From assembly GCF_001676875.1 (NCBI RefSeq), contig NZ_JYKA01000003.1, positions 124,001 through 188,000 of the forward strand: a DNA stretch of 64,000 nucleotides, given 5' to 3'. The notes beneath the pieces are model-generated. The model made no database searches, was not told the origin of the DNA, and saw only the letters and a list, made by a program, of their open reading frames with translations. The stretch's first letter is position 1; each line of letters begins with the position of its first letter. Below, in pieces: positions 1 through 64,000 of this stretch. The position numbers were made by a program, and so were the translations under genes. Source of the stretch: Chromobacterium subtsugae. Its GTDB lineage: Bacteria; Pseudomonadota; Gammaproteobacteria; Burkholderiales; Chromobacteriaceae.

Positions 1-278
1 CGGCGGACATTCTCGAATACGAAGAAGTGCAGATCTGGAACGTCACCAACGGCGAGCGCTTCGCCACTTACGCGATCAAGGCCGAGCGCGGCTCCGGCGT
101 GATTTCGGTCAACGGCTCGGCCGCGCGCCGCGCCGCGCCGGGCGATTTGCTGATCATCGCCTCGTTCGCCCAATACGAAGACGCGGAGCTGAAGAACCAC
201 TCGCCCAAGCTGGTGTTTGTCGACGGCGACAACCGCCTGACCGAAGTCAAGGGCGCCACGCCGACCCAGCCGGCCTGA
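1..278 (+). CDS. panD: Aspartate 1-decarboxylase, C-terminal part (cut by window edge)
   Basis: Makes beta-alanine from L-aspartate for pantothenate and coenzyme A synthesis in the cytoplasm. The reading frame is open from base 3, and the visible residues include [26 protein letters not shown] and GDLLIIASF, which are hallmarks of the PanD double-psi barrel. The N-terminal third, including the Gly-Ser self-cleavage site that forms the pyruvoyl group, lies before the window. The natural C-terminus is present and is followed 23 bp later by a strong terminator, so panD ends its transcription unit. The family assignment is firm. Only the activity cannot be judged, because the cleavage site is not visible. 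Confidence 0.93.
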
Positions 279-300
279 GCATCGTTTATCCGGAATCCAG

Positions 301-332
301 CCGCCTGCTGAATCAGCAGGCGGTTTTTTATT
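301..332 (+). terminator. Rho-independent terminator after panD
   Basis: The sequence CCGCCTGCTG-AAT-CAGCAGGCGG forms a perfect 10-bp stem with a 3-nt loop, followed by a T-rich run. It lies directly after the panD stop. Confidence 0.9.
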
Positions 333-597
333 TTCCAAACAGCGCTGATTCAAATGGCCGGCCTGATTTCCCCCGTTGAAATGAATGCATCCGAATTTTC
401 TGTTCTTGGCCGATTTTTCTTGTTTTGCTTTGCCTATTGTTCGGCAATCCGGCGCTTGGATCATTCTGGCGATGTTTTTCAACCGTTTTTCTTCGCATTG
501 AAATAAATAAATCATCTGCAAAGGCAGAATGCCGACGCTTAAGCCAATAGAATGCCGGCTGGGCGATTCAGACCCGGTAAGACAAGAAAGGCATGTG

Positions 598-2592
598 ATG
601 AGCAAGCATAATATCGCGGCGGCAGGATGGGCAGTCCTGCTGCTGGCGGGCTGTTCCAGCGGCAGCGCGCCGTCGGGCAGGCCGGCAGAGGGGACCACGG
701 TCAGCGTGGCGCTGCTGGAAACCACCGATATCCACCAAAACGTCCTCAGCTACGACTATTACAAACTGGCGGCCAATCCGTCGTTTGGTTTGGAGCGGGC
801 AGCCACGCTGATTCAGCAGGCGCGCAGCCAGTATCCGAACAATCTGCTGCTGGATGACGGCGATTTGATCCAGGGCACCGCGCTGGGCGATTACCAGGCG
901 GCGGTGAATCCGGTGAAATGCGCGGATACGCTCGCCGTGCACAAGGTGATGAATTACCTGAAATACGATGCCGGCACCATAGGCAATCACGAATTCAATT
1001 TCGGCCTGCCTTTCCTGTCGCAGGTCACCAATACCGATTTCCGCCTGGCCAATATCGCGCGGCCATCCGCCTGCGGCGCGCCGGCTTATCCGCAGGTATT
1101 GGCCAATGTGGCCAATCTGGCGGATAAAAAGCCCATTTTCCAGCCTTATGCCCTGCTCAAGCGCACTTTCGCCGGCACCGCGCCGGACGGCAGCAGCGTG
1201 CAGGTGCCGGTGAATATCGGCGTGATCGGCTTCACGCCGCCCACCATCATGGATTGGGACAAGAAAAACCTGAACGGCCAGGTCTACACCAACGGCGTGG
1301 TGGAAACCGCCAACACCTATGTGCCGCAGATGCGCCAGGCCGGCGCCGACCTGGTGGTGGCGCTGTCGCACGGCGGGCTGGATCCGTCCAGCTACAGCCC
1401 GGCGATGGAAAACGGCAGCTGGCACCTGACCAAGACCGGCATAGACGCGCTGATGATAGGCCACTCGCACGATATCTTCCCCAACCCGGGCGCGGCCGGC
1501 TCGCAGTTCAACGCTATGCAGGGCGTGGACAACAACAAGGGCTTCGTCAACGGCGTGCCGACGGTGATGGCCGGCAATTGGGGCAACCGCCTGGGCGTGA
1601 TCCGGCTGACGCTGAAATACAGCGGCGGCAAGTGGGTGGTGCAAACCGGCCAGTCGGCGGTGGAGACGCGTTCGATCAAGAACGCCGACGGCAGCTATGT
1701 GGCGGCCGACCCGCGCGTTGCGCAACTGGTGGCGGGCGAGCATCAGGCCACGATCAATTACGTGAAGACGCCGATAGGCAGCACCGATTTTCGCATGAAC
1801 ACCTACTTCGCCTTGCTGGGAGATGTCAGCGCGATCCAGATCGTCAATATGGCGCAGCAGGACTACGTGAAGAAATACGTGCAGGCCAACCTGCCGCAGT
1901 ACGCGTCGCTGCCGGTGCTGTCGGTATCGGCGCCGTTCAAGGCCGGCCGAAATGGCGCCAGCGACTACACCGACGTGGCGCAGGGGCCGATCGCCATCAA
2001 CAACGCCGCCGACCTCTACCTCTATCCCAACACGGTGCAGGCGGTGAAGGTGAGCGGCGCGGATGTCAAGAACTGGCTGGAGCGCGCCGCGCAGATGTTC
2101 AACAGCGTGGACCCGACGTCGTCGGCGCCGCAGGAGCTGATCAACTCCGCCTTCCAGGTGTTCAATTTCGACGTGATGTACGGAGTGCAGTACCAGATCG
2201 ACGTCAGCCAGCCGGTGGGCAGCCGCATCGTCAACCTGACGTATGACGGCCAGCCCATCGATCCGTCCCAGCAGTTCATCGTGGCCACCAACAATTACCG
2301 CGCCAGCGGCGGCGGCAACTTCCCCGGCATAGATGGCACCAAAACCATCATCCAGGCCCCCGACGCCAACCGCGACGTGTTGATCGCCTACATCAAGGCC
2401 AATGGCGACCTGGGCCGGGCCCAGTACGGCAGCAGTCGGCCGTGGAGCTTCGTCAAGATCAACGCCAAGGTCAATTTCAAGAGCATCGCCAACCAGTTGG
2501 CGGCGGCCAGCCTCGCCGGCATCAATGGCGTGAGCCAGGGGGCGGACAACGGCGATGGCACCTGGACCTACCTGGTCGATCTGAGCAAGTGA
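598..2592 (+). CDS. cpdB: Periplasmic 2',3'-cyclic-nucleotide phosphodiesterase / 3'(5')-nucleotidase, lipoprotein form
   Basis: Predicted to hydrolyse extracellular nucleotides outside the inner membrane to salvage nucleosides and phosphate. The ATG at 598 is chosen over one 69 bp upstream because it has an AAGAAAGG ribosome site and begins a lipoprotein signal with lipobox LLAGC. The metallophosphatase motifs appear in order: TTDIHQN (D-x-H), DDGDLIQG, GTIGNHEFNFG, ALSHGG and IGHSHDIFP. They are followed by a C-terminal 5'-nucleotidase domain with NNYRASGGGNFPG near residue 590. At about 665 residues the length matches CpdB-type enzymes. CpdB of enterics is usually a soluble periplasmic enzyme; this copy has a lipobox. 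Related families such as UshA and YfkN share these motifs, so the exact substrate is inferred. Confidence 0.85.
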   Translation: MSKHNIAAAGWAVLLLAGCSSGSAPSGRPAEGTTVSVALLETTDIHQNVLSYDYYKLAANPSFGLERAATLIQQARSQYPNNLLLDDGDLIQGTALGDYQAAVNPVKCADTLAVHKVMNYLKYDAGTIGNHEFNFGLPFLSQVTNTDFRLANIARPSACGAPAYPQVLANVANLADKKPIFQPYALLKRTFAGTAPDGSSVQVPVNIGVIGFTPPTIMDWDKKNLNGQVYTNGVVETANTYVPQMRQAGADLVVALSHGGLDPSSYSPAMENGSWHLTKTGIDALMIGHSHDIFPNPGAAGSQFNAMQGVDNNKGFVNGVPTVMAGNWGNRLGVIRLTLKYSGGKWVVQTGQSAVETRSIKNADGSYVAADPRVAQLVAGEHQATINYVKTPIGSTDFRMNTYFALLGDVSAIQIVNMAQQDYVKKYVQANLPQYASLPVLSVSAPFKAGRNGASDYTDVAQGPIAINNAADLYLYPNTVQAVKVSGADVKNWLERAAQMFNSVDPTSSAPQELINSAFQVFNFDVMYGVQYQIDVSQPVGSRIVNLTYDGQPIDPSQQFIVATNNYRASGGGNFPGIDGTKTIIQAPDANRDVLIAYIKANGDLGRAQYGSSRPWSFVKINAKVNFKSIANQLAAASLAGINGVSQGADNGDGTWTYLVDLSK

Positions 2593-2648
2593 ACGCGGCT
2601 GCGCCACGGAGGAGCAGAGCCGGCGGCGTCCGCCGCCGGTTGTCAGCG

Positions 2649-3371
2649 ATGAAATCCCATAATATGTCATGGATCGCCGCCATCGCGGCGGTGTCCATTC
2701 TCGCCGGCTGCGCCGCCAAGCCCAGCCAGGCCCAGCTGGACGACGCCCGCCAGCACGCGCAGTTCGCCAACGACGCGGCGGCCTGGCGGCAACTGGAGGA
2801 TTGGGCCAGGAACGACGACGCCGACGCCCAGCGCGCGTTGGCCGAGGCGCTGGCCAGCGACGGCGGCATGGCGGGCTGGCGCAAGGCGCGGCCCTGGTAC
2901 CAGGCGGCGGCCGAGCGCGGCGACGCGCTGTCGGCGTTCCGCCTGGCGCGGATCTACGCCAAGGGCTTGGGCGTGGCCGCCGACGCCGGCCAGTCCGACC
3001 GCTGGCTGGCGCTGGCGGCGCGACGCCGGCAAGCCGACGCCGCCTGCATGCTGGGCCTGCGCGCCAAGGATGGCGGCGACGCGGCGGCGGCCAGGCGCTG
3101 GTTCGAACTGGCGGCGGAGCGGGGCAGCGCCGAAGCGATGTTCCAGCTGGGCATCGCCTATCAGGAAGGGCTGGGCGTGGCGGTGGACTTGCCGCGCGCG
3201 CGCGGCTGGTACGAACAAGCGGCCAGGCTGGAGATGCCCGCCGCTTTGCAGACGCTGGCGATGGCTTACGAGGGCGGCGATCTGGGTTTGAAGAAGGACC
3301 CGGCCAAGGCATCCGAGCTGTTCAACCTGGCGGCCCACGCCATCCACGATTTCGAATCGGCTTTGTTTTGA
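2649..3371 (+). CDS. Sel1-repeat (TPR-like) lipoprotein
   Basis: The 240-residue protein starts with a lipoprotein signal (AVSILAGCAAKP). It then consists almost wholly of Sel1-like alpha-helical repeats, seen as A-x(2)-L-A-x(3)-G-LGV-x(3)-A-x(2)-W blocks such as FRLARIYAKGLGVAAD and MFQLGIAYQEGLGVAVD. Sel1 repeats are protein-interaction scaffolds, and no catalytic motif is visible. The ATG at 2649 is used because the open frame upstream overlaps the nucleotidase gene and lacks a signal sequence. It follows the nucleotidase gene by 56 bp in the same direction, so the two could be co-transcribed. The specific role is unknown. Confidence 0.75.
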   Translation: MKSHNMSWIAAIAAVSILAGCAAKPSQAQLDDARQHAQFANDAAAWRQLEDWARNDDADAQRALAEALASDGGMAGWRKARPWYQAAAERGDALSAFRLARIYAKGLGVAADAGQSDRWLALAARRRQADAACMLGLRAKDGGDAAAARRWFELAAERGSAEAMFQLGIAYQEGLGVAVDLPRARGWYEQAARLEMPAALQTLAMAYEGGDLGLKKDPAKASELFNLAAHAIHDFESALF

Positions 3372-3383
3372 GGCGGGCGCTGC

Positions 3384-4175
3384 TCAGCGCGGCACGTAGC
3401 GCCGCAGCAACTGCTCCAGCTCGCCGGAAGCCTGCATCTGCCGCAATTCCCGGTCGACCAGCTGTTGCAGCTGGGCGCCCCTGGGATTCTTGCGGCTGAA
3501 GATCATGTGGAAGGCGTTGCCCGGCATGCCGGGCAGCGGCATCCGGCCGATGGCCGGGTTGTCGACGATGTGGGTGACGCTCAGCCGGTCCAGGCCGGCC
3601 AGCACTTCATAGTCTTCGGCGAACAGGTCGAAACGGTCGGCCTGCAGCATCCTGGCGAGCGTCGGATAGTCGGCGGCGCGCAGCATGGCGTTTTTGTCGA
3701 CCGCGGTCAGCGCGGAATAGGCGTAGCCCTTGACGCCGCCCAGCCGGTAGCGGCCAAGGTCGGCCTGGCCGGCGACGTTTACCCCGTCCGGATACTTGGC
3801 TCTCGAATAAAACACATAGTAGTGCGTCTGGTAATAGGGAAGGGAGAACAGGAACTGCTTCTCCCGTTCCGGATTCTTGCTGGCGCTCAAGGCCATCAGG
3901 TATTGCTCGTCGTTGTCGATCGCGGACAAACAGCGCTTCCATGGCAACAGGTCTATCCGGAACGGGATGCGCTGCTTGTCCAGGATGCGGGTGATGACAT
4001 CCACCGAATAGCCGGTCAGTTCGCGGGTCTGCTGCTGGTTTTTGCGGACATAGTAGGTGTAGGGCGGCCATTCGTCGGCATCGTCGCAAATGCGCAGCGG
4101 CGAGCGGTCGAGCGCTTGCGCCTGGCATGGCGCGGACAGGCATAGCCAGGCGGGAAAAAGCCAAAGAGCGCGCAT
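3384..4175 (-). CDS. Periplasmic solute-binding protein, family 3 (amino-acid type)
   Basis: A 263-residue protein with a Sec signal (LWLFPAWLCLSAPCQAQA) and the bacterial extracellular solute-binding family 3 fold. Visible family blocks are ELTGYSVDVITRIL near the N-terminus, a hinge with DLLPWKRCLSAI, GRYRLGGVKGYAYS and LQADRFDLFAEDYEVL. No ABC permease or ATPase lies nearby. It may therefore be a stand-alone sensor or scavenger, like many such proteins in betaproteobacteria, rather than a true transporter component. It is convergent with the Sel1 gene (12-bp gap). The start at 4175 has GGCGGA upstream; a second in-frame ATG at 4205 is possible but would lengthen the signal peptide. The ligand cannot be predicted. 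Confidence 0.75.
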   Translation of the reverse strand: MRALWLFPAWLCLSAPCQAQALDRSPLRICDDADEWPPYTYYVRKNQQQTRELTGYSVDVITRILDKQRIPFRIDLLPWKRCLSAIDNDEQYLMALSASKNPEREKQFLFSLPYYQTHYYVFYSRAKYPDGVNVAGQADLGRYRLGGVKGYAYSALTAVDKNAMLRAADYPTLARMLQADRFDLFAEDYEVLAGLDRLSVTHIVDNPAIGRMPLPGMPGNAFHMIFSRKNPRGAQLQQLVDRELRQMQASGELEQLLRRYVPR

Positions 4176-4376
4176 GTCTAGTATCCGCCGCGGGAAAATA
4201 CCCATTCCGCCAGTATAGAACGCGACGGTCCCGCTGCCCGCCAGCACGGGGCGTGACAGTTTTTTTGCACATGCAGCATAGCTCAGGCATAGTGAAGAGA
4301 GCAGGGGCGTAGCGGCGCCCGGCGGCAGGCGCAGGAAGCCGCCCGGATGCGCGCCCCAATCCTTGGGAGAGCCGTC

Positions 4377-4784
4377 ATGACCATTGGCCTGACCGGCGGT
4401 TGCCTGTGCGGAGCGGTGCGCTACCGGCTGCGCGGCACGCCTTTCCACATCACCCACTGCCATTGCCGCAGCTGCCGGCGCGCCAGCGGGGCGGCTTTCG
4501 TCACCTGGTTCACCATGCGGGTGCATGAATTGGAATGGCGCGGCGAAAAGCCGGTGCAGTATCACTCCTCCGCCGCGGTGTCGCGCGGCTTCTGCCCGCA
4601 CTGCGGCTCCACGCTGACCTACTTCCACGAATCCGATCCCGAGGAAATCGACATCACCGCCGCTTCGCTGGACAACCCCGAAGTGCTGGTGCCGGAGCAC
4701 CACACCTGGTGGGAGCAGAGGCTGGAGTGGGGCACCGCCAACGCCCAGGGCGCGCTGCCGGTGCATCAGCGCGGCGGCGGCTAG
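4377..4784 (+). CDS. GFA-family (Gfa/CENP-V fold) zinc protein
   Basis: A 135-residue protein of the glutathione-dependent formaldehyde-activating enzyme-like family, a small beta-fold that binds structural and catalytic zinc. Zinc ligands are seen as [10 protein letters not shown] near residue 10, [13 protein letters not shown] near residue 33 and [11 protein letters not shown] near residue 75. The ATG at 4377 follows TTGGGAGAGCC, a good ribosome site. The family is broad and few members are characterised, so detoxification of formaldehyde should not be assumed. The gene overlaps the 3' end of the convergent rraA by 4 bp. Confidence 0.85.
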
Positions 4785-5260
4785 GCCAGTTGGCGCTCCG
4801 CCACGATCACGCCGTCCTCGTCGGCGTACAGCCATTGGCCCGGCGCGAGTTCACAGCCGGCGATGCGCACCGGCAAATCCCTCTGGCCGCCGCCCAGCTT
4901 CACCGATTTGCGCGGATGCGCGGCCAGCGCCTTGACCCCCAGCGGCAGTTGCCCAAGCGCCGCGCTGTCGCGCACGCAGCCGTCTATCACCAGCCCGGCC
5001 CAGCCGTTTCGCACCGCCAGCTCGCCCAATTGATCCCCCAGCAGCGCGCAGCGGCGCGAGCCGCCGCCATCCACCACCAGCACCTTGCCCTGGCCGTTTT
5101 CTCCCAGCGTTTGCCGCACCAGGCTGTTGTCCTCGAACAGCTTCAGCGTGACGATCTGGCCATGGAAGCGGGCATGGCCGCCGTATGACTGGAAAATGGG
5201 CTCCAGGACGCGGACGGCGTCTGCAAAGGAATCGCAAAGATCAGGGGTAGTCGGGATCAT
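4781..5260 (-). CDS. rraA: RraA family protein (RNase E activity regulator A / HMG aldolase fold)
   Basis: The 159-residue protein matches RraA in length and in blocks such as TPDLCDSF at the N-terminus, [49 protein letters not shown] and [13 protein letters not shown]. In E. coli RraA binds RNase E and slows mRNA decay. Relatives are class II 4-hydroxy-4-methyl-2-oxoglutarate / oxaloacetate aldolases with G-x(3)-GD and R-D metal or substrate residues, and GDQ and CVRD are present here too. Either activity is possible from sequence alone. It is upstream of no obvious partner, and its tail overlaps the GFA gene. Confidence 0.88.
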
Positions 5261-5298
5261 CGATGTTTCCTGGGGATCAATTGTTGGCGGGCGGCCGG

Positions 5299-5682
5299 CT
5301 AGCCGGGGAACATGCTCAGGAAAGCCTTGCCGATCGCGAAGGTGGCGCCGGACAGCAGCAAGATAAGGCCAGCGGTCTTGACACCGTCAATCTCGTTTTT
5401 TTGTACCGCGCTGATATTTTGCCAGGCGAGCCGGGTGAGTTGCTCGCTATCAGTGAGCTTGCCTTCCAGGCCTTGCTGGTCGATGGCGCTCAGCACCAGC
5501 GTGTACTCTTTGCCGTCGGTGGTCTTGAGGCTGATCTTGTCGCCCGGTTTCAGCTGGCTTTGTTGCGGCGAGGCCAGGCTGGACAGGGCTTGCTGATTGT
5601 CGGCGATGACGCGCATGGACGTGCAGCCGGTGAAGCACAGGCTGCTGGCGATGATTAGGCTGCCAGCCAGTATTTTTTTCAT
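5299..5682 (-). CDS. Small lipoprotein, unknown function
   Basis: A 127-residue protein with a clear lipoprotein signal ([20 protein letters not shown]). The middle has a small beta-rich stretch ([19 protein letters not shown]) that reads like a short SH3 or LSm-type barrel. The C-terminal hydrophobic segment ([19 protein letters not shown]) may be a membrane anchor or helix. I do not recognise a named family. It lies 38 bp upstream of rraA on the same strand and could share its transcript. Confidence 0.6.
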
Positions 5683-5768
5683 TTCACTAAATCTCCAGAC
5701 ATTGCGATTTGATTTGTTTTGAATGGTCTGTGGACGACATTTAATGAATTTATCATTTTTATCGCAAT

Positions 5769-5795
5769 AAAAAACCGGCGTTTCCGCCGGTTTTT
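5769..5795 (-). terminator. Terminator of aceA
   Basis: AAAAACCGGCG-TTTC-CGCCGGTTTTT is a near-symmetric stem-loop with T-runs on both sides. It lies 21 bp past the aceA stop and can work in both directions. Confidence 0.85.
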
Positions 5796-5815
5796 GTGTG
5801 CTGTTTGTGACGGTT

Positions 5816-7114
5816 TTAGTGGAATTGTTCTTCCTCGGTGGAGCCGGTCAGCGCGGTGACGCTGGAGGTGCCGCCCTGGATCACGGTGGTGACGTCGTCG
5901 AAATAGCCGGTGCCCACTTCCTGTTGGTGGGACACGAAGCTGTAGCCGCGGTCGCGGGCCGCGAATTCGGGCTCTTGCACCTTTTCGACGTAAGCGGACA
6001 TGCCGCGCGCCACGTAGTCCTGCGCCAGGTCGTACATGTTGAACCACATGCTGTGGATGCCGGCCAGCGTGATGAACTGGTACTTGTAGCCCATCGCGCC
6101 CAGCTCGCGCTGGAATTTGGCGATGGTGGCGTCGTCCAGGTTCTTTTTCCAGTTGAACGACGGCGAGCAGTTGTAGGCCAACATCTTGCCCGGGTGCTTG
6201 GCGTGCACGGCTTCGGCGAACTTGCGCGCGAACTCCAGGTCCGGCGTGCCGGTTTCGCACCATACCAGGTCGGCGTAGTCGGCATAGGCTACCGCGCGGC
6301 TGATGGCTTGCTCCAGGCCTTTCTTGGTCTTGTAGAAGCCTTCGGCGGTGCGCTCGCCGGTGAGGAAGGGCTCGTCGTTGGGGTCGACGTCGCTGGTCAG
6401 CAGGTCGGCCGCTTCGGCGTCGGTGCGGGCGATCACCAGCGTCGGCACGCCGTAGACGTCGGCGGCCAGGCGGGCGGCGATCAGCTTTTGGACCGCCTCC
6501 TGAGTCGGCACCAGCACCTTGCCGCCCATGTGGCCGCATTTCTTCACCGAGGCCAGCTGGTCTTCGAAGTGCACGCCGGCGGCGCCGGCGCGGATCATCG
6601 ACTTCATCAGCTCATAGGCGTTCAGCACGCCGCCGAAGCCGGCTTCGGCGTCGGCGACGATGGGCGCGAAGTAGTCGACATAGCCCTTGTCGCCCTTGTC
6701 CAGGCCCTTGGCATGCTGGATTTCATCGGCGCGGGTGAAGGTGTTGTTGATGCGCTCCACTACCTTGGGCACCGAGTCCACCGGGTACAGCGATTGGTCC
6801 GGATACATCGCCGAGTATTCGTTGTTGTCCGCCGCCACCTGCCAGCCCGACAGGTAGATGGCCTTGACGCCGGCCTTCACCTGCTGCATCGCCTGGCCGC
6901 CGGTGAGGGCGCCCAGACAGTTGATGTAGGGCTCGGTGTTCACCAGCTTCCACAGCTTTTCCGCGCCGTGGCGGGCCAGGCTGTGCTCAACCTGCAGGGA
7001 GCCGCGCAGGCGTTCGACGTCGGCGGCGGTGTAGCCGCGTTTGATGCCCTTCCAGCGCGGATTTTCGTCCCAGTCTTTCTGGATGGCTGCAATGCGTTGT
7101 TCGCGAGTCGTCAT
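5816..7114 (-). CDS. aceA: Isocitrate lyase
   Basis: Cleaves isocitrate to glyoxylate and succinate, the first step of the glyoxylate bypass used for growth on acetate or fatty acids. At 432 residues it matches the short bacterial form. The active-site loop KKCGHMGGK, the substrate/Mg blocks [18 protein letters not shown] and [10 protein letters not shown], and [12 protein letters not shown]-like [11 protein letters not shown] near the C-terminal third are all seen. A ribosome site AGAAGGG sits 7 nt before the ATG at 7114. No malate synthase (aceB/glcB) or aceK is in this window. The 447-bp gap to divergent grpE would hold its promoter. Confidence 0.97.
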
Positions 7115-7561
7115 GTTAGAACCCTTCTCGATGCGTTTCTCTGCTCGCCAGGCGGGCCCGGCGTCCTCAATAGCGTGTCGGCGTATCCGGTGTTCCGGAT
7201 TTTTTTGTCAAACCGGGCCGTGTGGGCCTGATTTTCCGCGCCGGCTTGAACAGCGCGTTCGCGCCATGCCGAGCCGGCTTTTTCCTTGGTGTGCGGCCAT
7301 TATAAGCACAAAAAAAATCGCTTGTGTGCGGTGCAGCAGAGAAAAAATCGTGTGTTTTCATAAGCTAACAATTCATTCACTTAAACGAATCGTTCATCTG
7401 GTTGAAATGTTGCCAATACGAAAAAATGCCAGTTGAAATTTGCGGATATTCGTTTCTTGTCTTTTTGCCGACCGGCGCCGCCGAGGGCTTGAAATCGATG
7501 CAAAAGGCCCTACCTTGGGTCTGGACATCAAATTTAGCCGGTGCAATTCCAAGGAAACGTC
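7115..7561. other. Divergent intergenic region aceA / grpE
   Basis: No gene is supported here. The part next to grpE holds a sigma-32-like promoter (separate entry). Around 7365-7400 there is an AT-rich patch with the near-palindrome ACGAATCGT at 7386-7394, which could be an operator for aceA. This is only a suggestion from symmetry. Confidence 0.4.
7488..7515 (+). promoter_or_regulatory. Candidate sigma-32 (RpoH) promoter of grpE
   Basis: CTTGAAA at 7488-7494 is an exact sigma-32 -35 element. It is followed after 13 nt by CCCTACCT at 7508-7515, close to the -10 consensus CCCCATNT. It lies about 47 bp before the grpE start, as expected for a heat-shock promoter. Confidence 0.7.
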
Positions 7562-8107
7562 ATGCAAGAAAATCAGAACCCGGCGGCCGAAGCCGTGGAA
7601 AACGAAGCGACCGAAACCGCCAGCGACGCGCATACCGAGCTGGAGCAGACCCCGGAGCAGCACATCGCCGGGCTGGAAGCCGAGATCGCCGAACTGAACG
7701 ACACCCTGCTGCGCGCCCGCGCCGAACTGGACAACCAGCGCCGCCGCGCGCAGGAAGAAGTGGCCGCCGCGCATAAATATGCGATCGGCAAATTCGCCGC
7801 CGAGCTGGTGACGGTCAAGGATTACCTGGAAATGGCGCTGCTCGACCAGAGCGGCCAGATCGACACCTTGAAGATGGGCGTGGACCTGACGCTGAAACAG
7901 CTGGTGTCCGCCTTCGACAAGGCGCAGATCAAGGACATCGCGCCCAAGGCCGGCGACAAGCTGGACCCGCACCAGCACCAGGCGATGAGCGCGGAAGAGT
8001 CCGACGCCGAACCGAACACCGTGGTGCGCGTGATGCAGAAGGGCTACCTGCTGGCCGACCGCGTGCTGCGACCGGCCATGGTGGTGGTTTCGAAAGCCAA
8101 GGCATAA
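7562..8107 (+). CDS. grpE: GrpE nucleotide exchange factor
   Basis: Releases ADP from DnaK and so sets the pace of the Hsp70 folding cycle in the cytoplasm. The 181-residue protein has the usual acidic disordered N-terminus, a long coiled coil (HIAGLEAEIAELNDTLLRARAELDN, in part) and the C-terminal beta domain. The latter includes KLDPHQHQAMS and the conserved VVRVMQKGYLLADRVLRPAMV end. The ATG at 7562 follows AAGGAAACGTC. It is the first gene of grpE-dnaK-dnaJ. Confidence 0.97.
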   Translation: MQENQNPAAEAVENEATETASDAHTELEQTPEQHIAGLEAEIAELNDTLLRARAELDNQRRRAQEEVAAAHKYAIGKFAAELVTVKDYLEMALLDQSGQIDTLKMGVDLTLKQLVSAFDKAQIKDIAPKAGDKLDPHQHQAMSAEESDAEPNTVVRVMQKGYLLADRVLRPAMVVVSKAKA

Positions 8108-8126
8108 AAAAGGCTGCCGACGACCT

Positions 8127-8152
8127 CTTGAAAAGATCGGCATAGCCAATAT
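8127..8152 (+). promoter_or_regulatory. Candidate second sigma-32 promoter, upstream of dnaK
   Basis: A second exact CTTGAAA (8127-8133) is followed after 11 nt by GCCAATAT (8145-8152), a partial match to CCCCATNT. It lies in the 114-bp gap between grpE and dnaK and would give dnaK-dnaJ a transcript of its own. Confidence 0.5.
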
Positions 8153-8221
8153 TTATTGAGACAACAGGCGCTGGCTATCGGATCGGCCGGCGCCGGAACG
8201 AATCGAGAAAAGGAATACATC

Positions 8222-10144
8222 ATGGGTAAAATCATCGGTATCGACCTGGGCACCACCAACTCCTGCGTGGCAGTGGTAGAAGGCGGCAACCCGAAAGTCA
8301 TCGAAAACGCCGAAGGCAACCGCACCACCCCGTCCATCATCGCCTACGTAGAAGACGGCGAAATCCTGGTGGGCGCGCCGGCCAAGCGCCAGGCGGTGAC
8401 CAACCCGAAGAACACCATCTACGCCGCCAAGCGCCTGATCGGCCGCCGCTTCGAAGACAAGGAAGTGCAGAAGGACATCGACCTGATGCCTTTCGAAATC
8501 CTGAAGGCGAAGAACGGCGACGCCTGGGTGAAGGTGCGCGACCAGGATCTGGCTCCGCCGCAAATCTCCGCGGAAGTGCTGCGCAAGATGAAGAAGGCCG
8601 CCGAAGACTACCTGGGCGAAGAAGTGACCGAAGCCGTGATCACCGTGCCGGCCTACTTCAACGACAGCCAGCGCCAGGCCACCAAGGACGCGGGCCGCAT
8701 CGCCGGCCTGGAAGTGAAGCGCATCATCAACGAGCCGACCGCGGCCGCGCTGGCCTTCGGCCTGGCCAAGCAGGAAGGCGATCGCAAGATCGCGGTATAC
8801 GACCTGGGCGGCGGCACCTTCGACGTGTCCATCATTGAAATCGCCGACGTGGACGGCGAGCACCAGTTCGAAGTGCTGTCGACCAACGGCGACACCTTCC
8901 TGGGCGGCGAAGACTTCGACCAACGCCTGATCGACTACATCGTCACCGAGTTCAAGAAAGAACAAGGCGTCGACCTGAAGCAGGACGTGATGGCGCTGCA
9001 ACGCCTGAAGGAAGCGGCTGAGAAGGCCAAGATCGAGCTGTCCAGCGCCACCCAGACCGAGGTGAACCTGCCGTACATCACCATGGACGCCACCGGTCCG
9101 AAGCACCTGGCGATGAAGATCACCCGCGCCAAGTTCGAAAGCCTGGTCGACGACCTGATCACCCGCTCCATCGAACCGTGCCGCGTGGCCCTGAAGGACG
9201 CCGGCGTGTCGCTGTCCGACATCACCGACGTGATCCTGGTCGGCGGCCAGACCCGCATGCCGAAAGTGCAGGACGCGGTTAAGGAATTCTTCGGCAAGGA
9301 ACCGCGCAAGGACGTGAACCCGGACGAAGCCGTGGCCGTCGGCGCCGCGATCCAGGGCTCGGTATTGTCCGGCGATCGCAAGGACGTGCTGCTGCTGGAC
9401 GTGACCCCGCTGTCGCTGGGCATCGAAACCCTGGGCGGCGTGATGACCAAGCTGATCCAGAAGAACACCACGATCCCGACCAAGGCGTCGCAAACCTTCT
9501 CCACCGCCGACGACAACCAGACCGCGGTGACCATCCACGTGCTGCAGGGCGAGCGCGAGAAGGCCGCGGCCAACAAGTCGCTGGGCCAGTTCAATCTGGG
9601 CGACATCCCGCCGGCGCCGCGCGGCATTCCGCAGATCGAAGTGGAATTCAACATCGACGCCAACGGCATCCTGCACGTGTCCGCCAAGGACAAGGCTTCC
9701 GGCAAGCAAGCCAACATCACCATCCAGGCGTCGAGCGGTCTGTCCGAAGCCGAGATCGAGCGCATGGTGAAGGATGCCGAAGCCAACGCCGAGGAAGACA
9801 AGAAGCTGCACGAGCTGGTGACCGCGCGCAACCACGCCGAAGGCCTGATCCACAGCATCAAGAAATCGCTGTCCGAGCATGGCGAGAAGATCGGCGTCGA
9901 CGAAAAGGCCAAGATCGAAGACGCCGTCAAGGCGGCTGAGGAAGTGGTCAAGGGCGACGACAAGGAAGCCATCGAAGCCAAGGCCGAAGAATTGGCCAAG
10001 GCCAGCCAGAAGCTGGGCGAGATCATGTACGCCCAGGCCGCTCAGGCTGAAGGCGGCGCCGAAGGCGCGCAAGCCGCCGGCGACAAGAAAGACGACGGCA
10101 ACGTGGTGGACGCCGAGTTCGAAGAAGTGAAAGACAAGAAGTAA
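8222..10144 (+). CDS. dnaK: Chaperone DnaK (Hsp70)
   Basis: ATP-driven chaperone that binds exposed hydrophobic segments of client proteins, working with DnaJ and GrpE. The 640-residue length is standard. The N-terminal ATPase has [27 protein letters not shown] and [12 protein letters not shown]. The substrate domain contains [16 protein letters not shown] and the interdomain linker (VLLLDV). The C-terminus ends in a Gly/Ala-rich tail and the conserved [11 protein letters not shown]. The ATG at 8222 has AAAAGGAA upstream; the open frame continues 66 bp further upstream but adds residues foreign to the family. Confidence 0.99.
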
Positions 10145-10164
10145 TCGTCGCATCTCGCTGAACG

Positions 10165-10211
10165 AGGCACAGGGAATGGGGGAGAGGCTCTCCGCCGGCC
10201 TCTGTGCCTTT
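10165..10211 (+). terminator. Intercistronic hairpin between dnaK and dnaJ (possible attenuator)
   Basis: AGGCACAG (10165-10172) pairs perfectly with CTGTGCCT (10202-10209), enclosing an inner GAGAG-GCT-CTC. Only three Ts follow, so it may be a weak terminator or an mRNA-stability element that lowers dnaJ relative to dnaK. Confidence 0.4.
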
Positions 10212-10265
10212 GCCGCATCAAGACGACAGGGCTGGCCGCAAGGCCGGCCGGAGAGTGAATAGACA

Positions 10266-11390
10266 ATGTCGAAAAAAGATTTCTACGATGTGCTGGGCGT
10301 GAATCGCGATGCGTCCGACGACGACATCAAGAAGGCCTACCGCAAACTGGCGATGAAGTACCACCCGGACCGCAATCCGGACAGCAAGGAAGCCGAAGAC
10401 AAGTTCAAGGAGGTGAAGGAAGCCTACGAGATCCTGTCCGATAGCCAGAAACGCAGCGCCTACGACCAGTTCGGCCATGCCGGGGTGGATCCGCAGGCCG
10501 GCGCCGGCGGCGGCCAGGGCTTCGGCGGCTTCGGCGATTTCGCCGACATCTTCAGCGACATCTTCGGCGGCGGCCAGCGCGGCGGCGGCGGCGGACGTTC
10601 CAACGTCTACCGCGGCGCCGATCTGCGCTACAACATGGAAATCACGCTGGAAGAGGCGGCGCGCGGCTGCGAGAAGCAGATCCGCATTCCGTCGCACGAG
10701 TCCTGCTCCACCTGCAACGGCAGCGGCGCCAAGCCGGGCACCCAGCCCAAGACCTGCTCCACCTGCGGCGGCCACGGCCAGGTGCGGATGAGCCAGGGCT
10801 TCTTCTCGATCCAGCAGACCTGCCCGACCTGCCACGGCAGCGGCAAGCAGATCTCCGATCCATGCACCAGCTGCCACGGCGCCGGCCAGAAGAAGACCAC
10901 CAAGACGCTGAACGTGAAGATTCCGGCCGGCGTGGACGAGGGCGACCGCATCCGCCTGGGCGGCGAGGGCGAGCCCGGCCAGAACGGCGGCCCGGCGGGC
11001 GACCTGTACGTGGTCACCCACATCAAGCAGCACGCGGTGTTCCAGCGCGATGGCATGGACCTGCACTGCGAGATGCCGATCTCCTTCTCCACCGCGGCCT
11101 TGGGCGGCGAAGTGGAAATCCCGACGCTGGACGGCATGGCCAAGGTGAAGATCGCCGCGGAAACGCAGAGCGGCCGCGTCTACCGCCTGCGCGGCAAGGG
11201 CGTGAAGGCCGTGCGCGGCAGCGAATTCGGCGACCTGCATTGCCATGTGATCGTGGAAACGCCGGTGAAGCTGACCGAGCGCCAGAAGGAGCTGCTGCGC
11301 GAGTTCGAAGCCATCAGCCAGGGCGATGTGGCCACCCACAATCCGCGCTCCAAATCGTTCATGGACAAGCTGCGCGACTTCTTCGAGTAA
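10266..11390 (+). CDS. dnaJ: Chaperone DnaJ (Hsp40, type I)
   Basis: Delivers clients to DnaK and stimulates its ATPase. The 374-residue protein shows all type I parts. The J-domain has HPD in KYHPDRNPD near residue 33, and the Gly/Phe-rich linker runs from about residue 75 to 115. Four zinc-finger repeats follow ([32 protein letters not shown]) at about residues 145-215, then two client-binding beta domains with [12 protein letters not shown] and GDLYV. Third gene of the heat-shock operon, closed by a strong terminator. Confidence 0.99.
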
Positions 11391-11412
11391 GCCAGCCGCG
11401 GACGCGTCGAAA

Positions 11413-11441
11413 AGCCAGCCTGCAGCCAGGCTGGCTTTTTT
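11413..11441 (+). terminator. Terminator after dnaJ
   Basis: AGCCAGCCTG-CAGC-CAGGCTGGCT is a perfect 10-bp stem followed by a T6 run, starting 22 bp past the dnaJ stop. Confidence 0.92.
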
Positions 11442-11456
11442 ATCGCCGCCAAGCAA

Positions 11457-11483
11457 AACAGCCACCCGCGAGGGTGGCTGTTT
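11457..11483 (-). terminator. Terminator of the porin gene
   Basis: Read on the minus strand, ACAGCCACC-CTCGC-GGGTGGCTGTTTTG forms a 9-bp stem with a short T-run, 28 bp past the porin stop. Confidence 0.8.
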
Positions 11484-11510
11484 GCACATTCCGGAACCGG
11501 GGACGACTGC

Positions 11511-12623
11511 TTAGAAGTTGTGCTTCATCATCGCCCATACCGTGGAGGAGGTGGACTGCGCGTGGCCATTGATGGTTTGCGCGTCGCGGTTCTCCTTCAC
11601 TTGGCCGTAGCCGGCCTGCAGCAGGGTGCGCTTGCTGACGGTGTAGTCCAGCGCGGCGGCCCACTGAGTGGCGCCCAGGCTGTAGCGCACGCCGTCCACC
11701 TTGGCGTCGCCGCGCTTGGAGTAGACCACCGACGGCTTGAAGTTGCCGAAAGCGTAGGCGGCGTTGATGGCCCAAGTGGTGTTTTCCAGCTTGTTGGTGC
11801 CAGTGGCGATGGTCGGGAAGTTGCCGATGCCGGCGAGGACTGGGCCGGAGTTATCGCTCTTCTGGGCGTGGGCATTGCCATACAGGGTGACCCACTGGTA
11901 GTTGGCAGCCAGGTACAGATTGTTGGCGTTGTAGCCGCCTTCCAGACGGTTGGTGGCGCTATTGCTGCCGCCCTTGGTATTCAGCGCGCCGGCGTAGGCC
12001 CAGGCGCCGAAGAAGCCACTGTTCTGGTAAGCGAGGCGCAGGCCGACCTTGTCGCCCTGTTTCATCTGGCCGGCGGCCTGGCTTTCGCCGGCGCCGTACT
12101 GGGCGGTGCCGCTGAAGCCGTATAGTTCCGGGGAGTCGTAGCGGATGCCGTTCTTGAAGCGGGAGTCGCCGTAGGCGCCGAACACGTCGGTGGCTTCGTA
12201 CAGCGGGAAGCCGGTACCCATATTGTCGCGGAAGGGGCCGTACAGGTTGTCGGTGGATTCTGTGTCGCCGAGTACGTCGGTCAGGTAGCCCAGGCGCACC
12301 TTGCCGAAGCCGCCTTCCACGCCGACATAGGATTCGCGGTTGGCCAGCTTGCCGGAGTCGGTGCTGGAAAAGCCGGAAGTGCCGTCCAGCGACAGGCCGG
12401 TCTCAACCTGCCAGATGGTTTTCAGGCCGTTGCCCAGATCTTCCTTGCCTTTGAAGCCGATGCGGCTGCCGAAGTCGTCCACGCCGAAGGTGCTGGTGTA
12501 GTTGTTGGTGCTGTTCTTGGTGCTGGACACACCGGCGCGCAGCGAGCCGTACAGGGTGACATCGGCTTGCGCGAGCGCAGGAACGGCCGCGGCGATGGCG
12601 GCGGCGAGGATAGCTTTCTTCAT
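11511..12623 (-). CDS. Trimeric general porin, Neisseria/Burkholderia type
   Basis: Outer-membrane beta-barrel (about 16 strands) for passive diffusion of small hydrophilic solutes. The 370-residue precursor has a classical Sec signal (MKKAILAAAIAAAVPALAQA) and then DVTLYGSLRAGVS, the usual first strand of gram-negative porins of the Porin_4 family. Barrel features include FGSRIGFKGKEDLGNGLKT, RESYVGVEGGFGKVRLG and the terminal strand ending WAMMKHNF, with a C-terminal Phe that serves as the Bam recognition signal. It is single-gene, with its own terminator and a long upstream region. Its neighbours give no hint of substrate specificity. Confidence 0.93.
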   Translation of the reverse strand: MKKAILAAAIAAAVPALAQADVTLYGSLRAGVSSTKNSTNNYTSTFGVDDFGSRIGFKGKEDLGNGLKTIWQVETGLSLDGTSGFSSTDSGKLANRESYVGVEGGFGKVRLGYLTDVLGDTESTDNLYGPFRDNMGTGFPLYEATDVFGAYGDSRFKNGIRYDSPELYGFSGTAQYGAGESQAAGQMKQGDKVGLRLAYQNSGFFGAWAYAGALNTKGGSNSATNRLEGGYNANNLYLAANYQWVTLYGNAHAQKSDNSGPVLAGIGNFPTIATGTNKLENTTWAINAAYAFGNFKPSVVYSKRGDAKVDGVRYSLGATQWAAALDYTVSKRTLLQAGYGQVKENRDAQTINGHAQSTSSTVWAMMKHNF

Positions 12624-13515
12624 TTCTCTAAAACCCTTTGTTTTTGATTTGCCACGCGGGCATCTGCCAAGGCGGTGCTTTTTTTATTCCGCCGTAGTGA
12701 AGGCGCAGTGTGTCGCGATGAAAAGTTCCCAGTCAAGAAACATTTATTAACAAGCTGGATGGTTTGTTTGGGATGTCATCAGCATTGCGCGGCGGGCGGA
12801 TTGATACTATTTGGCAGTTTTATTGATATCAACGGCTTGTCTGCGTCACATTCCGTTGCATTCTCCTGAGCGGATGAAATTATGCATTATGAAATTTTGT
12901 TTACGTTTCTTGTTATCTGGATTCGTGTTGTTTTTTTGATAATTCATATCTGGTAAAAATAAAATGCCTTTGGAATTTTCCGTGAATGCTGCATTGCCGC
13001 ATTGATGGAGTTAAGGGCAGCTATGAAAAAATTTCATTTTATTGGCTGGGCGAGTCTTGAGTCGACACAGCTTCCTATTGATTTGGTAAGGATTGTTGCC
13101 ATTGTCTTTTCATCTGCCTCTGCGCGCGATTGTATTTGCCATGATGAATGACGATGGTGTGGTTGCGTTGCGCGGAACAGAGCTTTTTACCCTGGAGCGG
13201 CGGTAAAAGTTCGCTAGCGCCATATTTGCAAAATCCGGGCCGGATTCTTGTCGTTTGGCTAAGCTTTTGACAAAATCTGCGCGCGCAGGTCAGAGCGTTT
13301 CGGCACGGTTTCCCCATTGGCACGCAGCAGCAGATTTTGCGTTTTTGATGGCGCTCTGCGGTGATTCATTGCCGGCGCGGCTAGGGAAACATGTGTTGAA
13401 TATCATGGTCTTGTCTTATGTTTAAGTGTTTTTACTTATCCATTTAACATGTTAATCAAGTGTAAAATAATCGGCTAATTGTTAAGTTTTTTATAAAAAT
13501 ATTAAGCCGCCTGTG
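12624..13515. other. Long AT-rich intergenic region between porin and the CDI locus
   Basis: About 890 bp with no gene I can support. It is clearly richer in A+T than its surroundings, especially 12700-13000 and 13380-13510. The porin promoter should lie near 12624-12750 and that of the secretion locus near 13400-13510. The second part contains the perfect palindrome TTAACATGTTAA (13444-13455) and an interrupted inverted repeat TAAGT/ACTTA (about 13424-13439). These could be operators for the downstream giant operon. A 42-codon open frame at 13023-13151 is noted but not called. Confidence 0.5.
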
Positions 13516-15210
13516 ATGAAACTCCGTTCTCTGGCCGCCGCGCATGGCGGCTTTTTGCTGTCCACCATCTGCCAGGCCGCCGCGCCGCCTGCCTTGATCC
13601 AGCAAACCGATCAGCTGCTGCGCCTGCAGCAGCAACAACTTGAGCAGCAACGCCAGTCGCTGCAGCAACGTCCGGATGTCTTTCTGCCTTCGTCCGCGGG
13701 CGCAAAGCCAGCGCCCGCCATTCCGGGCGCCGCGCCGGCGGCGGCTTGCTTTGCCATCGGCCAGACGCAACTGGACGGCGCGCCGGCCAGCTGGCAGCGT
13801 TGGCTGCAGCCGCTGCTGGATGCCGGGCTGGGTAAGTGCATGGGCCTGGACGCGCTGAATCGCCTGGTGGCGGCGCTGACCAACGAGATGGTGGCGCGCG
13901 GCTTCGTCACCAGCCGGGTTTATCTGCCGGAGCAGAATCTGCGCGGCGGCACGCTGCGGCTGGCGGTGGTGGCGGGCAGGATACACGCCATCCGCTTGAA
14001 GGAAGGCGGCAGCGATCTGGCCCTGCGTTCGGCGTTTTCATCCGGCCCCGGCGACATTCTCAATGTGCGCGACCTGGAGCAAGGGCTGGAGCAACTGGGC
14101 CGGTTGCCGGGCCAGCAGGCAACCATGGAGATGGTGCCGGCGGAGGCGCCGGGCGAGAGCGATGTGGTGGTGGCGCGGCAAGGCGGCCGGCCGCTGTCCG
14201 GCGCGCTGACGCTGGACGACTCCGGCCAGCGCGCCACCGGCCGGCTGCAAAGCGCCGCCAGCCTCAATATCGGCGGCGCCGCTGGCCTGAACGATGTGCT
14301 GGCGCTGTCGTGGACTCAGGATGCCGAGCATCTGCGCCATCCCTTGAGCCAGTCGACCGCCGCCTCCTGGCTGCTGCCGCTGGGCGATTGGACCGCCATG
14401 GCCAGTTACAGCGGCTTCGCCTACCGCCAGACGGTGCAGGGCGTGAACCAGGATTTCATTTCCAGCGGCCACAGCCGCAATACCCAGTTGTCGCTGTCGC
14501 GGCTGTTGCGGCGCGACCAGAGCGGCAAGACCGAACTCAAGCTGAGCCTGACGCGCAAGGCGTCGCGCAGCTTCATCGAGGACGCCGAAGTGGCGCAGCA
14601 GCGCCGCGACCTGACCATCGCCGGGCTGGAGCTCAGCCACCGCCAGTATTGGGGCGAGGCGGTGCTGGACGGTTCCATCGGCTATCAGCGCGGCATCGGC
14701 GCCTGGGGCGCGCAGTCTGACGCCCAGGCGGCGCAAGGCGGCCCCAATCCGCGCCATCAGCTTTACCAGGGGCGGCTGGCGCTGCAACTGCCGCTACATG
14801 CCTGCGGCCAGACCTTGCGCTGGAGCAGCGAACTGCGCGGCCAGTACAGTCCGGACCTGCTGATGTCCAGCGAGCAATTCGCCATCGGCGGCCGCGGCAC
14901 CGTGCGCGGCTTCAATGCCAGTTCGCTGGTGGGGCAGAGCGGCTACTACCTGCGCAATGAACTGAGCTGGCCGCTGCCGCCGGCCGGCGCGCTGGCGTTG
15001 GAACCCTACCTGGGCCTGGACGCCGGCCAGATCTCGCGCCCGGTCGGGGAGACCGGCCCCGAGCGCAGCCTGTCCGGCTGGGCCGCCGGCTTGCGCCTGA
15101 GCCTGGGCGGCCATCTGTCCGCCGAACTGACCCACGAGCGCGCGCTGCACCAGCCGCAAGGCTGGGACCGCCCGGCCATCACCCACTTTTCGATCACCGC
15201 GCAGTGGTAA
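13516..15210 (+). CDS. cdiB: TpsB/CdiB outer-membrane transporter (ShlB/FhaC/HecB family)
   Basis: Two-partner-secretion pore that carries the adjacent giant exoprotein across the outer membrane. The roughly 564-residue protein has a signal sequence and then a Gln-rich N-terminal helix/linker (LLRLQQQQLEQQRQS). Two POTRA domains follow: ARGFVTSRVYLPEQNLRGG near residue 140, then LEQGLEQLGRLPGQQA. The C-terminal 16-strand barrel carries the L6-loop motif GTVRGFNASSLVGQSGYYLRN (first 20 residues shown in part), whose RGF is conserved in FhaC. It ends in a strand terminating ITAQW. GTG at 13513 or ATG at 13516 could start it; ATG is used. The gene lies 36 bp upstream of the exoprotein, the B-A order of E. 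coli-type CDI loci. Confidence 0.9.
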   Translation: MKLRSLAAAHGGFLLSTICQAAAPPALIQQTDQLLRLQQQQLEQQRQSLQQRPDVFLPSSAGAKPAPAIPGAAPAAACFAIGQTQLDGAPASWQRWLQPLLDAGLGKCMGLDALNRLVAALTNEMVARGFVTSRVYLPEQNLRGGTLRLAVVAGRIHAIRLKEGGSDLALRSAFSSGPGDILNVRDLEQGLEQLGRLPGQQATMEMVPAEAPGESDVVVARQGGRPLSGALTLDDSGQRATGRLQSAASLNIGGAAGLNDVLALSWTQDAEHLRHPLSQSTAASWLLPLGDWTAMASYSGFAYRQTVQGVNQDFISSGHSRNTQLSLSRLLRRDQSGKTELKLSLTRKASRSFIEDAEVAQQRRDLTIAGLELSHRQYWGEAVLDGSIGYQRGIGAWGAQSDAQAAQGGPNPRHQLYQGRLALQLPLHACGQTLRWSSELRGQYSPDLLMSSEQFAIGGRGTVRGFNASSLVGQSGYYLRNELSWPLPPAGALALEPYLGLDAGQISRPVGETGPERSLSGWAAGLRLSLGGHLSAELTHERALHQPQGWDRPAITHFSITAQW

Positions 15211-15246
15211 GCCCGCTGCCCTGTCCCGTCTTTTTGAGCTGACAAT

Positions 15247-18200
15247 ATGAACAAGCATCTTTATCGGATCATTTTCAATCAATCGCGCGGCCAATTGATG
15301 GTGGTGCAGGAAGACGCCAGCGGACAGGGCAAGGGCAACGGCGCAGAGGGCGTCGCCGCCACGCTGGGGGCGGCGTGCAAGGCATTCTCGCTGAGGCTGA
15401 GCGTATTGCTGATCGGCCTGGGGCTGGGTGCCAGCGCCTTGGCAGCCGACATCGTCGCCGATCCGCACGCGGCGGCCGGCAAGCAGCCCGGCGTGATCCA
15501 GGCCGCCAACGGCCTGCCGGTGGTGCAGATCGCCGCCCCCACCGCCGCCGGCGTGTCGCACAACCAGTACCTGCAGTTCAACGTCGGCCCCGGCGGCGCG
15601 CTGCTCAACAACAGCGCGGTCAACGTCAACACCCAGCTGGCCGGCTTTATCAGCGGCAACGCCAATCTGAAGAACGGTAGCGCCAGCATCATCCTCAACG
15701 AGGTGACGCAAGCCAACCCTTCGCAGCTGCGCGGCTATCTGGAAGTGGCCGGCCAGCGCGCGCAGGTGGTGATCGCCAACCCCTGGGGCATCAGCTGCAG
15801 CGGCTGCGGCTTCATCAACACGCCGCAGGTCACGCTGAGCACCGGCGCGCCGCAGCTGAACGCCCAGGGCGCGCTGACCGGCTACCGGGTGGCCGGCGGC
15901 CAGGTCAGCGTCGATGGGGCCGGCCTCAATGCCGCCAATGTCGACAGCTTCGCCATCATCAGCCGGGCGGCGTCGATCAACGCCAATTTGTACGCGCAGA
16001 AGCTGGACCTGGTGCTGGGCCGCAATCAGGTGGACGCCGCCAGCTTGCAAGCGCAGCCGCTGGAGGCCAGCCCTGCCGACGCGCCGGCTTTCGCGCTGGA
16101 TGTGGCGCAGCTGGGCGGCATGTACGCCAACGCCATCAAGCTGGTGGGCACCGAGAAGGGCGTGGGCGTCAACCAGCAGGGCGCGATGGCGGCCCAGGCC
16201 GGCGATCTGGAACTGACCAGCGCCGGCGACCTGATTCTGCGCGGCAAAACCTATAGCCAGCAGAATCTGGCGCTGCGCGCCGGCGGCCAGCTGCAACACG
16301 AGGGCATCACCCGCGCCGAAGGCAATGTCCGCATCGACGTGGCCGGCCAGGCCACGCTGCACCAGGCGCTCAGCGCCGGCGGCGATCTGGCGCTGGAGGC
16401 CGGAGCCCTGCGCAGCGACGGCGCCCTGGCCGCCGGCTCGCAAGCCGACGGGAAGCTGAGCGAGCGCGGCAAGCTGGCGCTGACGAGCCGCGGAGAGCTG
16501 CAAAGCAGCGGCGAATTGCTGGCCGGCGGCGATGTCAGCCTGCGGGCCGGGCAGGCCAACTTGGCGGGGACAGTGCTCAGCGCCAGCCACGGCGCGCTGG
16601 AAGTCCAGGTCGCCGGCGATTTGCATGCGCAGCAAGCGCGCCTGAGCGCCGCTGGCGCCGCCCGGCTGGACATCGACGGCCAATTCGACAATCGGGATGG
16701 CCAACTGTCCGCCAGCCAAGTGCAGTTGCAATTGGGCGCGCTGGACAACCGGCAGGGCCAGATCGTGCAGACCGGGCAGGCGAATGCCGACTGGCGGATA
16801 GCCGGCGCCGTCGACAACCGCCAGGGCGAACTGGCCAGCGCCGCCGGACAGTGGCGGCTGCTGGCCGCCAGCCTGGACAACCGCGGCGGCGACATCAGCC
16901 ATGCCGGCGGCGGCGCCTTGCAACTGGCGGTCGGCGAGCTGGACAACCGCGAGCACGGACGCATCGCCAGCGACAGCCGGCTGGATGCGCAGGCCGCGCG
17001 ATTGGACAACCGCCAGGGGCGCTTGGTCGGCGTGCAGGCGGCGACGCTTCAGATTCAGGGGGAGTTGAGCAATGACGGCGGCGTGCTGGGCGGGGACGGC
17101 GCGGTCAAGCTGACGGCCGGCCAGCTCGACAACGGCGCTGGCCTGATCCAGGCAGGCAAAGACCTGCAGCTGAGCGCGACCTCATTGACCAACGCCGACA
17201 AGGGCCAAATCCTGGCCTTGGGCAAGGACGCGTCCAGCCGGCTGGATGTCGATGGCGAAATCCATAACCAGGGCAAGCTCGCCGGCAACGCCGACCTGAC
17301 GGTCAATGCGGCGACCATCGACAACGCCAAGGGCAGCCTGCAGGCCGCCGGCCATCTGGAGTTGGGCAAACAAAGCCAGCTGACTAACGACGGCGGCCAT
17401 ATCGTCGCGCAAAGCCTGAACATCGCCGCCGATGCGCTCAGCAACCAGGGCGGCGAGGTGTATGCGCAGCAGCAGCTGACCAGCCAGCTCAAGACCCTGG
17501 ACAACAGCAAGGGCAGCCTGATCGGCGGCCAGGGCGTCGACTTGACGGTGGCCGACAGCCTGCATAACGACGGCGCGCTGGGCGGCGGCGGCGCGGTCAA
17601 GCTGACGGCGGGCAAGCTGGAGAACGCCGCCGGCACCATCCAGTCCGGCAAAGACCTGCAACTGACCGCCGCTTCGCTCACCAACGCCGACCATGGCCAG
17701 ATTCTGGCGCTGGGCCAGGACGCCGCTAGCAAGGTGGACGTTAGCGGCGAGCTGCGCAACCAGGGCAAGCTCGCCGGCAACGCCGACCTGACGGTCAATG
17801 CGTCGACCATCGATAACAGCAAGGGCAGCTTGCAGACCGCCGGCCATCTGGAACTGAGCAAGCAAAGCCAGCTCACGAACGATGGCGGCCATATCGTCGC
17901 GCAAAGCCTGGATATCGCCGCCGATGCGCTCAGCAACCAGGCTGGCGAAGTGTATGCGCAGCAGCAACTGACTAGCCGGCTGAAGACGCTGGACAATAGC
18001 CAGGGCAGTTTGGTCGGCGGCCTGGGGGTGGATCTCGCGGTCGGCGGCAAGCTGCATAACGACGGCGTGTTGGGCGGCGACGGCGCGGTCAAACTGACGG
18101 CCGGCGCGCTGGAGAATGGCGGCGGCTTGATTCAGGCGGGCAAGGACCTGCAACTGACGGCATCCAGCCTGAGCAATGCCGAAAAAGGCCGGGTTCTGGC

Positions 18201-21200
18201 GCTGGGCAAGGATGCGGCCAGCCTGCTGGACGTCAGCGGCGAGCTGCACAACCAGGGCAAGATCGCCGGCAACGCCGACCTAACCGTCAAGGCGGCAAGC
18301 GTCGACAATGCCAAGGGCAATCTGCAAACCGCCGGCGCGCTGAATTTGACCAAGCAAGCCGCGTTGAGCAACGACGGCGGCCATCTGGCCGCCCAAAGCC
18401 TGAACATCCAGACCGGCAGCCTGAGCAACCAGGGCGGCGAAATCCGCCAGGTCGGCCAAGGCGCGGCTACTTTGCAGATTGGCCAGGATTTCAACAACCA
18501 GCAAGGCCATGTATTCAGCCAAGGCGGCCTCACGCTCGGCGCCGGCCAGCTGGACAATAGCCATGGCGTGCTGGCCAGCCAGGGCGCGCAGCAGTTGCGG
18601 CTGCAAGCGCTGAATAACCAGAACGGCGTGCTGGCCAGCGGCCAGGCGCTGGGCCTCGCCTTGTCCGGCGCGGCCGACAACCGCCAGGGCCAGATCCAGG
18701 GCGACAGCCTGCAGTTAAGCGGCCAGAGCCTGGACAACCGCGGCGGCGCGGTCAAGGCGCTGGGCGCGGACGCCAGCCGGGTCAGCCTGTCCGGCATGCT
18801 GGACAACTCGGAAAAAGGCGCGCTGTCGGTCAACGGCAAGCTGGACCTCGCCGCCGGCCAGCTGAACAATCAGCAAGGCCTGCTGCAAAGCGCGGCGTTG
18901 CTGAGCGCGCAGATCGAGCAGGACGCGCAAAACCGCGACGGCCAGCTGTTGGCCGGCCAGCTGTCGCTGAGCGCCGCCAGCCTGGGCAACCAGCACGGCC
19001 AGATCGGCCAGGCCGGCGGCGAGCTGGCCAAGCTTGACATCCGCGGCCAGATCGACAACAGCGGCCAGGGCAAGATCACCGCCAACGGCCAGCTGCAGAT
19101 CGACAGCGGCGACCTCGACAACCATCAGGGCGTGCTCAGCAGCCAGGGCGACCTGACGCTGCGGGGCGGCGCGCTGAACAACCGCCAAGGCACGCTGGGC
19201 AGCAACGGCGCGCTGGCGGTGACCGGCGCCAGCCTGGACAACAGCCAGGGCCTGTTGCAGGCAGGCCAGGCCCTGCAACTGGACAGCGGCAGCCTGCAGA
19301 ACGGCGGCGGCAAGGTGCTGGCGCTGGGGCAGGGCGACAGCACCTTGAATGTGAGCGGCCAGTTAGCCAACGGCGGCCATATCGCCGGCAACGGCAACTG
19401 GCAACTGAACGCCCAAAGCCTGGACAACAGCGGCGGCAGCGTTTACAGCCAGCGCAACCTGGCGGTCAATGCCGCCACCCTGGCCAACCCCGGCGCCATG
19501 CAAGCCGGGCAGGATCTGGCGCTGACGCTGCAAAGCGACTTCGTCAACAGCGCCGGCACCCAATTGCAGGCCAACCGCAACCTTAGCATCAGCAGCAGCG
19601 GCAACCTGTTCAACAACGGCGAACTGCAAACCGGCGGCAACCTCAAGCTGAGCGGCCTCAACTGGACCAATAACGGCAATGTCAACATCGGCGGCGCGCT
19701 GGATACCCGGCTCAGCCAGAGCCTGGTCAACAACGGCAACCTGGGCGCCGGCGCGCTGAATCTCAACGCCGCCAGCCTGGTCAACACCGCCTCCATCACC
19801 GCTGGAGACATCGCCATCCATGCCGGTAGCCTGGACAATAGCGGGGGCAAGGCGCTGCTGGCCTCGGCTGGCAATCTGGCGCTGGATGTTGGCGGCACGC
19901 TGAATAACCACGACGGCGCCTGGTTGTACAGCCAGGGCGATATGCGCATCGGCCAGGCCGGCGCGAAAACCGGCCAAGTGGTGAATCACGTCGCGACCTT
20001 GCAGTCGGACGGCAATATGTTTATTGACGCCGGGCGGGTGAGTAATGAGTCGAATCCGGTGGTTACTACCGTTAGTACATCAGATTCAAGTGAAAGAAAA
20101 ACACTATATCAGTTCCCAGAAATGGTAAAGGCAATAACCTCGTATTGTGGTCACGATGGGCGAGGTCATTGTATGGCAGAAACAAGACCTTATGTTGGGG
20201 TGTTTGATTTTGGGAAAGGAGAGGATTATAGCTCGCTATATCCTTTTTATGACTGTTCTGCGAATCATTGTTTCCCTCCTGATACGGAGGATCTTAGATA
20301 TAGACTAATTTCAGATGATAGTTCAACTCATCGTCTGACGGTTGAGCGCATGGTTTTTAAAAATCATAGAGGGGATTCTAAATTTTCCTCAAGCTCAATT
20401 GAGAATTATTATTATTTATCTAGGGATGGTTCACGGTATATTTATCCGGTCGGTTTTGATCCGGCCAAAAATTTTCTGCCGAGTGATAGTGTTATTCAAA
20501 ATAGATTGATTCCAGAGTTCTTGGCAGTTCCTAGGGGTGAGTTGGAGTCTCGGGCAGGTAAGCCAGACTATATGTATGATGATTTAGATGTTTTTAATTT
20601 GGGTTTGGTGAAGAAAGTTGAATTGGGTGCTGCTGACTTTCCATATGAAAAGGGTGTGAGTGGGGAGTTGTTTCATGATGTGAAGAAAACAATTTCTATT
20701 GATCGCGCTAGTGCCAGTGTAAATGCAGCTAACCTTTACTCTGGTGGGGATTTGGTTGTTAATGCGGATCAAGTCGTAAATCGCTATAGCAAAGTTGCTA
20801 TAGGTGGTGGGCTGTATGGGGTGGGCCGAAATATTGAGAACATAGGTCAGAAGTTGCAGAAGACGACTGTAACTTCTGAAGTTCAATATTTCATGCAGGG
20901 AACTGAGAATCCATATGTCGATAGGCTTTGTGCAAAAGGAAAGACAGATCAATGCGCTACTCGGGTGGTTAATGTACCAGCTAGTACTTCGACTGAAGTT
21001 ATCGGCTCCCTCGATGCCACCGTCGTCACCAACCAGCACCTGAGCCTGCAAGCGCCCACCATCGCCAACAGCAAGGGCGCGCCGCGGGTGGATGCCGCGA
21101 CGATGCAGGCCGCGCTGGAGAATATCCAGGTGATGTTCGATCGGGCGCCGGACTCGGCCAGCGTCGGCGGCCAGGGCGCGCCGGACCATGCCGGCCAGAC

Positions 21201-24200
21201 GCAGGGCGCGGCGCAGGCGGTGGACGCCGCGGCTCAGCCCGGCAAGCAGGCGCTGGGCGTGGCGGCCGCCGCGGCGTTGGCCAATGCCAGCCCCATCCGC
21301 ATTTACGGCCAGGGAGAGCTGGGCGGGCAGTACCAGCCGGCGCCGGCCCATCAGCAGGTCACATTGCAGGCCGGCGGCGCCAAGGCGGGGAACCCGGTGG
21401 CGGCCGGCTACGCGGTGCCGGACAACGGCATGTTCCACGCCAAGCCCGCGCCGCAGCAGCCTTACCTGGTGGAAACCAATCCGCAGTTCACCCAGTACAA
21501 GAATTTCGTCTCGTCCGACTACCTGCTGAAGCAGCTGAACTACGACCCGAGCAAGGTGGAGAAGAGACTGGGCGACGGCTTTTACGAGCAGCAACTGGTC
21601 AGCCGCGCCGTCACCGATCTGACTGGCAAGCGCCTGCTGGACGGCAGCCGCAACGCGATGGAGCAGTACCAGCAGTTGATGAGCAACGGCGCGCAGTACG
21701 CCAAGCAATTCCAGCTGACGCCGGGCATGGCCTTGTCCGCCGAGCAGATGGCCAAGCTCACCTCCGACATGGTGTGGCTGGTGAAGCAGAACGTGGGCGG
21801 CCAGGAGGTGCTGGTGCCCATGGTCTATCTGGCCAACGCCGATCAAAAGTCGCTGCGCGGCCAGGGCGCGGTGCTGGCCGGCAACAGCATGAGCCTGCAA
21901 GCCAGCGGCGAGCTGATCAATAACGGCGTCTTGAAGGCCGACGCCACGCTGTTGGCGCAGGCCGGCGCTATCCGCATCGAAGGCGGCAAGGTGCAGGCCG
22001 GCGGCGATCTGGGCCTGAGCGCCAGGCAGAACCTGGTGGTCACCGACGACGCCCAGCACAGCCAGGCCGGCAGCAGCATACTGGCTGGTGGCAATCTGCA
22101 GCTGCAGGCTGGCGGCGATCTCAAATTGCAGGCGGCGGACGCGCGGGCGGGCGGCAACGCCTGGCTGCAGGCCGGCGGCGATCTGGACATCGGCAGCCGC
22201 GAAACCAGCTATAGCCTGGGCGGCGGCAACGGCTACGGCAGTTTCCAGTACCAGCAGGTGGACCATGTGGGCAGCCAGCTGAACATAGGCGGCAGCCTGG
22301 TCCTCAACGCCGCCAGCGACCTGACCCTGAGCGGCAGCGCCGTCAAGGCGGGCGGCGGCATTCTGGCGGCGGCCGGCAACAACCTTGCGTTGGAATCCAC
22401 GCAGGACAGCAAGCACGGCGCCGGCAGCTGGCGGGGCGGCGCTTACGACACGCTGTCGCAAAGCCATCACGCCGCCACGCTGCAAGGCGGGGACATCGTG
22501 CTGAAAGCCGGCGGCGACCTCAGCCTGCAAGGCTCTTCGGTACAGGCGGATGGCAGCCTGGCGGCCATCGCCGGCAAGCAGCTGACGCTGCAAAGCCAGG
22601 TGGATACCCAGCGCGACAGCGGCTACAACTGGGGCGGCAGCCATAACTGGCGGACCGACAACCTGACCGTGGCCGGCCTATCCAGCAAGGGCAGCCTGCA
22701 GGCCAGCGCCGGCGGCGACGCCGTATTGAACGGCGCCAGCCTGAGCAGCGATGCCAAGCTGGCCTTGTCCGCCGGCAACGACATCAAGCTGGGGGCGGCA
22801 GCCACCGAAAGCCGCAGCGACAACGACTGGGGCGCCACCGTCCGCAATCAGTACGACCTGACGCAGCACGGCAGCAGCCTGCATGGCGAAGCCGGGCTGG
22901 CATTGCAGGCCGCGCGGGACATCCGCACCCAGGCCGCCAGCCTCGCCAGCGATGGCGAAGCGGCTTTGCTGGCCGGCCGCGACATCTATCTGGGCGCCGC
23001 CGACGACGCCCATAGCGACTACAGCAAGACCGTGCGCTCGTCCGGCGGCTTTTTCAAGCATAAAACCACCGTCGACATCAGCGCGCATCAAAGTACCACC
23101 CAGGTCGGCACCAATGTGTCCGCCGACACGCTCCGCGTCCAGTCCGGACATGACCTCAACATCGTCGGCAGCCAGCTGGCCGGCAGCGGCAATGTCGCGC
23201 TGCAGGCAGGCGACAATATCGACATCGCCGCCGGGGTCAATGCCAGCCAGAGCTTCCAGTTCCACCACGAAAAAACCTCCGGCTTGTTTGGGCTGGGCGG
23301 CGCGGGCTTCATGGTGGGCAGCAAGGAGTTGACCGACGCGCTCAACGCCAACGGCGTCACGCAAAGCCAGAGCAAGAGCCTGGTGGGCAGCCTGAAGGGC
23401 GATTTGTCGGTGCAGGCGGGGCAGGGCTTGAAAGTGCAAGGCAGCAGCCTGAGCGCGCTTGGCGGCAATGTCGATGTTGGCGCCGACAGCGTCGCCGTCG
23501 GCGAAGGCCGCGACATCATGGTGGTGGACCACGACCACATCGAAAAACAGCGCGGCTTCAGCGTCACCGAGGTCAACACGCTGAAAAACACCTTCGACAA
23601 CCTGAAGGATGTGATCCATACCCAGCGCGGCTTCGGCCTGCTCAAGGGGCTGGCCAACGAAGCCGCCGCCAGCACCTCGTCGCAGCAGGGCGTGGACATC
23701 GCCTACTCCCGCGGCGAACAGGGCAGCCACGAACATAGCCGCACCGTCAGCAGCGTGGGCAGCGCGATCCTGGCCGGCGGCGACATCCGCCTGCAGGCCA
23801 GCGGCAAGCCGGCCGATGCCGCCGGCAGCGGCGATCTGACCATCACGGGTTCGCGCCTGCAGGGCGGCGGCAAGGTGGACCTGTTCGCCAACGGCAGCGT
23901 CAATCTGCTGGCCGGGCTCAACCAGCGCCAGGACGACAGCAGCAGCTACCGCTACGACACCCGCGTGTCGATGTACAACCAGCAAATGGGCGACGTGATC
24001 CGCGCGCTGGAGGGCGGCCCCAGCCACAACGGCACTTCGCTGTCGCCGTACAACCAGCTGCGCGCCGAAAGCGTGGGCAGCCGCCAGGACCAGCAGCTGC
24101 AGGCCAGCGAAATCCGCGGCGACCAGATCCGCGTGGTCGGCCTGGGCGGCGATGTCAACGTGGTGGGCGCCACGCTGCAGGGCGTGCACGATGTCAGTGT

Positions 24201-27060
24201 GGCGGCCAGCCAAGGCAGCGTCAACGTGCTGGGCGGCACGGAACATTACCAGAGCAGCCAGGACAGCCACAGCCTCACCTTCGGCAATGTCGGCGGCGGC
24301 AACCACAGCGCCACCGTCGGCGCCCAGCATACCTGGGACCAGCTGGCCGCCAACGGCAGCGAGCAAAGCGGCGGCTTCAGCCGGATAGAAAGCCAGCAGG
24401 GCAATGTCGCGCTCAGCGCCGCCGACGCCATCACGGTGGCGGGCGCCGCGCTGCAGGCCGGCCAGGACCTGTCGTTGACCGGCAAATCGCTGCAAATCGC
24501 CCCCGGCGTGGACCAGGACCAGCACAGCGAAACCCACCGCATGAACCAGCGCGGCATCACCGGCGCAGTCAGCAGCCCCATCCTGGCCGCCGCCGACGCC
24601 GTCACCAGCATGGCCGAAGTGGCCAGCAACAAGAACACCGACGCCCGCACCCGCGCGCTGGCCGCCGGCACCGCCAGCCTGGCCGCCTACAACGGCTACC
24701 AGTCGGCCAAGTCCGTCTCCGACGGCCAATTGATCTCCGGCAGCCTCACCTTCGGCGCCAGCAAGAGCGAAAGCCGCGAGGAAGGCAAATCGCTGGCCAA
24801 TGCCGAAACCAGCCTGACGGCGGGGCGCGACCTGATCCTGCGGGCCAGCGGCGGCGGCAAGGACTCCAATATCGACATCGCCGGCAGTCGGCTGCAGGCC
24901 GGCCGCAACGCCACCTTGCAGGCCGACAACCAGATCCAGCTAGTGTCGGCGCAGGACAGCAGCAGCCTGCGCGGCGAAAACGACAGCTCCGGCTGGGGCG
25001 CCGGCATAGCCGTGTCTTTCGGCAAGGGCGGCTTCAGCTTCGGCGGCACCGCCAACGCCAACCACTCCTTCGGCAAGGAAAACGGCAGCACCATCGACCA
25101 GCGCGACACCACGGTCTCCGCCGGCGACACCCTCACGCTGAAGTCCGGCGGCGATGCCACCCTCAAGGGCGCCGAAGCGCGCGGCCAGACCATCGTCGCC
25201 AATGTCGGCGGCAATCTGGACATCGAAAGCCTGCAAGACCAGCACCAGTACCAAAGCAGCAGCAAGAGCATGGCCGGCAGCGTCACCATCGGCTACGGCT
25301 TCAGCGCCAGCGCCAATTACAGCCAGCAGAAGATGGACAACGACTACGCCAGCGTGCGGCAGCAGTCCGGGCTGAAGGCCGGCGACGGCGGCTACCAGGT
25401 GGCGGTGAAGGGCAACACCAATCTGGCGGGCGCCGTCATCGCCAGCAGCGACCGGGCGGTGGCGGACGACAAGAACAGCCTGAGCACCGGCACCCTCACC
25501 ACCAGCGACGTATACAACCACGCCAGGTCCTCCGGCAGCAGCGTCGGCCTGGCCGTCAGCGGCAGCATGGGCGGCGGCGGCAAAGACGGAGACGGCAAGG
25601 GCGGCGCGGCCAGCGGCAGTAGCAGTAGCAGTAGCAGTAGCAGCGGAGCCGCGGCGGCCGCAGGCAACAGCGCGCCCGCCAGCCAATCGTCCGGCGGCAA
25701 TTACAGCGGCGCCCACGTGCAGCAGTTCGGCAATGGCGGCAGCGCCGGCACGTCCGGCGTGATGGCTTCCAGCCAAAGCGCCGAAAGCGTCACCCGCGCC
25801 GGCATCAGCGGCGGCAAGCTCGCCATCGTCGACGACGCCGGCCAGCAGGCCCTCACCGGCCAAAGCGCCGCCCAGGCCGCCGCGGCGGTAAATCGCGGCG
25901 TCAACAGCGACAGGGACGGCGCCAACGCCTTGCAGGACAAGTTCGACAAGCAGCAACTGCAAACCGCCTTCACCGTGGTGCAGACGTTTACCGACCAGAT
26001 CAGCACCTTCGCCGCCAACAAGGCGGTCGAAGCTAAAGCGGCCAAGGACCTGGCCGACAGGGCCAAGACCGACCCGTCGCTGAGCGACGAGCAAAAAGCC
26101 CAGTTGCAAGCCCAGGCCGACCAAGCGGCCAAATGGGCGCCGGGCGGCCGCTACAGCCAGATCCTCACCGCGGCAACCGCGGGGATCAGCGGCAATGTCG
26201 GCAACAGCCTGAGCGACATGGCGCAAAACGCCGGCATCGCTTACCTGCAGGGCCTGGGCGCGCAGCAGATCAAGCAGATGGTGGATGAGCTGGAAAAGGG
26301 CGACAAAACGGTAGCAGGCGAAACCGTGCGCGCGGTGCTGCACGGCGCGCTGGCCTGCGCCGGCGCCGAAGCCAGCAGCCAAAGCTGCGCGGCGGGCGCG
26401 ATTGGCGGCGCGGCCAGCGTGGCGTTGAACAATGCGCTGGACAAGGCGCAAGACACCAACTCCGACAAGATGACGGCGGAAGAGAAGCAGCAGCGCGAGA
26501 ATCTGGTCAGCAGCCTGCTGGCTGGCGCATCCGTCGCCGCTGGCGCGACGGATACCGCCGCGACTACGGTGAATGCGGCGAAGACGGAAATGGAGAATAA
26601 TTTCTTTGCTTTGCCAATGACGCCACCGCCAGTAGCGTTACCTGGCAAAATCCCTCCCATTGTAGATAGCTCACTTGATGGTAAGCCAAATTTGGCAAGT
26701 CAGATTGCAGGAGAGGTTCGTGGCTCTTTAGAGGGGGCTGGCAAGGCATTTAATGACCCTAAGGCATTTGGTCAGTTTATTCTTGAAGGTATGGGAATCG
26801 TAGACCCAATTGATCCAAGTAGCTACTCGCGCTCTTATGGGAAAGATTTGAGTAAGGGAGATATTGTTGATTTGTCGGATTTTGGCCAGCGTCAAAAGCA
26901 GTCGGGAGGAGGTGCAAACTATGTTGATCCCAAAACTGGATGGAGTATTTCTCCCGAACGCAGTGGAAATCCGCACGGTGGTAGTGCTTGGAAGCTATTT
27001 GATGCGAAAGGACGGCGAGTAGCAACTTTGGATGAATCTGGGAAGGTTTTGAGAAAGTGA
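15247..27060 (+). CDS. cdiA: Giant CdiA-like contact-dependent inhibition exoprotein (3,937 residues)
   Basis: TpsA-type filamentous exoprotein, probably a CDI toxin-delivery stick. Domains in order: an extended signal peptide region (MNKHLYRIIFNQSRGQLMVV); a hydrophobic core and cleavage near residue 62; a TPS secretion domain to about 320 with NPWGISCSGCGF at 178-189; and FHA repeats to about 1590, including three 164-residue tandem repeats. A block about 1595-1918 of different base composition sits where the receptor-binding domain lies in E. coli CdiA. A YLVETNPQFTQYKNF domain lies near 2080, a second FHA region reaches about 3400, a Ser-rich linker sits near 3460, and a pretoxin domain ends in MENN at 3782-3785 (usually VENN). 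The last 152 residues, ending HGGSAWKLFDAKGRRVATLD...LRK, form the variable toxin tip. Its motif recalls small beta-rich nuclease toxin domains such as Ntox21, but I cannot confirm this. A pure adhesin role is the alternative. Confidence 0.85.
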   Translation: MNKHLYRIIFNQSRGQLMVVQEDASGQGKGNGAEGVAATLGAACKAFSLRLSVLLIGLGLGASALAADIVADPHAAAGKQPGVIQAANGLPVVQIAAPTAAGVSHNQYLQFNVGPGGALLNNSAVNVNTQLAGFISGNANLKNGSASIILNEVTQANPSQLRGYLEVAGQRAQVVIANPWGISCSGCGFINTPQVTLSTGAPQLNAQGALTGYRVAGGQVSVDGAGLNAANVDSFAIISRAASINANLYAQKLDLVLGRNQVDAASLQAQPLEASPADAPAFALDVAQLGGMYANAIKLVGTEKGVGVNQQGAMAAQAGDLELTSAGDLILRGKTYSQQNLALRAGGQLQHEGITRAEGNVRIDVAGQATLHQALSAGGDLALEAGALRSDGALAAGSQADGKLSERGKLALTSRGELQSSGELLAGGDVSLRAGQANLAGTVLSASHGALEVQVAGDLHAQQARLSAAGAARLDIDGQFDNRDGQLSASQVQLQLGALDNRQGQIVQTGQANADWRIAGAVDNRQGELASAAGQWRLLAASLDNRGGDISHAGGGALQLAVGELDNREHGRIASDSRLDAQAARLDNRQGRLVGVQAATLQIQGELSNDGGVLGGDGAVKLTAGQLDNGAGLIQAGKDLQLSATSLTNADKGQILALGKDASSRLDVDGEIHNQGKLAGNADLTVNAATIDNAKGSLQAAGHLELGKQSQLTNDGGHIVAQSLNIAADALSNQGGEVYAQQQLTSQLKTLDNSKGSLIGGQGVDLTVADSLHNDGALGGGGAVKLTAGKLENAAGTIQSGKDLQLTAASLTNADHGQILALGQDAASKVDVSGELRNQGKLAGNADLTVNASTIDNSKGSLQTAGHLELSKQSQLTNDGGHIVAQSLDIAADALSNQAGEVYAQQQLTSRLKTLDNSQGSLVGGLGVDLAVGGKLHNDGVLGGDGAVKLTAGALENGGGLIQAGKDLQLTASSLSNAEKGRVLALGKDAASLLDVSGELHNQGKIAGNADLTVKAASVDNAKGNLQTAGALNLTKQAALSNDGGHLAAQSLNIQTGSLSNQGGEIRQVGQGAATLQIGQDFNNQQGHVFSQGGLTLGAGQLDNSHGVLASQGAQQLRLQALNNQNGVLASGQALGLALSGAADNRQGQIQGDSLQLSGQSLDNRGGAVKALGADASRVSLSGMLDNSEKGALSVNGKLDLAAGQLNNQQGLLQSAALLSAQIEQDAQNRDGQLLAGQLSLSAASLGNQHGQIGQAGGELAKLDIRGQIDNSGQGKITANGQLQIDSGDLDNHQGVLSSQGDLTLRGGALNNRQGTLGSNGALAVTGASLDNSQGLLQAGQALQLDSGSLQNGGGKVLALGQGDSTLNVSGQLANGGHIAGNGNWQLNAQSLDNSGGSVYSQRNLAVNAATLANPGAMQAGQDLALTLQSDFVNSAGTQLQANRNLSISSSGNLFNNGELQTGGNLKLSGLNWTNNGNVNIGGALDTRLSQSLVNNGNLGAGALNLNAASLVNTASITAGDIAIHAGSLDNSGGKALLASAGNLALDVGGTLNNHDGAWLYSQGDMRIGQAGAKTGQVVNHVATLQSDGNMFIDAGRVSNESNPVVTTVSTSDSSERKTLYQFPEMVKAITSYCGHDGRGHCMAETRPYVGVFDFGKGEDYSSLYPFYDCSANHCFPPDTEDLRYRLISDDSSTHRLTVERMVFKNHRGDSKFSSSSIENYYYLSRDGSRYIYPVGFDPAKNFLPSDSVIQNRLIPEFLAVPRGELESRAGKPDYMYDDLDVFNLGLVKKVELGAADFPYEKGVSGELFHDVKKTISIDRASASVNAANLYSGGDLVVNADQVVNRYSKVAIGGGLYGVGRNIENIGQKLQKTTVTSEVQYFMQGTENPYVDRLCAKGKTDQCATRVVNVPASTSTEVIGSLDATVVTNQHLSLQAPTIANSKGAPRVDAATMQAALENIQVMFDRAPDSASVGGQGAPDHAGQTQGAAQAVDAAAQPGKQALGVAAAAALANASPIRIYGQGELGGQYQPAPAHQQVTLQAGGAKAGNPVAAGYAVPDNGMFHAKPAPQQPYLVETNPQFTQYKNFVSSDYLLKQLNYDPSKVEKRLGDGFYEQQLVSRAVTDLTGKRLLDGSRNAMEQYQQLMSNGAQYAKQFQLTPGMALSAEQMAKLTSDMVWLVKQNVGGQEVLVPMVYLANADQKSLRGQGAVLAGNSMSLQASGELINNGVLKADATLLAQAGAIRIEGGKVQAGGDLGLSARQNLVVTDDAQHSQAGSSILAGGNLQLQAGGDLKLQAADARAGGNAWLQAGGDLDIGSRETSYSLGGGNGYGSFQYQQVDHVGSQLNIGGSLVLNAASDLTLSGSAVKAGGGILAAAGNNLALESTQDSKHGAGSWRGGAYDTLSQSHHAATLQGGDIVLKAGGDLSLQGSSVQADGSLAAIAGKQLTLQSQVDTQRDSGYNWGGSHNWRTDNLTVAGLSSKGSLQASAGGDAVLNGASLSSDAKLALSAGNDIKLGAAATESRSDNDWGATVRNQYDLTQHGSSLHGEAGLALQAARDIRTQAASLASDGEAALLAGRDIYLGAADDAHSDYSKTVRSSGGFFKHKTTVDISAHQSTTQVGTNVSADTLRVQSGHDLNIVGSQLAGSGNVALQAGDNIDIAAGVNASQSFQFHHEKTSGLFGLGGAGFMVGSKELTDALNANGVTQSQSKSLVGSLKGDLSVQAGQGLKVQGSSLSALGGNVDVGADSVAVGEGRDIMVVDHDHIEKQRGFSVTEVNTLKNTFDNLKDVIHTQRGFGLLKGLANEAAASTSSQQGVDIAYSRGEQGSHEHSRTVSSVGSAILAGGDIRLQASGKPADAAGSGDLTITGSRLQGGGKVDLFANGSVNLLAGLNQRQDDSSSYRYDTRVSMYNQQMGDVIRALEGGPSHNGTSLSPYNQLRAESVGSRQDQQLQASEIRGDQIRVVGLGGDVNVVGATLQGVHDVSVAASQGSVNVLGGTEHYQSSQDSHSLTFGNVGGGNHSATVGAQHTWDQLAANGSEQSGGFSRIESQQGNVALSAADAITVAGAALQAGQDLSLTGKSLQIAPGVDQDQHSETHRMNQRGITGAVSSPILAAADAVTSMAEVASNKNTDARTRALAAGTASLAAYNGYQSAKSVSDGQLISGSLTFGASKSESREEGKSLANAETSLTAGRDLILRASGGGKDSNIDIAGSRLQAGRNATLQADNQIQLVSAQDSSSLRGENDSSGWGAGIAVSFGKGGFSFGGTANANHSFGKENGSTIDQRDTTVSAGDTLTLKSGGDATLKGAEARGQTIVANVGGNLDIESLQDQHQYQSSSKSMAGSVTIGYGFSASANYSQQKMDNDYASVRQQSGLKAGDGGYQVAVKGNTNLAGAVIASSDRAVADDKNSLSTGTLTTSDVYNHARSSGSSVGLAVSGSMGGGGKDGDGKGGAASGSSSSSSSSSGAAAAAGNSAPASQSSGGNYSGAHVQQFGNGGSAGTSGVMASSQSAESVTRAGISGGKLAIVDDAGQQALTGQSAAQAAAAVNRGVNSDRDGANALQDKFDKQQLQTAFTVVQTFTDQISTFAANKAVEAKAAKDLADRAKTDPSLSDEQKAQLQAQADQAAKWAPGGRYSQILTAATAGISGNVGNSLSDMAQNAGIAYLQGLGAQQIKQMVDELEKGDKTVAGETVRAVLHGALACAGAEASSQSCAAGAIGGAASVALNNALDKAQDTNSDKMTAEEKQQRENLVSSLLAGASVAAGATDTAATTVNAAKTEMENNFFALPMTPPPVALPGKIPPIVDSSLDGKPNLASQIAGEVRGSLEGAGKAFNDPKAFGQFILEGMGIVDPIDPSSYSRSYGKDLSKGDIVDLSDFGQRQKQSGGGANYVDPKTGWSISPERSGNPHGGSAWKLFDAKGRRVATLDESGKVLRK
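17072..18440 (+). repeat. Three tandem 492-bp (164-residue) repeats inside cdiA
   Basis: The phrase GCGGTCAA(G/A)CTGACGGC recurs at 17101, 17593 and 18085, exactly 492 bp apart each time. The intervening protein (GKLAGNADLTVNA, LTNDGGHIVAQSL, EVYAQQQLTS) is nearly identical between copies 1 and 2 and diverges in copy 3, which breaks down after about 18400. The period is a multiple of three, so gain or loss of a unit keeps the frame and only changes the filament length. Confidence 0.85.
20028..21003 (+). other. AT-rich block in cdiA, probable exchanged receptor-binding domain
   Basis: Codon use changes abruptly from GC-ending to AT-ending codons at about 20030 and reverts at about 21005 (residues about 1595-1918), with the frame intact. 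The protein here is no longer FHA-repeat-like and has paired cysteines (TSYCGHDGRGHC, YDCSANHC, RLCAKGKTDQC). In E. coli CdiA the receptor-binding domain lies between the two FHA blocks at a comparable place. The position and foreign composition suggest that this domain was swapped in by recombination. Confidence 0.7.
25610..25646 (+). repeat. (AGTAGC)n-type simple repeat coding poly-Ser in cdiA
   Basis: AGCGGC followed by alternating AGT and AGC codons encodes SGSSSSSSSSSG, then a run of Ala. It is a low-complexity linker before the pretoxin region. Slippage by whole units would change linker length without a frameshift. Confidence 0.8.
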
Positions 27061-27068
27061 GGAGTATT

Positions 27069-27482
27069 GTGAAGATTGATGAATATCCATTTCGAGCTGA
27101 TATTTCCGTGTATGACCATGTGCTTAATGAGGAGGAGTGTGATGCGTTGCCATTTATGTGTTTTGATCATGCGAATGATAATAATTGCTTAGATGACTAT
27201 TATGTTGGTGAGAAGAAATTTTGTGGCTGGTTTGGTGATTTGATTGGTATTTCCAATGAAGTGGTTTTTTTTGCAGGGAGAAAAATTGGAAAGAATGAGT
27301 TAAGGCGATTAATAATTCTTGGATTACGTGAAAGGAAGTTAAGTGAGCTTGAATTTTCGGATGGAAGGCTAGTTGTAAGATTTGGATATGATCAAACACA
27401 TAATGTTTTTTCGATGGATGGTGATTTGTTTGATAGGACAATAAAACTCGCCAAACTGAATGGTTTGCATTTAATAAGTTAA
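27069..27482 (+). CDS. cdiI: Probable CDI immunity protein
   Basis: A 137-residue soluble protein with no signal peptide or membrane segment. It lies directly behind cdiA, where CDI loci encode the cognate immunity protein that blocks the toxin tip in the cytoplasm. The GTG at 27069 is preferred because TGAGGAG (27058-27064) precedes it; a GTG at 27057, overlapping the cdiA stop codon, would add four residues. The gene is strongly AT-rich, like the cdiA tail and unlike the core genome, as expected for a toxin/immunity pair that moves as a unit. I do not recognise an immunity family. Visible features are an acidic N-terminal half (LNEEECDALPF, NNCLDDYYVGEKK) and the C-terminal FSMDGDLFDRTIKLAKL. 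The function is inferred from position. Confidence 0.65.
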   Translation: MKIDEYPFRADISVYDHVLNEEECDALPFMCFDHANDNNCLDDYYVGEKKFCGWFGDLIGISNEVVFFAGRKIGKNELRRLIILGLRERKLSELEFSDGRLVVRFGYDQTHNVFSMDGDLFDRTIKLAKLNGLHLIS

Positions 27483-27588
27483 GTTAATGGTTCGGGGGGG
27501 AGGGCAGGTCACGGTTTTCATCGGGCAGGCCCTCACTCTCGAGTGCCTCTGTTTTGCACTGGTGACTCGGGTTTCCTAAAGCGGCAGG

Positions 27589-27627
27589 CCATAGATTGGG
27601 CTTCATTTCATTCATCCTAATCTACGG
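27589..27627. repeat. Partial REP-like hairpin (right end of the 28056/28684 repeat family)
   Basis: CCATAGATTGGG at 27589 and CCTAATCTACGG ending at 27627 form an imperfect inverted pair around TTCATTTCATT. The same core, TTGGGCTTCATTTCATTCA, occurs at the right end of the repeat at 28684-28811. Confidence 0.65.
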
Positions 27628-27643
27628 TTTCAAGCAAATTATT

Positions 27644-27662
27644 CAGGACCGTAGATACCGTC
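27644..27662 (+). repeat. 19-bp inverted repeat, left copy
   Basis: CAGGACCGTAGATACCGTC matches the reverse complement of 29597-29615 at 18 of 19 positions. It lies 7 bp outside the 3' end of the transposase fragment. Confidence 0.7.
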
Positions 27663-27669
27663 TTTCACG

Positions 27670-28055
27670 TCAAGCGGCTCGTGCGTAGTCGGCCCGGTAA
27701 GGCTGGCGTGTTTTCAGCACGCCAAAGCACAGATGGACCAGCTTGCGCATAGCTGCTCCCAGGGCGGACATTTTCGTCTTGCCCCGCGCTAATAATCGTT
27801 GATACAGCGCCTTAACATGTGGGTTGTATCGTATGGCGACCACTGCTGCCATGTACAGCACGGCTCGAAGGCGCGCTGGCCCAGCTTTGGATAGGTGAGC
27901 TCGGCCCAAGAGCGAACTGCCTGATTGACGTTCCACTGGCACCAAACCAAGATATGCGGCCAATTGCTCGGCGCTGACGAAATGATGGGTATGGATGATG
28001 GCCAGAAGATTGCTGCCCGACTGTGGGCCAATGGCCGGAATGCTGCTCAACAGGA
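27670..28055 (-). pseudogene. IS110-family transposase, C-terminal fragment
   Basis: The last roughly 128 residues of an IS110-type transposase (Transposase_20 domain). IPAIGPQSGSNLLAII, FVSAEQLAAYLGLVP, GPARLRAVLYMAAVVAIRYNP and the C-terminal CFGVLKTRQPY are visible. The N-terminal DEDD catalytic half is absent. At 28056 the frame runs into a REPIN-like repeat, so the apparent first residues (GFTSLAQP) are translated repeat DNA. The remnant marks past insertion and deletion next to the toxin locus and cannot encode a working enzyme. Confidence 0.85.
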
Positions 28056-28183
28056 CCATAGGTTGGGCTAAGCTTGTGAAGCCCAACGTTTACCGTGAAA
28101 TATATGATAATGCCTATGGGTTAGGTGATGTCTGTTGCTTCTCGGTAAGCGTTTGTTTTCATTTCATTCCGCCCAACCTATGG
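28056..28183. repeat. REPIN/MITE-like repeat, copy A, with perfect 13-bp inverted ends
   Basis: CCATAGGTTGGGC (28056-28068) and GCCCAACCTATGG (28171-28183) are exact inverted repeats. An internal hairpin TTGGGCT...AGCCCAA lies at the left end. The body matches copy B (28684-28811) through GTTTACCG(C/T)GAAATATA and GATAATGCCTATGGG. The two copies are direct repeats flanking one gene. Confidence 0.85.
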
Positions 28184-28208
28184 CTCAGTAGCCTTTTGTG
28201 GGGATGGT

Positions 28209-28679
28209 ATGGATTTAAATGATTTTAAAAGAGGTTTTTTAAATAAAAATTTGATTTCTATTTTGTCTGAGTGCTTTAAAGGTGCTGGCAATATTGATAT
28301 TGGAAAAGTCAAGAGCTTGGGCTGGGGAGGGTATGCATTAGATGATATAAACATCTTTGATGAAGATGCTGTTTTTTTAAGCATGGTGATGAAGAGTGTT
28401 GATGTGAGCAGTGTGTTCTTGGTTCGAGATATAGACATTGGCATTGAAAATCATAAGGTGGAATGTCTTGTATTTGATCCGGAAAAGAAGAGGTTGGAGG
28501 AGTTTCAAAAGTTTGATTTCCACCTTGAGTTGCCATTGCTAGACTGCGTTCTGTTCGATGAGAAATTTCAGTTTCTAATCCATCGCCCAGCAAGCTTTGA
28601 CAAGGATATGATGTATTTTGGCCCGCCAGCGTTCCTGGATGTAGCAGTTGTTGGTAATGGATGGCGAAAGATTTTTTAA
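28209..28679 (+). CDS. Unknown AT-rich gene, candidate orphan immunity protein
   Basis: A 156-residue soluble protein starting at ATG 28209 behind GGGGATGG. No family is recognised. The N-terminus is basic and helical (MDLNDFKRGFLNKNLISIL), the middle is acidic (YALDDINIFDEDAVFLSM, VRDIDIGIENHKVECL) and the end is hydrophobic (FLDVAVVGNGWRKIF). Small, acidic, AT-rich, single-domain genes downstream of cdiA are typically immunity genes left by earlier toxin tips. This one has no toxin fragment beside it. It sits exactly between two direct copies of a ~128-bp repeat, with 25 and 4 bp gaps, like a cassette. The function is inferred from context only. Confidence 0.55.
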   Translation: MDLNDFKRGFLNKNLISILSECFKGAGNIDIGKVKSLGWGGYALDDINIFDEDAVFLSMVMKSVDVSSVFLVRDIDIGIENHKVECLVFDPEKKRLEEFQKFDFHLELPLLDCVLFDEKFQFLIHRPASFDKDMMYFGPPAFLDVAVVGNGWRKIF

Positions 28680-28683
28680 GGAG

Positions 28684-28811
28684 CGTAGGTTGGGCTAAGC
28701 TTGCGAAGCCCAAGGTTTACCGCGAAATATACGATAATGCCTATGGGGTAGGCTATATCTTTTCATTCTCGGTAAACGTTGGGCTTCATTTCATTCAGCC
28801 CAATCTGCGGC
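28684..28811. repeat. REPIN/MITE-like repeat, copy B
   Basis: Same orientation and length as copy A. The left hairpin is TTGGGCTAAGCTTGCGAAGCCCAA, whose stem halves are TTGGGCT and AGCCCAA. The right hairpin is TTGGGCT-TCATTTCATTC-AGCCCAA. The outer ends are imperfect inverted repeats (CGTAGGTTGGGC against CGCAGATTGGGC, 10 of 12). It starts 4 bp after the stop of the gene at 28209. Confidence 0.8.
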
Positions 28812-28919
28812 CCTGGTTAGATTGATATATTAGATTTTAAAATTAGAGTCCAATTTGGATATAAATTATTATGTTATTCAGCTAAGGACTATCATTTGTG
28901 ATTGATCGGATTAATTTAA

Positions 28920-29405
28920 ATGTCCTTATGGGAGCGTTTTTTTTCTACGTGCTTATTTTTCTTTTCGATTGCAATTTTTTTGACGATTTTTATATTTGCA
29001 CTTTTGGTAAATTTCTTAAGGAGTTATGATGTTTTTGTTCTCCAGTTTTTGTCGTTTTTCTTTTTTTCGGTATCAGCTCTTGCTTTAGGGGTGATTTTTT
29101 CCGGGTTTTTGAAAGAGTGTAAATTTTATGGTGGGGTAATTTTGAGGTTGGGGTGGTATTTTTACATCCTCAAACTATTGGTATTGATTTTTTTGGGTTG
29201 GCCAGCTCATAGCGGTTGGGTAATGTTAAGGGGGCTGTGGGGATGGGTGGGGCTTTGGGTGTATTTCCCTGCTTGGATATTGGAGAGGAGGAGGATGAAA
29301 TGGTTTTTAGGCTTTCCACTTTACTTGCTTCTTCCTGATGCCATTTTTATTATAATCTTTTTTTTCAGAAAGGAATTGATTGGAGTGAGGTGTTTGCTTA
29401 CTTGA
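28920..29405 (+). CDS. Unknown AT-rich integral membrane protein (161 residues)
   Basis: Four or five hydrophobic segments are visible: LFFFSIAIFLTIFIFALLV, FLSFFFFSVSALALGVIF, YFYILKLLVLIFLGW, LWGWVGLWVYFPAWIL and LLLPDAIFIIIFFF. No signal peptide or known motif is seen. Codon use is strongly AT-biased. It lies between repeat copy B and the 19-bp inverted repeat and overlaps the next small gene by 16 bp, so the two are probably translated together. Membrane immunity proteins are known for pore-forming toxin tips, which is one possible role. No strong ribosome site precedes the ATG, so a later start cannot be excluded. Confidence 0.5.
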   Translation: MSLWERFFSTCLFFFSIAIFLTIFIFALLVNFLRSYDVFVLQFLSFFFFSVSALALGVIFSGFLKECKFYGGVILRLGWYFYILKLLVLIFLGWPAHSGWVMLRGLWGWVGLWVYFPAWILERRRMKWFLGFPLYLLLPDAIFIIIFFFRKELIGVRCLLT

Positions 29406-29572
29406 TTTCTCTGGGGTTTTATTCCATTTTCTTTAAGTATATTTTTGATTTATTTATTCATAGATTTCATTTTAAGTCTAACTGTTTTGAATCGAATATT
29501 TTCGTGGTAGTTGCTACTGTTTTTTCTGTTTTAGGAGGAGGTGGTTTGTTTTTGTTCGTTATTTTTGTTTAA
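29390..29572 (+). CDS. Small AT-rich membrane protein overlapping the previous gene
   Basis: A 60-residue product starting at GTG 29390 with GGAG five nt upstream, inside the 3' end of the previous gene. Two hydrophobic stretches (YLISLGFYSIFFKYIFDLFI and IFVVVATVFSVLGGGGLFLFVIFV, first 20 shown) flank a short basic loop (HRFHFKSN). The overlap and shared composition suggest a translationally coupled pair. It could instead be the separated C-terminal part of a once longer membrane protein, so a frameshift between the two frames is a real alternative. Confidence 0.4.
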   Translation: MFAYLISLGFYSIFFKYIFDLFIHRFHFKSNCFESNIFVVVATVFSVLGGGGLFLFVIFV

Positions 29573-29596
29573 GGGTTTTGTGAGGTGGCCGTTCTG

Positions 29597-29615
29597 GACG
29601 GTATCTACGGCCCTG
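29597..29615 (-). repeat. 19-bp inverted repeat, right copy
   Basis: The reverse complement reads CAGGGCCGTAGATACCGTC, matching 27644-27662 except at one base. Its outer half, ATCTACGGCCCTG, also resembles the right edge of repeat copy B (ATCTGCGGCCCTG). Confidence 0.7.
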
Positions 29616-29764
29616 TGGGAGTCAGTTTTGTCTGAGCAAGTCGTAGGCTTAATGTGGTTTAGTCTTTCGTACGCGCCATCGATATGGCGAGAATGCCCAG
29701 CTCGCATGCCATCTGGCTGGCGCGCTCAGCGCAGTCGCGATCCACGGTTCTCGCTAGGAAGAAA

Positions 29765-29788
29765 GCCGCCGCCATCACTGGCGGCGGC
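29765..29788 (-). terminator. Terminator of the PAS chemoreceptor gene
   Basis: GCCGCCGCCA-GTGA-TGGCGGCGGC on the minus strand is a perfect 10-bp stem followed by TTTCTTCCT, just past the stop at 29794. The 190 bp between this and the last accessory gene hold only the 19-bp repeat and no gene. Confidence 0.85.
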
Positions 29789-29793
29789 GGGTT

Positions 29794-31383
29794 TCACATG
29801 TGTTTTTCAAACTGGCTGACCAGCCGGCGCAGGTCGCCGGCGGTGAGGTGCAGTTTCTGGGCCACTTGCAGCGTGGTGCTGATGCTGTGGCCGTTTTGCT
29901 CGGTCAGGCGGCTCATGGTTTCCATGTTCTGGGCGACTTCGGTGGAGGCCGACGACTGTTGCCGCAGCATATTGGCCACGCTGGCGGAGGATTCCGCCAC
30001 TTTCTCGTTGGCGCCGCGGATGGCCTCCAGCCCCTGGGCCGCCACCTGTATCGTCGCTTCGGCGATGTGCACCTTGTCCACCGCCGCCTTGACGTCGGCC
30101 AGCGCTTCGCTTGAGCGTTCGCGCAGGAAGGCCACCGACTGTTCTATCTCCAGCGTGTTGCCGGCGGTGCGTTCGGCCAGCTTGCGCACTTCGTCGGCCA
30201 CCACCGCGAAGCCGCGGCCTTGCTCGCCGGCCCGCGCCGCCTCGATGGCGGCGTTGAGCGCCAGCAGATTGGTCTGATTGGCGATTTCCTTGATCACGCC
30301 GGTGACGGTGTTGATCGATTCCACCGACTGTTCCAGCTTGATGATGGTGTTGCGGGTGCTGGACACCTCGTTGACCACCTCCAGCGCGGCCTGGCGGGTG
30401 CCGTTCATCTGCGTTTCGCCCTGGGTGGCCAGTTCGGTGGCCTGGCCGGCGAAGTCGGCGCCGGTGCGGGTGGCCTGGGAGATTTCGTTGACCGCCACCG
30501 ACAGCTGCTCCAGCGCCGCCGCCACCCGGATGATGCCTTCCTGCGTGTGTTCGCCGCGCGAGTTCAGCGATTCGGCCTCAGCGTGGGTGGCGCTGGCGGC
30601 TTCGCTGATGTCTTCGGCTCCGGCCACCACGTCGGCCAGGATGGCGCGCAGGTGGATGCGCAGGGTTTCCATTTCTTCCAGCACCGCGCGCGGCTCGCGC
30701 AGGCCGGCCGGGGCGATCTGGCTGCTGAAGTCGCCTTCGGCCAGGCGCATCAAGGCTTTGCGGGCGGCATCGATGGGGGGCGTCTGCCAGCGGGCGGCCA
30801 GGTAGCCGGCCAGCGGCGCCCAAAGGGCCAGCAGGGCGAGTAGGCTGACCCGCGCCGCGCCGCCGGGCAGGGCGGCGGCGGCCAAGGCCAGCGCCGCGGA
30901 AGGCAGCTGCGCCAGCAGCATGGCCAGGCTCAGCGGCAGCGGCGTGGTGTGGCGGGTTTGCGGGAAGGCCTGGCGCTTTTCCCGGACGCGGGCGTAGAGC
31001 TGCTCGGCTTCGGCGGTTTGCGTCTTGGAGGGCGCGCTGCGCACCGACATATAGCCCACCGGGCGGCCGTTTTCGCAGATCGGCGTGACGTAGGCTTCCA
31101 CCCAGTAGAAATGCCCCTGCTTGCTGCGGTTCTTGACCAGGCCTTTCCACGGGCGGCCGGACTTGATGGTGGTCCAGAGGTCGGCGAACGCCTCTTCGGG
31201 CATGTCCGGATGGCGGACGACATTGTGGGACTGGCCGATCAGCTCTTCTTCGCTGAAGCCGCTGATGTCGATGAAGGCCCGGTTGGCGTAGGTGATCTGG
31301 CCTTTCAGATCGGTTTTGGTGACGATGGGACGGTGGGGCAGCAGAAATAATTCAATGCTGTCCACGGGCAGGTTTTTTTTCAT
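29794..31383 (-). CDS. PAS-domain methyl-accepting chemotaxis protein (Aer-like)
   Basis: Chemoreceptor that controls CheA and the flagella. The 529-residue protein has an N-terminal PAS domain (about 15-120) with [22 protein letters not shown] (in part), NVVRHPDMP and [19 protein letters not shown]. This is the Aer-type form that may bind FAD and sense redox. Two hydrophobic segments follow near 147-199 with almost no periplasmic loop, then a HAMP-like linker and the signalling hairpin with [20 protein letters not shown] near residue 370. AGGAGG lies 5 nt before the ATG. It is single-gene, with its own terminator. Confidence 0.92.
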
Positions 31384-33213
<1,830 letters not shown>

Positions 33214-33232
33214 TAATATAAAGCATGGCGTC

Positions 33233-33273
33233 CACCCCCTCGATCGCGCTGGCGGCAGGGGGTGTTTGTTTTT
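33233..33273 (+). terminator. Terminator after hemB
   Basis: CACCCCCT (33233-33240) pairs with AGGGGGTG (33257-33264), followed by TTTGTTTTT. The loop of 16 nt is long but GC-rich. Confidence 0.75.
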
Positions 33274-33285
33274 GAGGATGGGAAG

Positions 33286-33507
33286 ATGGATGTACTGCAT
33301 GCCACATGGTTTTGGGTGGCGGTGATCGCCGCGCCGGCCATCGCGCTGATCGGCACGCTGGCCAGGCTGGCGCGCAAGGAGCCGCCGATCAAGCTGCCGT
33401 CCGGCGTGGCGCCGCTGCGTTGGGATGACGACGAGGAAGACGCGCCGTCCGGCGAGGCCAAGCCGCCCGTCGCCGGCAACGGTGACAGAGTGCCGCCAAA
33501 ACACTGA
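33286..33507 (+). CDS. Small single-pass membrane protein, unknown
   Basis: A 73-residue product from ATG 33286, which is preceded by GAGGATGGGA. It has one N-terminal membrane segment (FWVAVIAAPAIALIGTLARLA), basic residues on the cytoplasmic side and an acidic, Pro-rich tail (RWDDDEEDAPSGEAKPP). No family is recognised. Codon use fits the core genome, so it is probably real. It lies between the hemB terminator and kbl. Confidence 0.55.
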   Translation: MDVLHATWFWVAVIAAPAIALIGTLARLARKEPPIKLPSGVAPLRWDDDEEDAPSGEAKPPVAGNGDRVPPKH

Positions 33508-33642
33508 AAACTGTCACTGCTAGCCGCGTGACGGCTGGGCTAGAATGGCGACAGTTTATCTCGCGGCCTGCCTGTCGGGCGGGCCGCCGCGCAGTCCGGC
33601 TGCGGGCTAAGGCCCCGCGTCCGGCCAATCACAAGGACTGTT

Positions 33643-34848
<1,206 letters not shown>

Positions 34849-34899
34849 TGCGTCAAGCGCCGCGCCGCGTCAGGCGCGGCGGGCAAGGATAAGAGAATC

Positions 34900-35925
34900 A
34901 TGAAGGCGTTAGCCAAACTGAAGGCCGCTCCCGGCCTGGAAATGACCGATGTGCCGATGCCGGAAGTCGGCCACAACGATCTGTTGATCAAGATCGTCAA
35001 AACCGCGATCTGCGGCACCGACATCCACATCTGGAACTGGGACGAATGGTCGCAGAAGACCATCCCGGTGCCGATGCACGTCGGCCACGAGTACGTCGGC
35101 GTCGTCGCCGGCATGGGTTCGGAAGTGCAGGGCTTCAAGATCGGCCAGCGCGTGTCCGGCGAAGGCCACATCACTTGCGGTTACTGCCGCAACTGCCGCG
35201 CCGGCCGCCGCCACCTGTGCCGCAACACCACCGGCGTGGGCGTGAACCGCGAAGGCGCGTTCGCCGAATACCTGGTGATCCCGGCCTTCAACGCCTTCCC
35301 GATCCCGGATGACATCTCCGACGATCTGGCCTCCATCTTCGACCCCTTCGGCAACGCCGTGCACACCGCGCTGAGCTTCAACCTGGTGGGCGAGGACGTG
35401 CTGATCACCGGCGCCGGCCCGATCGGCATCATGGCGGTGGCCATCGCCAAACACGTCGGCGCGCGCCATGTCGTCATCACCGACGTCAACGACTACCGGC
35501 TGGAACTGGCGCAGAAGATGGGCGCCACCCGCGCCGTCAACGTCGCCAAGCAGGACCTGAAGGAAGTGATGCAGGAACTGGGTATGACCGAAGGCTTCGA
35601 TGTCGGCCTGGAAATGTCAGGCAACCCGCAAGCCTTCCGCCAGATGCTGGAAACCATGAACCACGGCGGCAAGGTGGCCTTGCTCGGCATCCCGCCGTCC
35701 AACACCGCCATCGACTGGAACCAGGTGATTTTCAAGGGCCTGGAAATCAAGGGCATCTACGGCCGCGAAATGTTCGAGACCTGGTACAAGATGGTGGCCC
35801 TGATCCAGTCCGGCCTCGACATCAGCCCCATCATCACCCACCACTACAAGGTGGACGATTTCGAAGCCGGCTTCGCCTCCATGCTGTCCGGCCAAAGCGG
35901 CAAGGTGATCCTGGACTGGAGCTGA
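34900..35925 (+). CDS. tdh: L-threonine 3-dehydrogenase
   Basis: Zn-dependent medium-chain dehydrogenase that oxidises L-threonine to 2-amino-3-ketobutyrate with NAD, feeding Kbl. At 341 residues it has the standard length. The catalytic zinc ligand is in [11 protein letters not shown] (Cys38), with GHEYVGVV. The structural zinc site is [15 protein letters not shown], and the Rossmann motif is [16 protein letters not shown] strong terminator follows. Confidence 0.98.
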
Positions 35926-35948
35926 TCCGGCTCCCCGCTTCGCCAGGC

Positions 35949-35976
35949 AAACGGCTCCCTTGCGGGAGCCGTTTTT
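35949..35976 (+). terminator. Terminator after tdh
   Basis: AAACGGCTCCC-TTGC-GGGAGCCGTTTTT has an 11-bp stem followed by a T5 run. It also lies just past the stop of the convergent chemoreceptor gene. Confidence 0.92.
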
Positions 35977-35989
35977 GTTGGCGGCGGGG

Positions 35990-37549
35990 TCAGTCATGCG
36001 GCGGCGCGTCGGCGGCGCGGCGGGTCTTGAAGAAGGCCATCATCTGCTTCAGGCGCAGCGCCTGGCTGTTGAGCTGATCGGCGGTGGACGACAGCTCTTC
36101 CGAGGTGGAGGCGCTCAGCTGCGTGGTCATCGACAGTTGGCACACCGCGGTGTTGATCTGCATCAGCCCCTCGCTTTGCTCTTTCGACGCCATGGTGATT
36201 TCCTGCACCAGGTCGGCGGTCTTGCGGATGGAGGGCAGCATCTGCCCCAGCAGTCCGCCGGCCTGTTCGGCCAGTGCCACGCTGTCCACCGCCAGCTTGC
36301 CGATGTCGCGCGCGGCGGTGCGGCAGTGCTCGGCCAGTTTTCTCACCTCGGCCGCCACCACGGTGAAGCCCTTGCCCTGCTTGCCGGCGTGGGCGGCTTC
36401 GATGGCGGCGTTCAGCGCCAACAGATTGGTCTGGTAGGCGATGTCGTCGATGATGTCGATCTGCCGGGCGATCTCCCGTATCGCCGACACGGTCTGGCCC
36501 ACCGCCTGGCTGCCCTGGTCGGCGTCCTCGGCGGCTTTGCCCGCCATCTCGTTGGTGATGCCGGCGTTGTCGGAGTTTTGCGCCACGGTGGCGGCGATCT
36601 CCTCCACCGACGCGCTGGTTTCCTCCAGGCTGGCGGCCTGCTGCGACGCGCTCTGGCTAAGCGCCTGGGCCGAGGCCGAGACTTCTTCCGAGGTCAGGTT
36701 CAGCGATTCGGCGTTGCTCCCCAGCTCCTCGATCACGCCGGTCAGCTGGCGCACCATCTGCGCCATCGCCGCCAGCACGCTGATGTCGTCGCCGGGGCGC
36801 GGCGCGACCCGCACCGTCAGGTCGCCGGCAGCCACCCGCTTGGCGATGGCGGCCACCTCGGCCGGCTCGCCGCCCACCTGGCGGAACAGGCTGCGGCCGA
36901 TATAGATGATGGCGGCGGCCAGCGCCGCCAGGCTCAGCAGCGCGGCGGCGATGAACCAGCCGCGCTCGTCGCGGTAATGGCTGCGCGATTCGGCGATCTG
37001 GTCCCGCAGCAGTCGCTCGAAGCCATCCTGGATGGCGGCGCTGGCGTTAAGCAGCTGCTCGGTCATGTCGCGGTCCTGCCCCTGCACCAGCCGGTCCACG
37101 GTTTGGCCGGACAGGCGGTCGCTCTGCCGGAAGGACGCCAGCGCGGCGCGGTAGCGGCTATCCAGCTGGCTGTGCTGCTGCAGGATGGCGTTGAGGGCTG
37201 AGCGGTCCTGGCCGCTGTCTTTTTGCAGCTGGGCCGCCTGTTCCAGCGTCTGGTCCACCGTTCGGCCTTCGGCCTGGAAGGCGTTGAAGTGGCGCTGGTA
37301 GTCGGCCGGCGCGTTGCCGCGCAGCAGGATGTCCTTCCATTCCTGCACCTGGATCTTGAAATGCAAATTGGCCAATTGCACGCTGCGGTTGATCCGGCTT
37401 TGCTGGGCGACATGGTTCAATTGCCGCTCCATGTCGCGGTTCATCGCGGAAAGCTGATAGATGCCGGCGACGACCAGCAGCAACAGGGTAGACAGGTTGA
37501 TCACGCCCAGCGCGACGAGCCGGGTTTTCATGCGGATTTCATGCGCCAT
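35990..37549 (-). CDS. Methyl-accepting chemotaxis protein with periplasmic four-helix-bundle sensor
   Basis: A 519-residue transmembrane chemoreceptor. Membrane segments lie near residues 8-30 and 198-217. Between them is a helical ligand domain of about 165 residues of the Tar/4HB type. A HAMP-like region (about 218-270) and the methylation helices follow. The signalling tip is [20 protein letters not shown] near residue 355. The usual [10 protein letters not shown] that follows is replaced by [11 protein letters not shown] and the next helix has [10 protein letters not shown], so the adaptation region is slightly unusual. The start could be 37549 or the ATG 18 bp further in; neither has a strong ribosome site. 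The ligand is unknown. Confidence 0.93.
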
Positions 37550-37691
37550 CTGCGGATCTCGTTTGCAGTCGGATTATCTTTGTATTTTGTATAGTCCGCT
37601 TTGCCCGCGGCGGCCGGCGCTTGACCGCCATCAGGGGCGGCGCGGGCGGCGCGTCGGATAATCTGGGCCGAGCTATGCAAGGGGAGAGACG

Positions 37692-39017
37692 ATGATCGCG
37701 GTGATAGGCGCCGGCGTGTCCGGTTTGTCATGCGCCTGGTGGCTGCGGGCGCGTGGCGCGCCGGTACGGGTGTACGAGGCAGCGGGCCGGGTGGGCGGCA
37801 AGGTCTGGACCCGGACCGAGGGTGCTTTGTGCGAGGCCGGGCCCAATACGCTGCTGGCGGACGAGGCGCTGCTGCGCTGGTTTGAGGAGCTAGGCCTGTC
37901 GCCGGTATGGCCGGCCGGCGGCGGCAGGCCGCGCCATGTGCTGAAGGATGGGCGCTACCACCCGTTGCCGCAGAGCGTCTCGCAATGGCTGGCGGGCGGT
38001 TTTCCCGGTTGGTCCGCCAAACTGGGGGTGGCGGCGGGGCTGCTGAAATCCGGCGATCCGCGGGCAGGGGAGGAAAGCCTGGCGGCGTTTTGCCGCCGCC
38101 AGTTCGGCCGCGCGGCGCTGGATAACTTGCTGGACCCGCTGGCGGGCGGCGTCTTCGCCGGCGATCCGGATGAGCTGCTGCTGGCGGAAACCCTGCCAGA
38201 GCTGGCGGTGGCGGCCCAATCGCCGGGGCCGCTGTGGCGCGCTTTGCTGCGGCTGCGCGGCCAGCGTGCGGCGCGGCGGGTCTGCACGCTGGCCGGCGGC
38301 CTGGAAAGCTTGCCGCGTCGTCTGGCGCGCGATCTGGACATCCGGCTGAACGCGCCGGCGACGGCGCTGGCGCGCGACGGCTCGGGCTGGCGGCTGCGCG
38401 CCGGGGCGGATTGGGAGCGCTTCGATCAAGTGGTGCTGGCGCTGCCGGCCGGCGCCGCCGCCGATTTGCTGGAAGGGTCGGAACCGGCGGCGGCGACGCT
38501 GTGCCGGCAGGTGCGCTACGCGCCGCTGGCGGTGGCGTTCACGCTGGCGCGCGCCGAGGCGCTGACGCGGCCGCTGCCGGGCTTCGGCGGCCTGCATCCG
38601 CACAGCGAGGGGGCGTTGGCGCTAGGGCATTTGATGTCCAGCAATCTCTACCCGCATGTCTGCCGTCCCGGCGAGCGGCTGCTGACCAGCTTCATCGGCG
38701 GCCGGCGCCAGGCCGCGCTGCTGGAACTGGACGACGATGCGCTGCTGGCGCGGCTGAATTGGGAACTGGAGCGGCTGTTCGGACTAAAGGGGGCACCGAC
38801 GCTGCAGCGCGTCGCGCGCTGGCCGCAGGCCTTGCCGCAGGGCACGGCGATACAGCGCGCGCTGCGCGCGGCGACGGCGCCGTGGGCCGAGCGGGGCTTG
38901 CATCTGTGCGCCAACTGGCTGGACGGCGCGTCGCTGCCGGATTGCCTGGACAAGGGGCGGCGGCTGGCGGCCCGCATCGCCGGCGCGGACGGCACGGCTT
39001 TGCTCCGGCGGCGCTAG
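37692..39017 (+). CDS. hemG: Protoporphyrinogen oxidase, FAD-dependent (HemY type)
   Basis: Oxidises protoporphyrinogen IX to protoporphyrin IX, the penultimate step of haem synthesis. The 441-residue protein opens with the FAD dinucleotide fold IAVIGAGVSGLSCAWWL and RVGGKVWTRTEGALCEAGPN. The middle carries LDPLAGGVFAGDPDEL, conserved in oxygen-dependent PPO. It ends with LHLCANWLDGASLPDCLDKG, a C-terminal FAD-binding block. This is not the flavodoxin-like HemG of enterics; the symbol follows the naming of the PPO family. GGGGAGAG precedes the ATG. hemB lies 4.5 kb upstream, not in the same transcript. Confidence 0.9.
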   Translation: MIAVIGAGVSGLSCAWWLRARGAPVRVYEAAGRVGGKVWTRTEGALCEAGPNTLLADEALLRWFEELGLSPVWPAGGGRPRHVLKDGRYHPLPQSVSQWLAGGFPGWSAKLGVAAGLLKSGDPRAGEESLAAFCRRQFGRAALDNLLDPLAGGVFAGDPDELLLAETLPELAVAAQSPGPLWRALLRLRGQRAARRVCTLAGGLESLPRRLARDLDIRLNAPATALARDGSGWRLRAGADWERFDQVVLALPAGAAADLLEGSEPAAATLCRQVRYAPLAVAFTLARAEALTRPLPGFGGLHPHSEGALALGHLMSSNLYPHVCRPGERLLTSFIGGRRQAALLELDDDALLARLNWELERLFGLKGAPTLQRVARWPQALPQGTAIQRALRAATAPWAERGLHLCANWLDGASLPDCLDKGRRLAARIAGADGTALLRRR

Positions 39018-39059
39018 GCGGTAGAATCGTCGTTTACTTCTTCTTCTACCGCCACGTTT

Positions 39060-39950
39060 ATGCTTACCTTCCAGGAAATCATCCTCACGCTCCAGCACTA
39101 CTGGAACCGCCAAGGCTGCGCGCTCTTGCAGCCGTACGATACCGAAGTGGGCGCGGGCACCTCGCATACCGCCACCTTCCTGCGCGCGCTGGGCCCGGAG
39201 CCTTGGAACGCCGCTTACGTGCAGCCCAGCCGCCGCCCCAAGGACGGCCGCTACGGCGAAAACCCGAACCGGCTGTTCCAGCATCACCAGTTCCAGGTGG
39301 TGTTGAAGCCGGCGCCGGCGAATATCCAGGAACTGTACCTGGGCTCGCTGAAGGAGTTGGGCCTGGACCCCACCCAGCAGGACATCCGCTTCGTCGAGGA
39401 CGACTGGGAAAACCCGACGCTGGGCGCCTGGGGCCTGGGCTGGGAAGTGTGGCTGAACGGCATGGAAGTGACGCAGTTCACCTACTTCCAGCAAGTGGGC
39501 GGCCTGGATTGCAAGCCGGTGCTGGGCGAGATCACTTACGGCCTGGAACGCCTGGCGATGTACTTGCAGGGGGTGGAAAACGTCTACGACCTGATCTGGA
39601 CCCATCTGCCGGACGGCCAGCCTGTCACCTACGGCAACGTGTTCTACCAGAACGAAGTGGAGCAGTCCCGCTACGCCTTCGAGCACAGCAATGTCGAACT
39701 GCTGTTCCGCCAGTTCAGCGATTACGAAGCCGAGGCCAAGGCGCTGCTGGAAGCCAGCTTGCCGCTGCCGGCCTATGAAATGATCCTGAAGGCGGGCCAC
39801 ACCTTCAACCTGCTGGATGCCCGCGGCTCCATCTCGGTGACCGAGCGCGCCACCTACATCGGCCGCATCCGCACGCTGTCGCGCGGCGTGGCGCAAGCCT
39901 ATTACGACGCCCGCGAGGCGCTGGGCTTCCCGATGTGCCGCAAGGACTGA
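39060..39950 (+). CDS. glyQ: Glycine--tRNA ligase, alpha subunit
   Basis: Catalytic half of the alpha2-beta2 class II glycyl-tRNA synthetase. The 296-residue protein begins [20 protein letters not shown] and includes [40 protein letters not shown] and [14 protein letters not shown] (class II motifs). The three entries are typical of GlyQ in order and spacing. The beta subunit gene lies 500 bp downstream, separated by one small gene. Confidence 0.98.
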
Positions 39951-40017
39951 CGAGGTTTTGCCGGCATTGCCTATGCTGGTAAGGCCGGCGCGGGCCGGGT
40001 TTGCCGGGGAGTGGATG

Positions 40018-40446
40018 ATGAAAGCCTGTATTGCGATATTGCTGTGCTGCAGCCTGCCGGCCTGGGCCGAGCAGCCTGCCGACTGGGTGGTGTACCAGGA
40101 CGGCAAGTCGCTGCAGCTGGCGATAGACGGCAACTCCCTGTGGCTGGGCAAGGATGGCCTGGTGCATTTCATCCACCAGGAACGCTTTGCCAGGCAACGC
40201 TACGAAAAATCGTACCGGCTGCACTTTTACATCCGCCGCACCACCGGCTACGCCGATTGCAAGCAGTACCAATACGTGTTTGTCGGGTCGGAATATTTCG
40301 ATCAGAACAACAAGCACCTGTTTTCCACGATGTTCCCGGTGCCGCGCTACGCCTGGAAGTGGCAGCCGGTGAACGAGGATTCGGTCGCCCACGCCATGAT
40401 GAAGGTGATTTGCGAGGCGGCCGGCGCCGCTTCCCAAAATAATTGA
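40018..40446 (+). CDS. Small exported protein, unknown, between glyQ and glyS
   Basis: A 142-residue product from ATG 40018, six nt behind GGGGAG. The signal peptide is MKACIAILLCCSLPAWA, with likely cleavage before EQPADW. The mature part is a compact aromatic-rich domain (SLWLGKDGLVHFIHQERFARQ, RLHFYIRRTTGYADCKQY, YAWKWQPVNEDSV) with two or three cysteines. Its pattern, a question about bar-coded tyrosines aside, suggests a small beta-sandwich periplasmic protein; no family is recognised. It ends 4 bp before the glyS start and so is probably in the same transcript, although nothing links it to tRNA charging. Confidence 0.65.
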   Translation: MKACIAILLCCSLPAWAEQPADWVVYQDGKSLQLAIDGNSLWLGKDGLVHFIHQERFARQRYEKSYRLHFYIRRTTGYADCKQYQYVFVGSEYFDQNNKHLFSTMFPVPRYAWKWQPVNEDSVAHAMMKVICEAAGAASQNN

Positions 40447-40450
40447 AACG

Positions 40451-42517
40451 ATGACAATGAACGCAACCCTGCTGATAGAACTCCTGACCGAGGAGCTGCC
40501 GCCCAAGGCCCTGCCGCGCCTGGCCGCCAGCTTCGCCCAGACCATCACCGAAGAGCTGAAAAAGCTGCAGTTCATCGCCGCCGACGCCGAAGCGGTGGCC
40601 TACGCGTCGCCGCGCCGCCTGGCGGTGCAGCTGCCGCAAGTGCTGGCCATGCAGCCCGAGCAGCGCGTCACCCGCCAGGGGCCGGCGGTGGCCGCCGGCA
40701 TGAAGGACGGTCAGCCGACTCCGGCGCTGGCCGGCTTCGCCCGCTCCTGCGGCGTGGAAGTGTCCGAGCTGGCCGTGGTCAGCAACGGCAAGCAGGATGT
40801 CTACGCTTATTCCAGCACCAAGGCCGGCGAGGCGCTGTCCGCGCTGCTGTCCGACGTGGTGGCGCTGGCGTTGAAAAAGCTGCCGGCCCCCAAGCTGATG
40901 CGCTGGGGCAATCTGGACGTGCAGTTCGTGCGCCCGGTGCACGGCCTGGTGATGCTGCACGGCGACGCCGTGGTCGATGGCGAAGTGCTGGGCCTGAAGA
41001 GCGGCCGCGTTACCCGCGGCCATCGTTTCCTGTCGCAGGGCGAGGTCAGCATCGCCGACGCCGATGGCTACGCCCGCGCCATGCATGAAGAAGGCAAGGT
41101 GATCGCCAGCTTCGCCGCCCGCCGCGAATTGATCGGCCACAAGCTGGCCGAGGCCGCCGCCAAACTGGGCGCCACCATCGCCGCGCCGGATGCGCTGTTC
41201 GACGAAGTGACCGGCCTGGTGGAATGGCCGGTGGTGATGGAAGCCGGCTTCGAGGCCGAATTCCTGCAAGTGCCGCAGGAATGCCTGATCCTCACCATGC
41301 AGCAGAACCAGAAATACTTCCCGCTGCTGGACCAGAACGGCAAGCTGATGAACCGCTTCTTGCTGGTGTCCAACATCGCGCCGCAGGATCCGTCCTTCGT
41401 CATCGGCGGCAACGAGCGCGTGCTGCGCGCCCGCCTGTCCGACGCCAAGTTCTTCTTCGAGCAAGACCAGAAGGTCCGCCTGGACAGCCGCCTGCCGCGC
41501 CTGGCCAATGTGGTGTACCACAACAAGATAGGCTCGCAACTGGAGCGCGTGGAGCGCCTGCAGAGCATCGCCGGCGCCATCGCCCATGAACTGGGGGCCG
41601 ACGCCGCGCTGGCCGCCCGCGCCGCTTACCTGGCCAAGGCCGACCTGGTGTCCGACATGGTGGGCGAATTCCCCGAGCTGCAGGGCATCATGGGCATGTA
41701 CTACGCCCGCCATGACGGCGAGCACGCGGAAGTGGCCGCCGCCATCGAAGGCCACTACCACCCGCGCTTCGCCGGCGACACGCTGCCGGAAGGCAAGATC
41801 GCCACCGCGGTGGCGCTGGCCGACAAGCTGGAAACCATCATCGGCATCTGGGGCATAGGCCTGATCCCGACCGGCGACAAGGACCCGTTCGCGCTGCGCC
41901 GCGCCGCGCTGGGCGTGGTGCGGATGGCGCTGGAGGCAGACCTGGACCTGAAGCGCCTGCTGGATATCGTGGCCAACGCCTTCCCGACCGGCAAGCTGTC
42001 CGCCGGCGTGGCCGACGAAGTGTTCGGCTTCATGATGGACCGCCTGAAGAACTTCCTGGCCGCCGACTGCAAGGCCGACGAGATCGACGCTGTGCTGGCG
42101 TTGTCGCCCAGCCGCCTGTCCGAGGTGCGCGCGGTGCTGGCCGCCGTGGCCCAGTTCAAGGCGCTGCCGGAGGCCGCCGCGCTGGCCGCCGCCAACAAGC
42201 GGGTGAAGAACATCCTGAAGAAGGCCGAGGGCGACATCGCCGCGGTGAACCCGGCGCTGTTCGCCGAAGACGCCGAGCGCGCGCTGTTCGACGCGGTGGA
42301 GACCCTGGCGCCGGCGGTGGACGCCAAGTTCGCCGCCCACGACTTCGCCGCCGCGCTGGCGCAGCTGTCCAGCCTGAAGGCGCCGGTCGACGCCTTCTTC
42401 GACGGCGTGATGGTGATGGCGGAGGACGCCGCGGTGCGCGCCAACCGCATCGCGCTGCTGGCGCGCCTGGCCGCGCTGTTCAACCGCGTGGCGGACATCT
42501 CGCTGCTGGCGGAGTAA
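40451..42517 (+). CDS. glyS: Glycine--tRNA ligase, beta subunit
   Basis: tRNA-binding subunit of the alpha2-beta2 glycyl-tRNA synthetase. The 688-residue protein has the family N-terminus LLIELLTEELPPKALPRLA and the blocks ASPRRLAVQLP, RGHRFLSQG, PQECLILTMQQNQKYFPLLD and SNIAPQDPSFVIGGNERVLRARLSDA (in part). An HD-like region and a C-terminal DALR anticodon-binding domain follow. ATG 40451 or ATG 40457 could start it; family alignments do not decide between them. Confidence 0.97.
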   Translation: MTMNATLLIELLTEELPPKALPRLAASFAQTITEELKKLQFIAADAEAVAYASPRRLAVQLPQVLAMQPEQRVTRQGPAVAAGMKDGQPTPALAGFARSCGVEVSELAVVSNGKQDVYAYSSTKAGEALSALLSDVVALALKKLPAPKLMRWGNLDVQFVRPVHGLVMLHGDAVVDGEVLGLKSGRVTRGHRFLSQGEVSIADADGYARAMHEEGKVIASFAARRELIGHKLAEAAAKLGATIAAPDALFDEVTGLVEWPVVMEAGFEAEFLQVPQECLILTMQQNQKYFPLLDQNGKLMNRFLLVSNIAPQDPSFVIGGNERVLRARLSDAKFFFEQDQKVRLDSRLPRLANVVYHNKIGSQLERVERLQSIAGAIAHELGADAALAARAAYLAKADLVSDMVGEFPELQGIMGMYYARHDGEHAEVAAAIEGHYHPRFAGDTLPEGKIATAVALADKLETIIGIWGIGLIPTGDKDPFALRRAALGVVRMALEADLDLKRLLDIVANAFPTGKLSAGVADEVFGFMMDRLKNFLAADCKADEIDAVLALSPSRLSEVRAVLAAVAQFKALPEAAALAAANKRVKNILKKAEGDIAAVNPALFAEDAERALFDAVETLAPAVDAKFAAHDFAAALAQLSSLKAPVDAFFDGVMVMAEDAAVRANRIALLARLAALFNRVADISLLAE

Positions 42518-42523
42518 GGGCAG

Positions 42524-42554
42524 GGCGGAAGCCCGGCCTGGCCGGGCTTCCGCC
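42524..42554 (+). terminator. Terminator / REP-like hairpin 1 after glyS
   Basis: GGCGGAAGCCCGGC-CTG-GCCGGGCTTCCGCC is a perfect 14-bp stem. Only AAACTTT follows, so it may act as an mRNA end or a repeat rather than a classical T-tract terminator. Confidence 0.65.
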
Positions 42555-42581
42555 AAACTTTCAGCTTGCGATAGCCTGAAT

Positions 42582-42609
42582 GGCGGAAGGCCCCGGCGGG
42601 GCTTCCGCC
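42582..42609 (+). repeat. Second hairpin of the same family before gmhB
   Basis: GGCGGAAG-G-CCCC-GGC-GGGG-CTTCCGCC shares the outer GGCGGAAG/CTTCCGCC with the first hairpin, 27 bp away. The two look like a pair of REP-type palindromes. They end 18 bp before the gmhB start. Confidence 0.65.
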
Positions 42610-42627
42610 CTACTCATTGGGGGACGC

Positions 42628-43167
42628 GTGAAACTAGTCATTCTCGACCGCGACGGCGTGATCAACGAAGACCGCGACGATTTCGTGAAGAACAGCGTGG
42701 AATGGGTGCCGATCGAGCACAGCCTGGAAGCCATCGCCAACCTGACCCAGTCGGGCTGGCGCGTGGTGGTGGCCACCAACCAGTCCGGCATCGCCCGCGG
42801 CCTGTTCGACGTGCACGCGCTCAACGCGATGCACGAGAAGATGCACCGGCTGGTGAACCAGGCCGGCGGCCGCATCGACGCGGTGGTGTTCTGTCCGCAC
42901 GGGCCGGACCACGGCTGCGAATGCCGCAAGCCGCTGCCGGGCATGGTGCTGGAGATCGCCGAGCGCTTCAATGTCAAGCTGGAAGGCTTGCCGCTGGTGG
43001 GCGACAGCCTGCGCGACCTGGAGGCCGTCGCAGCGGTGGGCGGCCAGCCCATCCTGGTGAAGACCGGCAAGGGCGCCAAGACGATGGCGTCCGGCAAGCT
43101 GCCGGAAAGCACCCTGGTGTTCAACGACCTGTACGATGCCGCCGAGCATCTGATCAACCATCACTGA
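42628..43167 (+). CDS. gmhB: D-glycero-beta-D-manno-heptose 1,7-bisphosphate 7-phosphatase
   Basis: HAD-family phosphatase in ADP-heptose synthesis for the lipopolysaccharide inner core. The 179 residues show the nucleophile motif LVILDRDGVINED, the second motif VVVATNQSGIARG, the zinc-binding CPHGPDHGCECRKP and the third motif VGDSLRDLEAV. The GTG at 42628 is taken as the start because the ATG 48 bp upstream lies inside the hairpin repeat; GGGGGA precedes the GTG. Confidence 0.93.
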   Translation: MKLVILDRDGVINEDRDDFVKNSVEWVPIEHSLEAIANLTQSGWRVVVATNQSGIARGLFDVHALNAMHEKMHRLVNQAGGRIDAVVFCPHGPDHGCECRKPLPGMVLEIAERFNVKLEGLPLVGDSLRDLEAVAAVGGQPILVKTGKGAKTMASGKLPESTLVFNDLYDAAEHLINHH

Positions 43168-43183
43168 GGTAGACACTGCAAGC

Positions 43184-43960
43184 ATGATCAGTCTATGGAT
43201 ACGCAATCTGCTGTACTGGCTGGTGCTGTGCGTCATCACGCCGCTGTTTTTCTGCCTGCTGCTATTGGCGGCGCCGCTGCCGCGCCGCGGCCGCCATGTG
43301 TTCGGCGTCAGCTGGGCGTTGACCCTGCTGTGGATGCTTGAGCACGTCATCGGCCTGAAGTACACGGTGGTCGGCCGCGAAAACATCCCGGACGAGCCGT
43401 CGGTGATCTGCTCCAAGCACCAGTCCGGCTGGGAGACGCTGGCGCTGCAGAAGATCTTTCCGTGGCAGGTGTACGTGGCCAAACGCGAGCTGGCCTGGAT
43501 TCCGCTCTTCGGCTGGGGGCTGGTGCTGATGAATCCCATCATGATCAACCGCTCCGACCGTTCCCGCTCCAACCAGCGCTTGCTGGAGCAGGGGCTGGAG
43601 CGCAAGCGCCACAAGTTCTGGATCACGGTGTTCCCCGAGGGCACCCGCACCAAGCCGGGCGTGCCGGGCAAATACAAGCTGGGCGCGGCGCGGATGGCCA
43701 AGCAGTTCGACATGCCGCTGGTGCCGGTGGCCCACAATGCCGGCGAATTCTGGCCGCGCAACGCCTTCCTCAAGTATCCGGGCGAAGTCACCGTGGTGAT
43801 CGGCCCGGCGGTGCGTCCGGCCGATGACGCCGGTCCGGAGGCGATGATGGCCGAGGCGGAAGCCTGGATAGAATCGCAGCAGCGCCTGATCGGCGGCGTC
43901 GGCCCCTTCGCCCATCCCGATGAAAAACGCCAGCGTCTGGCACCGCCTGCCTCTGCCTGA
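43184..43960 (+). CDS. 1-acyl-sn-glycerol-3-phosphate acyltransferase (PlsC family)
   Basis: Membrane enzyme that transfers an acyl chain to lysophosphatidate in phospholipid synthesis. The 258-residue protein has an N-terminal membrane segment (LLYWLVLCVITPLFFCLLLLA) and the PlsC motifs. Motif I reads KHQSGWE (His79, Glu84) in place of the usual H-x4-D, a variant I know from other betaproteobacterial members. FPEGTRT lies near residue 150. It sits 16 bp after gmhB and overlaps the next gene by 41 bp, so the three form an operon. A second PlsC may exist elsewhere in the genome; the acyl donor or acceptor could differ. Confidence 0.88.
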   Translation: MISLWIRNLLYWLVLCVITPLFFCLLLLAAPLPRRGRHVFGVSWALTLLWMLEHVIGLKYTVVGRENIPDEPSVICSKHQSGWETLALQKIFPWQVYVAKRELAWIPLFGWGLVLMNPIMINRSDRSRSNQRLLEQGLERKRHKFWITVFPEGTRTKPGVPGKYKLGAARMAKQFDMPLVPVAHNAGEFWPRNAFLKYPGEVTVVIGPAVRPADDAGPEAMMAEAEAWIESQQRLIGGVGPFAHPDEKRQRLAPPASA

Positions 43961-44630
43961 CGGCGAGGTGCCGGTGCTGCTCACCCGCCGCGCGCGCAAG
44001 AGCATAGGCATCAAGGTGCACGGCGGCGTGGTGGAGCTGATCGCCGCGCCCGGCGTCAGCCAGCAGCGGCTGCACCAGGTGCTGGAGCTGCGCCGCGACT
44101 GGATAGTCGGCCACGTGCTGCGCCAGCGCAGCCAGCTGGCTGCCGGCGCCGAGCTCACTCACCTGACTCTGCTGGGCCAGCCGCTGCCGCTGCAACTGGC
44201 CGGCGGCCTGCGCAAAACGGCGCGCCGCAGCGGCGACGCGCTGCTGGTGGGCGGGGTGGCCGCCGGCGACCGCGACGGCCTGAAGGCGGTGGTGGCCAAA
44301 TTCCTGAAACGCGAGGCGGCTACGCTGTTTCCCGGCCGCCTGGCCTTGCTGGCGGCGCGCTGTTCGCGCCAGCCGTCCAGCCTGCAGCTGTCGTCCGCCC
44401 GCACCCGCTGGGGCAGCTGCAGCGCCGATGGGCGGATCCGGCTGAACTGGCGCCTGATGCAGGCGCCGCTGGCGGTGGTGGACTATGTGATCGCCCATGA
44501 GTTGGCCCACTTGCTGCACATGAACCATTCCCCGGCGTTCTGGGCCGAGACCGAGCGTCTGTGCCCCGGCTGGCGCGATGCACGCCGCTGGCTGCGCCAA
44601 TATGGCGGCGCCTTGTTTGCTTTTGATTGA
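43920..44630 (+). CDS. YgjP-like metallopeptidase (DUF45/SprT-related)
   Basis: A 236-residue protein with the zinc-peptidase motif [19 protein letters not shown], i.e. HExxH plus a third His, in the usual YgjP context after [22 protein letters not shown] (in part). The family is annotated as M48-type metal-dependent hydrolases, and the substrate is unknown. Its ATG lies 41 bp inside plsC in another frame, which indicates translational coupling. A gloA gene follows 19 bp later. Confidence 0.85.
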
Positions 44631-44649
44631 ATCATTTAGGAGATTGATT

Positions 44650-45039
44650 ATGCGAATGCTCCATACCATGCTGCGCGTGGGGAACCTTGAGCGCTCTTTG
44701 TCGTTCTATCAGGAAGTGCTGGGCATGAAACTGCTGCGCCGTTCCGATTTTCCGGAAGGGCGCTTCACGCTGGCCTTCGTCGGCTACGGCGACGAGGCCG
44801 ACCATACCGTGCTGGAACTGACGCACAACTGGGACACCGCATCCTACGAGCTGGGCAATGCCTACGGCCATATCGCCATCGAAGTGGACGACGCCTACGC
44901 CGCCTGTGACATGGCGCGCGCCAAGGGCGGCAAGGTGACGCGCGAAGCCGGCCCGATGAAGCACGGCAGCACCGTGATCGCCTTCATCGAGGACCCGGAC
45001 GGCTACAAGATCGAGTTCATCCAGAAGGGCAGCCGCTAA
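44650..45039 (+). CDS. gloA: Lactoylglutathione lyase (glyoxalase I)
   Basis: Converts the hemithioacetal of methylglyoxal and glutathione into S-lactoylglutathione, detoxifying methylglyoxal. The 129-residue protein has the two beta-alpha-beta halves of glyoxalase [25 protein letters not shown] opens it (in part), and [23 protein letters not shown] and [13 protein letters not shown] carry the metal ligands His, Glu, His and Glu. AGGAGATTGATT precedes the ATG at 44650; an upstream in-frame start lies inside the previous gene. It is probably the last gene of the gmhB-plsC-ygjP-gloA run. Confidence 0.96.
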
Positions 45040-45054
45040 GCCCAGGCGCCGTCC

Positions 45055-45099
45055 GCGGCGCATCCGGCCAGGCGGGCACCCGGAGTCTGCCTGCGCCGC
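45055..45099 (+). ncRNA. Structured 5' leader of nhaD (candidate ion-responsive element)
   Basis: An exact 8-bp stem GCGGCGCA (45055-45062) / TGCGCCGC (45092-45099) encloses TCCGG (45063-45067) pairing with CCGGA (45080-45084). CAGGC in the hairpin loop (45069-45073) can pair with GCCTG (45089-45093). Such a nested stem with a loop-to-flank pairing is pseudoknot-like. It lies 77 bp before the sodium/proton antiporter start. No known riboswitch consensus is recognised, so this is inference from pairing alone. Confidence 0.35.
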
Positions 45100-45175
45100 T
45101 CACTACAACCGGGAACGTTCTGGCAGCATCTCGCTGCATTTTTTGCTCTTGGGCGCATGCCCGCAGGAAGGACTG

Positions 45176-46585
45176 ATGAATCATAAATTACTTGGCATGG
45201 CGGCCTTGTCCATGACGCCCGCGCTCGCGCAGGCCGCCGATATGGACGGGGCCGCGATGGGCTTGGCCTGGGGCGTGCCGTTTGCCGGCATCCTGTTGTC
45301 GATCGCCCTGTTTCCGATGCTGGCGCCCGGCATCTGGCATCATCATTTCGGCAAGATCACCGCCGCCTGGACCGCGCTGTTCCTGGCGCCGTTCGCCGTG
45401 TCCTTCGGCCTGGGGCACGCCGCCACGCTGGTGCTGCACGCGCTGCTAACCGAATACATTCCCTTCATCGTGCTGCTGTTCGCGCTGTACACCGTGTCCG
45501 GCGGCATCCTGGTGTGGGGATCGCTGCACGGCTCGCCGCGGCTGAACACCGCGCTGCTGGCGATAGGCACCTGTCTGGCCTCCATCATGGGCACCACCGG
45601 CGCGGCGATGCTGCTGATCCGCCCCTTGCTCAAGGCCAACGAGGGCCGCAAGCGCAATGTGCACGTGGTGGTGTTCTTCATTTTCCTGGTGGCCAATGTC
45701 GGCGGCGGCCTGACTCCGCTGGGCGACCCGCCGCTGTTCCTCGGCTTTCTCAAGGGCGTGACCTTCGGCTGGACCTTCCAGCACATGCTGGCGCCGGTGG
45801 CGACCCTGGCCGCGCTGTTGCTGGCGATATTCTATTTCCTCGACCGCCATCTGTACGCCAAGGAAGCGCAGGAGGGCACGCTCAAGCCGGTGGACGCCAG
45901 CCACGACAAGCCGCTGAAGCTGTACGGCAAGCGCAATTTCTGGCTGCTGGCCGGCGTGGTGGGCGCGGTGCTGATGTCCGGCCTGTGGCAGCCCGGCATC
46001 GTCTTCGAGCTGCCCGGCGCCCACCTGGAGCTGCAGAATCTGCTGCGCGACGCCGCCTTGCTGCTGCTGGCGCTGGCCTCGCTGTGGATCACGCCCAAGC
46101 AGGTGCGGGCCGGCAACGAGTTCAACTGGCTGCCCATCCTGGAAGTGGGCAAGCTGTTCGCCGGCATCTTCATCACCATCGTGCCGGTGATCGCCATCCT
46201 GCGCGCCGGCGCGCACGGCGACCTGGCCGGCCTGGTGCAGATGGTGTCGGCGCCGGACGGCAAGCCGCTGGACGGCATGTACTTCTGGATGACCGGCATC
46301 CTGTCCAGCTTCCTGGACAACGCGCCGACCTACCTGGTGTTCTTCAACCTGGCCTCCGGCGACGCCGCCACGCTGATGGGGCCGTTGGGCAGCACGCTGC
46401 TGGCCATTTCGATGGGCGCGGTGTTCATGGGCGCCAACACCTATATCGGCAACGCGCCCAACTTCATGGTGAAGGCCATCGCCGAGCACCGCCATGTCAA
46501 GATGCCGGGCTTCTTCGGCTACATGCTGTGGTCGGGCGCCATCCTGATGCCTTGCTTCGTGCTGATGACCTGGCTGTTCTTCTGA
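45176..46585 (+). CDS. nhaD: Na+/H+ antiporter NhaD
   Basis: Inner-membrane antiporter of the ion-transporter superfamily that exports sodium or lithium in exchange for protons and supports pH and salt homeostasis. The 469-residue protein has a likely N-terminal signal/first helix (HKLLGMAALSMTPALAQAAD) and about 11-12 membrane segments. Conserved NhaD blocks are MGTTGAAMLLIRPLLKAN, FLVANVGGGLTPLGDPPLFLGFL (in part), SFLDNAPTYLVFFN and GANTYIGNAPNFMVKAIAE. The ATG at 45176 follows AGGAAGGA. A bidirectional terminator separates it from the lipoprotein operon. Confidence 0.95.
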   Translation: MNHKLLGMAALSMTPALAQAADMDGAAMGLAWGVPFAGILLSIALFPMLAPGIWHHHFGKITAAWTALFLAPFAVSFGLGHAATLVLHALLTEYIPFIVLLFALYTVSGGILVWGSLHGSPRLNTALLAIGTCLASIMGTTGAAMLLIRPLLKANEGRKRNVHVVVFFIFLVANVGGGLTPLGDPPLFLGFLKGVTFGWTFQHMLAPVATLAALLLAIFYFLDRHLYAKEAQEGTLKPVDASHDKPLKLYGKRNFWLLAGVVGAVLMSGLWQPGIVFELPGAHLELQNLLRDAALLLLALASLWITPKQVRAGNEFNWLPILEVGKLFAGIFITIVPVIAILRAGAHGDLAGLVQMVSAPDGKPLDGMYFWMTGILSSFLDNAPTYLVFFNLASGDAATLMGPLGSTLLAISMGAVFMGANTYIGNAPNFMVKAIAEHRHVKMPGFFGYMLWSGAILMPCFVLMTWLFF

Positions 46586-46601
46586 GCGCGGTTCTTGGCG
46601 C

Positions 46602-46634
46602 AAAAAAAGCCCGCGGCGCGCCGCGGGCTTTTTT
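46602..46634 (+). terminator. Bidirectional terminator between nhaD and the lipoprotein operon
   Basis: A-run, GCCCGCGGCG/CGCCGCGGGC stem and T-run form a perfect symmetric hairpin. It serves nhaD on the plus strand and the gene at 46651 on the minus strand. Confidence 0.93.
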
Positions 46635-46650
46635 CATGCCGGCCGCTGGC

Positions 46651-47454
46651 TTATTTGGCCGGCGCGGCTGGGGTGAGCACCATCACTTCTTCCTGCGGCG
46701 CGGCGTACGTCGGCTGGCGGGCGTCGGCGTAGCCGCCGTTGTCGCGCATGGTTCCCAGCGCGCCGAATTGCTCGGTGATCTGTTCGACCACGTTATGGCC
46801 CAGCGACTTGGACACTTCGGACACGATCTTGCCGTTGTTGGGGTTGAGGACGGCGCCTTGCTCGCCGACCAGCTTGACGTCGGAGCCGGCTCCCATCGCG
46901 CTGAACGCCGCCTTCACCGCGTAGGTCTTGGTGTTTACCAGGCTGAAGTCCGCCACCAGCTGCATATTGCGCGACAAGGACACCGTGGAGGTGCCGGCGA
47001 TGGGGTTGGCGTCGTCCTGCACGTCGATGTTGGAGACGGTGCCGAACAGCACGTAATCGGCGCCGCGGAACTCGCCGCGCTTGATGCGGGCGATCACGTC
47101 GAACAGCGTTTCGTTGTTCTTGGAGGGCCGATAGCCCTGGGCTTCCACCAGCTGCACGGTGCGCAGCTTCAGCAGCTCGCCCTTGATGTCGGCGTTGAAG
47201 CGGCGCATTTCGCCGCGGTCGATGCGGACCTTGGTGCCTTCCACTTCCAGATAGCGGTTGCTGCTGGAGGCGGCGGCGTAGTTGCGGTTGGCGTTGAAGC
47301 TGTCGTCGCTGGAGGCGGCGGTCAGGTGGAAGTATTCTTCCACTTTTTCTTCGTAGGCGAGATTGGCGACGGTGATTTTGAGGGCGGCGGCGCCGGCCAG
47401 CGTCGGCAGCACGAGGAGGGCCGCGGCCAGGCTTTTCAATAAGATTTTTGGCAT
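46651..47454 (-). CDS. Exported CsgG/LpoB-related envelope protein
   Basis: A 267-residue precursor with a Sec signal (LLKSLAAALLVLPTLAGAAA). The middle has the GADYVLFGTVSNIDVQ and DFSLVNTKTYAVKAAFSAMG blocks, which recall the CsgG/LpoB nucleotide-free Rossmann-like domain. It ends in a Pro/Ala-rich tail (VMVLTPAAPAK). There is no lipobox, so it is likely periplasmic or outer-membrane associated. It is the last of four genes in one minus-strand operon with LpoB- and YcfL-like proteins and is closed by the shared terminator. The specific role is unknown; a partner for LpoB in outer-membrane or peptidoglycan-related assembly is inference. Confidence 0.7.
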   Translation of the reverse strand: MPKILLKSLAAALLVLPTLAGAAALKITVANLAYEEKVEEYFHLTAASSDDSFNANRNYAAASSSNRYLEVEGTKVRIDRGEMRRFNADIKGELLKLRTVQLVEAQGYRPSKNNETLFDVIARIKRGEFRGADYVLFGTVSNIDVQDDANPIAGTSTVSLSRNMQLVADFSLVNTKTYAVKAAFSAMGAGSDVKLVGEQGAVLNPNNGKIVSEVSKSLGHNVVEQITEQFGALGTMRDNGGYADARQPTYAAPQEEVMVLTPAAPAK

Positions 47455-47513
47455 GGAAATGTCAGTCTGCAGAAGGCCGGGCTTCCGTGGGAGGCCCGGC
47501 CGGAAAACAAGGA

Positions 47514-48116
47514 TCAGCGGCGGGAGGTCTTGCGGATTTCCTGCTCGTCGGCCCATACCAGCTCGCCGGTTTCGTTGTCCACCAGCTCCAGGCTGAGCTT
47601 GTAGTACACGTCCTTGACGTCGCTGTTCTTCTTGACGATGGAGGAGATGCCGCCGGTCAGGCGGTAGTCGGCGCCGACCATCTTGCCTATCTTCTTGCTC
47701 TTGCTCTTGTCGTACAGGCCGGACTGGTTCTGGCGCATCAATTCCTGGGTCTGGCCTTCCATGTGGGCCACGTCGGCGACGAAGCGCACGGTGCCGGCCT
47801 TCATCAGCTGCACGCGGATCGATTTGGTGATTTCGGCGGTGTCGATGTATTCGCTGGTCTTGTTCTGCACGTCGGCCAGGGTCAGGCGCTTGCCGCGGAT
47901 GACCGGCACCTGCACCAGCGAGCGGGTCATGCTTTCCGCCAGGCGCTGCAGGTCGGTGGAGCCGAATTCATTGCTGACCAGTTCCACCGCCTTGCTGTCG
48001 CCGTAGCTGACGGAGCCGTCGCCCAGCGTCGGCGAGTTGGTCTGGGCGCAGCCGGACAGGGCGGCGATGGCGAGGGCGCACAGGGCGGAGCGGGTCAGAT
48101 TGCGGGCATTCATCAT
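47514..48116 (-). CDS. lpoB: LpoB-type lipoprotein (penicillin-binding protein activator)
   Basis: In E. coli LpoB is an outer-membrane lipoprotein that reaches through the periplasm to activate PBP1b. The 200-residue protein has the lipobox LAIAALSGCAQT. The family blocks DLQRLAESMTRSLVQVPVI, DTAEITKSIRVQLMKAG, GADYRLTGGISSIVKK and YKLSLELVDNETGELVWADEQEIRK (in part) are visible. It is next to a YcfL-like gene as in enterics. Either ATG of the ATGATG at 48116/48113 can start it, with AAGGA upstream. Confidence 0.85.
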   Translation of the reverse strand: MMNARNLTRSALCALAIAALSGCAQTNSPTLGDGSVSYGDSKAVELVSNEFGSTDLQRLAESMTRSLVQVPVIRGKRLTLADVQNKTSEYIDTAEITKSIRVQLMKAGTVRFVADVAHMEGQTQELMRQNQSGLYDKSKSKKIGKMVGADYRLTGGISSIVKKNSDVKDVYYKLSLELVDNETGELVWADEQEIRKTSRR

Positions 48117-48137
48117 GGGTATCCTTGACTTGCGGAA

Positions 48138-48527
48138 TTAACGGAAAAGATTGACGGAGTTGTCGGGGCTCTGCAGTTCCAGGCGGAAGTCGGCGGCCTG
48201 CGGCGTGGGGGCGACGGTCTGGATGGATTTGCGCTCCAGGCCCTGGAGCTGCAGCTGCTTCCAGGTTTCCTCGGCGCCGGTTTGCATGCCGCTGCCATCC
48301 AGCCATTTGAAGCGGTAGAACAGCATCTGCTGCTTGGTGGCGCTGTTGGACAGCTCGGCCTGGACGTTGAGGAAGTCGTTGCGCTTGACGACGCGTGCGG
48401 ACTCCACCTTGATGTTGTCCATTTTCCCCAGCGTTTCCAGTTTGCTTTCCAGCCCGTCGGCATGGCAGAGCGGGGCCGCGGCCAGCGCGGCCAGGAGCAG
48501 ACAACGACGGATGTGACGCATGTTCAT
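48138..48527 (-). CDS. ycfL: YcfL-family periplasmic protein (DUF1425)
   Basis: A 129-residue protein with a signal peptide (RRCLLLAALAAAPLCHA, no lipobox cysteine in the usual place). A DUF1425 domain follows: KVESARVVKRNDFLNVQAEL, then MLFYRFKWLDGSGMQ and a C-terminal FRLELQSPDNSVNLFR. In E. coli ycfL lies directly upstream of lpoB (ycfM), as here. The function is unknown. The ATG at 48527 follows CAGGAACACC. Confidence 0.75.
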   Translation of the reverse strand: MNMRHIRRCLLLAALAAAPLCHADGLESKLETLGKMDNIKVESARVVKRNDFLNVQAELSNSATKQQMLFYRFKWLDGSGMQTGAEETWKQLQLQGLERKSIQTVAPTPQAADFRLELQSPDNSVNLFR

Positions 48528-48539
48528 GGTGTTCCTGAA

Positions 48540-49934
48540 TTAAATGCCGGCGGTTTTCACTGCGGCTGCCGGCGGTTGCTTGCCGCCTTGGGGCGGGATG
48601 ACGGTTTGTTCGAACAGGCGCAGCGGCACGATGGCGTGGCTGCCGGAGATATCCAGCTCGACCTGGCGTTCGCCGCTCGGGGTGGGCACGCTGACGCTGT
48701 AGCGGCCCGGCTTGAGGTTGACGCGGCCGATGGCGATGCGGGCGGGCAGGGTGCTCCAGGCGCGCTCGTCGGATTGCTCGGTCAGCACGGTGGCGGTGAT
48801 GCCAGCGAGCGAACCCAGCGCGCCGAACTGGTCGCCCAGCTCTTTCTGCGCCAGCCCTTTGGCGACGGCGCGCACGGTGCTGCGCATGATGATGCCGGGC
48901 ATCTCGTCGCGCAGCGCGCGGCGGGCCATGGCGTCGAAATTGCTGATCGGCGTCAGCGCGACCGGCTTGTCTCCCACCTGCAAGGCCAGCGGCTGGTAGC
49001 TGTGGCCGGGCATGATCACCGGGAAGGCGATCTGGGTGATGATGGGCTTGCCGTCCAGGCTGAACGGCATCGGAATGGCCAGCGAGGTGCGGGTGGGGAT
49101 CAGCCCGCTTTCCACCACGAACAAGACGTCGGTGCCAGCGGCTTTCTGGGCGATGCGGCTGTTCAGGCCTTTCAGGCCTTGCTCCAGCAGCGGCATGTTG
49201 GGGCGCAGCTCGATGGCTTTGCGGTAGCCGGCGGAGGCGAGGGAGGGCTCGCGCAGCGACTCGAAGATGTAGCCGGCGAGGTAGTGGCTGAAGGCGCTCT
49301 GATAACCGTTCTTCAGGTTCAGGACTTCCGGGTCGTCCAGGGTTTCGACCGGATAGCCTTGCAGATCCTTGAAGGTGGTCTGGACGTTGTTCTCTTTCGC
49401 CTCCTCTTCCACCTTGTCGTACTCTTTTTCGTGCAGGCTGGCGATCAGCGCTTCGCGCTCGTAGGTTTTCTTGATTTCGGTGCGGGCGCCGGCGTAGTTG
49501 CCGGACAGCGCGTGATCCAGCGTCAGCATGGTGCTGAGCATCACTTTCTCATAGTCTTCGCCGTCGTAGCGCCGGACCTTGTCGTTGATCAGCAGGCTGC
49601 CGGCGGTTTCCGCCGCCTTGGATGTGGTGAGCTTGGATTCCTCTTCCCAGACGCGGATCTTTTCATCCGCCTTCAGCCAGGCGTCCACGCTGCCTTGCAG
49701 ATCGCCCTTCAGCCGCAGCAACTGCCCCTTCTCCAGGTGATAGAGCAGGTCTTTGTCTTCGCTGCTGTTGTTGGCCTCGACGCTGGCCAGCGCATCGTCG
49801 ATGCGGCCTTCGTTGGCGGCGGCCAGAGCGGTTTTCATTTCGCCTTGATAGCTGCGCATCGAGCCGCAGGCGCTGAGCGAGGCGGCCAGGCCGATGATGA
49901 GCACGGAATTGGCCAGTTTGGATTTGCGTTTCAT
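48540..49934 (-). CDS. COG3014-type TPR lipoprotein
   Basis: First gene of the minus-strand lipoprotein operon. The 464-residue protein has a lipobox (LIIGLAASLSACGSM). Its helical half contains TPR-like segments (AALAAANEGRIDDALASVEAN, in part; HYLAGYIFESLREPSLASAGYRKAI, in part) and a C-terminal half with beta-rich blocks (LFVVESGLIPTRTSLAIP, NLKPGRYSVSVPTPSG). The combination matches an uncharacterised lipoprotein family that often travels with YcfL and LpoB. It is 12 bp from ycfL. It might be a scaffold that positions the other lipoproteins; this is inference. Confidence 0.75.
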   Translation of the reverse strand: MKRKSKLANSVLIIGLAASLSACGSMRSYQGEMKTALAAANEGRIDDALASVEANNSSEDKDLLYHLEKGQLLRLKGDLQGSVDAWLKADEKIRVWEEESKLTTSKAAETAGSLLINDKVRRYDGEDYEKVMLSTMLTLDHALSGNYAGARTEIKKTYEREALIASLHEKEYDKVEEEAKENNVQTTFKDLQGYPVETLDDPEVLNLKNGYQSAFSHYLAGYIFESLREPSLASAGYRKAIELRPNMPLLEQGLKGLNSRIAQKAAGTDVLFVVESGLIPTRTSLAIPMPFSLDGKPIITQIAFPVIMPGHSYQPLALQVGDKPVALTPISNFDAMARRALRDEMPGIIMRSTVRAVAKGLAQKELGDQFGALGSLAGITATVLTEQSDERAWSTLPARIAIGRVNLKPGRYSVSVPTPSGERQVELDISGSHAIVPLRLFEQTVIPPQGGKQPPAAAVKTAGI

Positions 49935-50260
49935 CTTGTCTTTGGCTGTTGTTTTCGAGAGGGAAGATCGGCGGTCGACCCGGCAAGAAAGGCGGTTGCG
50001 GCGGCGAGGAGAGGGTTTCAGACGCGGAATTGCCGGATATCAGGCAGGCGGCGAAGCTTGCGCTCCAGAGTATTTGTCGCAGAGGTGACTTTATTTGCCA
50101 GGATAGTTCAAAAATTAATAATGTTAATTGTTAATAATTTTTAAGTCAAAAAGAATATTCTTACGTCCTGCCGAGAGCAGGCTGGCGGCGCGGCGTTTTC
50201 GCGGCATGGCGTTTCAGCTATCCTAGCAACTTTGTCCTGAACGCCTTACTGACCGACACC
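49935..50260. other. Divergent intergenic region, lipoprotein operon / mpl
   Basis: No gene is supported. The section 50085-50170 is AT-rich (TTAATAATGTTAATTGTTAATAATTTTTAAG, shown here only by its ends TTAATAATG and ATTTTTAAG) and probably holds the promoter of the lipoprotein operon. The mpl promoter should lie in 50170-50255. Confidence 0.4.
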
Positions 50261-51631
50261 ATGCACATCCACATCCTGGGTATCTGCGGTACCTTCATGG
50301 GCGGCATCGCCGCCATCGCCAAACAGGCCGGCCACAAGGTGACCGGCTGCGACGCCAACGTCTACCCGCCGATGAGCACCCAGCTGGAGGAGATGGGCAT
50401 AGCCCTGACCCAAGGCTTCGGCGCGGAGCAGATCGAACTGAACCCGGACGTGTACGTGATCGGCAACGTGGTGACGCGCGGCAAGCCCTTGATGGAGGAA
50501 ATCCTCAATCGCGGCTTGCCTTACATCTCCGGCCCGCAATGGCTGGCGGAGAACGTGCTGCAGGACAAATGGGTGCTGGCGGTGGCCGGCACTCACGGCA
50601 AGACCACCACCAGCTCCATGCTGGCGTGGATACTGGAAGACGCCGGCCTGGCTCCGGGCTTTTTGATCGGCGGCATCCCGGAGAATTTCGGCGTGTCGGC
50701 GCGCTTGCCGGGCAAGCCGGCGCTGGATCCGGCCAGCGTCAGCCCCTTTTTCGTGATCGAGGCCGACGAGTACGACACCGCCTTCTTCGACAAGCGCTCC
50801 AAGTTCGTCCATTACCGGCCGCGCACCGCCATCCTGAACAATCTGGAATTCGACCACGCCGACATTTTCGCCGACCTGGCCGCGATCGAAACCCAATTCC
50901 ACCACCTGGTGCGCACCATTCCCGGCAACGGCCGCATCGTCAGCAACGGCCGCGAGGCCAATCTGGAGCGCGTGCTGGAGCGCGGCTGCTGGACGCCGGT
51001 GGAGCGCTTCGGCGCGGACGCCGGTTGGCAGCTGGGCGAGCTGCATGAGGACGGCGGTTTCGATGTGCTGCTTAACGGCCAGATGCAGGGCACGGTGCGT
51101 TGGGGACTAATGGGCGAGCACAACCGCCTGAACGCCGTCGCCGCCATCGCCGCCGCCCGCCATGCCGGCGTGGCGGTGAAAGATGCGATAGACGCCTTGT
51201 CGCGTTTCGCCAACGTCAAGCGCCGGATGGAAGTGAAGGGCGTGGCGGGCGGTGTAACCGTTTACGACGACTTCGCCCACCATCCGACCGCCATCGCCAC
51301 CACGCTGGAAGGCCTGCGCCGCAAGGTGGGCCAGGCGCGCATCCTGGCGGTGCTGGAGCCGCGCTCCAACACCATGAAGCTGGGCACGATGAAAGACGCG
51401 CTGCCGGGTTCGCTGGCGCTGGCCGACCAGGTGTTCTGCTCGGCTGCGGGCCTCAACTGGAATCCGGGCGAGGCGCTGGAGGCGATGGGCGCCAAGGCGC
51501 AAACCTTCACCGACTTCGATGCGCTGATCGACGCCATCGTCGCCGCGGCCCGGCCGGGCGACCATGTGCTGGTGATGAGCAACGGCGGTTTCGGCGGCAT
51601 CCACCAGAAGCTGCTGGACCGGCTGGCCTAA
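50261..51631 (+). CDS. mpl: UDP-N-acetylmuramate:L-alanyl-gamma-D-glutamyl-meso-diaminopimelate ligase
   Basis: Peptidoglycan-recycling ligase that joins recovered murein tripeptide to UDP-MurNAc in the cytoplasm. The 456-residue protein has the MurC-like N-terminus HIHILGICGTFMGGIAAIAK, the ATP-binding P-loop VAGTHGKTTTSSMLAW near residue 110 and EADEYDTAFFDKRSKFVHY, diagnostic for Mpl. The ADP/substrate blocks are MGEHNRLNAVAAIAAARHAG and VYDDFAHHPTAI. It is monocistronic with its own terminator. Confidence 0.97.
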   Translation: MHIHILGICGTFMGGIAAIAKQAGHKVTGCDANVYPPMSTQLEEMGIALTQGFGAEQIELNPDVYVIGNVVTRGKPLMEEILNRGLPYISGPQWLAENVLQDKWVLAVAGTHGKTTTSSMLAWILEDAGLAPGFLIGGIPENFGVSARLPGKPALDPASVSPFFVIEADEYDTAFFDKRSKFVHYRPRTAILNNLEFDHADIFADLAAIETQFHHLVRTIPGNGRIVSNGREANLERVLERGCWTPVERFGADAGWQLGELHEDGGFDVLLNGQMQGTVRWGLMGEHNRLNAVAAIAAARHAGVAVKDAIDALSRFANVKRRMEVKGVAGGVTVYDDFAHHPTAIATTLEGLRRKVGQARILAVLEPRSNTMKLGTMKDALPGSLALADQVFCSAAGLNWNPGEALEAMGAKAQTFTDFDALIDAIVAAARPGDHVLVMSNGGFGGIHQKLLDRLA

Positions 51632-51643
51632 GCCATCTTCACG

Positions 51644-51683
51644 TAAAAAAACCGCCCGGGCGACGCCGCCGGGCGGTTTTTTT
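51644..51683 (+). terminator. Terminator after mpl
   Basis: AAAAAACCGCCCGG-GCGACGC-CGCCGGGCGGTTTTTTT is a strong GC stem with A- and T-runs. It is bidirectional and also closes the minus-strand PAS gene. Confidence 0.93.
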
Positions 51684-51697
51684 GCGCGCGCCGCCGT

Positions 51698-52633
51698 TCA
51701 GGGCAGCTTGATGATGTAGTTGGCGCCGCCTTCGCGCGCTTTTCCCTGCGCCTGCTGCAGCCGCTCCAGCATCGGGGCGGGGCTGGTTTCGGTCGGGCGC
51801 AGCGCGCTCAGGCCGACGCAGGCCGCGGCCTGGTGTTCCGCGCCCTGATAGACGAAGGTGAGCTGGCGCAACGACTTGATCAGCCGCCGGCCCATTTCAT
51901 TGGCGCCGCTCATCGGCGTGTTGGGCAGCAGGATGATGAAGGCGTTGGCGCTGCGGCGCGCCACCAGGTCGCTGTCGCGGGCGTTTTGCAGGCACAGGCT
52001 GCCGGCCAGTCGGATCAGATGGGCGTAGGCCGAACCGTCGTCCTGGTCGGGCACCATTTCCGGCGCGTTGACCAGTTCCAGCGTCAAGCCCGACAGCGGG
52101 CCGCCATAGCGGCGGGCGCGGCTGGTTTCGGCGTTGGCGACGGCCAGCAGCCGGTGCATGCCGGCGACGCCGGTCAGCTTGTCCTCGTCGTCGGTTTGGC
52201 CGCCTTCTTCCTTCAGTGTCTTGACAATGCTCAGCGAGCGCTCCACCAGCTGGCGTTCAAAGTCCAGCAGCTGCCCCATCACCTTGGCCTCGGTGCGGTC
52301 GGAAAAGCTGAATACCAGCATCGGGCGGTCGTTGAGGCTCACCTTGCGCACCGACAGCTGCGCTTCGAAATCGCGGCCGCTGGCGGTGCGCAGCTGCATG
52401 CCGCGGTTGTAGATCATGTTGTCGCTGCCCAGCTCGGCGCGGATGCCGGCTGCCAGTTCCGGATCCTGGATGAAGTCGAAGATGGAGCGGTCCAGCAGTT
52501 CGTCGTGGGGACAGGCGAGCAGGATGCAGGCCAACTGGTTGGCGGATGCGATGCGGCCATCGTCCGGAGACGCCACGATCAGGCAACCCTGGACGGTGTC
52601 GATGAAAGGCTGGAGCGCCTGGAACGTAACCAT
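51698..52633 (-). CDS. PAS domain plus degenerate GGDEF protein
   Basis: A 311-residue cytoplasmic protein. An N-terminal PAS domain (about 10-125) holds GCLIVASPDDGRIASANQLACILL (in part), RSIFDFIQDPEL and RDFEAQLSVRKVSLNDRPMLVFSFSDRTEAKV (in part). A coiled linker follows, then a GGDEF-like fold (about 150-305) beginning DKLTGVAGMHRLLAVANAE. The catalytic GG(D/E)EF is replaced by RRSANAF in DSDLVARRSANAFIILLP, so it is unlikely to make cyclic di-GMP. It may act as an effector, as a regulator of another cyclase, or as a signal sensor. It has no signal peptide and no obvious partner gene. Confidence 0.8.
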   Translation of the reverse strand: MVTFQALQPFIDTVQGCLIVASPDDGRIASANQLACILLACPHDELLDRSIFDFIQDPELAAGIRAELGSDNMIYNRGMQLRTASGRDFEAQLSVRKVSLNDRPMLVFSFSDRTEAKVMGQLLDFERQLVERSLSIVKTLKEEGGQTDDEDKLTGVAGMHRLLAVANAETSRARRYGGPLSGLTLELVNAPEMVPDQDDGSAYAHLIRLAGSLCLQNARDSDLVARRSANAFIILLPNTPMSGANEMGRRLIKSLRQLTFVYQGAEHQAAACVGLSALRPTETSPAPMLERLQQAQGKAREGGANYIIKLP

Positions 52634-53132
52634 GACTTCAACTCCTGTGGCGGACGAGGAGGGTTTTTCGCGCAGGGCGCCCGTTGGGCATTACGTGCTT
52701 TTACTTAATCTTATTCCTAGTTGGCACAGATTTCACGGTCAGGTGTTCATGCTGAATGGAAATTTTCCATGTCGTTCGGGTAATGTGCCAAGGTCGGGCC
52801 TTAATTTGGTAGATACCACCCGCAATCGTGTTACATTTTGAAACGTATCGCAGGATCTGCGATGAGGACCGGCGCGTTTCGCCACCCCAGAAACGCCGGT
52901 AGCCGCCGTTGAACCGACGGCCTCCTCTCCCGGCTCCGTCTTCCCGAGTCCCTGCCTGCCGGCAACGCGCCGCGGGAGGAGAGGACGCCATCAGACATCC
53001 GCGCCAGGCTGCAAACCGGCCGGGACGGATATCGGCACCCAAGCTTTTCCCGCTCGGACGGAACGCGTTTTCGCGCGCCGCGGGCGCGGCATGCGCTTTC
53101 AAAAAACCAATACGACAAAGAAGTGACAGGAC
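52634..53132. other. Long leader of the SNF transporter gene
   Basis: About 500 bp without a supported gene. 52690-52850 is AT-rich and probably contains the promoters. 52855-53110 is GC-rich with strong inverted repeats: CCGGCGCGTTTC (52869-52880) pairs with GAAACGCCGG (52890-52899) apart from a 2-nt bulge. CCTCCTCTCCCG (52920-52931) can pair with CGGGAGGAGAGG (52972-52983) with two mismatches. This would be a structured 5' untranslated region. I could not fit it to the glycine, TPP or cobalamin riboswitch consensus. Confidence 0.4.
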
Positions 53133-54452
53133 ATGGCTAGATCTCAATGGGGCTCGCGCCTCGGTTTCATTCTCGCGGCGGCCGGCTCCGCCATCGGGCT
53201 GGGCGCCATCTGGAAGTTTCCCTACGTGGCCGCCACCAACGGCGGCGGCGCGTTTTTGTTCATCTACCTCGGCATCTGCCTGACGCTGGGGCTGGTGCTG
53301 ATGCTGGCGGAAATGGCGCTGGGACGCGCCACCGGCGCCGGCGCGGTCGGCGCTTTCCGCAAGGTGGCCGGCGGCTTCTGGCCGGTGATCGGCTATATGG
53401 GCGTGCTGGTGTGCTTTTTGATTTTGTCGTTCTACAGCGTGGTAGGCGGTTGGACCATCGCCTACATCGTCAAGTCGCTGCAGGGCGGCATCATGACATC
53501 CGACCCCAAGGCGCTAGGCGCCATTTTCAACGGCTTCATCAGCGATCCGGCGCAGCCGCTGCTGTATCACGGCGGCTTCGCGCTGCTGACGCTGGCGGTG
53601 GTGGCCGGCGGCGTGCAGAAGGGCATCGAGGCGCTGTCCAAGCTGCTGATGCCGGCGCTGTTCGCGCTGATGCTGGTGCTGATCGCGCGCGGGCTGACGC
53701 TGCCGGGCGCGCTGGAGGGCGTCGGCTACTTCGTCGCGCCGGACTTCTCCAAGGCGAGCGCCGCCATGCTGGTGGACGCGCTGGGGCTGGCCTTCTTCTC
53801 GCTGTCGCTGGGCCTGGGCATCATGATCACCTACGGCTCCTATGTCGGCCGCGAATCCAAGCTGCTGGGTTCGGCGCTGTGGGTGATCCTGCTGACGGTG
53901 GCGACCTGCTTCCTGGCCGGCCTGATGGTGCTGCCGGCGGTGTTCGCCTTCGGCTTCGACCCGTCCGCCGGTCCCGGCCTCACTTTCATCACCATGCCGG
54001 CGGTGTTCGCCCACCTGCCGCTGGGGCAATTGTTCGCGGTGCTGTTCTTCTGCCTGCTGCTGCTGGCGGCGCTGACGTCCTCCGTTTCGCTGCTGGAGGT
54101 GGTGACCAGCTTCGCCATCGACGAATGGGGCATGTCGCGCCGCGCCGCCGCCTGGCTGATGGCCGCCGGCATCTTCCTGCTGGGCATTCCGGCTTCGCTG
54201 TCGCTGGGCGTGTGGGGCGATTACCAGCTGGGCGGGATGAATTTCTTCGATCTGCTGGATTTCGTCACCTCCAAGCTGCTGATGCCGGCCGGAGAATTGT
54301 TGCTGGCGCTGTTCGTCGGCTGGAAGGCCTGGCCGGTGGTGAAGGCCGAGCTGTCGTCCGGCCGCTCGCCGCGGGCGATGCAGTGCATGCGCGGCTTCTG
54401 CATGGCGCTGGCGCCGCTGCTGATAGGCTGGATCATGGCGGCTGGCATCTAA
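53133..54452 (+). CDS. Sodium-dependent transporter, SNF (neurotransmitter:sodium symporter) family
   Basis: Inner-membrane symporter that imports an amino acid or similar solute with Na+. The 439-residue protein begins with the family's first helix WGSRLGFILAAAGSAIGLGAIWKFPYVAATNGGGAFLFIY (first 20: WGSRLGFILAAAGSAIGLGA). It contains the unwound TM1/TM6 core seen as GLAFFSLSLGLGIMITYGSY and about 11-12 membrane segments. The substrate is unknown; prokaryotic relatives use leucine, tryptophan or tyrosine. It is followed by a terminator and sits in a stretch with a structured leader. Confidence 0.92.
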   Translation: MARSQWGSRLGFILAAAGSAIGLGAIWKFPYVAATNGGGAFLFIYLGICLTLGLVLMLAEMALGRATGAGAVGAFRKVAGGFWPVIGYMGVLVCFLILSFYSVVGGWTIAYIVKSLQGGIMTSDPKALGAIFNGFISDPAQPLLYHGGFALLTLAVVAGGVQKGIEALSKLLMPALFALMLVLIARGLTLPGALEGVGYFVAPDFSKASAAMLVDALGLAFFSLSLGLGIMITYGSYVGRESKLLGSALWVILLTVATCFLAGLMVLPAVFAFGFDPSAGPGLTFITMPAVFAHLPLGQLFAVLFFCLLLLAALTSSVSLLEVVTSFAIDEWGMSRRAAAWLMAAGIFLLGIPASLSLGVWGDYQLGGMNFFDLLDFVTSKLLMPAGELLLALFVGWKAWPVVKAELSSGRSPRAMQCMRGFCMALAPLLIGWIMAAGI

Positions 54453-54473
54453 GCGGATAGGTGGAAAAGGGAC

Positions 54474-54499
54474 AACGGGAGGCGCGAGCCTCCCGTTTT
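54474..54499 (+). terminator. Terminator after the SNF transporter
   Basis: AACGGGAGGC-GCGA-GCCTCCCGTTTT has a perfect 9-bp stem ending in four Ts. It overlaps the beginning of a longer open frame of the next gene, supporting the later start used there. Confidence 0.88.
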
Positions 54500-54538
54500 G
54501 CTATGGTTCAGACTGTGCGAACCCGGCGGAGCGGCGAA

Positions 54539-55240
54539 ATGCGGTGGATGGGGCTGTTGCTGTTCGGCCTGCTGGCCGGCGCGCCTCGCGCGGAAACATT
54601 GCAGGTGCTGACCACCCAGATTCCCGGGGTGATCGCGCTGGCGGCCGACGGCGTCACCATGGAGGGCACCGGCATCGACCTGATGCGCGAGGTGGGGCGC
54701 CGCGCCGGCGTCGATTTCCGCTTCGCCGCCTATCCGCAGGCGCGGGCCCGGCTGCTGGTGGAGCAGCAGGTCGACGCCTGCTCGCCGATGGCGCGGCTGC
54801 CGGAACTGGGCGAGCGTTACAAGTGGACCGCCACGCTGCTGCCGATGCGGCTGGTGCTGCTGGCGCGCGATGGTGACGCCCGCCGGCTGCGCAGCCTGGA
54901 TGAGGCGCGCGGTTTGCGGATAGGCGCGATGCGCGGCACCATGGCGGCGGCGCGGCTGAGGGCGCGCGGGCTGGCGCCGGAGGAGAGCGCCGATTATTTC
55001 GGCGGGCTGGAGAAGCTGCAATTGGGCCGGCTGGACCTGTGGGCGATGCTGGACGTCGGCGTGGCGTCGCTGGCGCGGCGGCTGGGCATGCCGCAGCCGC
55101 GGGTGGCGCTGGTGCTGGACACGCTGGATGTGGCCTTGGCCTGCAACCGCAAGCTGGATGACGCGGTGCTGGCGCGCTTGGACCGCGCCATCGCCTCCAT
55201 GCATCAGGACGGCAGCATCAATCATTTCGACCTGCGTTGA
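54539..55240 (+). CDS. Periplasmic solute-binding-like protein, family 3
   Basis: A 233-residue protein with a signal peptide (MRWMGLLLFGLLAGAPRA) and a short family 3 solute-binding fold. VTMEGTGIDLMREVGRRAGVDFRF (in part) lies near the N-terminus, AYPQARARLLVEQQVDACSPM near residue 70 and GLRIGAMRGTMAAARL in the middle. ATG 54539 is chosen because longer starts lie in the upstream terminator. No transport genes are adjacent, so a stand-alone or sensory role is possible. The ligand is unknown. It is distinct from the family 3 protein at 3384-4175. Confidence 0.7.
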   Translation: MRWMGLLLFGLLAGAPRAETLQVLTTQIPGVIALAADGVTMEGTGIDLMREVGRRAGVDFRFAAYPQARARLLVEQQVDACSPMARLPELGERYKWTATLLPMRLVLLARDGDARRLRSLDEARGLRIGAMRGTMAAARLRARGLAPEESADYFGGLEKLQLGRLDLWAMLDVGVASLARRLGMPQPRVALVLDTLDVALACNRKLDDAVLARLDRAIASMHQDGSINHFDLR

Positions 55241-55306
55241 GCCGGCGCATGCCAAACGCGCCCGGGCTGGGCTACACTGCCGCTTTGCCCGTTTTGCGAG
55301 ACCGCC

Positions 55307-56545
55307 TTGAAAGTCCGTCTGACACTGTTATCCGGCTGCCTGCTGCTGGCCGCTTGCGCCACGCCGCCGAATCCCGCCTCCGCTCCCGCTCCCATCGTCG
55401 CGCCGGTTCCGGAAGAGCCGGCCTCCGCGCCGGCGGTGGAAACACTGCCGCAAACGCCGCCGCCGGCCTCGGCGCCAGTGCAGGTGCCGTCGCTGCCCAT
55501 CGCCCGGCCGGTGCAGCCGCCCGCCGTCATTTCCGACAGCCAGGGCCGCGCTTTGCTGGACCGGCTGCTGCCGCCGGGCATCCCCGACCGCAAGGGCTGG
55601 AGCAATGACGTGATGGGCGCGTTCAGCCATCTGAAGATTCCGTACACGCCGCAGTTCTTCTGCGCGGTGCTGGCGGTGGCGGAGCAGGAGTCCGGCTTCA
55701 GCTCCGATCCGGTGGTGCCGAATCTGTCCAAGATCGTTTGGGGCGAGATTGACCAGCGCCGGCAGAAATACCTGATACCGTCTTTCGTGGTGGACGCGGC
55801 GATGAGCAAGAAATCGCCCGACGGCCGTACCTACAAGCAGCGGGTGGACGCGCTGCGCACCAAGCGCGAAATGAACGCGCTGTATGAAGACATGGTGCGC
55901 GAGCTGCCGTTCGGCCAGACCATCTTCGAGCACAAGAACCCGATCCGCGACGGCGGGCCGATGCAGGTCAGCGTCGCCTTCGCCGAAACCCACGTCCGCG
56001 CCTGGCCGTATCCGTACAACTATTCCAGCCTGCGCGACGAAGTGTTCACCCGCCGCGGCAGCGTCTACTTCGGCACCGCCATCCTGCTGCAATACCCGGC
56101 GCCGTATCATGAAATGGTGTACCGTTTCGCCGACTACAACGCCGGCCGCTACGCCAGCCGCAACGCCGCCTTCCAGCAGGCGGTGGCCCGCCTGTCCGGC
56201 CGCAAGCTGGCGCTGGACGGCGACATCATGCTGTATTCCGACAAGATGAACCGCGTGCTGTCCGGCGCGGTCAGCGACACCCAGCGCGCGCTGCAGTCCA
56301 TCGCCGGCCGGCTGGGGATGAGCAATGCGGAAATGCAGCGCGATCTGCAGCAGGAGAAGCTGTCCGGCTTCGGCCAGAGCCAGCTGTACCAGAAGGTGTT
56401 CGCGCTGGCCGGCCCCAAGGCCCCGCGCGAGATCATTCCGCAGATCGTGCTGGTCAGCCCCAAGTTCACCCACAAGCTCACCACCGAGTGGTTCGCGCGC
56501 CGCGTCGACGGCCGCTACCAGCGCTGCCTGCAGCGGGGAGGCTGA
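55307..56545 (+). CDS. DUF1615-type lipoprotein, possibly a peptidoglycan-acting enzyme
   Basis: A 412-residue precursor starting at TTG 55307 with a lipobox (LSGCLLLAACATPP). A Pro/Ala-rich linker to about residue 80 is followed by a globular domain. AVLAVAEQESGFSSDPVVPN has the E-S arrangement seen at the catalytic glutamate of lytic transglycosylases. Further blocks such as GGPMQVSVAFAETHVRAWPY and MVYRFADYNAGRYASRNAAF fit the same fold, with YNAGR like the second transglycosylase motif. The family itself is uncharacterised, so enzymatic action is inference. No weaker alternative start with a ribosome site was found. Confidence 0.75.
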   Translation: MKVRLTLLSGCLLLAACATPPNPASAPAPIVAPVPEEPASAPAVETLPQTPPPASAPVQVPSLPIARPVQPPAVISDSQGRALLDRLLPPGIPDRKGWSNDVMGAFSHLKIPYTPQFFCAVLAVAEQESGFSSDPVVPNLSKIVWGEIDQRRQKYLIPSFVVDAAMSKKSPDGRTYKQRVDALRTKREMNALYEDMVRELPFGQTIFEHKNPIRDGGPMQVSVAFAETHVRAWPYPYNYSSLRDEVFTRRGSVYFGTAILLQYPAPYHEMVYRFADYNAGRYASRNAAFQQAVARLSGRKLALDGDIMLYSDKMNRVLSGAVSDTQRALQSIAGRLGMSNAEMQRDLQQEKLSGFGQSQLYQKVFALAGPKAPREIIPQIVLVSPKFTHKLTTEWFARRVDGRYQRCLQRGG

Positions 56546-56688
56546 GCCCCGCCGGCTTGAGTCCGCACCGATAGCGCCTATAGTGATTGCAGCGGCGCCG
56601 CGGCGGGAAACCGCGCGGCGCCGGTTCGCATCCGGACGGCGGCCGTTTCCTGGCCGTCGTCTCGCGTTTTTCGGAACGGGAGGCAGGC

Positions 56689-57141
56689 ATGAAGGTTTCC
56701 ATCAACGGCAAGGAGGTGGAGCTGGGCTCCTCTCCGGACACGCCCATCCTGTGGGCATTGCGCGACGAACTGGGCCTGACCGGCACCAAGTTCGGCTGCG
56801 GCGCGGCGCTGTGCGGCGCCTGTACGGTGCTGAAGAATGGCCTGGCGATACGCGCCTGCGTGACGCCCATCTCCACGCTGGCCGCCGATGACAGCATCAC
56901 CACCATAGAAGGCAACGCCGGCAAGGTGGCGCAGGCGGTGAAGCAGGCCTGGCACGATCTGGACGTGGTGCAATGCGGCTTCTGCCAGAGCGGCCAGGTG
57001 CTGGCCGCCACCGCCTTGCTCAGCGCCAACCCCCATCCCAGCGACCGCGACATCGACCTGGCCCTCAGCGGCAATCTGTGCCGCTGCGGCACCTATCCCC
57101 GCATCCGCGCGGCGATCCACGCCGCCGCCAAACTGTTATAG
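56689..57141 (+). CDS. iorA: Molybdenum hydroxylase, [2Fe-2S] subunit (isoquinoline 1-oxidoreductase alpha-like)
   Basis: Electron-transfer subunit of a xanthine-oxidase-family hydroxylase. The 150-residue protein has both clusters: the plant-ferredoxin type FGCGAALCGACTV near residue 45 and the all-helical C-terminal cluster QCGFCQSGQVLAA and GNLCRCGTYPRI near residues 100 and 140. GGGAGGCAGGC precedes the ATG at 56689. It is the first gene of a run with the large subunit, a cytochrome, XdhC and MocA. The symbol reflects the closest family; the substrate is unknown. Confidence 0.9.
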   Translation: MKVSINGKEVELGSSPDTPILWALRDELGLTGTKFGCGAALCGACTVLKNGLAIRACVTPISTLAADDSITTIEGNAGKVAQAVKQAWHDLDVVQCGFCQSGQVLAATALLSANPHPSDRDIDLALSGNLCRCGTYPRIRAAIHAAAKLL

Positions 57142-57150
57142 GAGGCCGAG

Positions 57151-59319
57151 ATGAGCGTAAGCGGAATCTCCCGCCGCGCCTTTCTCAAGGCCGGCGGCAT
57201 GGTGGGCGGCGCCTTGTGCCTGGGTTTCGTGCTGCCGAACGGCGGGCTGGCGCGGGCGGCCGGCGCGGGCGGCGCCATCCCGACGCCGAATGCCTTCGTC
57301 CGCATCGAGAAGGACGGCGGCGTCACCATCGTCAGCAACAAGTCGGAAATGGGGCAGGGCATCTACACCTCGCTGGCGATGCTGATCGCCGAGGAGCTGG
57401 AGTGCGACTGGAGCCGGATCCAGGTGGTGTCGGCGCCGGCGGCGCCCATCTACGTCCATACCGCCTTCCATATCCAGATCACCGGCGGCAGCACCAGCAC
57501 GCTGTCCAGCTACGACCAGTACCGCAAGATAGGCGCCGCCGCGCGCGACATGCTGATAGCCGCCGCCGCCCAGCGCTGGCGCGTGCCTGCCGCGCAATGC
57601 CGCGCCGAAAACAGCCGGGTGTTCAATAACGCCAACGGCGCCAGCCTGGGCTACGGCGAGCTGACCGAGGCCGCCGGCAAGCTGCCGGTGCCGGACACGG
57701 TGGCGCTGAAGCCGCGCCATCGCTGGAAGCTGCTGGGCACCCGCGTGCATCGGGTGGACGGCGGCGAGAAGCTGGACGGCCGCGCGCAGTTCGCGATGGA
57801 TGTCCGCCTGCCCGGCATGCTGACGGCGCTGGTCAAGCGCTGCCCCAGCTACGGCGGCAAGCCCAAGGGCTTCAATGCCGACGCGGCCAGGGCGGTGCCC
57901 GGCGTCAAGGCCGTGTTCGCGATCAGCAACGGCGTCGCGGTGCTGGCCGATGGCTTCTGGCCGGCCAAGAAGGCGCGCGACCTGCTGGAAGTTGAGTGGG
58001 ACCGCGGCGCCAACGCCAGCCTGGATTCGGCCCGGCTGCGCGCCCACTACCGCGAACTGGCGTCGCGGCCCGGCCAGCATTACCGCGGCGTCGGCGACGC
58101 CGATTCCGCATTGGCCGGCGCGGCCAAGCAACTGGAGGCCTGGTACGAGGCGCCGTATCTGTCGCATTCGCCGATGGAGCCGCTCAATTGCGTGGTCTGG
58201 CTGAAGCCGGGCAGCTGCGAAATCTGGAGCGGCACCCAGTCGCAGACCATAGACGCCGGCATGGCGGCGGCGATGACCGGGCTGAAGCCGGAGCAGGTTT
58301 CGCTGCATACCACCTTTCTTGGCGGCGGTTTCGGCCGGCGCGCGGTGCCGGTGGGATCCGATTGGCTGAGAGAGGCGCTGGAAGTGGCCAAGCAACATGG
58401 TCAGGATCTGCCGGTGCGGCTGATGTGGACCCGCGACGACGATCTGGCCGGCGCCTATTACCGGCCGATGTGGCTGGACCGCGTGCGCGGCGGCATAGCC
58501 GCGGACGGCAAGCCGGCCGCCTGGCTGCAGACCGGCGTCGGCCAGTCCATTCTGGCCGGCACGCCGTTCGCGCCGATGATGGTGAAGAACGGCATCGACG
58601 CGGTATCGGTGGAGGGCACCGACGACATGCCCTACGCGCTGCCGGCGCTGGCGCTGGACCTGCATACGCCGGAGATTCCGCTGCCGGTGCTGTGGTGGCG
58701 CTCGGTCGGCCATTCGCACAGCGCCTTCGCCAAGGAAAGCTTCATCGACGAGCTGGCGCGGCTGGCGCGCCGCGACCCGGTGGCCTACCGGCTGGCGCTG
58801 ATGGACAAGGCGCCGCGCGAGCAGGCGGTGCTGCGCGAGGCGGCGCGGATGGCCGGCTGGGGCCGCAAGCTGCCCAAGGGCCACGGCCTGGGGGCGGCGG
58901 TGCATGCCTCCTTCGGCAGCCATGTTGCCCAGGTGGTGGAGGTGGCGGTGAAGGGCAAGGAATTGAAAGTGCTGCATGTCTGGTGCGCGGTGGATTGCGG
59001 GGTTGTGGTCAATCCCGACCAGGTGGCCGCGCAGATGGAGGGCGGCATCATGTTCGGCCTGTCGGCGGCGCTGTTCGGCGCAATCACCTTCAAGGACGGC
59101 GAAGTCGAGCAGAAAAACTTCGACGGCTACCAGATCGTCAGGATGTTCCAGGCGCCGAAGGTGGATGTCTCCATCGTCGCCAGCGACGAAGCGCCGGGCG
59201 GCACCGGCGAGCCGGCGGTGCCGCTGGTGGCGCCGGCGCTGGCCAACGCCGTCCACGCGGCGTCGGGCAAGCGGCGGCGCGAGCTGCCGCTGATCCGCCA
59301 CGGCTATCAGATGGTATGA
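57151..59319 (+). CDS. iorB: Molybdenum hydroxylase, large Mo-cofactor subunit (isoquinoline 1-oxidoreductase beta-like)
   Basis: Periplasmic molybdopterin-cytosine-dinucleotide hydroxylase or aldehyde dehydrogenase subunit. The 722-residue protein starts with a twin-arginine-type signal (SRRAFLKAGGMVGGALCLGF), so it is exported folded. Later blocks are NKSEMGQGIYTSLAMLIAEEL (in part), PYLSHSPMEPLNCVV, TTFLGGGFGRRAVP and the catalytic glutamate in GGTGEPAVPLVAPAL near the C-terminus. It belongs to the large-subunit family without an FAD subunit, so electrons should go to the following cytochrome. The substrate (an aldehyde or N-heterocycle) cannot be read from sequence. It is 9 bp from iorA. 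Confidence 0.88.
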   Translation: MSVSGISRRAFLKAGGMVGGALCLGFVLPNGGLARAAGAGGAIPTPNAFVRIEKDGGVTIVSNKSEMGQGIYTSLAMLIAEELECDWSRIQVVSAPAAPIYVHTAFHIQITGGSTSTLSSYDQYRKIGAAARDMLIAAAAQRWRVPAAQCRAENSRVFNNANGASLGYGELTEAAGKLPVPDTVALKPRHRWKLLGTRVHRVDGGEKLDGRAQFAMDVRLPGMLTALVKRCPSYGGKPKGFNADAARAVPGVKAVFAISNGVAVLADGFWPAKKARDLLEVEWDRGANASLDSARLRAHYRELASRPGQHYRGVGDADSALAGAAKQLEAWYEAPYLSHSPMEPLNCVVWLKPGSCEIWSGTQSQTIDAGMAAAMTGLKPEQVSLHTTFLGGGFGRRAVPVGSDWLREALEVAKQHGQDLPVRLMWTRDDDLAGAYYRPMWLDRVRGGIAADGKPAAWLQTGVGQSILAGTPFAPMMVKNGIDAVSVEGTDDMPYALPALALDLHTPEIPLPVLWWRSVGHSHSAFAKESFIDELARLARRDPVAYRLALMDKAPREQAVLREAARMAGWGRKLPKGHGLGAAVHASFGSHVAQVVEVAVKGKELKVLHVWCAVDCGVVVNPDQVAAQMEGGIMFGLSAALFGAITFKDGEVEQKNFDGYQIVRMFQAPKVDVSIVASDEAPGGTGEPAVPLVAPALANAVHAASGKRRRELPLIRHGYQMV

Positions 59320-59329
59320 GGAGGCGGCC

Positions 59330-59875
59330 ATGAGAAAAACCATGATCCTGGGCTGGGCGCTGGCGGCCGCTTTGCCGGCAGCCTGGGCGGGCGGCGACCC
59401 GTCGGCGTCGCTGCGGGCCTATGGCGAAGTGGCCAAGGTGCTGCAGTCGCCGCGCTGCATGAACTGCCACACCGTCACCGACTTTCCGCGCCAGGGCGAC
59501 GACCGCCATCCGCACGCGCAGCTGATCCGGCGCGGGCCGGACAATATGGGCGCGCCGTCGCTGATGTGCATGGCCTGCCACCAGGCGGCCAACTCCGCCG
59601 ACGGCCTGGTGCCGGGCGCGCCCAACTGGCATCTGGCGCCGCTGGCGATGGGCTGGGAAGGCCTGAGCGGCGGGCAGATCTGCCGGCGGCTGCTGGACAA
59701 GACGCGCAACGGCAACCGCGACGTTCCGGCGCTGGTGGCGCACATGACCGCCGATCCGCTGGTGCAATGGGCATGGAAGCCCGGCGCCGGCCGCGCGACG
59801 CCGCCCCTGTCGCAGCAGGACTTCCATGCGGCGGTGCGGCGTTGGGCGGACAGCGGCGCTTATTGCCCGCGCTGA
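59330..59875 (+). CDS. Periplasmic dihaem c-type cytochrome
   Basis: A 181-residue precursor with a Sec signal (MILGWALAAALPAAWA). Two haem-attachment motifs are seen, CMNCH near residue 43 and CMACH near residue 80, so two c-type haems are covalently bound. The C-terminal end has a conserved block (FHAAVRRWADSGAYCPR). It lies 10 bp after the molybdenum hydroxylase gene and probably accepts its electrons in the periplasm. Confidence 0.85.
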   Translation: MRKTMILGWALAAALPAAWAGGDPSASLRAYGEVAKVLQSPRCMNCHTVTDFPRQGDDRHPHAQLIRRGPDNMGAPSLMCMACHQAANSADGLVPGAPNWHLAPLAMGWEGLSGGQICRRLLDKTRNGNRDVPALVAHMTADPLVQWAWKPGAGRATPPLSQQDFHAAVRRWADSGAYCPR

Positions 59876-59882
59876 GGCCGCC

Positions 59883-60875
59883 ATGCAAGGCAATGTCGAG
59901 GAAGTGCTGAGCCAGGCGCTGTCCTGGCTGGAGTCCGGCCGGCGCGCCGCTTTGGTGACGGTGCTGTCCACCTTCGGCGGCAGCCCCAGGCCGCCGGGGG
60001 CGATGGCGCTGATCCGCGACGACGGCGCGGTGTTCGGCTCGGTGTCCGGCGGCTGCGTCGAGGATGACCTGGGGCGGGAGATCGTCGCCGGCGGCTTTTT
60101 CGGCCGGGAGACGGCGGTGCGGGTGCGCAGCTTCGGCGTCAGCGTCGAGGAGCGCCAGCGCTACCGGCTGCCCTGCGGCAACAGCCTGCGGGTGGCGGTG
60201 GAGCCGGCGCCGGACGCGGGCCAGCTGCGCCTGTTGCTGGACGCGGTGCGCGCGCAGCGCTGCCTGTGGCGGACGGTGCGCTACCGCGACGGCGCGGCAG
60301 CGTTGTCCGACGCCGGCCCGCCGGGCGAGTTCGCCGAGGACGAACAAGGCTTCGGCGTGTTGCACGGACCGCGCTGGCGGCTGCTGATCATCGGCGCGTC
60401 GGAGCTGGGCGCCTATCTGGCGCAGATCGCGGTGACGCTGGATTACGCGGTGACGGTGTGCGATCCGCGCAGCGAATACAGCCAAGGCTGGAGCCTGTCC
60501 GGCGCGCGTCTGTCCGGCGAGATGCCGGACGACCTGGTGCTGGCTTTCGGCTGCGACAGCCGCACCGCGGTGGTGGCGGTCACGCATGATCCCAAGCTGG
60601 ATGACCTGGCGTTGATGGAGGCGCTCAGGCTGCCCTGCCATTACGTCGGCGCGCTGGGTTCTGCCGCCACCACCCTGAAGCGCAAGGCGCGGCTGGCCGA
60701 GCACTTCGGCCTGTCGCCGGCGCAGCTGGAGCGGCTGCACGGCCCGGTGGGGCTGGCTATAGGCTCGCGCACGCCGGCCGAGATCGCCGTCTCCATCGCC
60801 GCCGACCTGATCGCCAGCCGCAGCGAGCGCGCGCGGCCGGGCGTCGCCGGCGCGGCGCGGACTTGCCGCGCATGA
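59883..60875 (+). CDS. xdhC: XdhC/CoxI family maturation protein
   Basis: Binds molybdenum cofactor and inserts it into molybdenum hydroxylases. The 330-residue protein has the N-terminal XdhC-CoxI motif (FGGSPRPPGAMALIRDDGAVFGSVSGGCVED, first 20: FGGSPRPPGAMALIRDDGAV) and a C-terminal Rossmann domain with LLIIGASELGAYLAQIAV and VTHDPKLDDLALMEAL. The ATG at 59883 is used because a longer frame overlaps the cytochrome gene. It serves the adjacent iorAB enzyme. Confidence 0.9.
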   Translation: MQGNVEEVLSQALSWLESGRRAALVTVLSTFGGSPRPPGAMALIRDDGAVFGSVSGGCVEDDLGREIVAGGFFGRETAVRVRSFGVSVEERQRYRLPCGNSLRVAVEPAPDAGQLRLLLDAVRAQRCLWRTVRYRDGAAALSDAGPPGEFAEDEQGFGVLHGPRWRLLIIGASELGAYLAQIAVTLDYAVTVCDPRSEYSQGWSLSGARLSGEMPDDLVLAFGCDSRTAVVAVTHDPKLDDLALMEALRLPCHYVGALGSAATTLKRKARLAEHFGLSPAQLERLHGPVGLAIGSRTPAEIAVSIAADLIASRSERARPGVAGAARTCRA

Positions 60876-61441
60876 TAGCCGGGGCCATGCTGGCGGCCGG
60901 AGCGGGGCGGCGCTTCGGCGGCGACAAGCGGCAGGCCGCGCTGCCGGATGGCCGCACGCTGCTGGAAGCCAGCCTGCAGGCTTTCGTCGGCCAGGTGGAC
61001 GTATTGGCGGTGGCGCTGCCGGAGGACGACGCCTTCGGCGCCGCGCTGTGCCGCCAGTTGGGCGCGACGCCGCTGGCCTGCCGGCTCAATCGCGCCGGCC
61101 TTGGCCATTCGCTGGCCTGCGCCGCCGCCTGGGCGCTGGCGCTGCCGCAATGCCGCGGCCTGGTGCTGGGCCTGGCGGACATGCCGCTGGTGCGGCCGCA
61201 CACCGTCAGCCAGGTGGCGGCGGCGCTGTGGCACGGCCGGCCGGTGCTGCCCTGCTACCTGGGCCAGGCCGGCCATCCGCGCGGCCTGCCCGGCGCGTGC
61301 CTGCCGGCTTTGCTCGATCTGTCCGGAGACATCGGCGCGCGCGACGCGCTGGACTGGAGCCAGGCGTTGCGGCTGGAGCTGGACGACGCCGGCGTGCTGC
61401 TGGATATCGATACGCCGGAGGATCTGCTCCGGCTGGGCTGA
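60872..61441 (+). CDS. mocA: Molybdenum cofactor cytidylyltransferase (MocA-like)
   Basis: Transfers CMP to molybdopterin to give the MCD form used by hydroxylases of this class. The 189-residue protein has the nucleotidyltransferase motif MLAAGAGRRFGGDKRQAAL near the N-terminus, LGLADMPLVRPHTV in the middle and LLDIDTPEDLLRL at the end. The ATG overlaps the xdhC stop (ATGA), so translation is coupled. The pyruvate/GTP variant MobA is excluded by the paralogue pattern and the operon partners, but not proven. Confidence 0.88.
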   Translation: MIAGAMLAAGAGRRFGGDKRQAALPDGRTLLEASLQAFVGQVDVLAVALPEDDAFGAALCRQLGATPLACRLNRAGLGHSLACAAAWALALPQCRGLVLGLADMPLVRPHTVSQVAAALWHGRPVLPCYLGQAGHPRGLPGACLPALLDLSGDIGARDALDWSQALRLELDDAGVLLDIDTPEDLLRLG

Positions 61442-61510
61442 TCCGCGCGGTTTGGCGCGCGCCGCGCCGTCTTTCCTATAGTGAAGTGTTCTTGCGCGTC
61501 GGGGGTGAGC

Positions 61511-63364
61511 ATGCGAGTGCGCTTTACGGTTGCCCACAAGCTGGTGTTGCTGATCGCGCCGCTGGTGCTGGCCTTGTTTTTCGTGGCGATCGGCTATGCC
61601 TGGAACCAGCGCCAGCTGCTGCAGGCGCTGAATCGCGACCAGACGCTGACGGAAAACATCGCGATGGTCGGCGAGCTGATCCAGTCGCTGCAGGACGAGC
61701 GCGGCTTGAGCTACGGCTACCTGAACCGGCACCAGGCCTTGCCGGCGCAGCTGGGACGGGCGCGCGACGGGGCCTCCGCCGCCTTGCAGAAGCTGCTGCG
61801 CCAGCCGCAGGCAGAGCTGTCTGATGCGCTGCGCCATTACCTGGAAACCAGCGCGCCGCGGCCGGAACAACTGGCGCAGCTGCGGCGCGATGTCGACAAC
61901 CGCCATATTTCGCCCGACCCCGCCTTCAACCGCTATTCCGACATGATCGAGCAGCTGTCCCGCATCATCACCCTGTTCAACGCCCAGACCCAGGACGTAC
62001 AGGCGCTGATCTTGCAGTGGTCGGCGGTGAATTGCCAGAAGGAGTACACCGGCCGCACCCGCGGGCTGATCACCGGCGTGCTGACGGTGGGCAGCTTCAC
62101 CATCACCAATTTCCGCCAGGTGAGCGGGGTGGTGTCGCAGGAAGAACTGTGCCGGACGCAATATCGGCAGTACGGCGGCGACGACGCGCTGCTGCGCAAC
62201 GCCATGATGCGCAGCCGCCAGTTCGAGTCGGCGCGCGACGCGGTGCTGGCGCGCGGCGCCGGCGCGATGCAGAGCGCGACGCCGGAGGAGTGGTTCGCCG
62301 CGGCCAGCCAGCGGGTGGCGTCGCTGTACCAGGTGCAGCAGGACCTGCTGCAGCAGATCCGGCAGCGGGTGGAGGGCCAGGCGCATAGCGCGCGCCTGCA
62401 TGGCTATCTGGTGCTGCTGGGTCTGCTGTTCCTGTTGCTGCCCATCGCGCTGGCAGTGCTGGTGGGGCGCAACATCATCCGCACGCTGGGCGCCGAGCCC
62501 GACGAGGTGGCGCAGGGCATGCGCGAATTGTCGGCCGGGCGGCTGGATTTCTTTCTGCCGCTGGCGGCCGGCGACGACCACAGCCTGGCCGCGCACATCC
62601 GCCAGATGGGCGACCGGCTGTCGGGGGTGATCCTGCAGGTGAAGCAGGACGCGGATGCGGTGGCCAACGCGTCCACCGAGCTGAATTCGGCTTCGCAGGG
62701 CTTGTCGCAGGGCGCGGCGCGCGCGTCGGTCGACGTGGAGGGCGCCAGCAGCGCGGTGGACGAGATCGCGCGCAGCATGGCCGAGATGGCCGGCGACGCC
62801 AACCGGGCCGGCGGCATGGCCGATACCGCGACCGGGCAGGCGGCGGACGGCAACCAGGTGGTGCAGCAGACCATCGCGGCGATGCGGGAGATCGCGCGCC
62901 GCACCACCATCATCGACGACATTGCCTACCAGACCAATCTATTGGCGCTGAACGCGGCGATAGAGGCGGCGCGGGCCGGCGAGCACGGCAGGGGCTTCGC
63001 GGTGGTGGCCGACGAGGTGCGCAAGCTGGCGAAGCGCAGCCAGGCGGCGGCCAAGGAGATCGACCAGGTGGCGAACCGCAGCGTGCAGCTGGCGGAGAGC
63101 GCCGGCCGGCAGCTGAGCGACATCGTCGACTCCAGCCAGCGGACGCTGGAATTGGTGCGCGGCATCTCGCAGGAAGCCACGGTGCAGTCGCAGCGGGTGG
63201 GCGGCATCAACGAGGCGATGCAAAGGCTGAACCAGCTGTCGCAGGGCAACGCCGCGGCCAGCGAGGAATTGTCGGCGGCGGCGCAGGAAGTGGCGATGCG
63301 CGCGGACAGCCTGCGCCGGCAGATGCAGTATTTCCAGCAGGGCGACGACGACAAGCCGGCCTAG
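61511..63364 (+). CDS. Methyl-accepting chemotaxis protein with NIT (nitrate/nitrite-sensing) domain
   Basis: A 617-residue receptor. TM1 lies near residues 10-32, and the large extracytoplasmic domain (about 40-295) has the NIT signature [17 protein letters not shown] near residue 57. TM2 is near 297-318 ([21 protein letters not shown], in part), followed by a HAMP segment. The cytoplasmic signalling domain has [20 protein letters not shown] near residue 485 and a Gln/Ser-rich methylation helix. NIT domains bind nitrate or nitrite in some proteins; the ligand here is not proven. GGGGGTGAGC lies before the ATG at 61511. Confidence 0.92.
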
Positions 63365-63387
63365 CCTCGGCGCGCGCCCGCCTATGG

Positions 63388-63411
63388 AAAACCCGGCCGC
63401 CTGGCCGGGTT
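63388..63411. terminator. Terminator between the chemoreceptor and the ABC ATPase gene
   Basis: AAACCCGGCC-GCCT-GGCCGGGTTT is a perfect 10-bp stem with weak T-tracts on both sides, between two convergent genes. Confidence 0.75.
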
Positions 63412-63434
63412 TCGTTTTGCGCGCGCCGCGGTTT

Positions 63435-64000
63435 TCAACGCACTTCGCGGATGTCTTCGCGCGAGATGCGCAGCCGCACCTCGGTGCCGCTGGCCAGCAG
63501 GTCGCCGGCGTTGCGGTTGAGACGGTCCACCTGCAGCGTGGCGCCGCGGGACTCCACCTGGTAGCGGATGATGTTGCCCAATAGCTGGTGTTGGCGGATC
63601 ACCGCCGGCAGCGTGTCGGCGCCGGCCTCGCCGGCATCGGCCAGCTGGATGGATTCCGGACGTATCGCCAGATGGCCCTGGATGTCCAGGCCCAGCAGCG
63701 CCTGGCTTTGCTGCGCGGACAGCAGGTTGTAGTTGCCCATGAAGCGGGCGACGAACTCGGTGGCCGGCTGGGTGTAGATGGTTTCCGCCGCGCCTTCTTG
63801 CTCCACCTTGCCCTGGTTCATCACGAAGATGCGGTCCGACATCGTCAGCGCTTCTTCCTGGTCATGGGTGACGAAGACGGTGGTCAGGCCCAGGCGGCGC
63901 TGGATGTCGCGGATCTGCTCGCGCAGGTTTTTGCGGATGCGGGCATCCAGCGCCGACAAGGGCTCGTCCAGCAGCAGCACGCGCGGCTCCACCACCAGCG
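63435..64000 (-). CDS. ABC transporter ATP-binding protein, C-terminal part (cut by window edge)
   Basis: The frame is open at the window's right edge; about 188 C-terminal residues are visible. Walker B and D-loop read [14 protein letters not shown], the H-loop is [22 protein letters not shown] and the family tail has [23 protein letters not shown]-like domain follows ([14 protein letters not shown] and [12 protein letters not shown]). The type is the CUT1/Pot/Fbp group (ferric, polyamine, phosphonate or sugar importers); the solute cannot be named. Walker A and the signature motif are outside the window. No partner permease is visible. Confidence 0.88.

Follow-up and report, generated by a model that had tools for sequence, protein, structure and literature searches.

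A CDI locus of Chromobacterium subtsugae followed by a putative orphan-immunity array with REPIN-like boundaries

Results and Discussion

The 64,000 nucleotides of Chromobacterium subtsugae analysed here (contig NZ_JYKA01000003.1, positions 124,001 to 188,000; referred to as the window) carry a real and, judged from its domain content, complete CDI locus with CdiB, a CdiA of 3937 aa and a cognate immunity gene. On balance we favour the reading that this locus continues into an array of orphan immunity genes delimited by repeats, with REPIN-like elements as the cassette boundaries. The distribution of these repeats suggests that they mark places where toxins would have been cut away and immunity genes kept and moved between toxin loci. 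The features of the locus, numbered within the window, are:

12753..32161, no strand: segment absent at the same site in 9 sister genomes (site comparison)
13513..15210, plus: cdiB, two-partner secretion transporter, 565 aa (ShlB E 1.1e-97; POTRA_2, POTRA_3)
15247..27060, plus: cdiA effector, 3937 aa, with ESPR, TPS, haemagglutinin repeats and MENN motif
26845..27060, plus: CdiA toxin tip, colicin-E3-like fold in the predicted structure
27069..27482, plus: cognate immunity gene (cdiI), directly behind cdiA; a related gene stands behind a Gilliamella tip
27596..27623, plus: remnant (3' end) of a third repeat copy, 26/28 bases, E 6e-8
27646..28056, minus: IS110-family remnant in which only the C-terminal part of the transposase is left (Transposase_20 E 9.9e-25)
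28057..28185, plus: repeat copy A, REPIN-like, 118 bits in the repeat profile
28209..28679, plus: ORF2, orphan-immunity candidate, 156 aa, in the gap between the two full repeats
28684..28814, plus: repeat copy B, REPIN-like, 131 bits in the repeat profile, single hairpin
28920..29405, plus: ORF3, hydrophobic, 161 aa, orphan-immunity candidate by position only
29390..29572, plus: short and hydrophobic ORF, overlaps ORF3 at its end and may encode the displaced C-terminus of ORF3
29597..29613, minus: 17-bp sequence at the right edge of the tail, reversed copy of an IS110 end

The domain search places CdiB among the ShlB/FhaC-type transporters that characterise CDI loci (cdiBAI). In CdiA, an ESPR, a TPS domain (E 2.2e-51) and haemagglutinin repeats (9 Fil_haemagg_2 and 17 Fil_haemagg stretches) are joined by the pretoxin motif of CDI effectors, the PT-VENN match being weak and under the cut-off (E 0.0066) and the MENN motif lying at 26590. 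A first-pass annotation had named a CdiB, a giant CdiA-like protein and a likely immunity gene behind it; the ShlB, POTRA, ESPR, TPS and haemagglutinin domains confirm the former two, and the related gene of Gilliamella supports the latter.

Structure prediction suggests that the CdiA tip is probably a colicin-E3-type rRNase, since the predicted fold resembles the CdiA-CT of Enterobacter cloacae and colicin E3 (PDB 4ntq, 1jch). By sequence the similarity to 4ntq is too low for reliable detection (phmmer E 1.3), and PDB sequence searches gave nothing usable; two matches of the immunity protein to a chimeric and a designed protein (E 1.7e-4 and 4.6e-4) cover a short stretch only and were discounted. 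The tip is absent from the other 368 of the 369 class genomes searched. A CdiA from a Gilliamella MAG shares it with 68% identity, and the gene behind that tip is 26% identical to the window immunity gene over 108 columns (E 4e-5 within that locus), so that a polymorphic C-terminal toxin and its cognate immunity gene are found as a pair in both. The ORF of the immunity gene spans 27057-27482 with a likely start at 27069 and a GC content of 0.35. No family was assigned to it in Pfam or NCBIfam, and neither the immunity protein nor ORF2 matched plasmids.

For a comparison of the insertion site, 10 of the 18 sister genomes were fetched and the empty site was located from the left flank. In all nine genomes that are readable across the site, the CDI locus and the tail genes are missing together; in the tenth (G016) a CDI locus is present and the contig stops within cdiA. 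Tail genes at the same place without any CDI locus, which would have spoken against the first-pass reading, are found at none of these nine sites. The tail genes as a general feature of the site were thus rejected for the nine sites read. The chemoreceptor gene to the right of the tail was likewise rejected as an orthologous flank, because loci L165-L170 match only in that gene or pieces of it.

The two repeats of about 128 bp described by the first-pass annotation measure 129-131 bp and are accompanied by the remnant of a third. Each is built from two inverted REP-like ends that form one long hairpin, as in REPINs (copy B: -33.1 kcal/mol, z -7.5). REPINs are usually shorter than the repeat in the window. 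Related REPs also stand beside two RAYT genes in genome G000, where 20/20 positions of the REP core agree on one flank and 19/20 on the opposite one; the outer halves of these flanking REPs differ from the repeat. A core of 17-20 bases is common to the repeat and to the flanks of all six RAYT genes examined, of which G000 has two and G003, G009, G016 and G017 have one each. From this sequence comparison the repeat appears to be a REPIN-like element related to the RAYT transposase genes of the same genome. Full-length copies, defined by at least 95 aligned bases, number 40 in 9 of the 19 genus genomes. A Y1 match was obtained in 6 of these 9 repeat-bearing genomes and missed in 3, and four further genomes have a Y1 match but no full-length repeat; the co-occurrence of RAYT and repeat is, as far as these matches tell, not strict. 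Rfam gave no match within 26500-29800.

The copies are strongly clustered: 30 of the 40 have another copy within 2 kb, compared with 0.2 expected for random placement. When sorted by the author from locus maps, with Rhs confirmed by HMM at L086 only, 26 of the 40 fall into CdiA tails (10), Rhs-locus tails (8) and islands with toxin-like fragments (8). At another 11, neither a toxin nor an immunity gene was recognised, and a bare copy at L100 of this genome comes on top of these. Single repeats are present at ordinary sites as well. Repeats and nearby AT-rich ORFs share the strand in 41 of 49 pairs, and in 36 of 38 within the nine array loci. Edges of homology between loci lie within 5 bp of a repeat edge in 16 of 53 cases versus 1.67 expected, counting the orthologues L088 and L092 both (without L092, 13/49 versus about 1.5) and including some in which the aligned stretch takes in a repeat and stops at the outer edge of that repeat. 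Unmasked alignments were used, as repeat masking would force ends at repeat edges.

The repeats might nevertheless be passengers: modules would be displaced in the ordinary way, and a selfish, RAYT-dependent element would insert into dispensable AT-rich DNA with no role in the cassettes. We consider this rather doubtful. It would fit the single copies at ordinary sites and the absence of the repeat from most of the CdiA tails fetched, among them tails in sister genomes. Behind CdiA in L105 lie five AT-rich genes that share one orientation and form an orphan array free of repeats; the 17 loci fetched for their CdiA ends (L102-L118) gave no repeat match, and full-length copies were found in only 3 of the 8 recognised CdiA-tail loci (window, L082 and L083), so such tails do not depend on the repeat. 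For V. cholerae, too, the published model is one of displacement with no integrase involved (PMC5361080). Passengers, however, would hardly account for the roughly tenfold excess of homology edges at repeat edges, for the nearly uniform strand in the arrays, or for one gene that occurs at different chromosomal sites and at one of them is trimmed at repeats.

This last case is an immunity-type gene of 94 aa. In L089 and L091 it follows a toxin-like ORF with a motif that we take to be HExxH; in L088 and its orthologue L092 the same gene stands alone, trimmed at repeats. In L082 a PT-HINT toxin fragment starts at a repeat edge, whereas its relative in L083 runs on. Two orphan tail genes in sister genomes match genes directly behind a CdiA tip, with 38% and 86% identity; the former (L082:12203-12544) matches the genes behind two such tips. 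Of the 32 array proteins only one resembles an immunity family with a name, Imm50, and its score falls slightly short of the cut-off for that family.

In the window itself, the IS110 remnant proposed earlier is confirmed as an ORF of 138 aa (27670-28086, minus strand) that corresponds to the C-terminal part of the transposase, and its end sequence is common to L084, L089 and L091. The 17-bp sequence at the right edge is identical, in reverse, to the IS110 end in L084 and L089 and agrees with the window's own IS110 end at 27646 in 16/17 positions. In accordance with the first-pass annotation, Pfam and NCBIfam searches of the tail ORFs above the length limits detected neither toxin nor pretoxin domains. 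Of the three AT-rich genes that had been counted, ORF2, ORF3 and a small ORF are present, but a frameshift may have split the very hydrophobic ORF3 and left the ORF at 29390-29572 as its remainder, in which case only two genes would be present.

That the tail holds only immunity-like genes is in part supported by the sister tails, with their two homologues of cognate immunity genes, but less so by the window's own genes. ORF2 matched no cognate immunity gene, and neither it nor ORF3 matched an immunity family (Pfam, NCBIfam). A first contig-wide genome scan gave no ORF2 match, and a profile search over 369 class genomes returned its own genome only. Distant relatives (23-29% identity) occur in 2 of 60 other family genomes, G041 and G038, where they are grouped with small AT-rich genes in an arrangement reminiscent of toxin/immunity arrays. 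A toxin and immunity identity of these neighbours, assigned by eye, was downgraded, as those tested had no Pfam match and none matched an immunity family. The predicted model of ORF2 is poor (pLDDT 56) with no PDB match at E 0.001, so nothing is concluded from its fold. ORF3 has relatives in none of the 299 other order-level genomes. ORF2 is thus weakly and indirectly indicated as an immunity gene, and ORF3 is an orphan-immunity candidate only by its position.

A tail of decaying debris, with ORF2 and ORF3 as relics under no selection, appears unlikely to us. The IS110 and repeat remnants, the possible frameshift in ORF3 and its missing relatives would agree with decay; against it stand the intact frame of ORF2, the recurrence of its family in another genus among small AT-rich genes, and the sister array genes that match genes behind CdiA tips. 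The repeats, too, which had been taken for mobile debris, look instead like an organising element. It is distinctly improbable that ORF2 and ORF3 are unrelated accessory genes captured by chance between repeats, in the manner of the chemoreceptor gene fragment carried by one repeat-bounded cassette of L082. Besides this fragment, the lack of immunity-family matches for ORF2, ORF3 and the neighbours of the ORF2 relatives would favour such a capture, but both ORFs resemble the other array genes in size, GC content and orientation, and the layout around the ORF2 relatives points the same way.

With the repeats as cassette boundaries, the locus could work as follows. CdiB would export CdiA, and the adjacent gene would protect the producer. 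Behind cdiI, gene cassettes would be separated by co-directional copies of the REPIN-like hairpin; since repeats and genes share their direction, a crossover between two copies, driven by RecA or RAYT, could delete the intervening DNA or add a unit of gene and repeat. A repeat landing between a toxin and its immunity gene would lead to loss of the toxin while the immunity gene stays. If expressed, the products that remain (ORF2, perhaps also ORF3) would shield the cell from toxins made by other strains. No second copy of the window's own cassettes in the genus is among the matches listed, so their movement is deduced from their relatives. Protection from toxins that the cell no longer makes, as first suggested, is one option only, because cassettes may also arrive without toxins.

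Comparison with Known Systems

Published accounts describe orphan cdiA-CT/cdiI modules displaced behind CDI loci, with truncated toxin parts and with cdiI genes thought to be retained for protection (Poole 2011, PMC3150448; PMC9086364). The succession of a CDI locus and displaced modules is alike in the window, and the predicted tip fold resembles the CdiA-CT of Enterobacter cloacae and colicin E3 (PMC9086364). The published orphan toxin fragments, however, usually encode VENN and, in the text available, are described with no bounding repeat, whereas the window has immunity-type genes only, between REPIN-like repeats. The mechanisms of CDI module exchange are stated there as unknown (PMC3150448).

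Orphan immunity arrays of the V. cholerae T6SS share immunity genes without toxins. They belong to another secretion system and are formed by displacement; the accessible text gives no evidence of an integrase and describes no bounding element (PMC5361080). Meningococcal tpsA/tpsC/IORF islands also have a two-partner secretion toxin, and the cassettes and immunity genes downstream of it are exchanged through recombination. That recombination uses homology of the toxin genes, while here a non-coding repeat could supply it (PMC3848433). REPINs and RAYTs share the inverted REP doublet as a hairpin and the related REPs flanking RAYT genes (PMC3116915; PMC3733652). Compared with REPINs, the window repeat has few copies, which are clustered at toxin/immunity loci and not randomly spread. 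Among the matches listed, no literature links REPIN or REP with CDI, Rhs, immunity or Chromobacterium, which is weak evidence of absence.

How orphan immunity genes gather is an open question, and a defined repeat at the cassette edges makes it testable. If the proposed role holds, REPIN-like elements would gain a part in interbacterial defence, and the repeat would offer an easy way to find, at the DNA level, immunity islands that lie apart from toxin loci. The Bacteroidales rAID arrays resemble the present ones in their co-oriented short genes and conserved intergenic sequence; co-orientation and intergenic repeats are both present here, with a largely inferred immunity role. The rAID arrays have a tyrosine recombinase (PMC12247911, a preprint), whereas in the window a REPIN-like hairpin fills the intergenic space and RAYT is encoded at another place in the genome. 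A scan of the ORFs in the window tail and of 32 array ORFs showed neither a tyrosine recombinase nor an integron integrase. Tentatively, and as a speculative possibility, the hairpin element, of REPIN/RAYT type, could be the boundary of an integrase-free system that collects contact-dependent immunity genes, strips them of toxins and moves them among the tails of CDI and Rhs loci and immunity islands that stand on their own. Such a system would be convergent with rAID arrays and integrons and would use a hairpin repeat in place of their recombination site.

Results and Discussion

CDI Locus and Its Tail

The first-pass annotation was right about the anatomy of the locus: cdiB, cdiA, an immunity gene, an IS110 remnant, repeats and AT-rich tail genes were all located.

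Features of the CDI locus and its tail in the window
13513-15210: cdiB
15247-27060: cdiA, 3937 codons
27069-27482: candidate immunity gene, 137 aa, 8 bases past cdiA
27596-27623: repeat remnant in the tail
28057-28185: repeat A
28209-28679: ORF2, 156 aa
28684-28814 (+): repeat B
28920-29405: ORF3, 161 aa
29597-29613: 17-bp reversed copy of the IS110 end, at the end of the tail

The tail runs from the repeat remnant through an IS110 C-terminal remnant, repeat A, ORF2, repeat B and ORF3 to the reversed 17-bp IS110 end. GC content, 0.655 in the core of cdiA, drops to 0.465 over the last 471 bases of the gene and to 0.348 within the immunity gene; the tail has 0.425. In keeping with the claim that no toxin fragment is visible there, neither pretoxin nor toxin domains were found in the tail ORFs with Pfam and NCBIfam. 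Within the GC-rich cdiA, positions 20000-20999 form an island of GC 0.41-0.43, presumably at the position expected for receptor-binding domains and possibly an exchanged recognition module. ORF3 overlaps the next small hydrophobic ORF close to a T-run (29356-29405), and both may be a single frameshifted gene. A second TPS-domain protein is encoded elsewhere in the source genome (G000:C15:59484-60254, open frame of 1615 aa), and TPS-domain proteins of about this length recur in the genus.

The left flank of the window is matched in 19/19 genus genomes, and the insertion site was compared in ten of the 18 sister genomes. In nine of them (L192-L200) the left flank extends to window positions 12642-12752 and the right flank starts from 32148-32165, with 299 to 1955 bases in between. 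Window sequence is unmatched between these flanks, apart from 121-147-bp pieces of the chemoreceptor gene whose matches lie further inside the right flank; the site is free of repeats. Tail genes at this site without a CDI locus, which would have refuted the first-pass reading of the locus, were not found in the nine readable genomes; locus and tail genes are both missing there. The tenth genome (G016, L191) possesses the CDI locus; its tail is not visible because the contig stops inside cdiA.

Array Genes as Candidate Immunity Genes

Among 32 array proteins, one matched Imm50 (25.5 bits, cut-off 27.1), one DUF7683 and one DUF3592. Position behind the CdiA tips of relatives is stronger evidence for immunity than such family matches. 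The orphan L082:12203-12544 shows 38% identity to genes directly behind the CdiA tips in L109 and L110; for the distal gene L105:11031-11420, identity to the gene directly behind the CdiA tip of L106 (G004) is 86%. ORF2 has relatives in another genus (G041 and G038; 23-29% identity, E 3e-6 to 1.5e-4). The G041 relative lies behind three small paralogues, which alternate with a fragment duplicating the end of an upstream 549-aa gene; in G038 small AT-rich ORFs lie nearby. This layout looks like toxin/immunity arrays; a Pfam match was obtained for 0/5 proteins tested around the relatives, the relative itself included. For ORF3, position and hydrophobicity form the entire basis. The proposal that the tail holds orphan immunity genes is plausibly right. 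The repeats are the more interesting part of the locus.

A REPIN-Like Repeat Family

With repeat B as query, matches were found in 15/19 genus genomes, and full-length copies (at least 95 aligned bases) number 40 in nine of the 19. As single-stranded DNA, the repeat is predicted to form one hairpin (-33.1 kcal/mol, compared to -14.6 with sd 2.5 for shuffles). Its ends carry the GTAG tag, a REP feature described in PMC3733652. Y1/RAYT transposases occur in 10/19 genus genomes. Flanks were inspected for six of the 14 genes listed (two in G000, one each in G003, G009, G016 and G017), and all six lie between inverted REPs that have 17 to 20 core bases in common with the ends of the repeat. This fits the REPIN definition published in PMC3116915. 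A strict link to RAYT is spoken against, since G002, G007 and G008 have full-length repeats without a Y1 match and G001, G003, G005 and G016 have a Y1 match without full-length repeats. Most of the listed matches outside the genus are of REP size, with one longer match in G057 (116 bp, 73%). In the source genome, two consecutive RAYT genes (L121, G000:C34:336403-338157) are each surrounded by inverted REPs, with more REPs in between, a possible tandem duplication.

Sorted from gene maps, with a check of some flanking genes, the 40 copies lie in CdiA tails (10), Rhs-locus tails (8; HMM-tested for L086 only, L088 and L092 being assigned by synteny), islands with toxin-like fragments (8), beside an FAD-dependent oxidoreductase gene (3, cargo at most one small gene), at a histidine-kinase site that also has small genes (6) and at other single sites (5). 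The toxin-like fragment of L090 is a PT-HINT match below cut-off (E 3.7e-5), and those of L089, L091 and L093 were assigned by an HExxH motif spotted by eye. Neither toxin nor immunity genes were recognised at 11/40 copies. A second copy lies within 2 kb of 30/40 copies, compared to a mean of 0.2 and a maximum of 6 upon random placement (2000 trials). GC content is 0.29-0.60 in the 19 inter-repeat gaps compared to 0.64 in the window; a gene would not fit into two of the gaps (52 and 125 bp). Repeat and nearby AT-rich ORF share the strand in 41/49 pairs overall and in 36/38 within nine array loci. The oxidoreductase site is one chromosomal site (L087, L089, L093, L100) that has a bare repeat in G000 but is occupied in three sister genomes by differing cassettes of small genes or toxin-like fragments.

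Cassette Edges

Three kinds of site carry one 94-aa immunity-type gene (MVNNFTYLDW...). An ORF with an HExxH motif precedes it in L089 and L091, which share 703 bp at 95.6% identity. In L088 and its orthologue L092 the immunity part alone is left, in a 395-bp inter-repeat gap that the match fills to within 3 bases. A PT-HINT toxin fragment in L082 (E 8.7e-23) begins at a repeat edge, and its relative in L083 goes on further upstream, into a CdiA fragment of 935 aa. A chemoreceptor gene fragment in a repeat-bounded cassette of L082 (11525-11956, G017) also stops at a repeat edge; the gene to the right of the window tail (31034-31462) is its intact relative (86% over 432 bp). Overall, 16/53 distinct homology edges fall within 5 bp of a repeat edge compared to 1.67 expected (13/49 with L092 left out), a count that takes in some outer ends of alignments including a repeat. 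Among the matches listed, the window cassettes have no second copy in the genus; going by their relatives, they too would have moved, with RecA or RAYT as candidate agents.

Full-length repeats are found in 3/8 recognised CdiA-tail loci (window, L082 and L083), and none of 17 loci chosen for CdiA ends (L102-L118, some cut by contig ends) gave a repeat match. L105 contains five co-oriented AT-rich genes behind CdiA (11031-13876), the first probably the primary immunity gene, with neither a repeat of at least 30 bp nor a visible toxin fragment. Since L105 and most recognised CdiA tails carry none, such tails do not require repeats.

Comparison with Known Systems

In the literature searched, at the level of listings, we found no REPIN-like boundary common to CDI, Rhs and stand-alone immunity sites; orphan arrays behind CDI loci are already known. 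A common IS110 end sequence occurs in the window (27646-27674) and at L084:4222, L089:9989 and L091:9238, and in several arrays it adjoins repeat copies or remnants. This is in line with the REP targeting known for some IS110 elements (PMC1525189).
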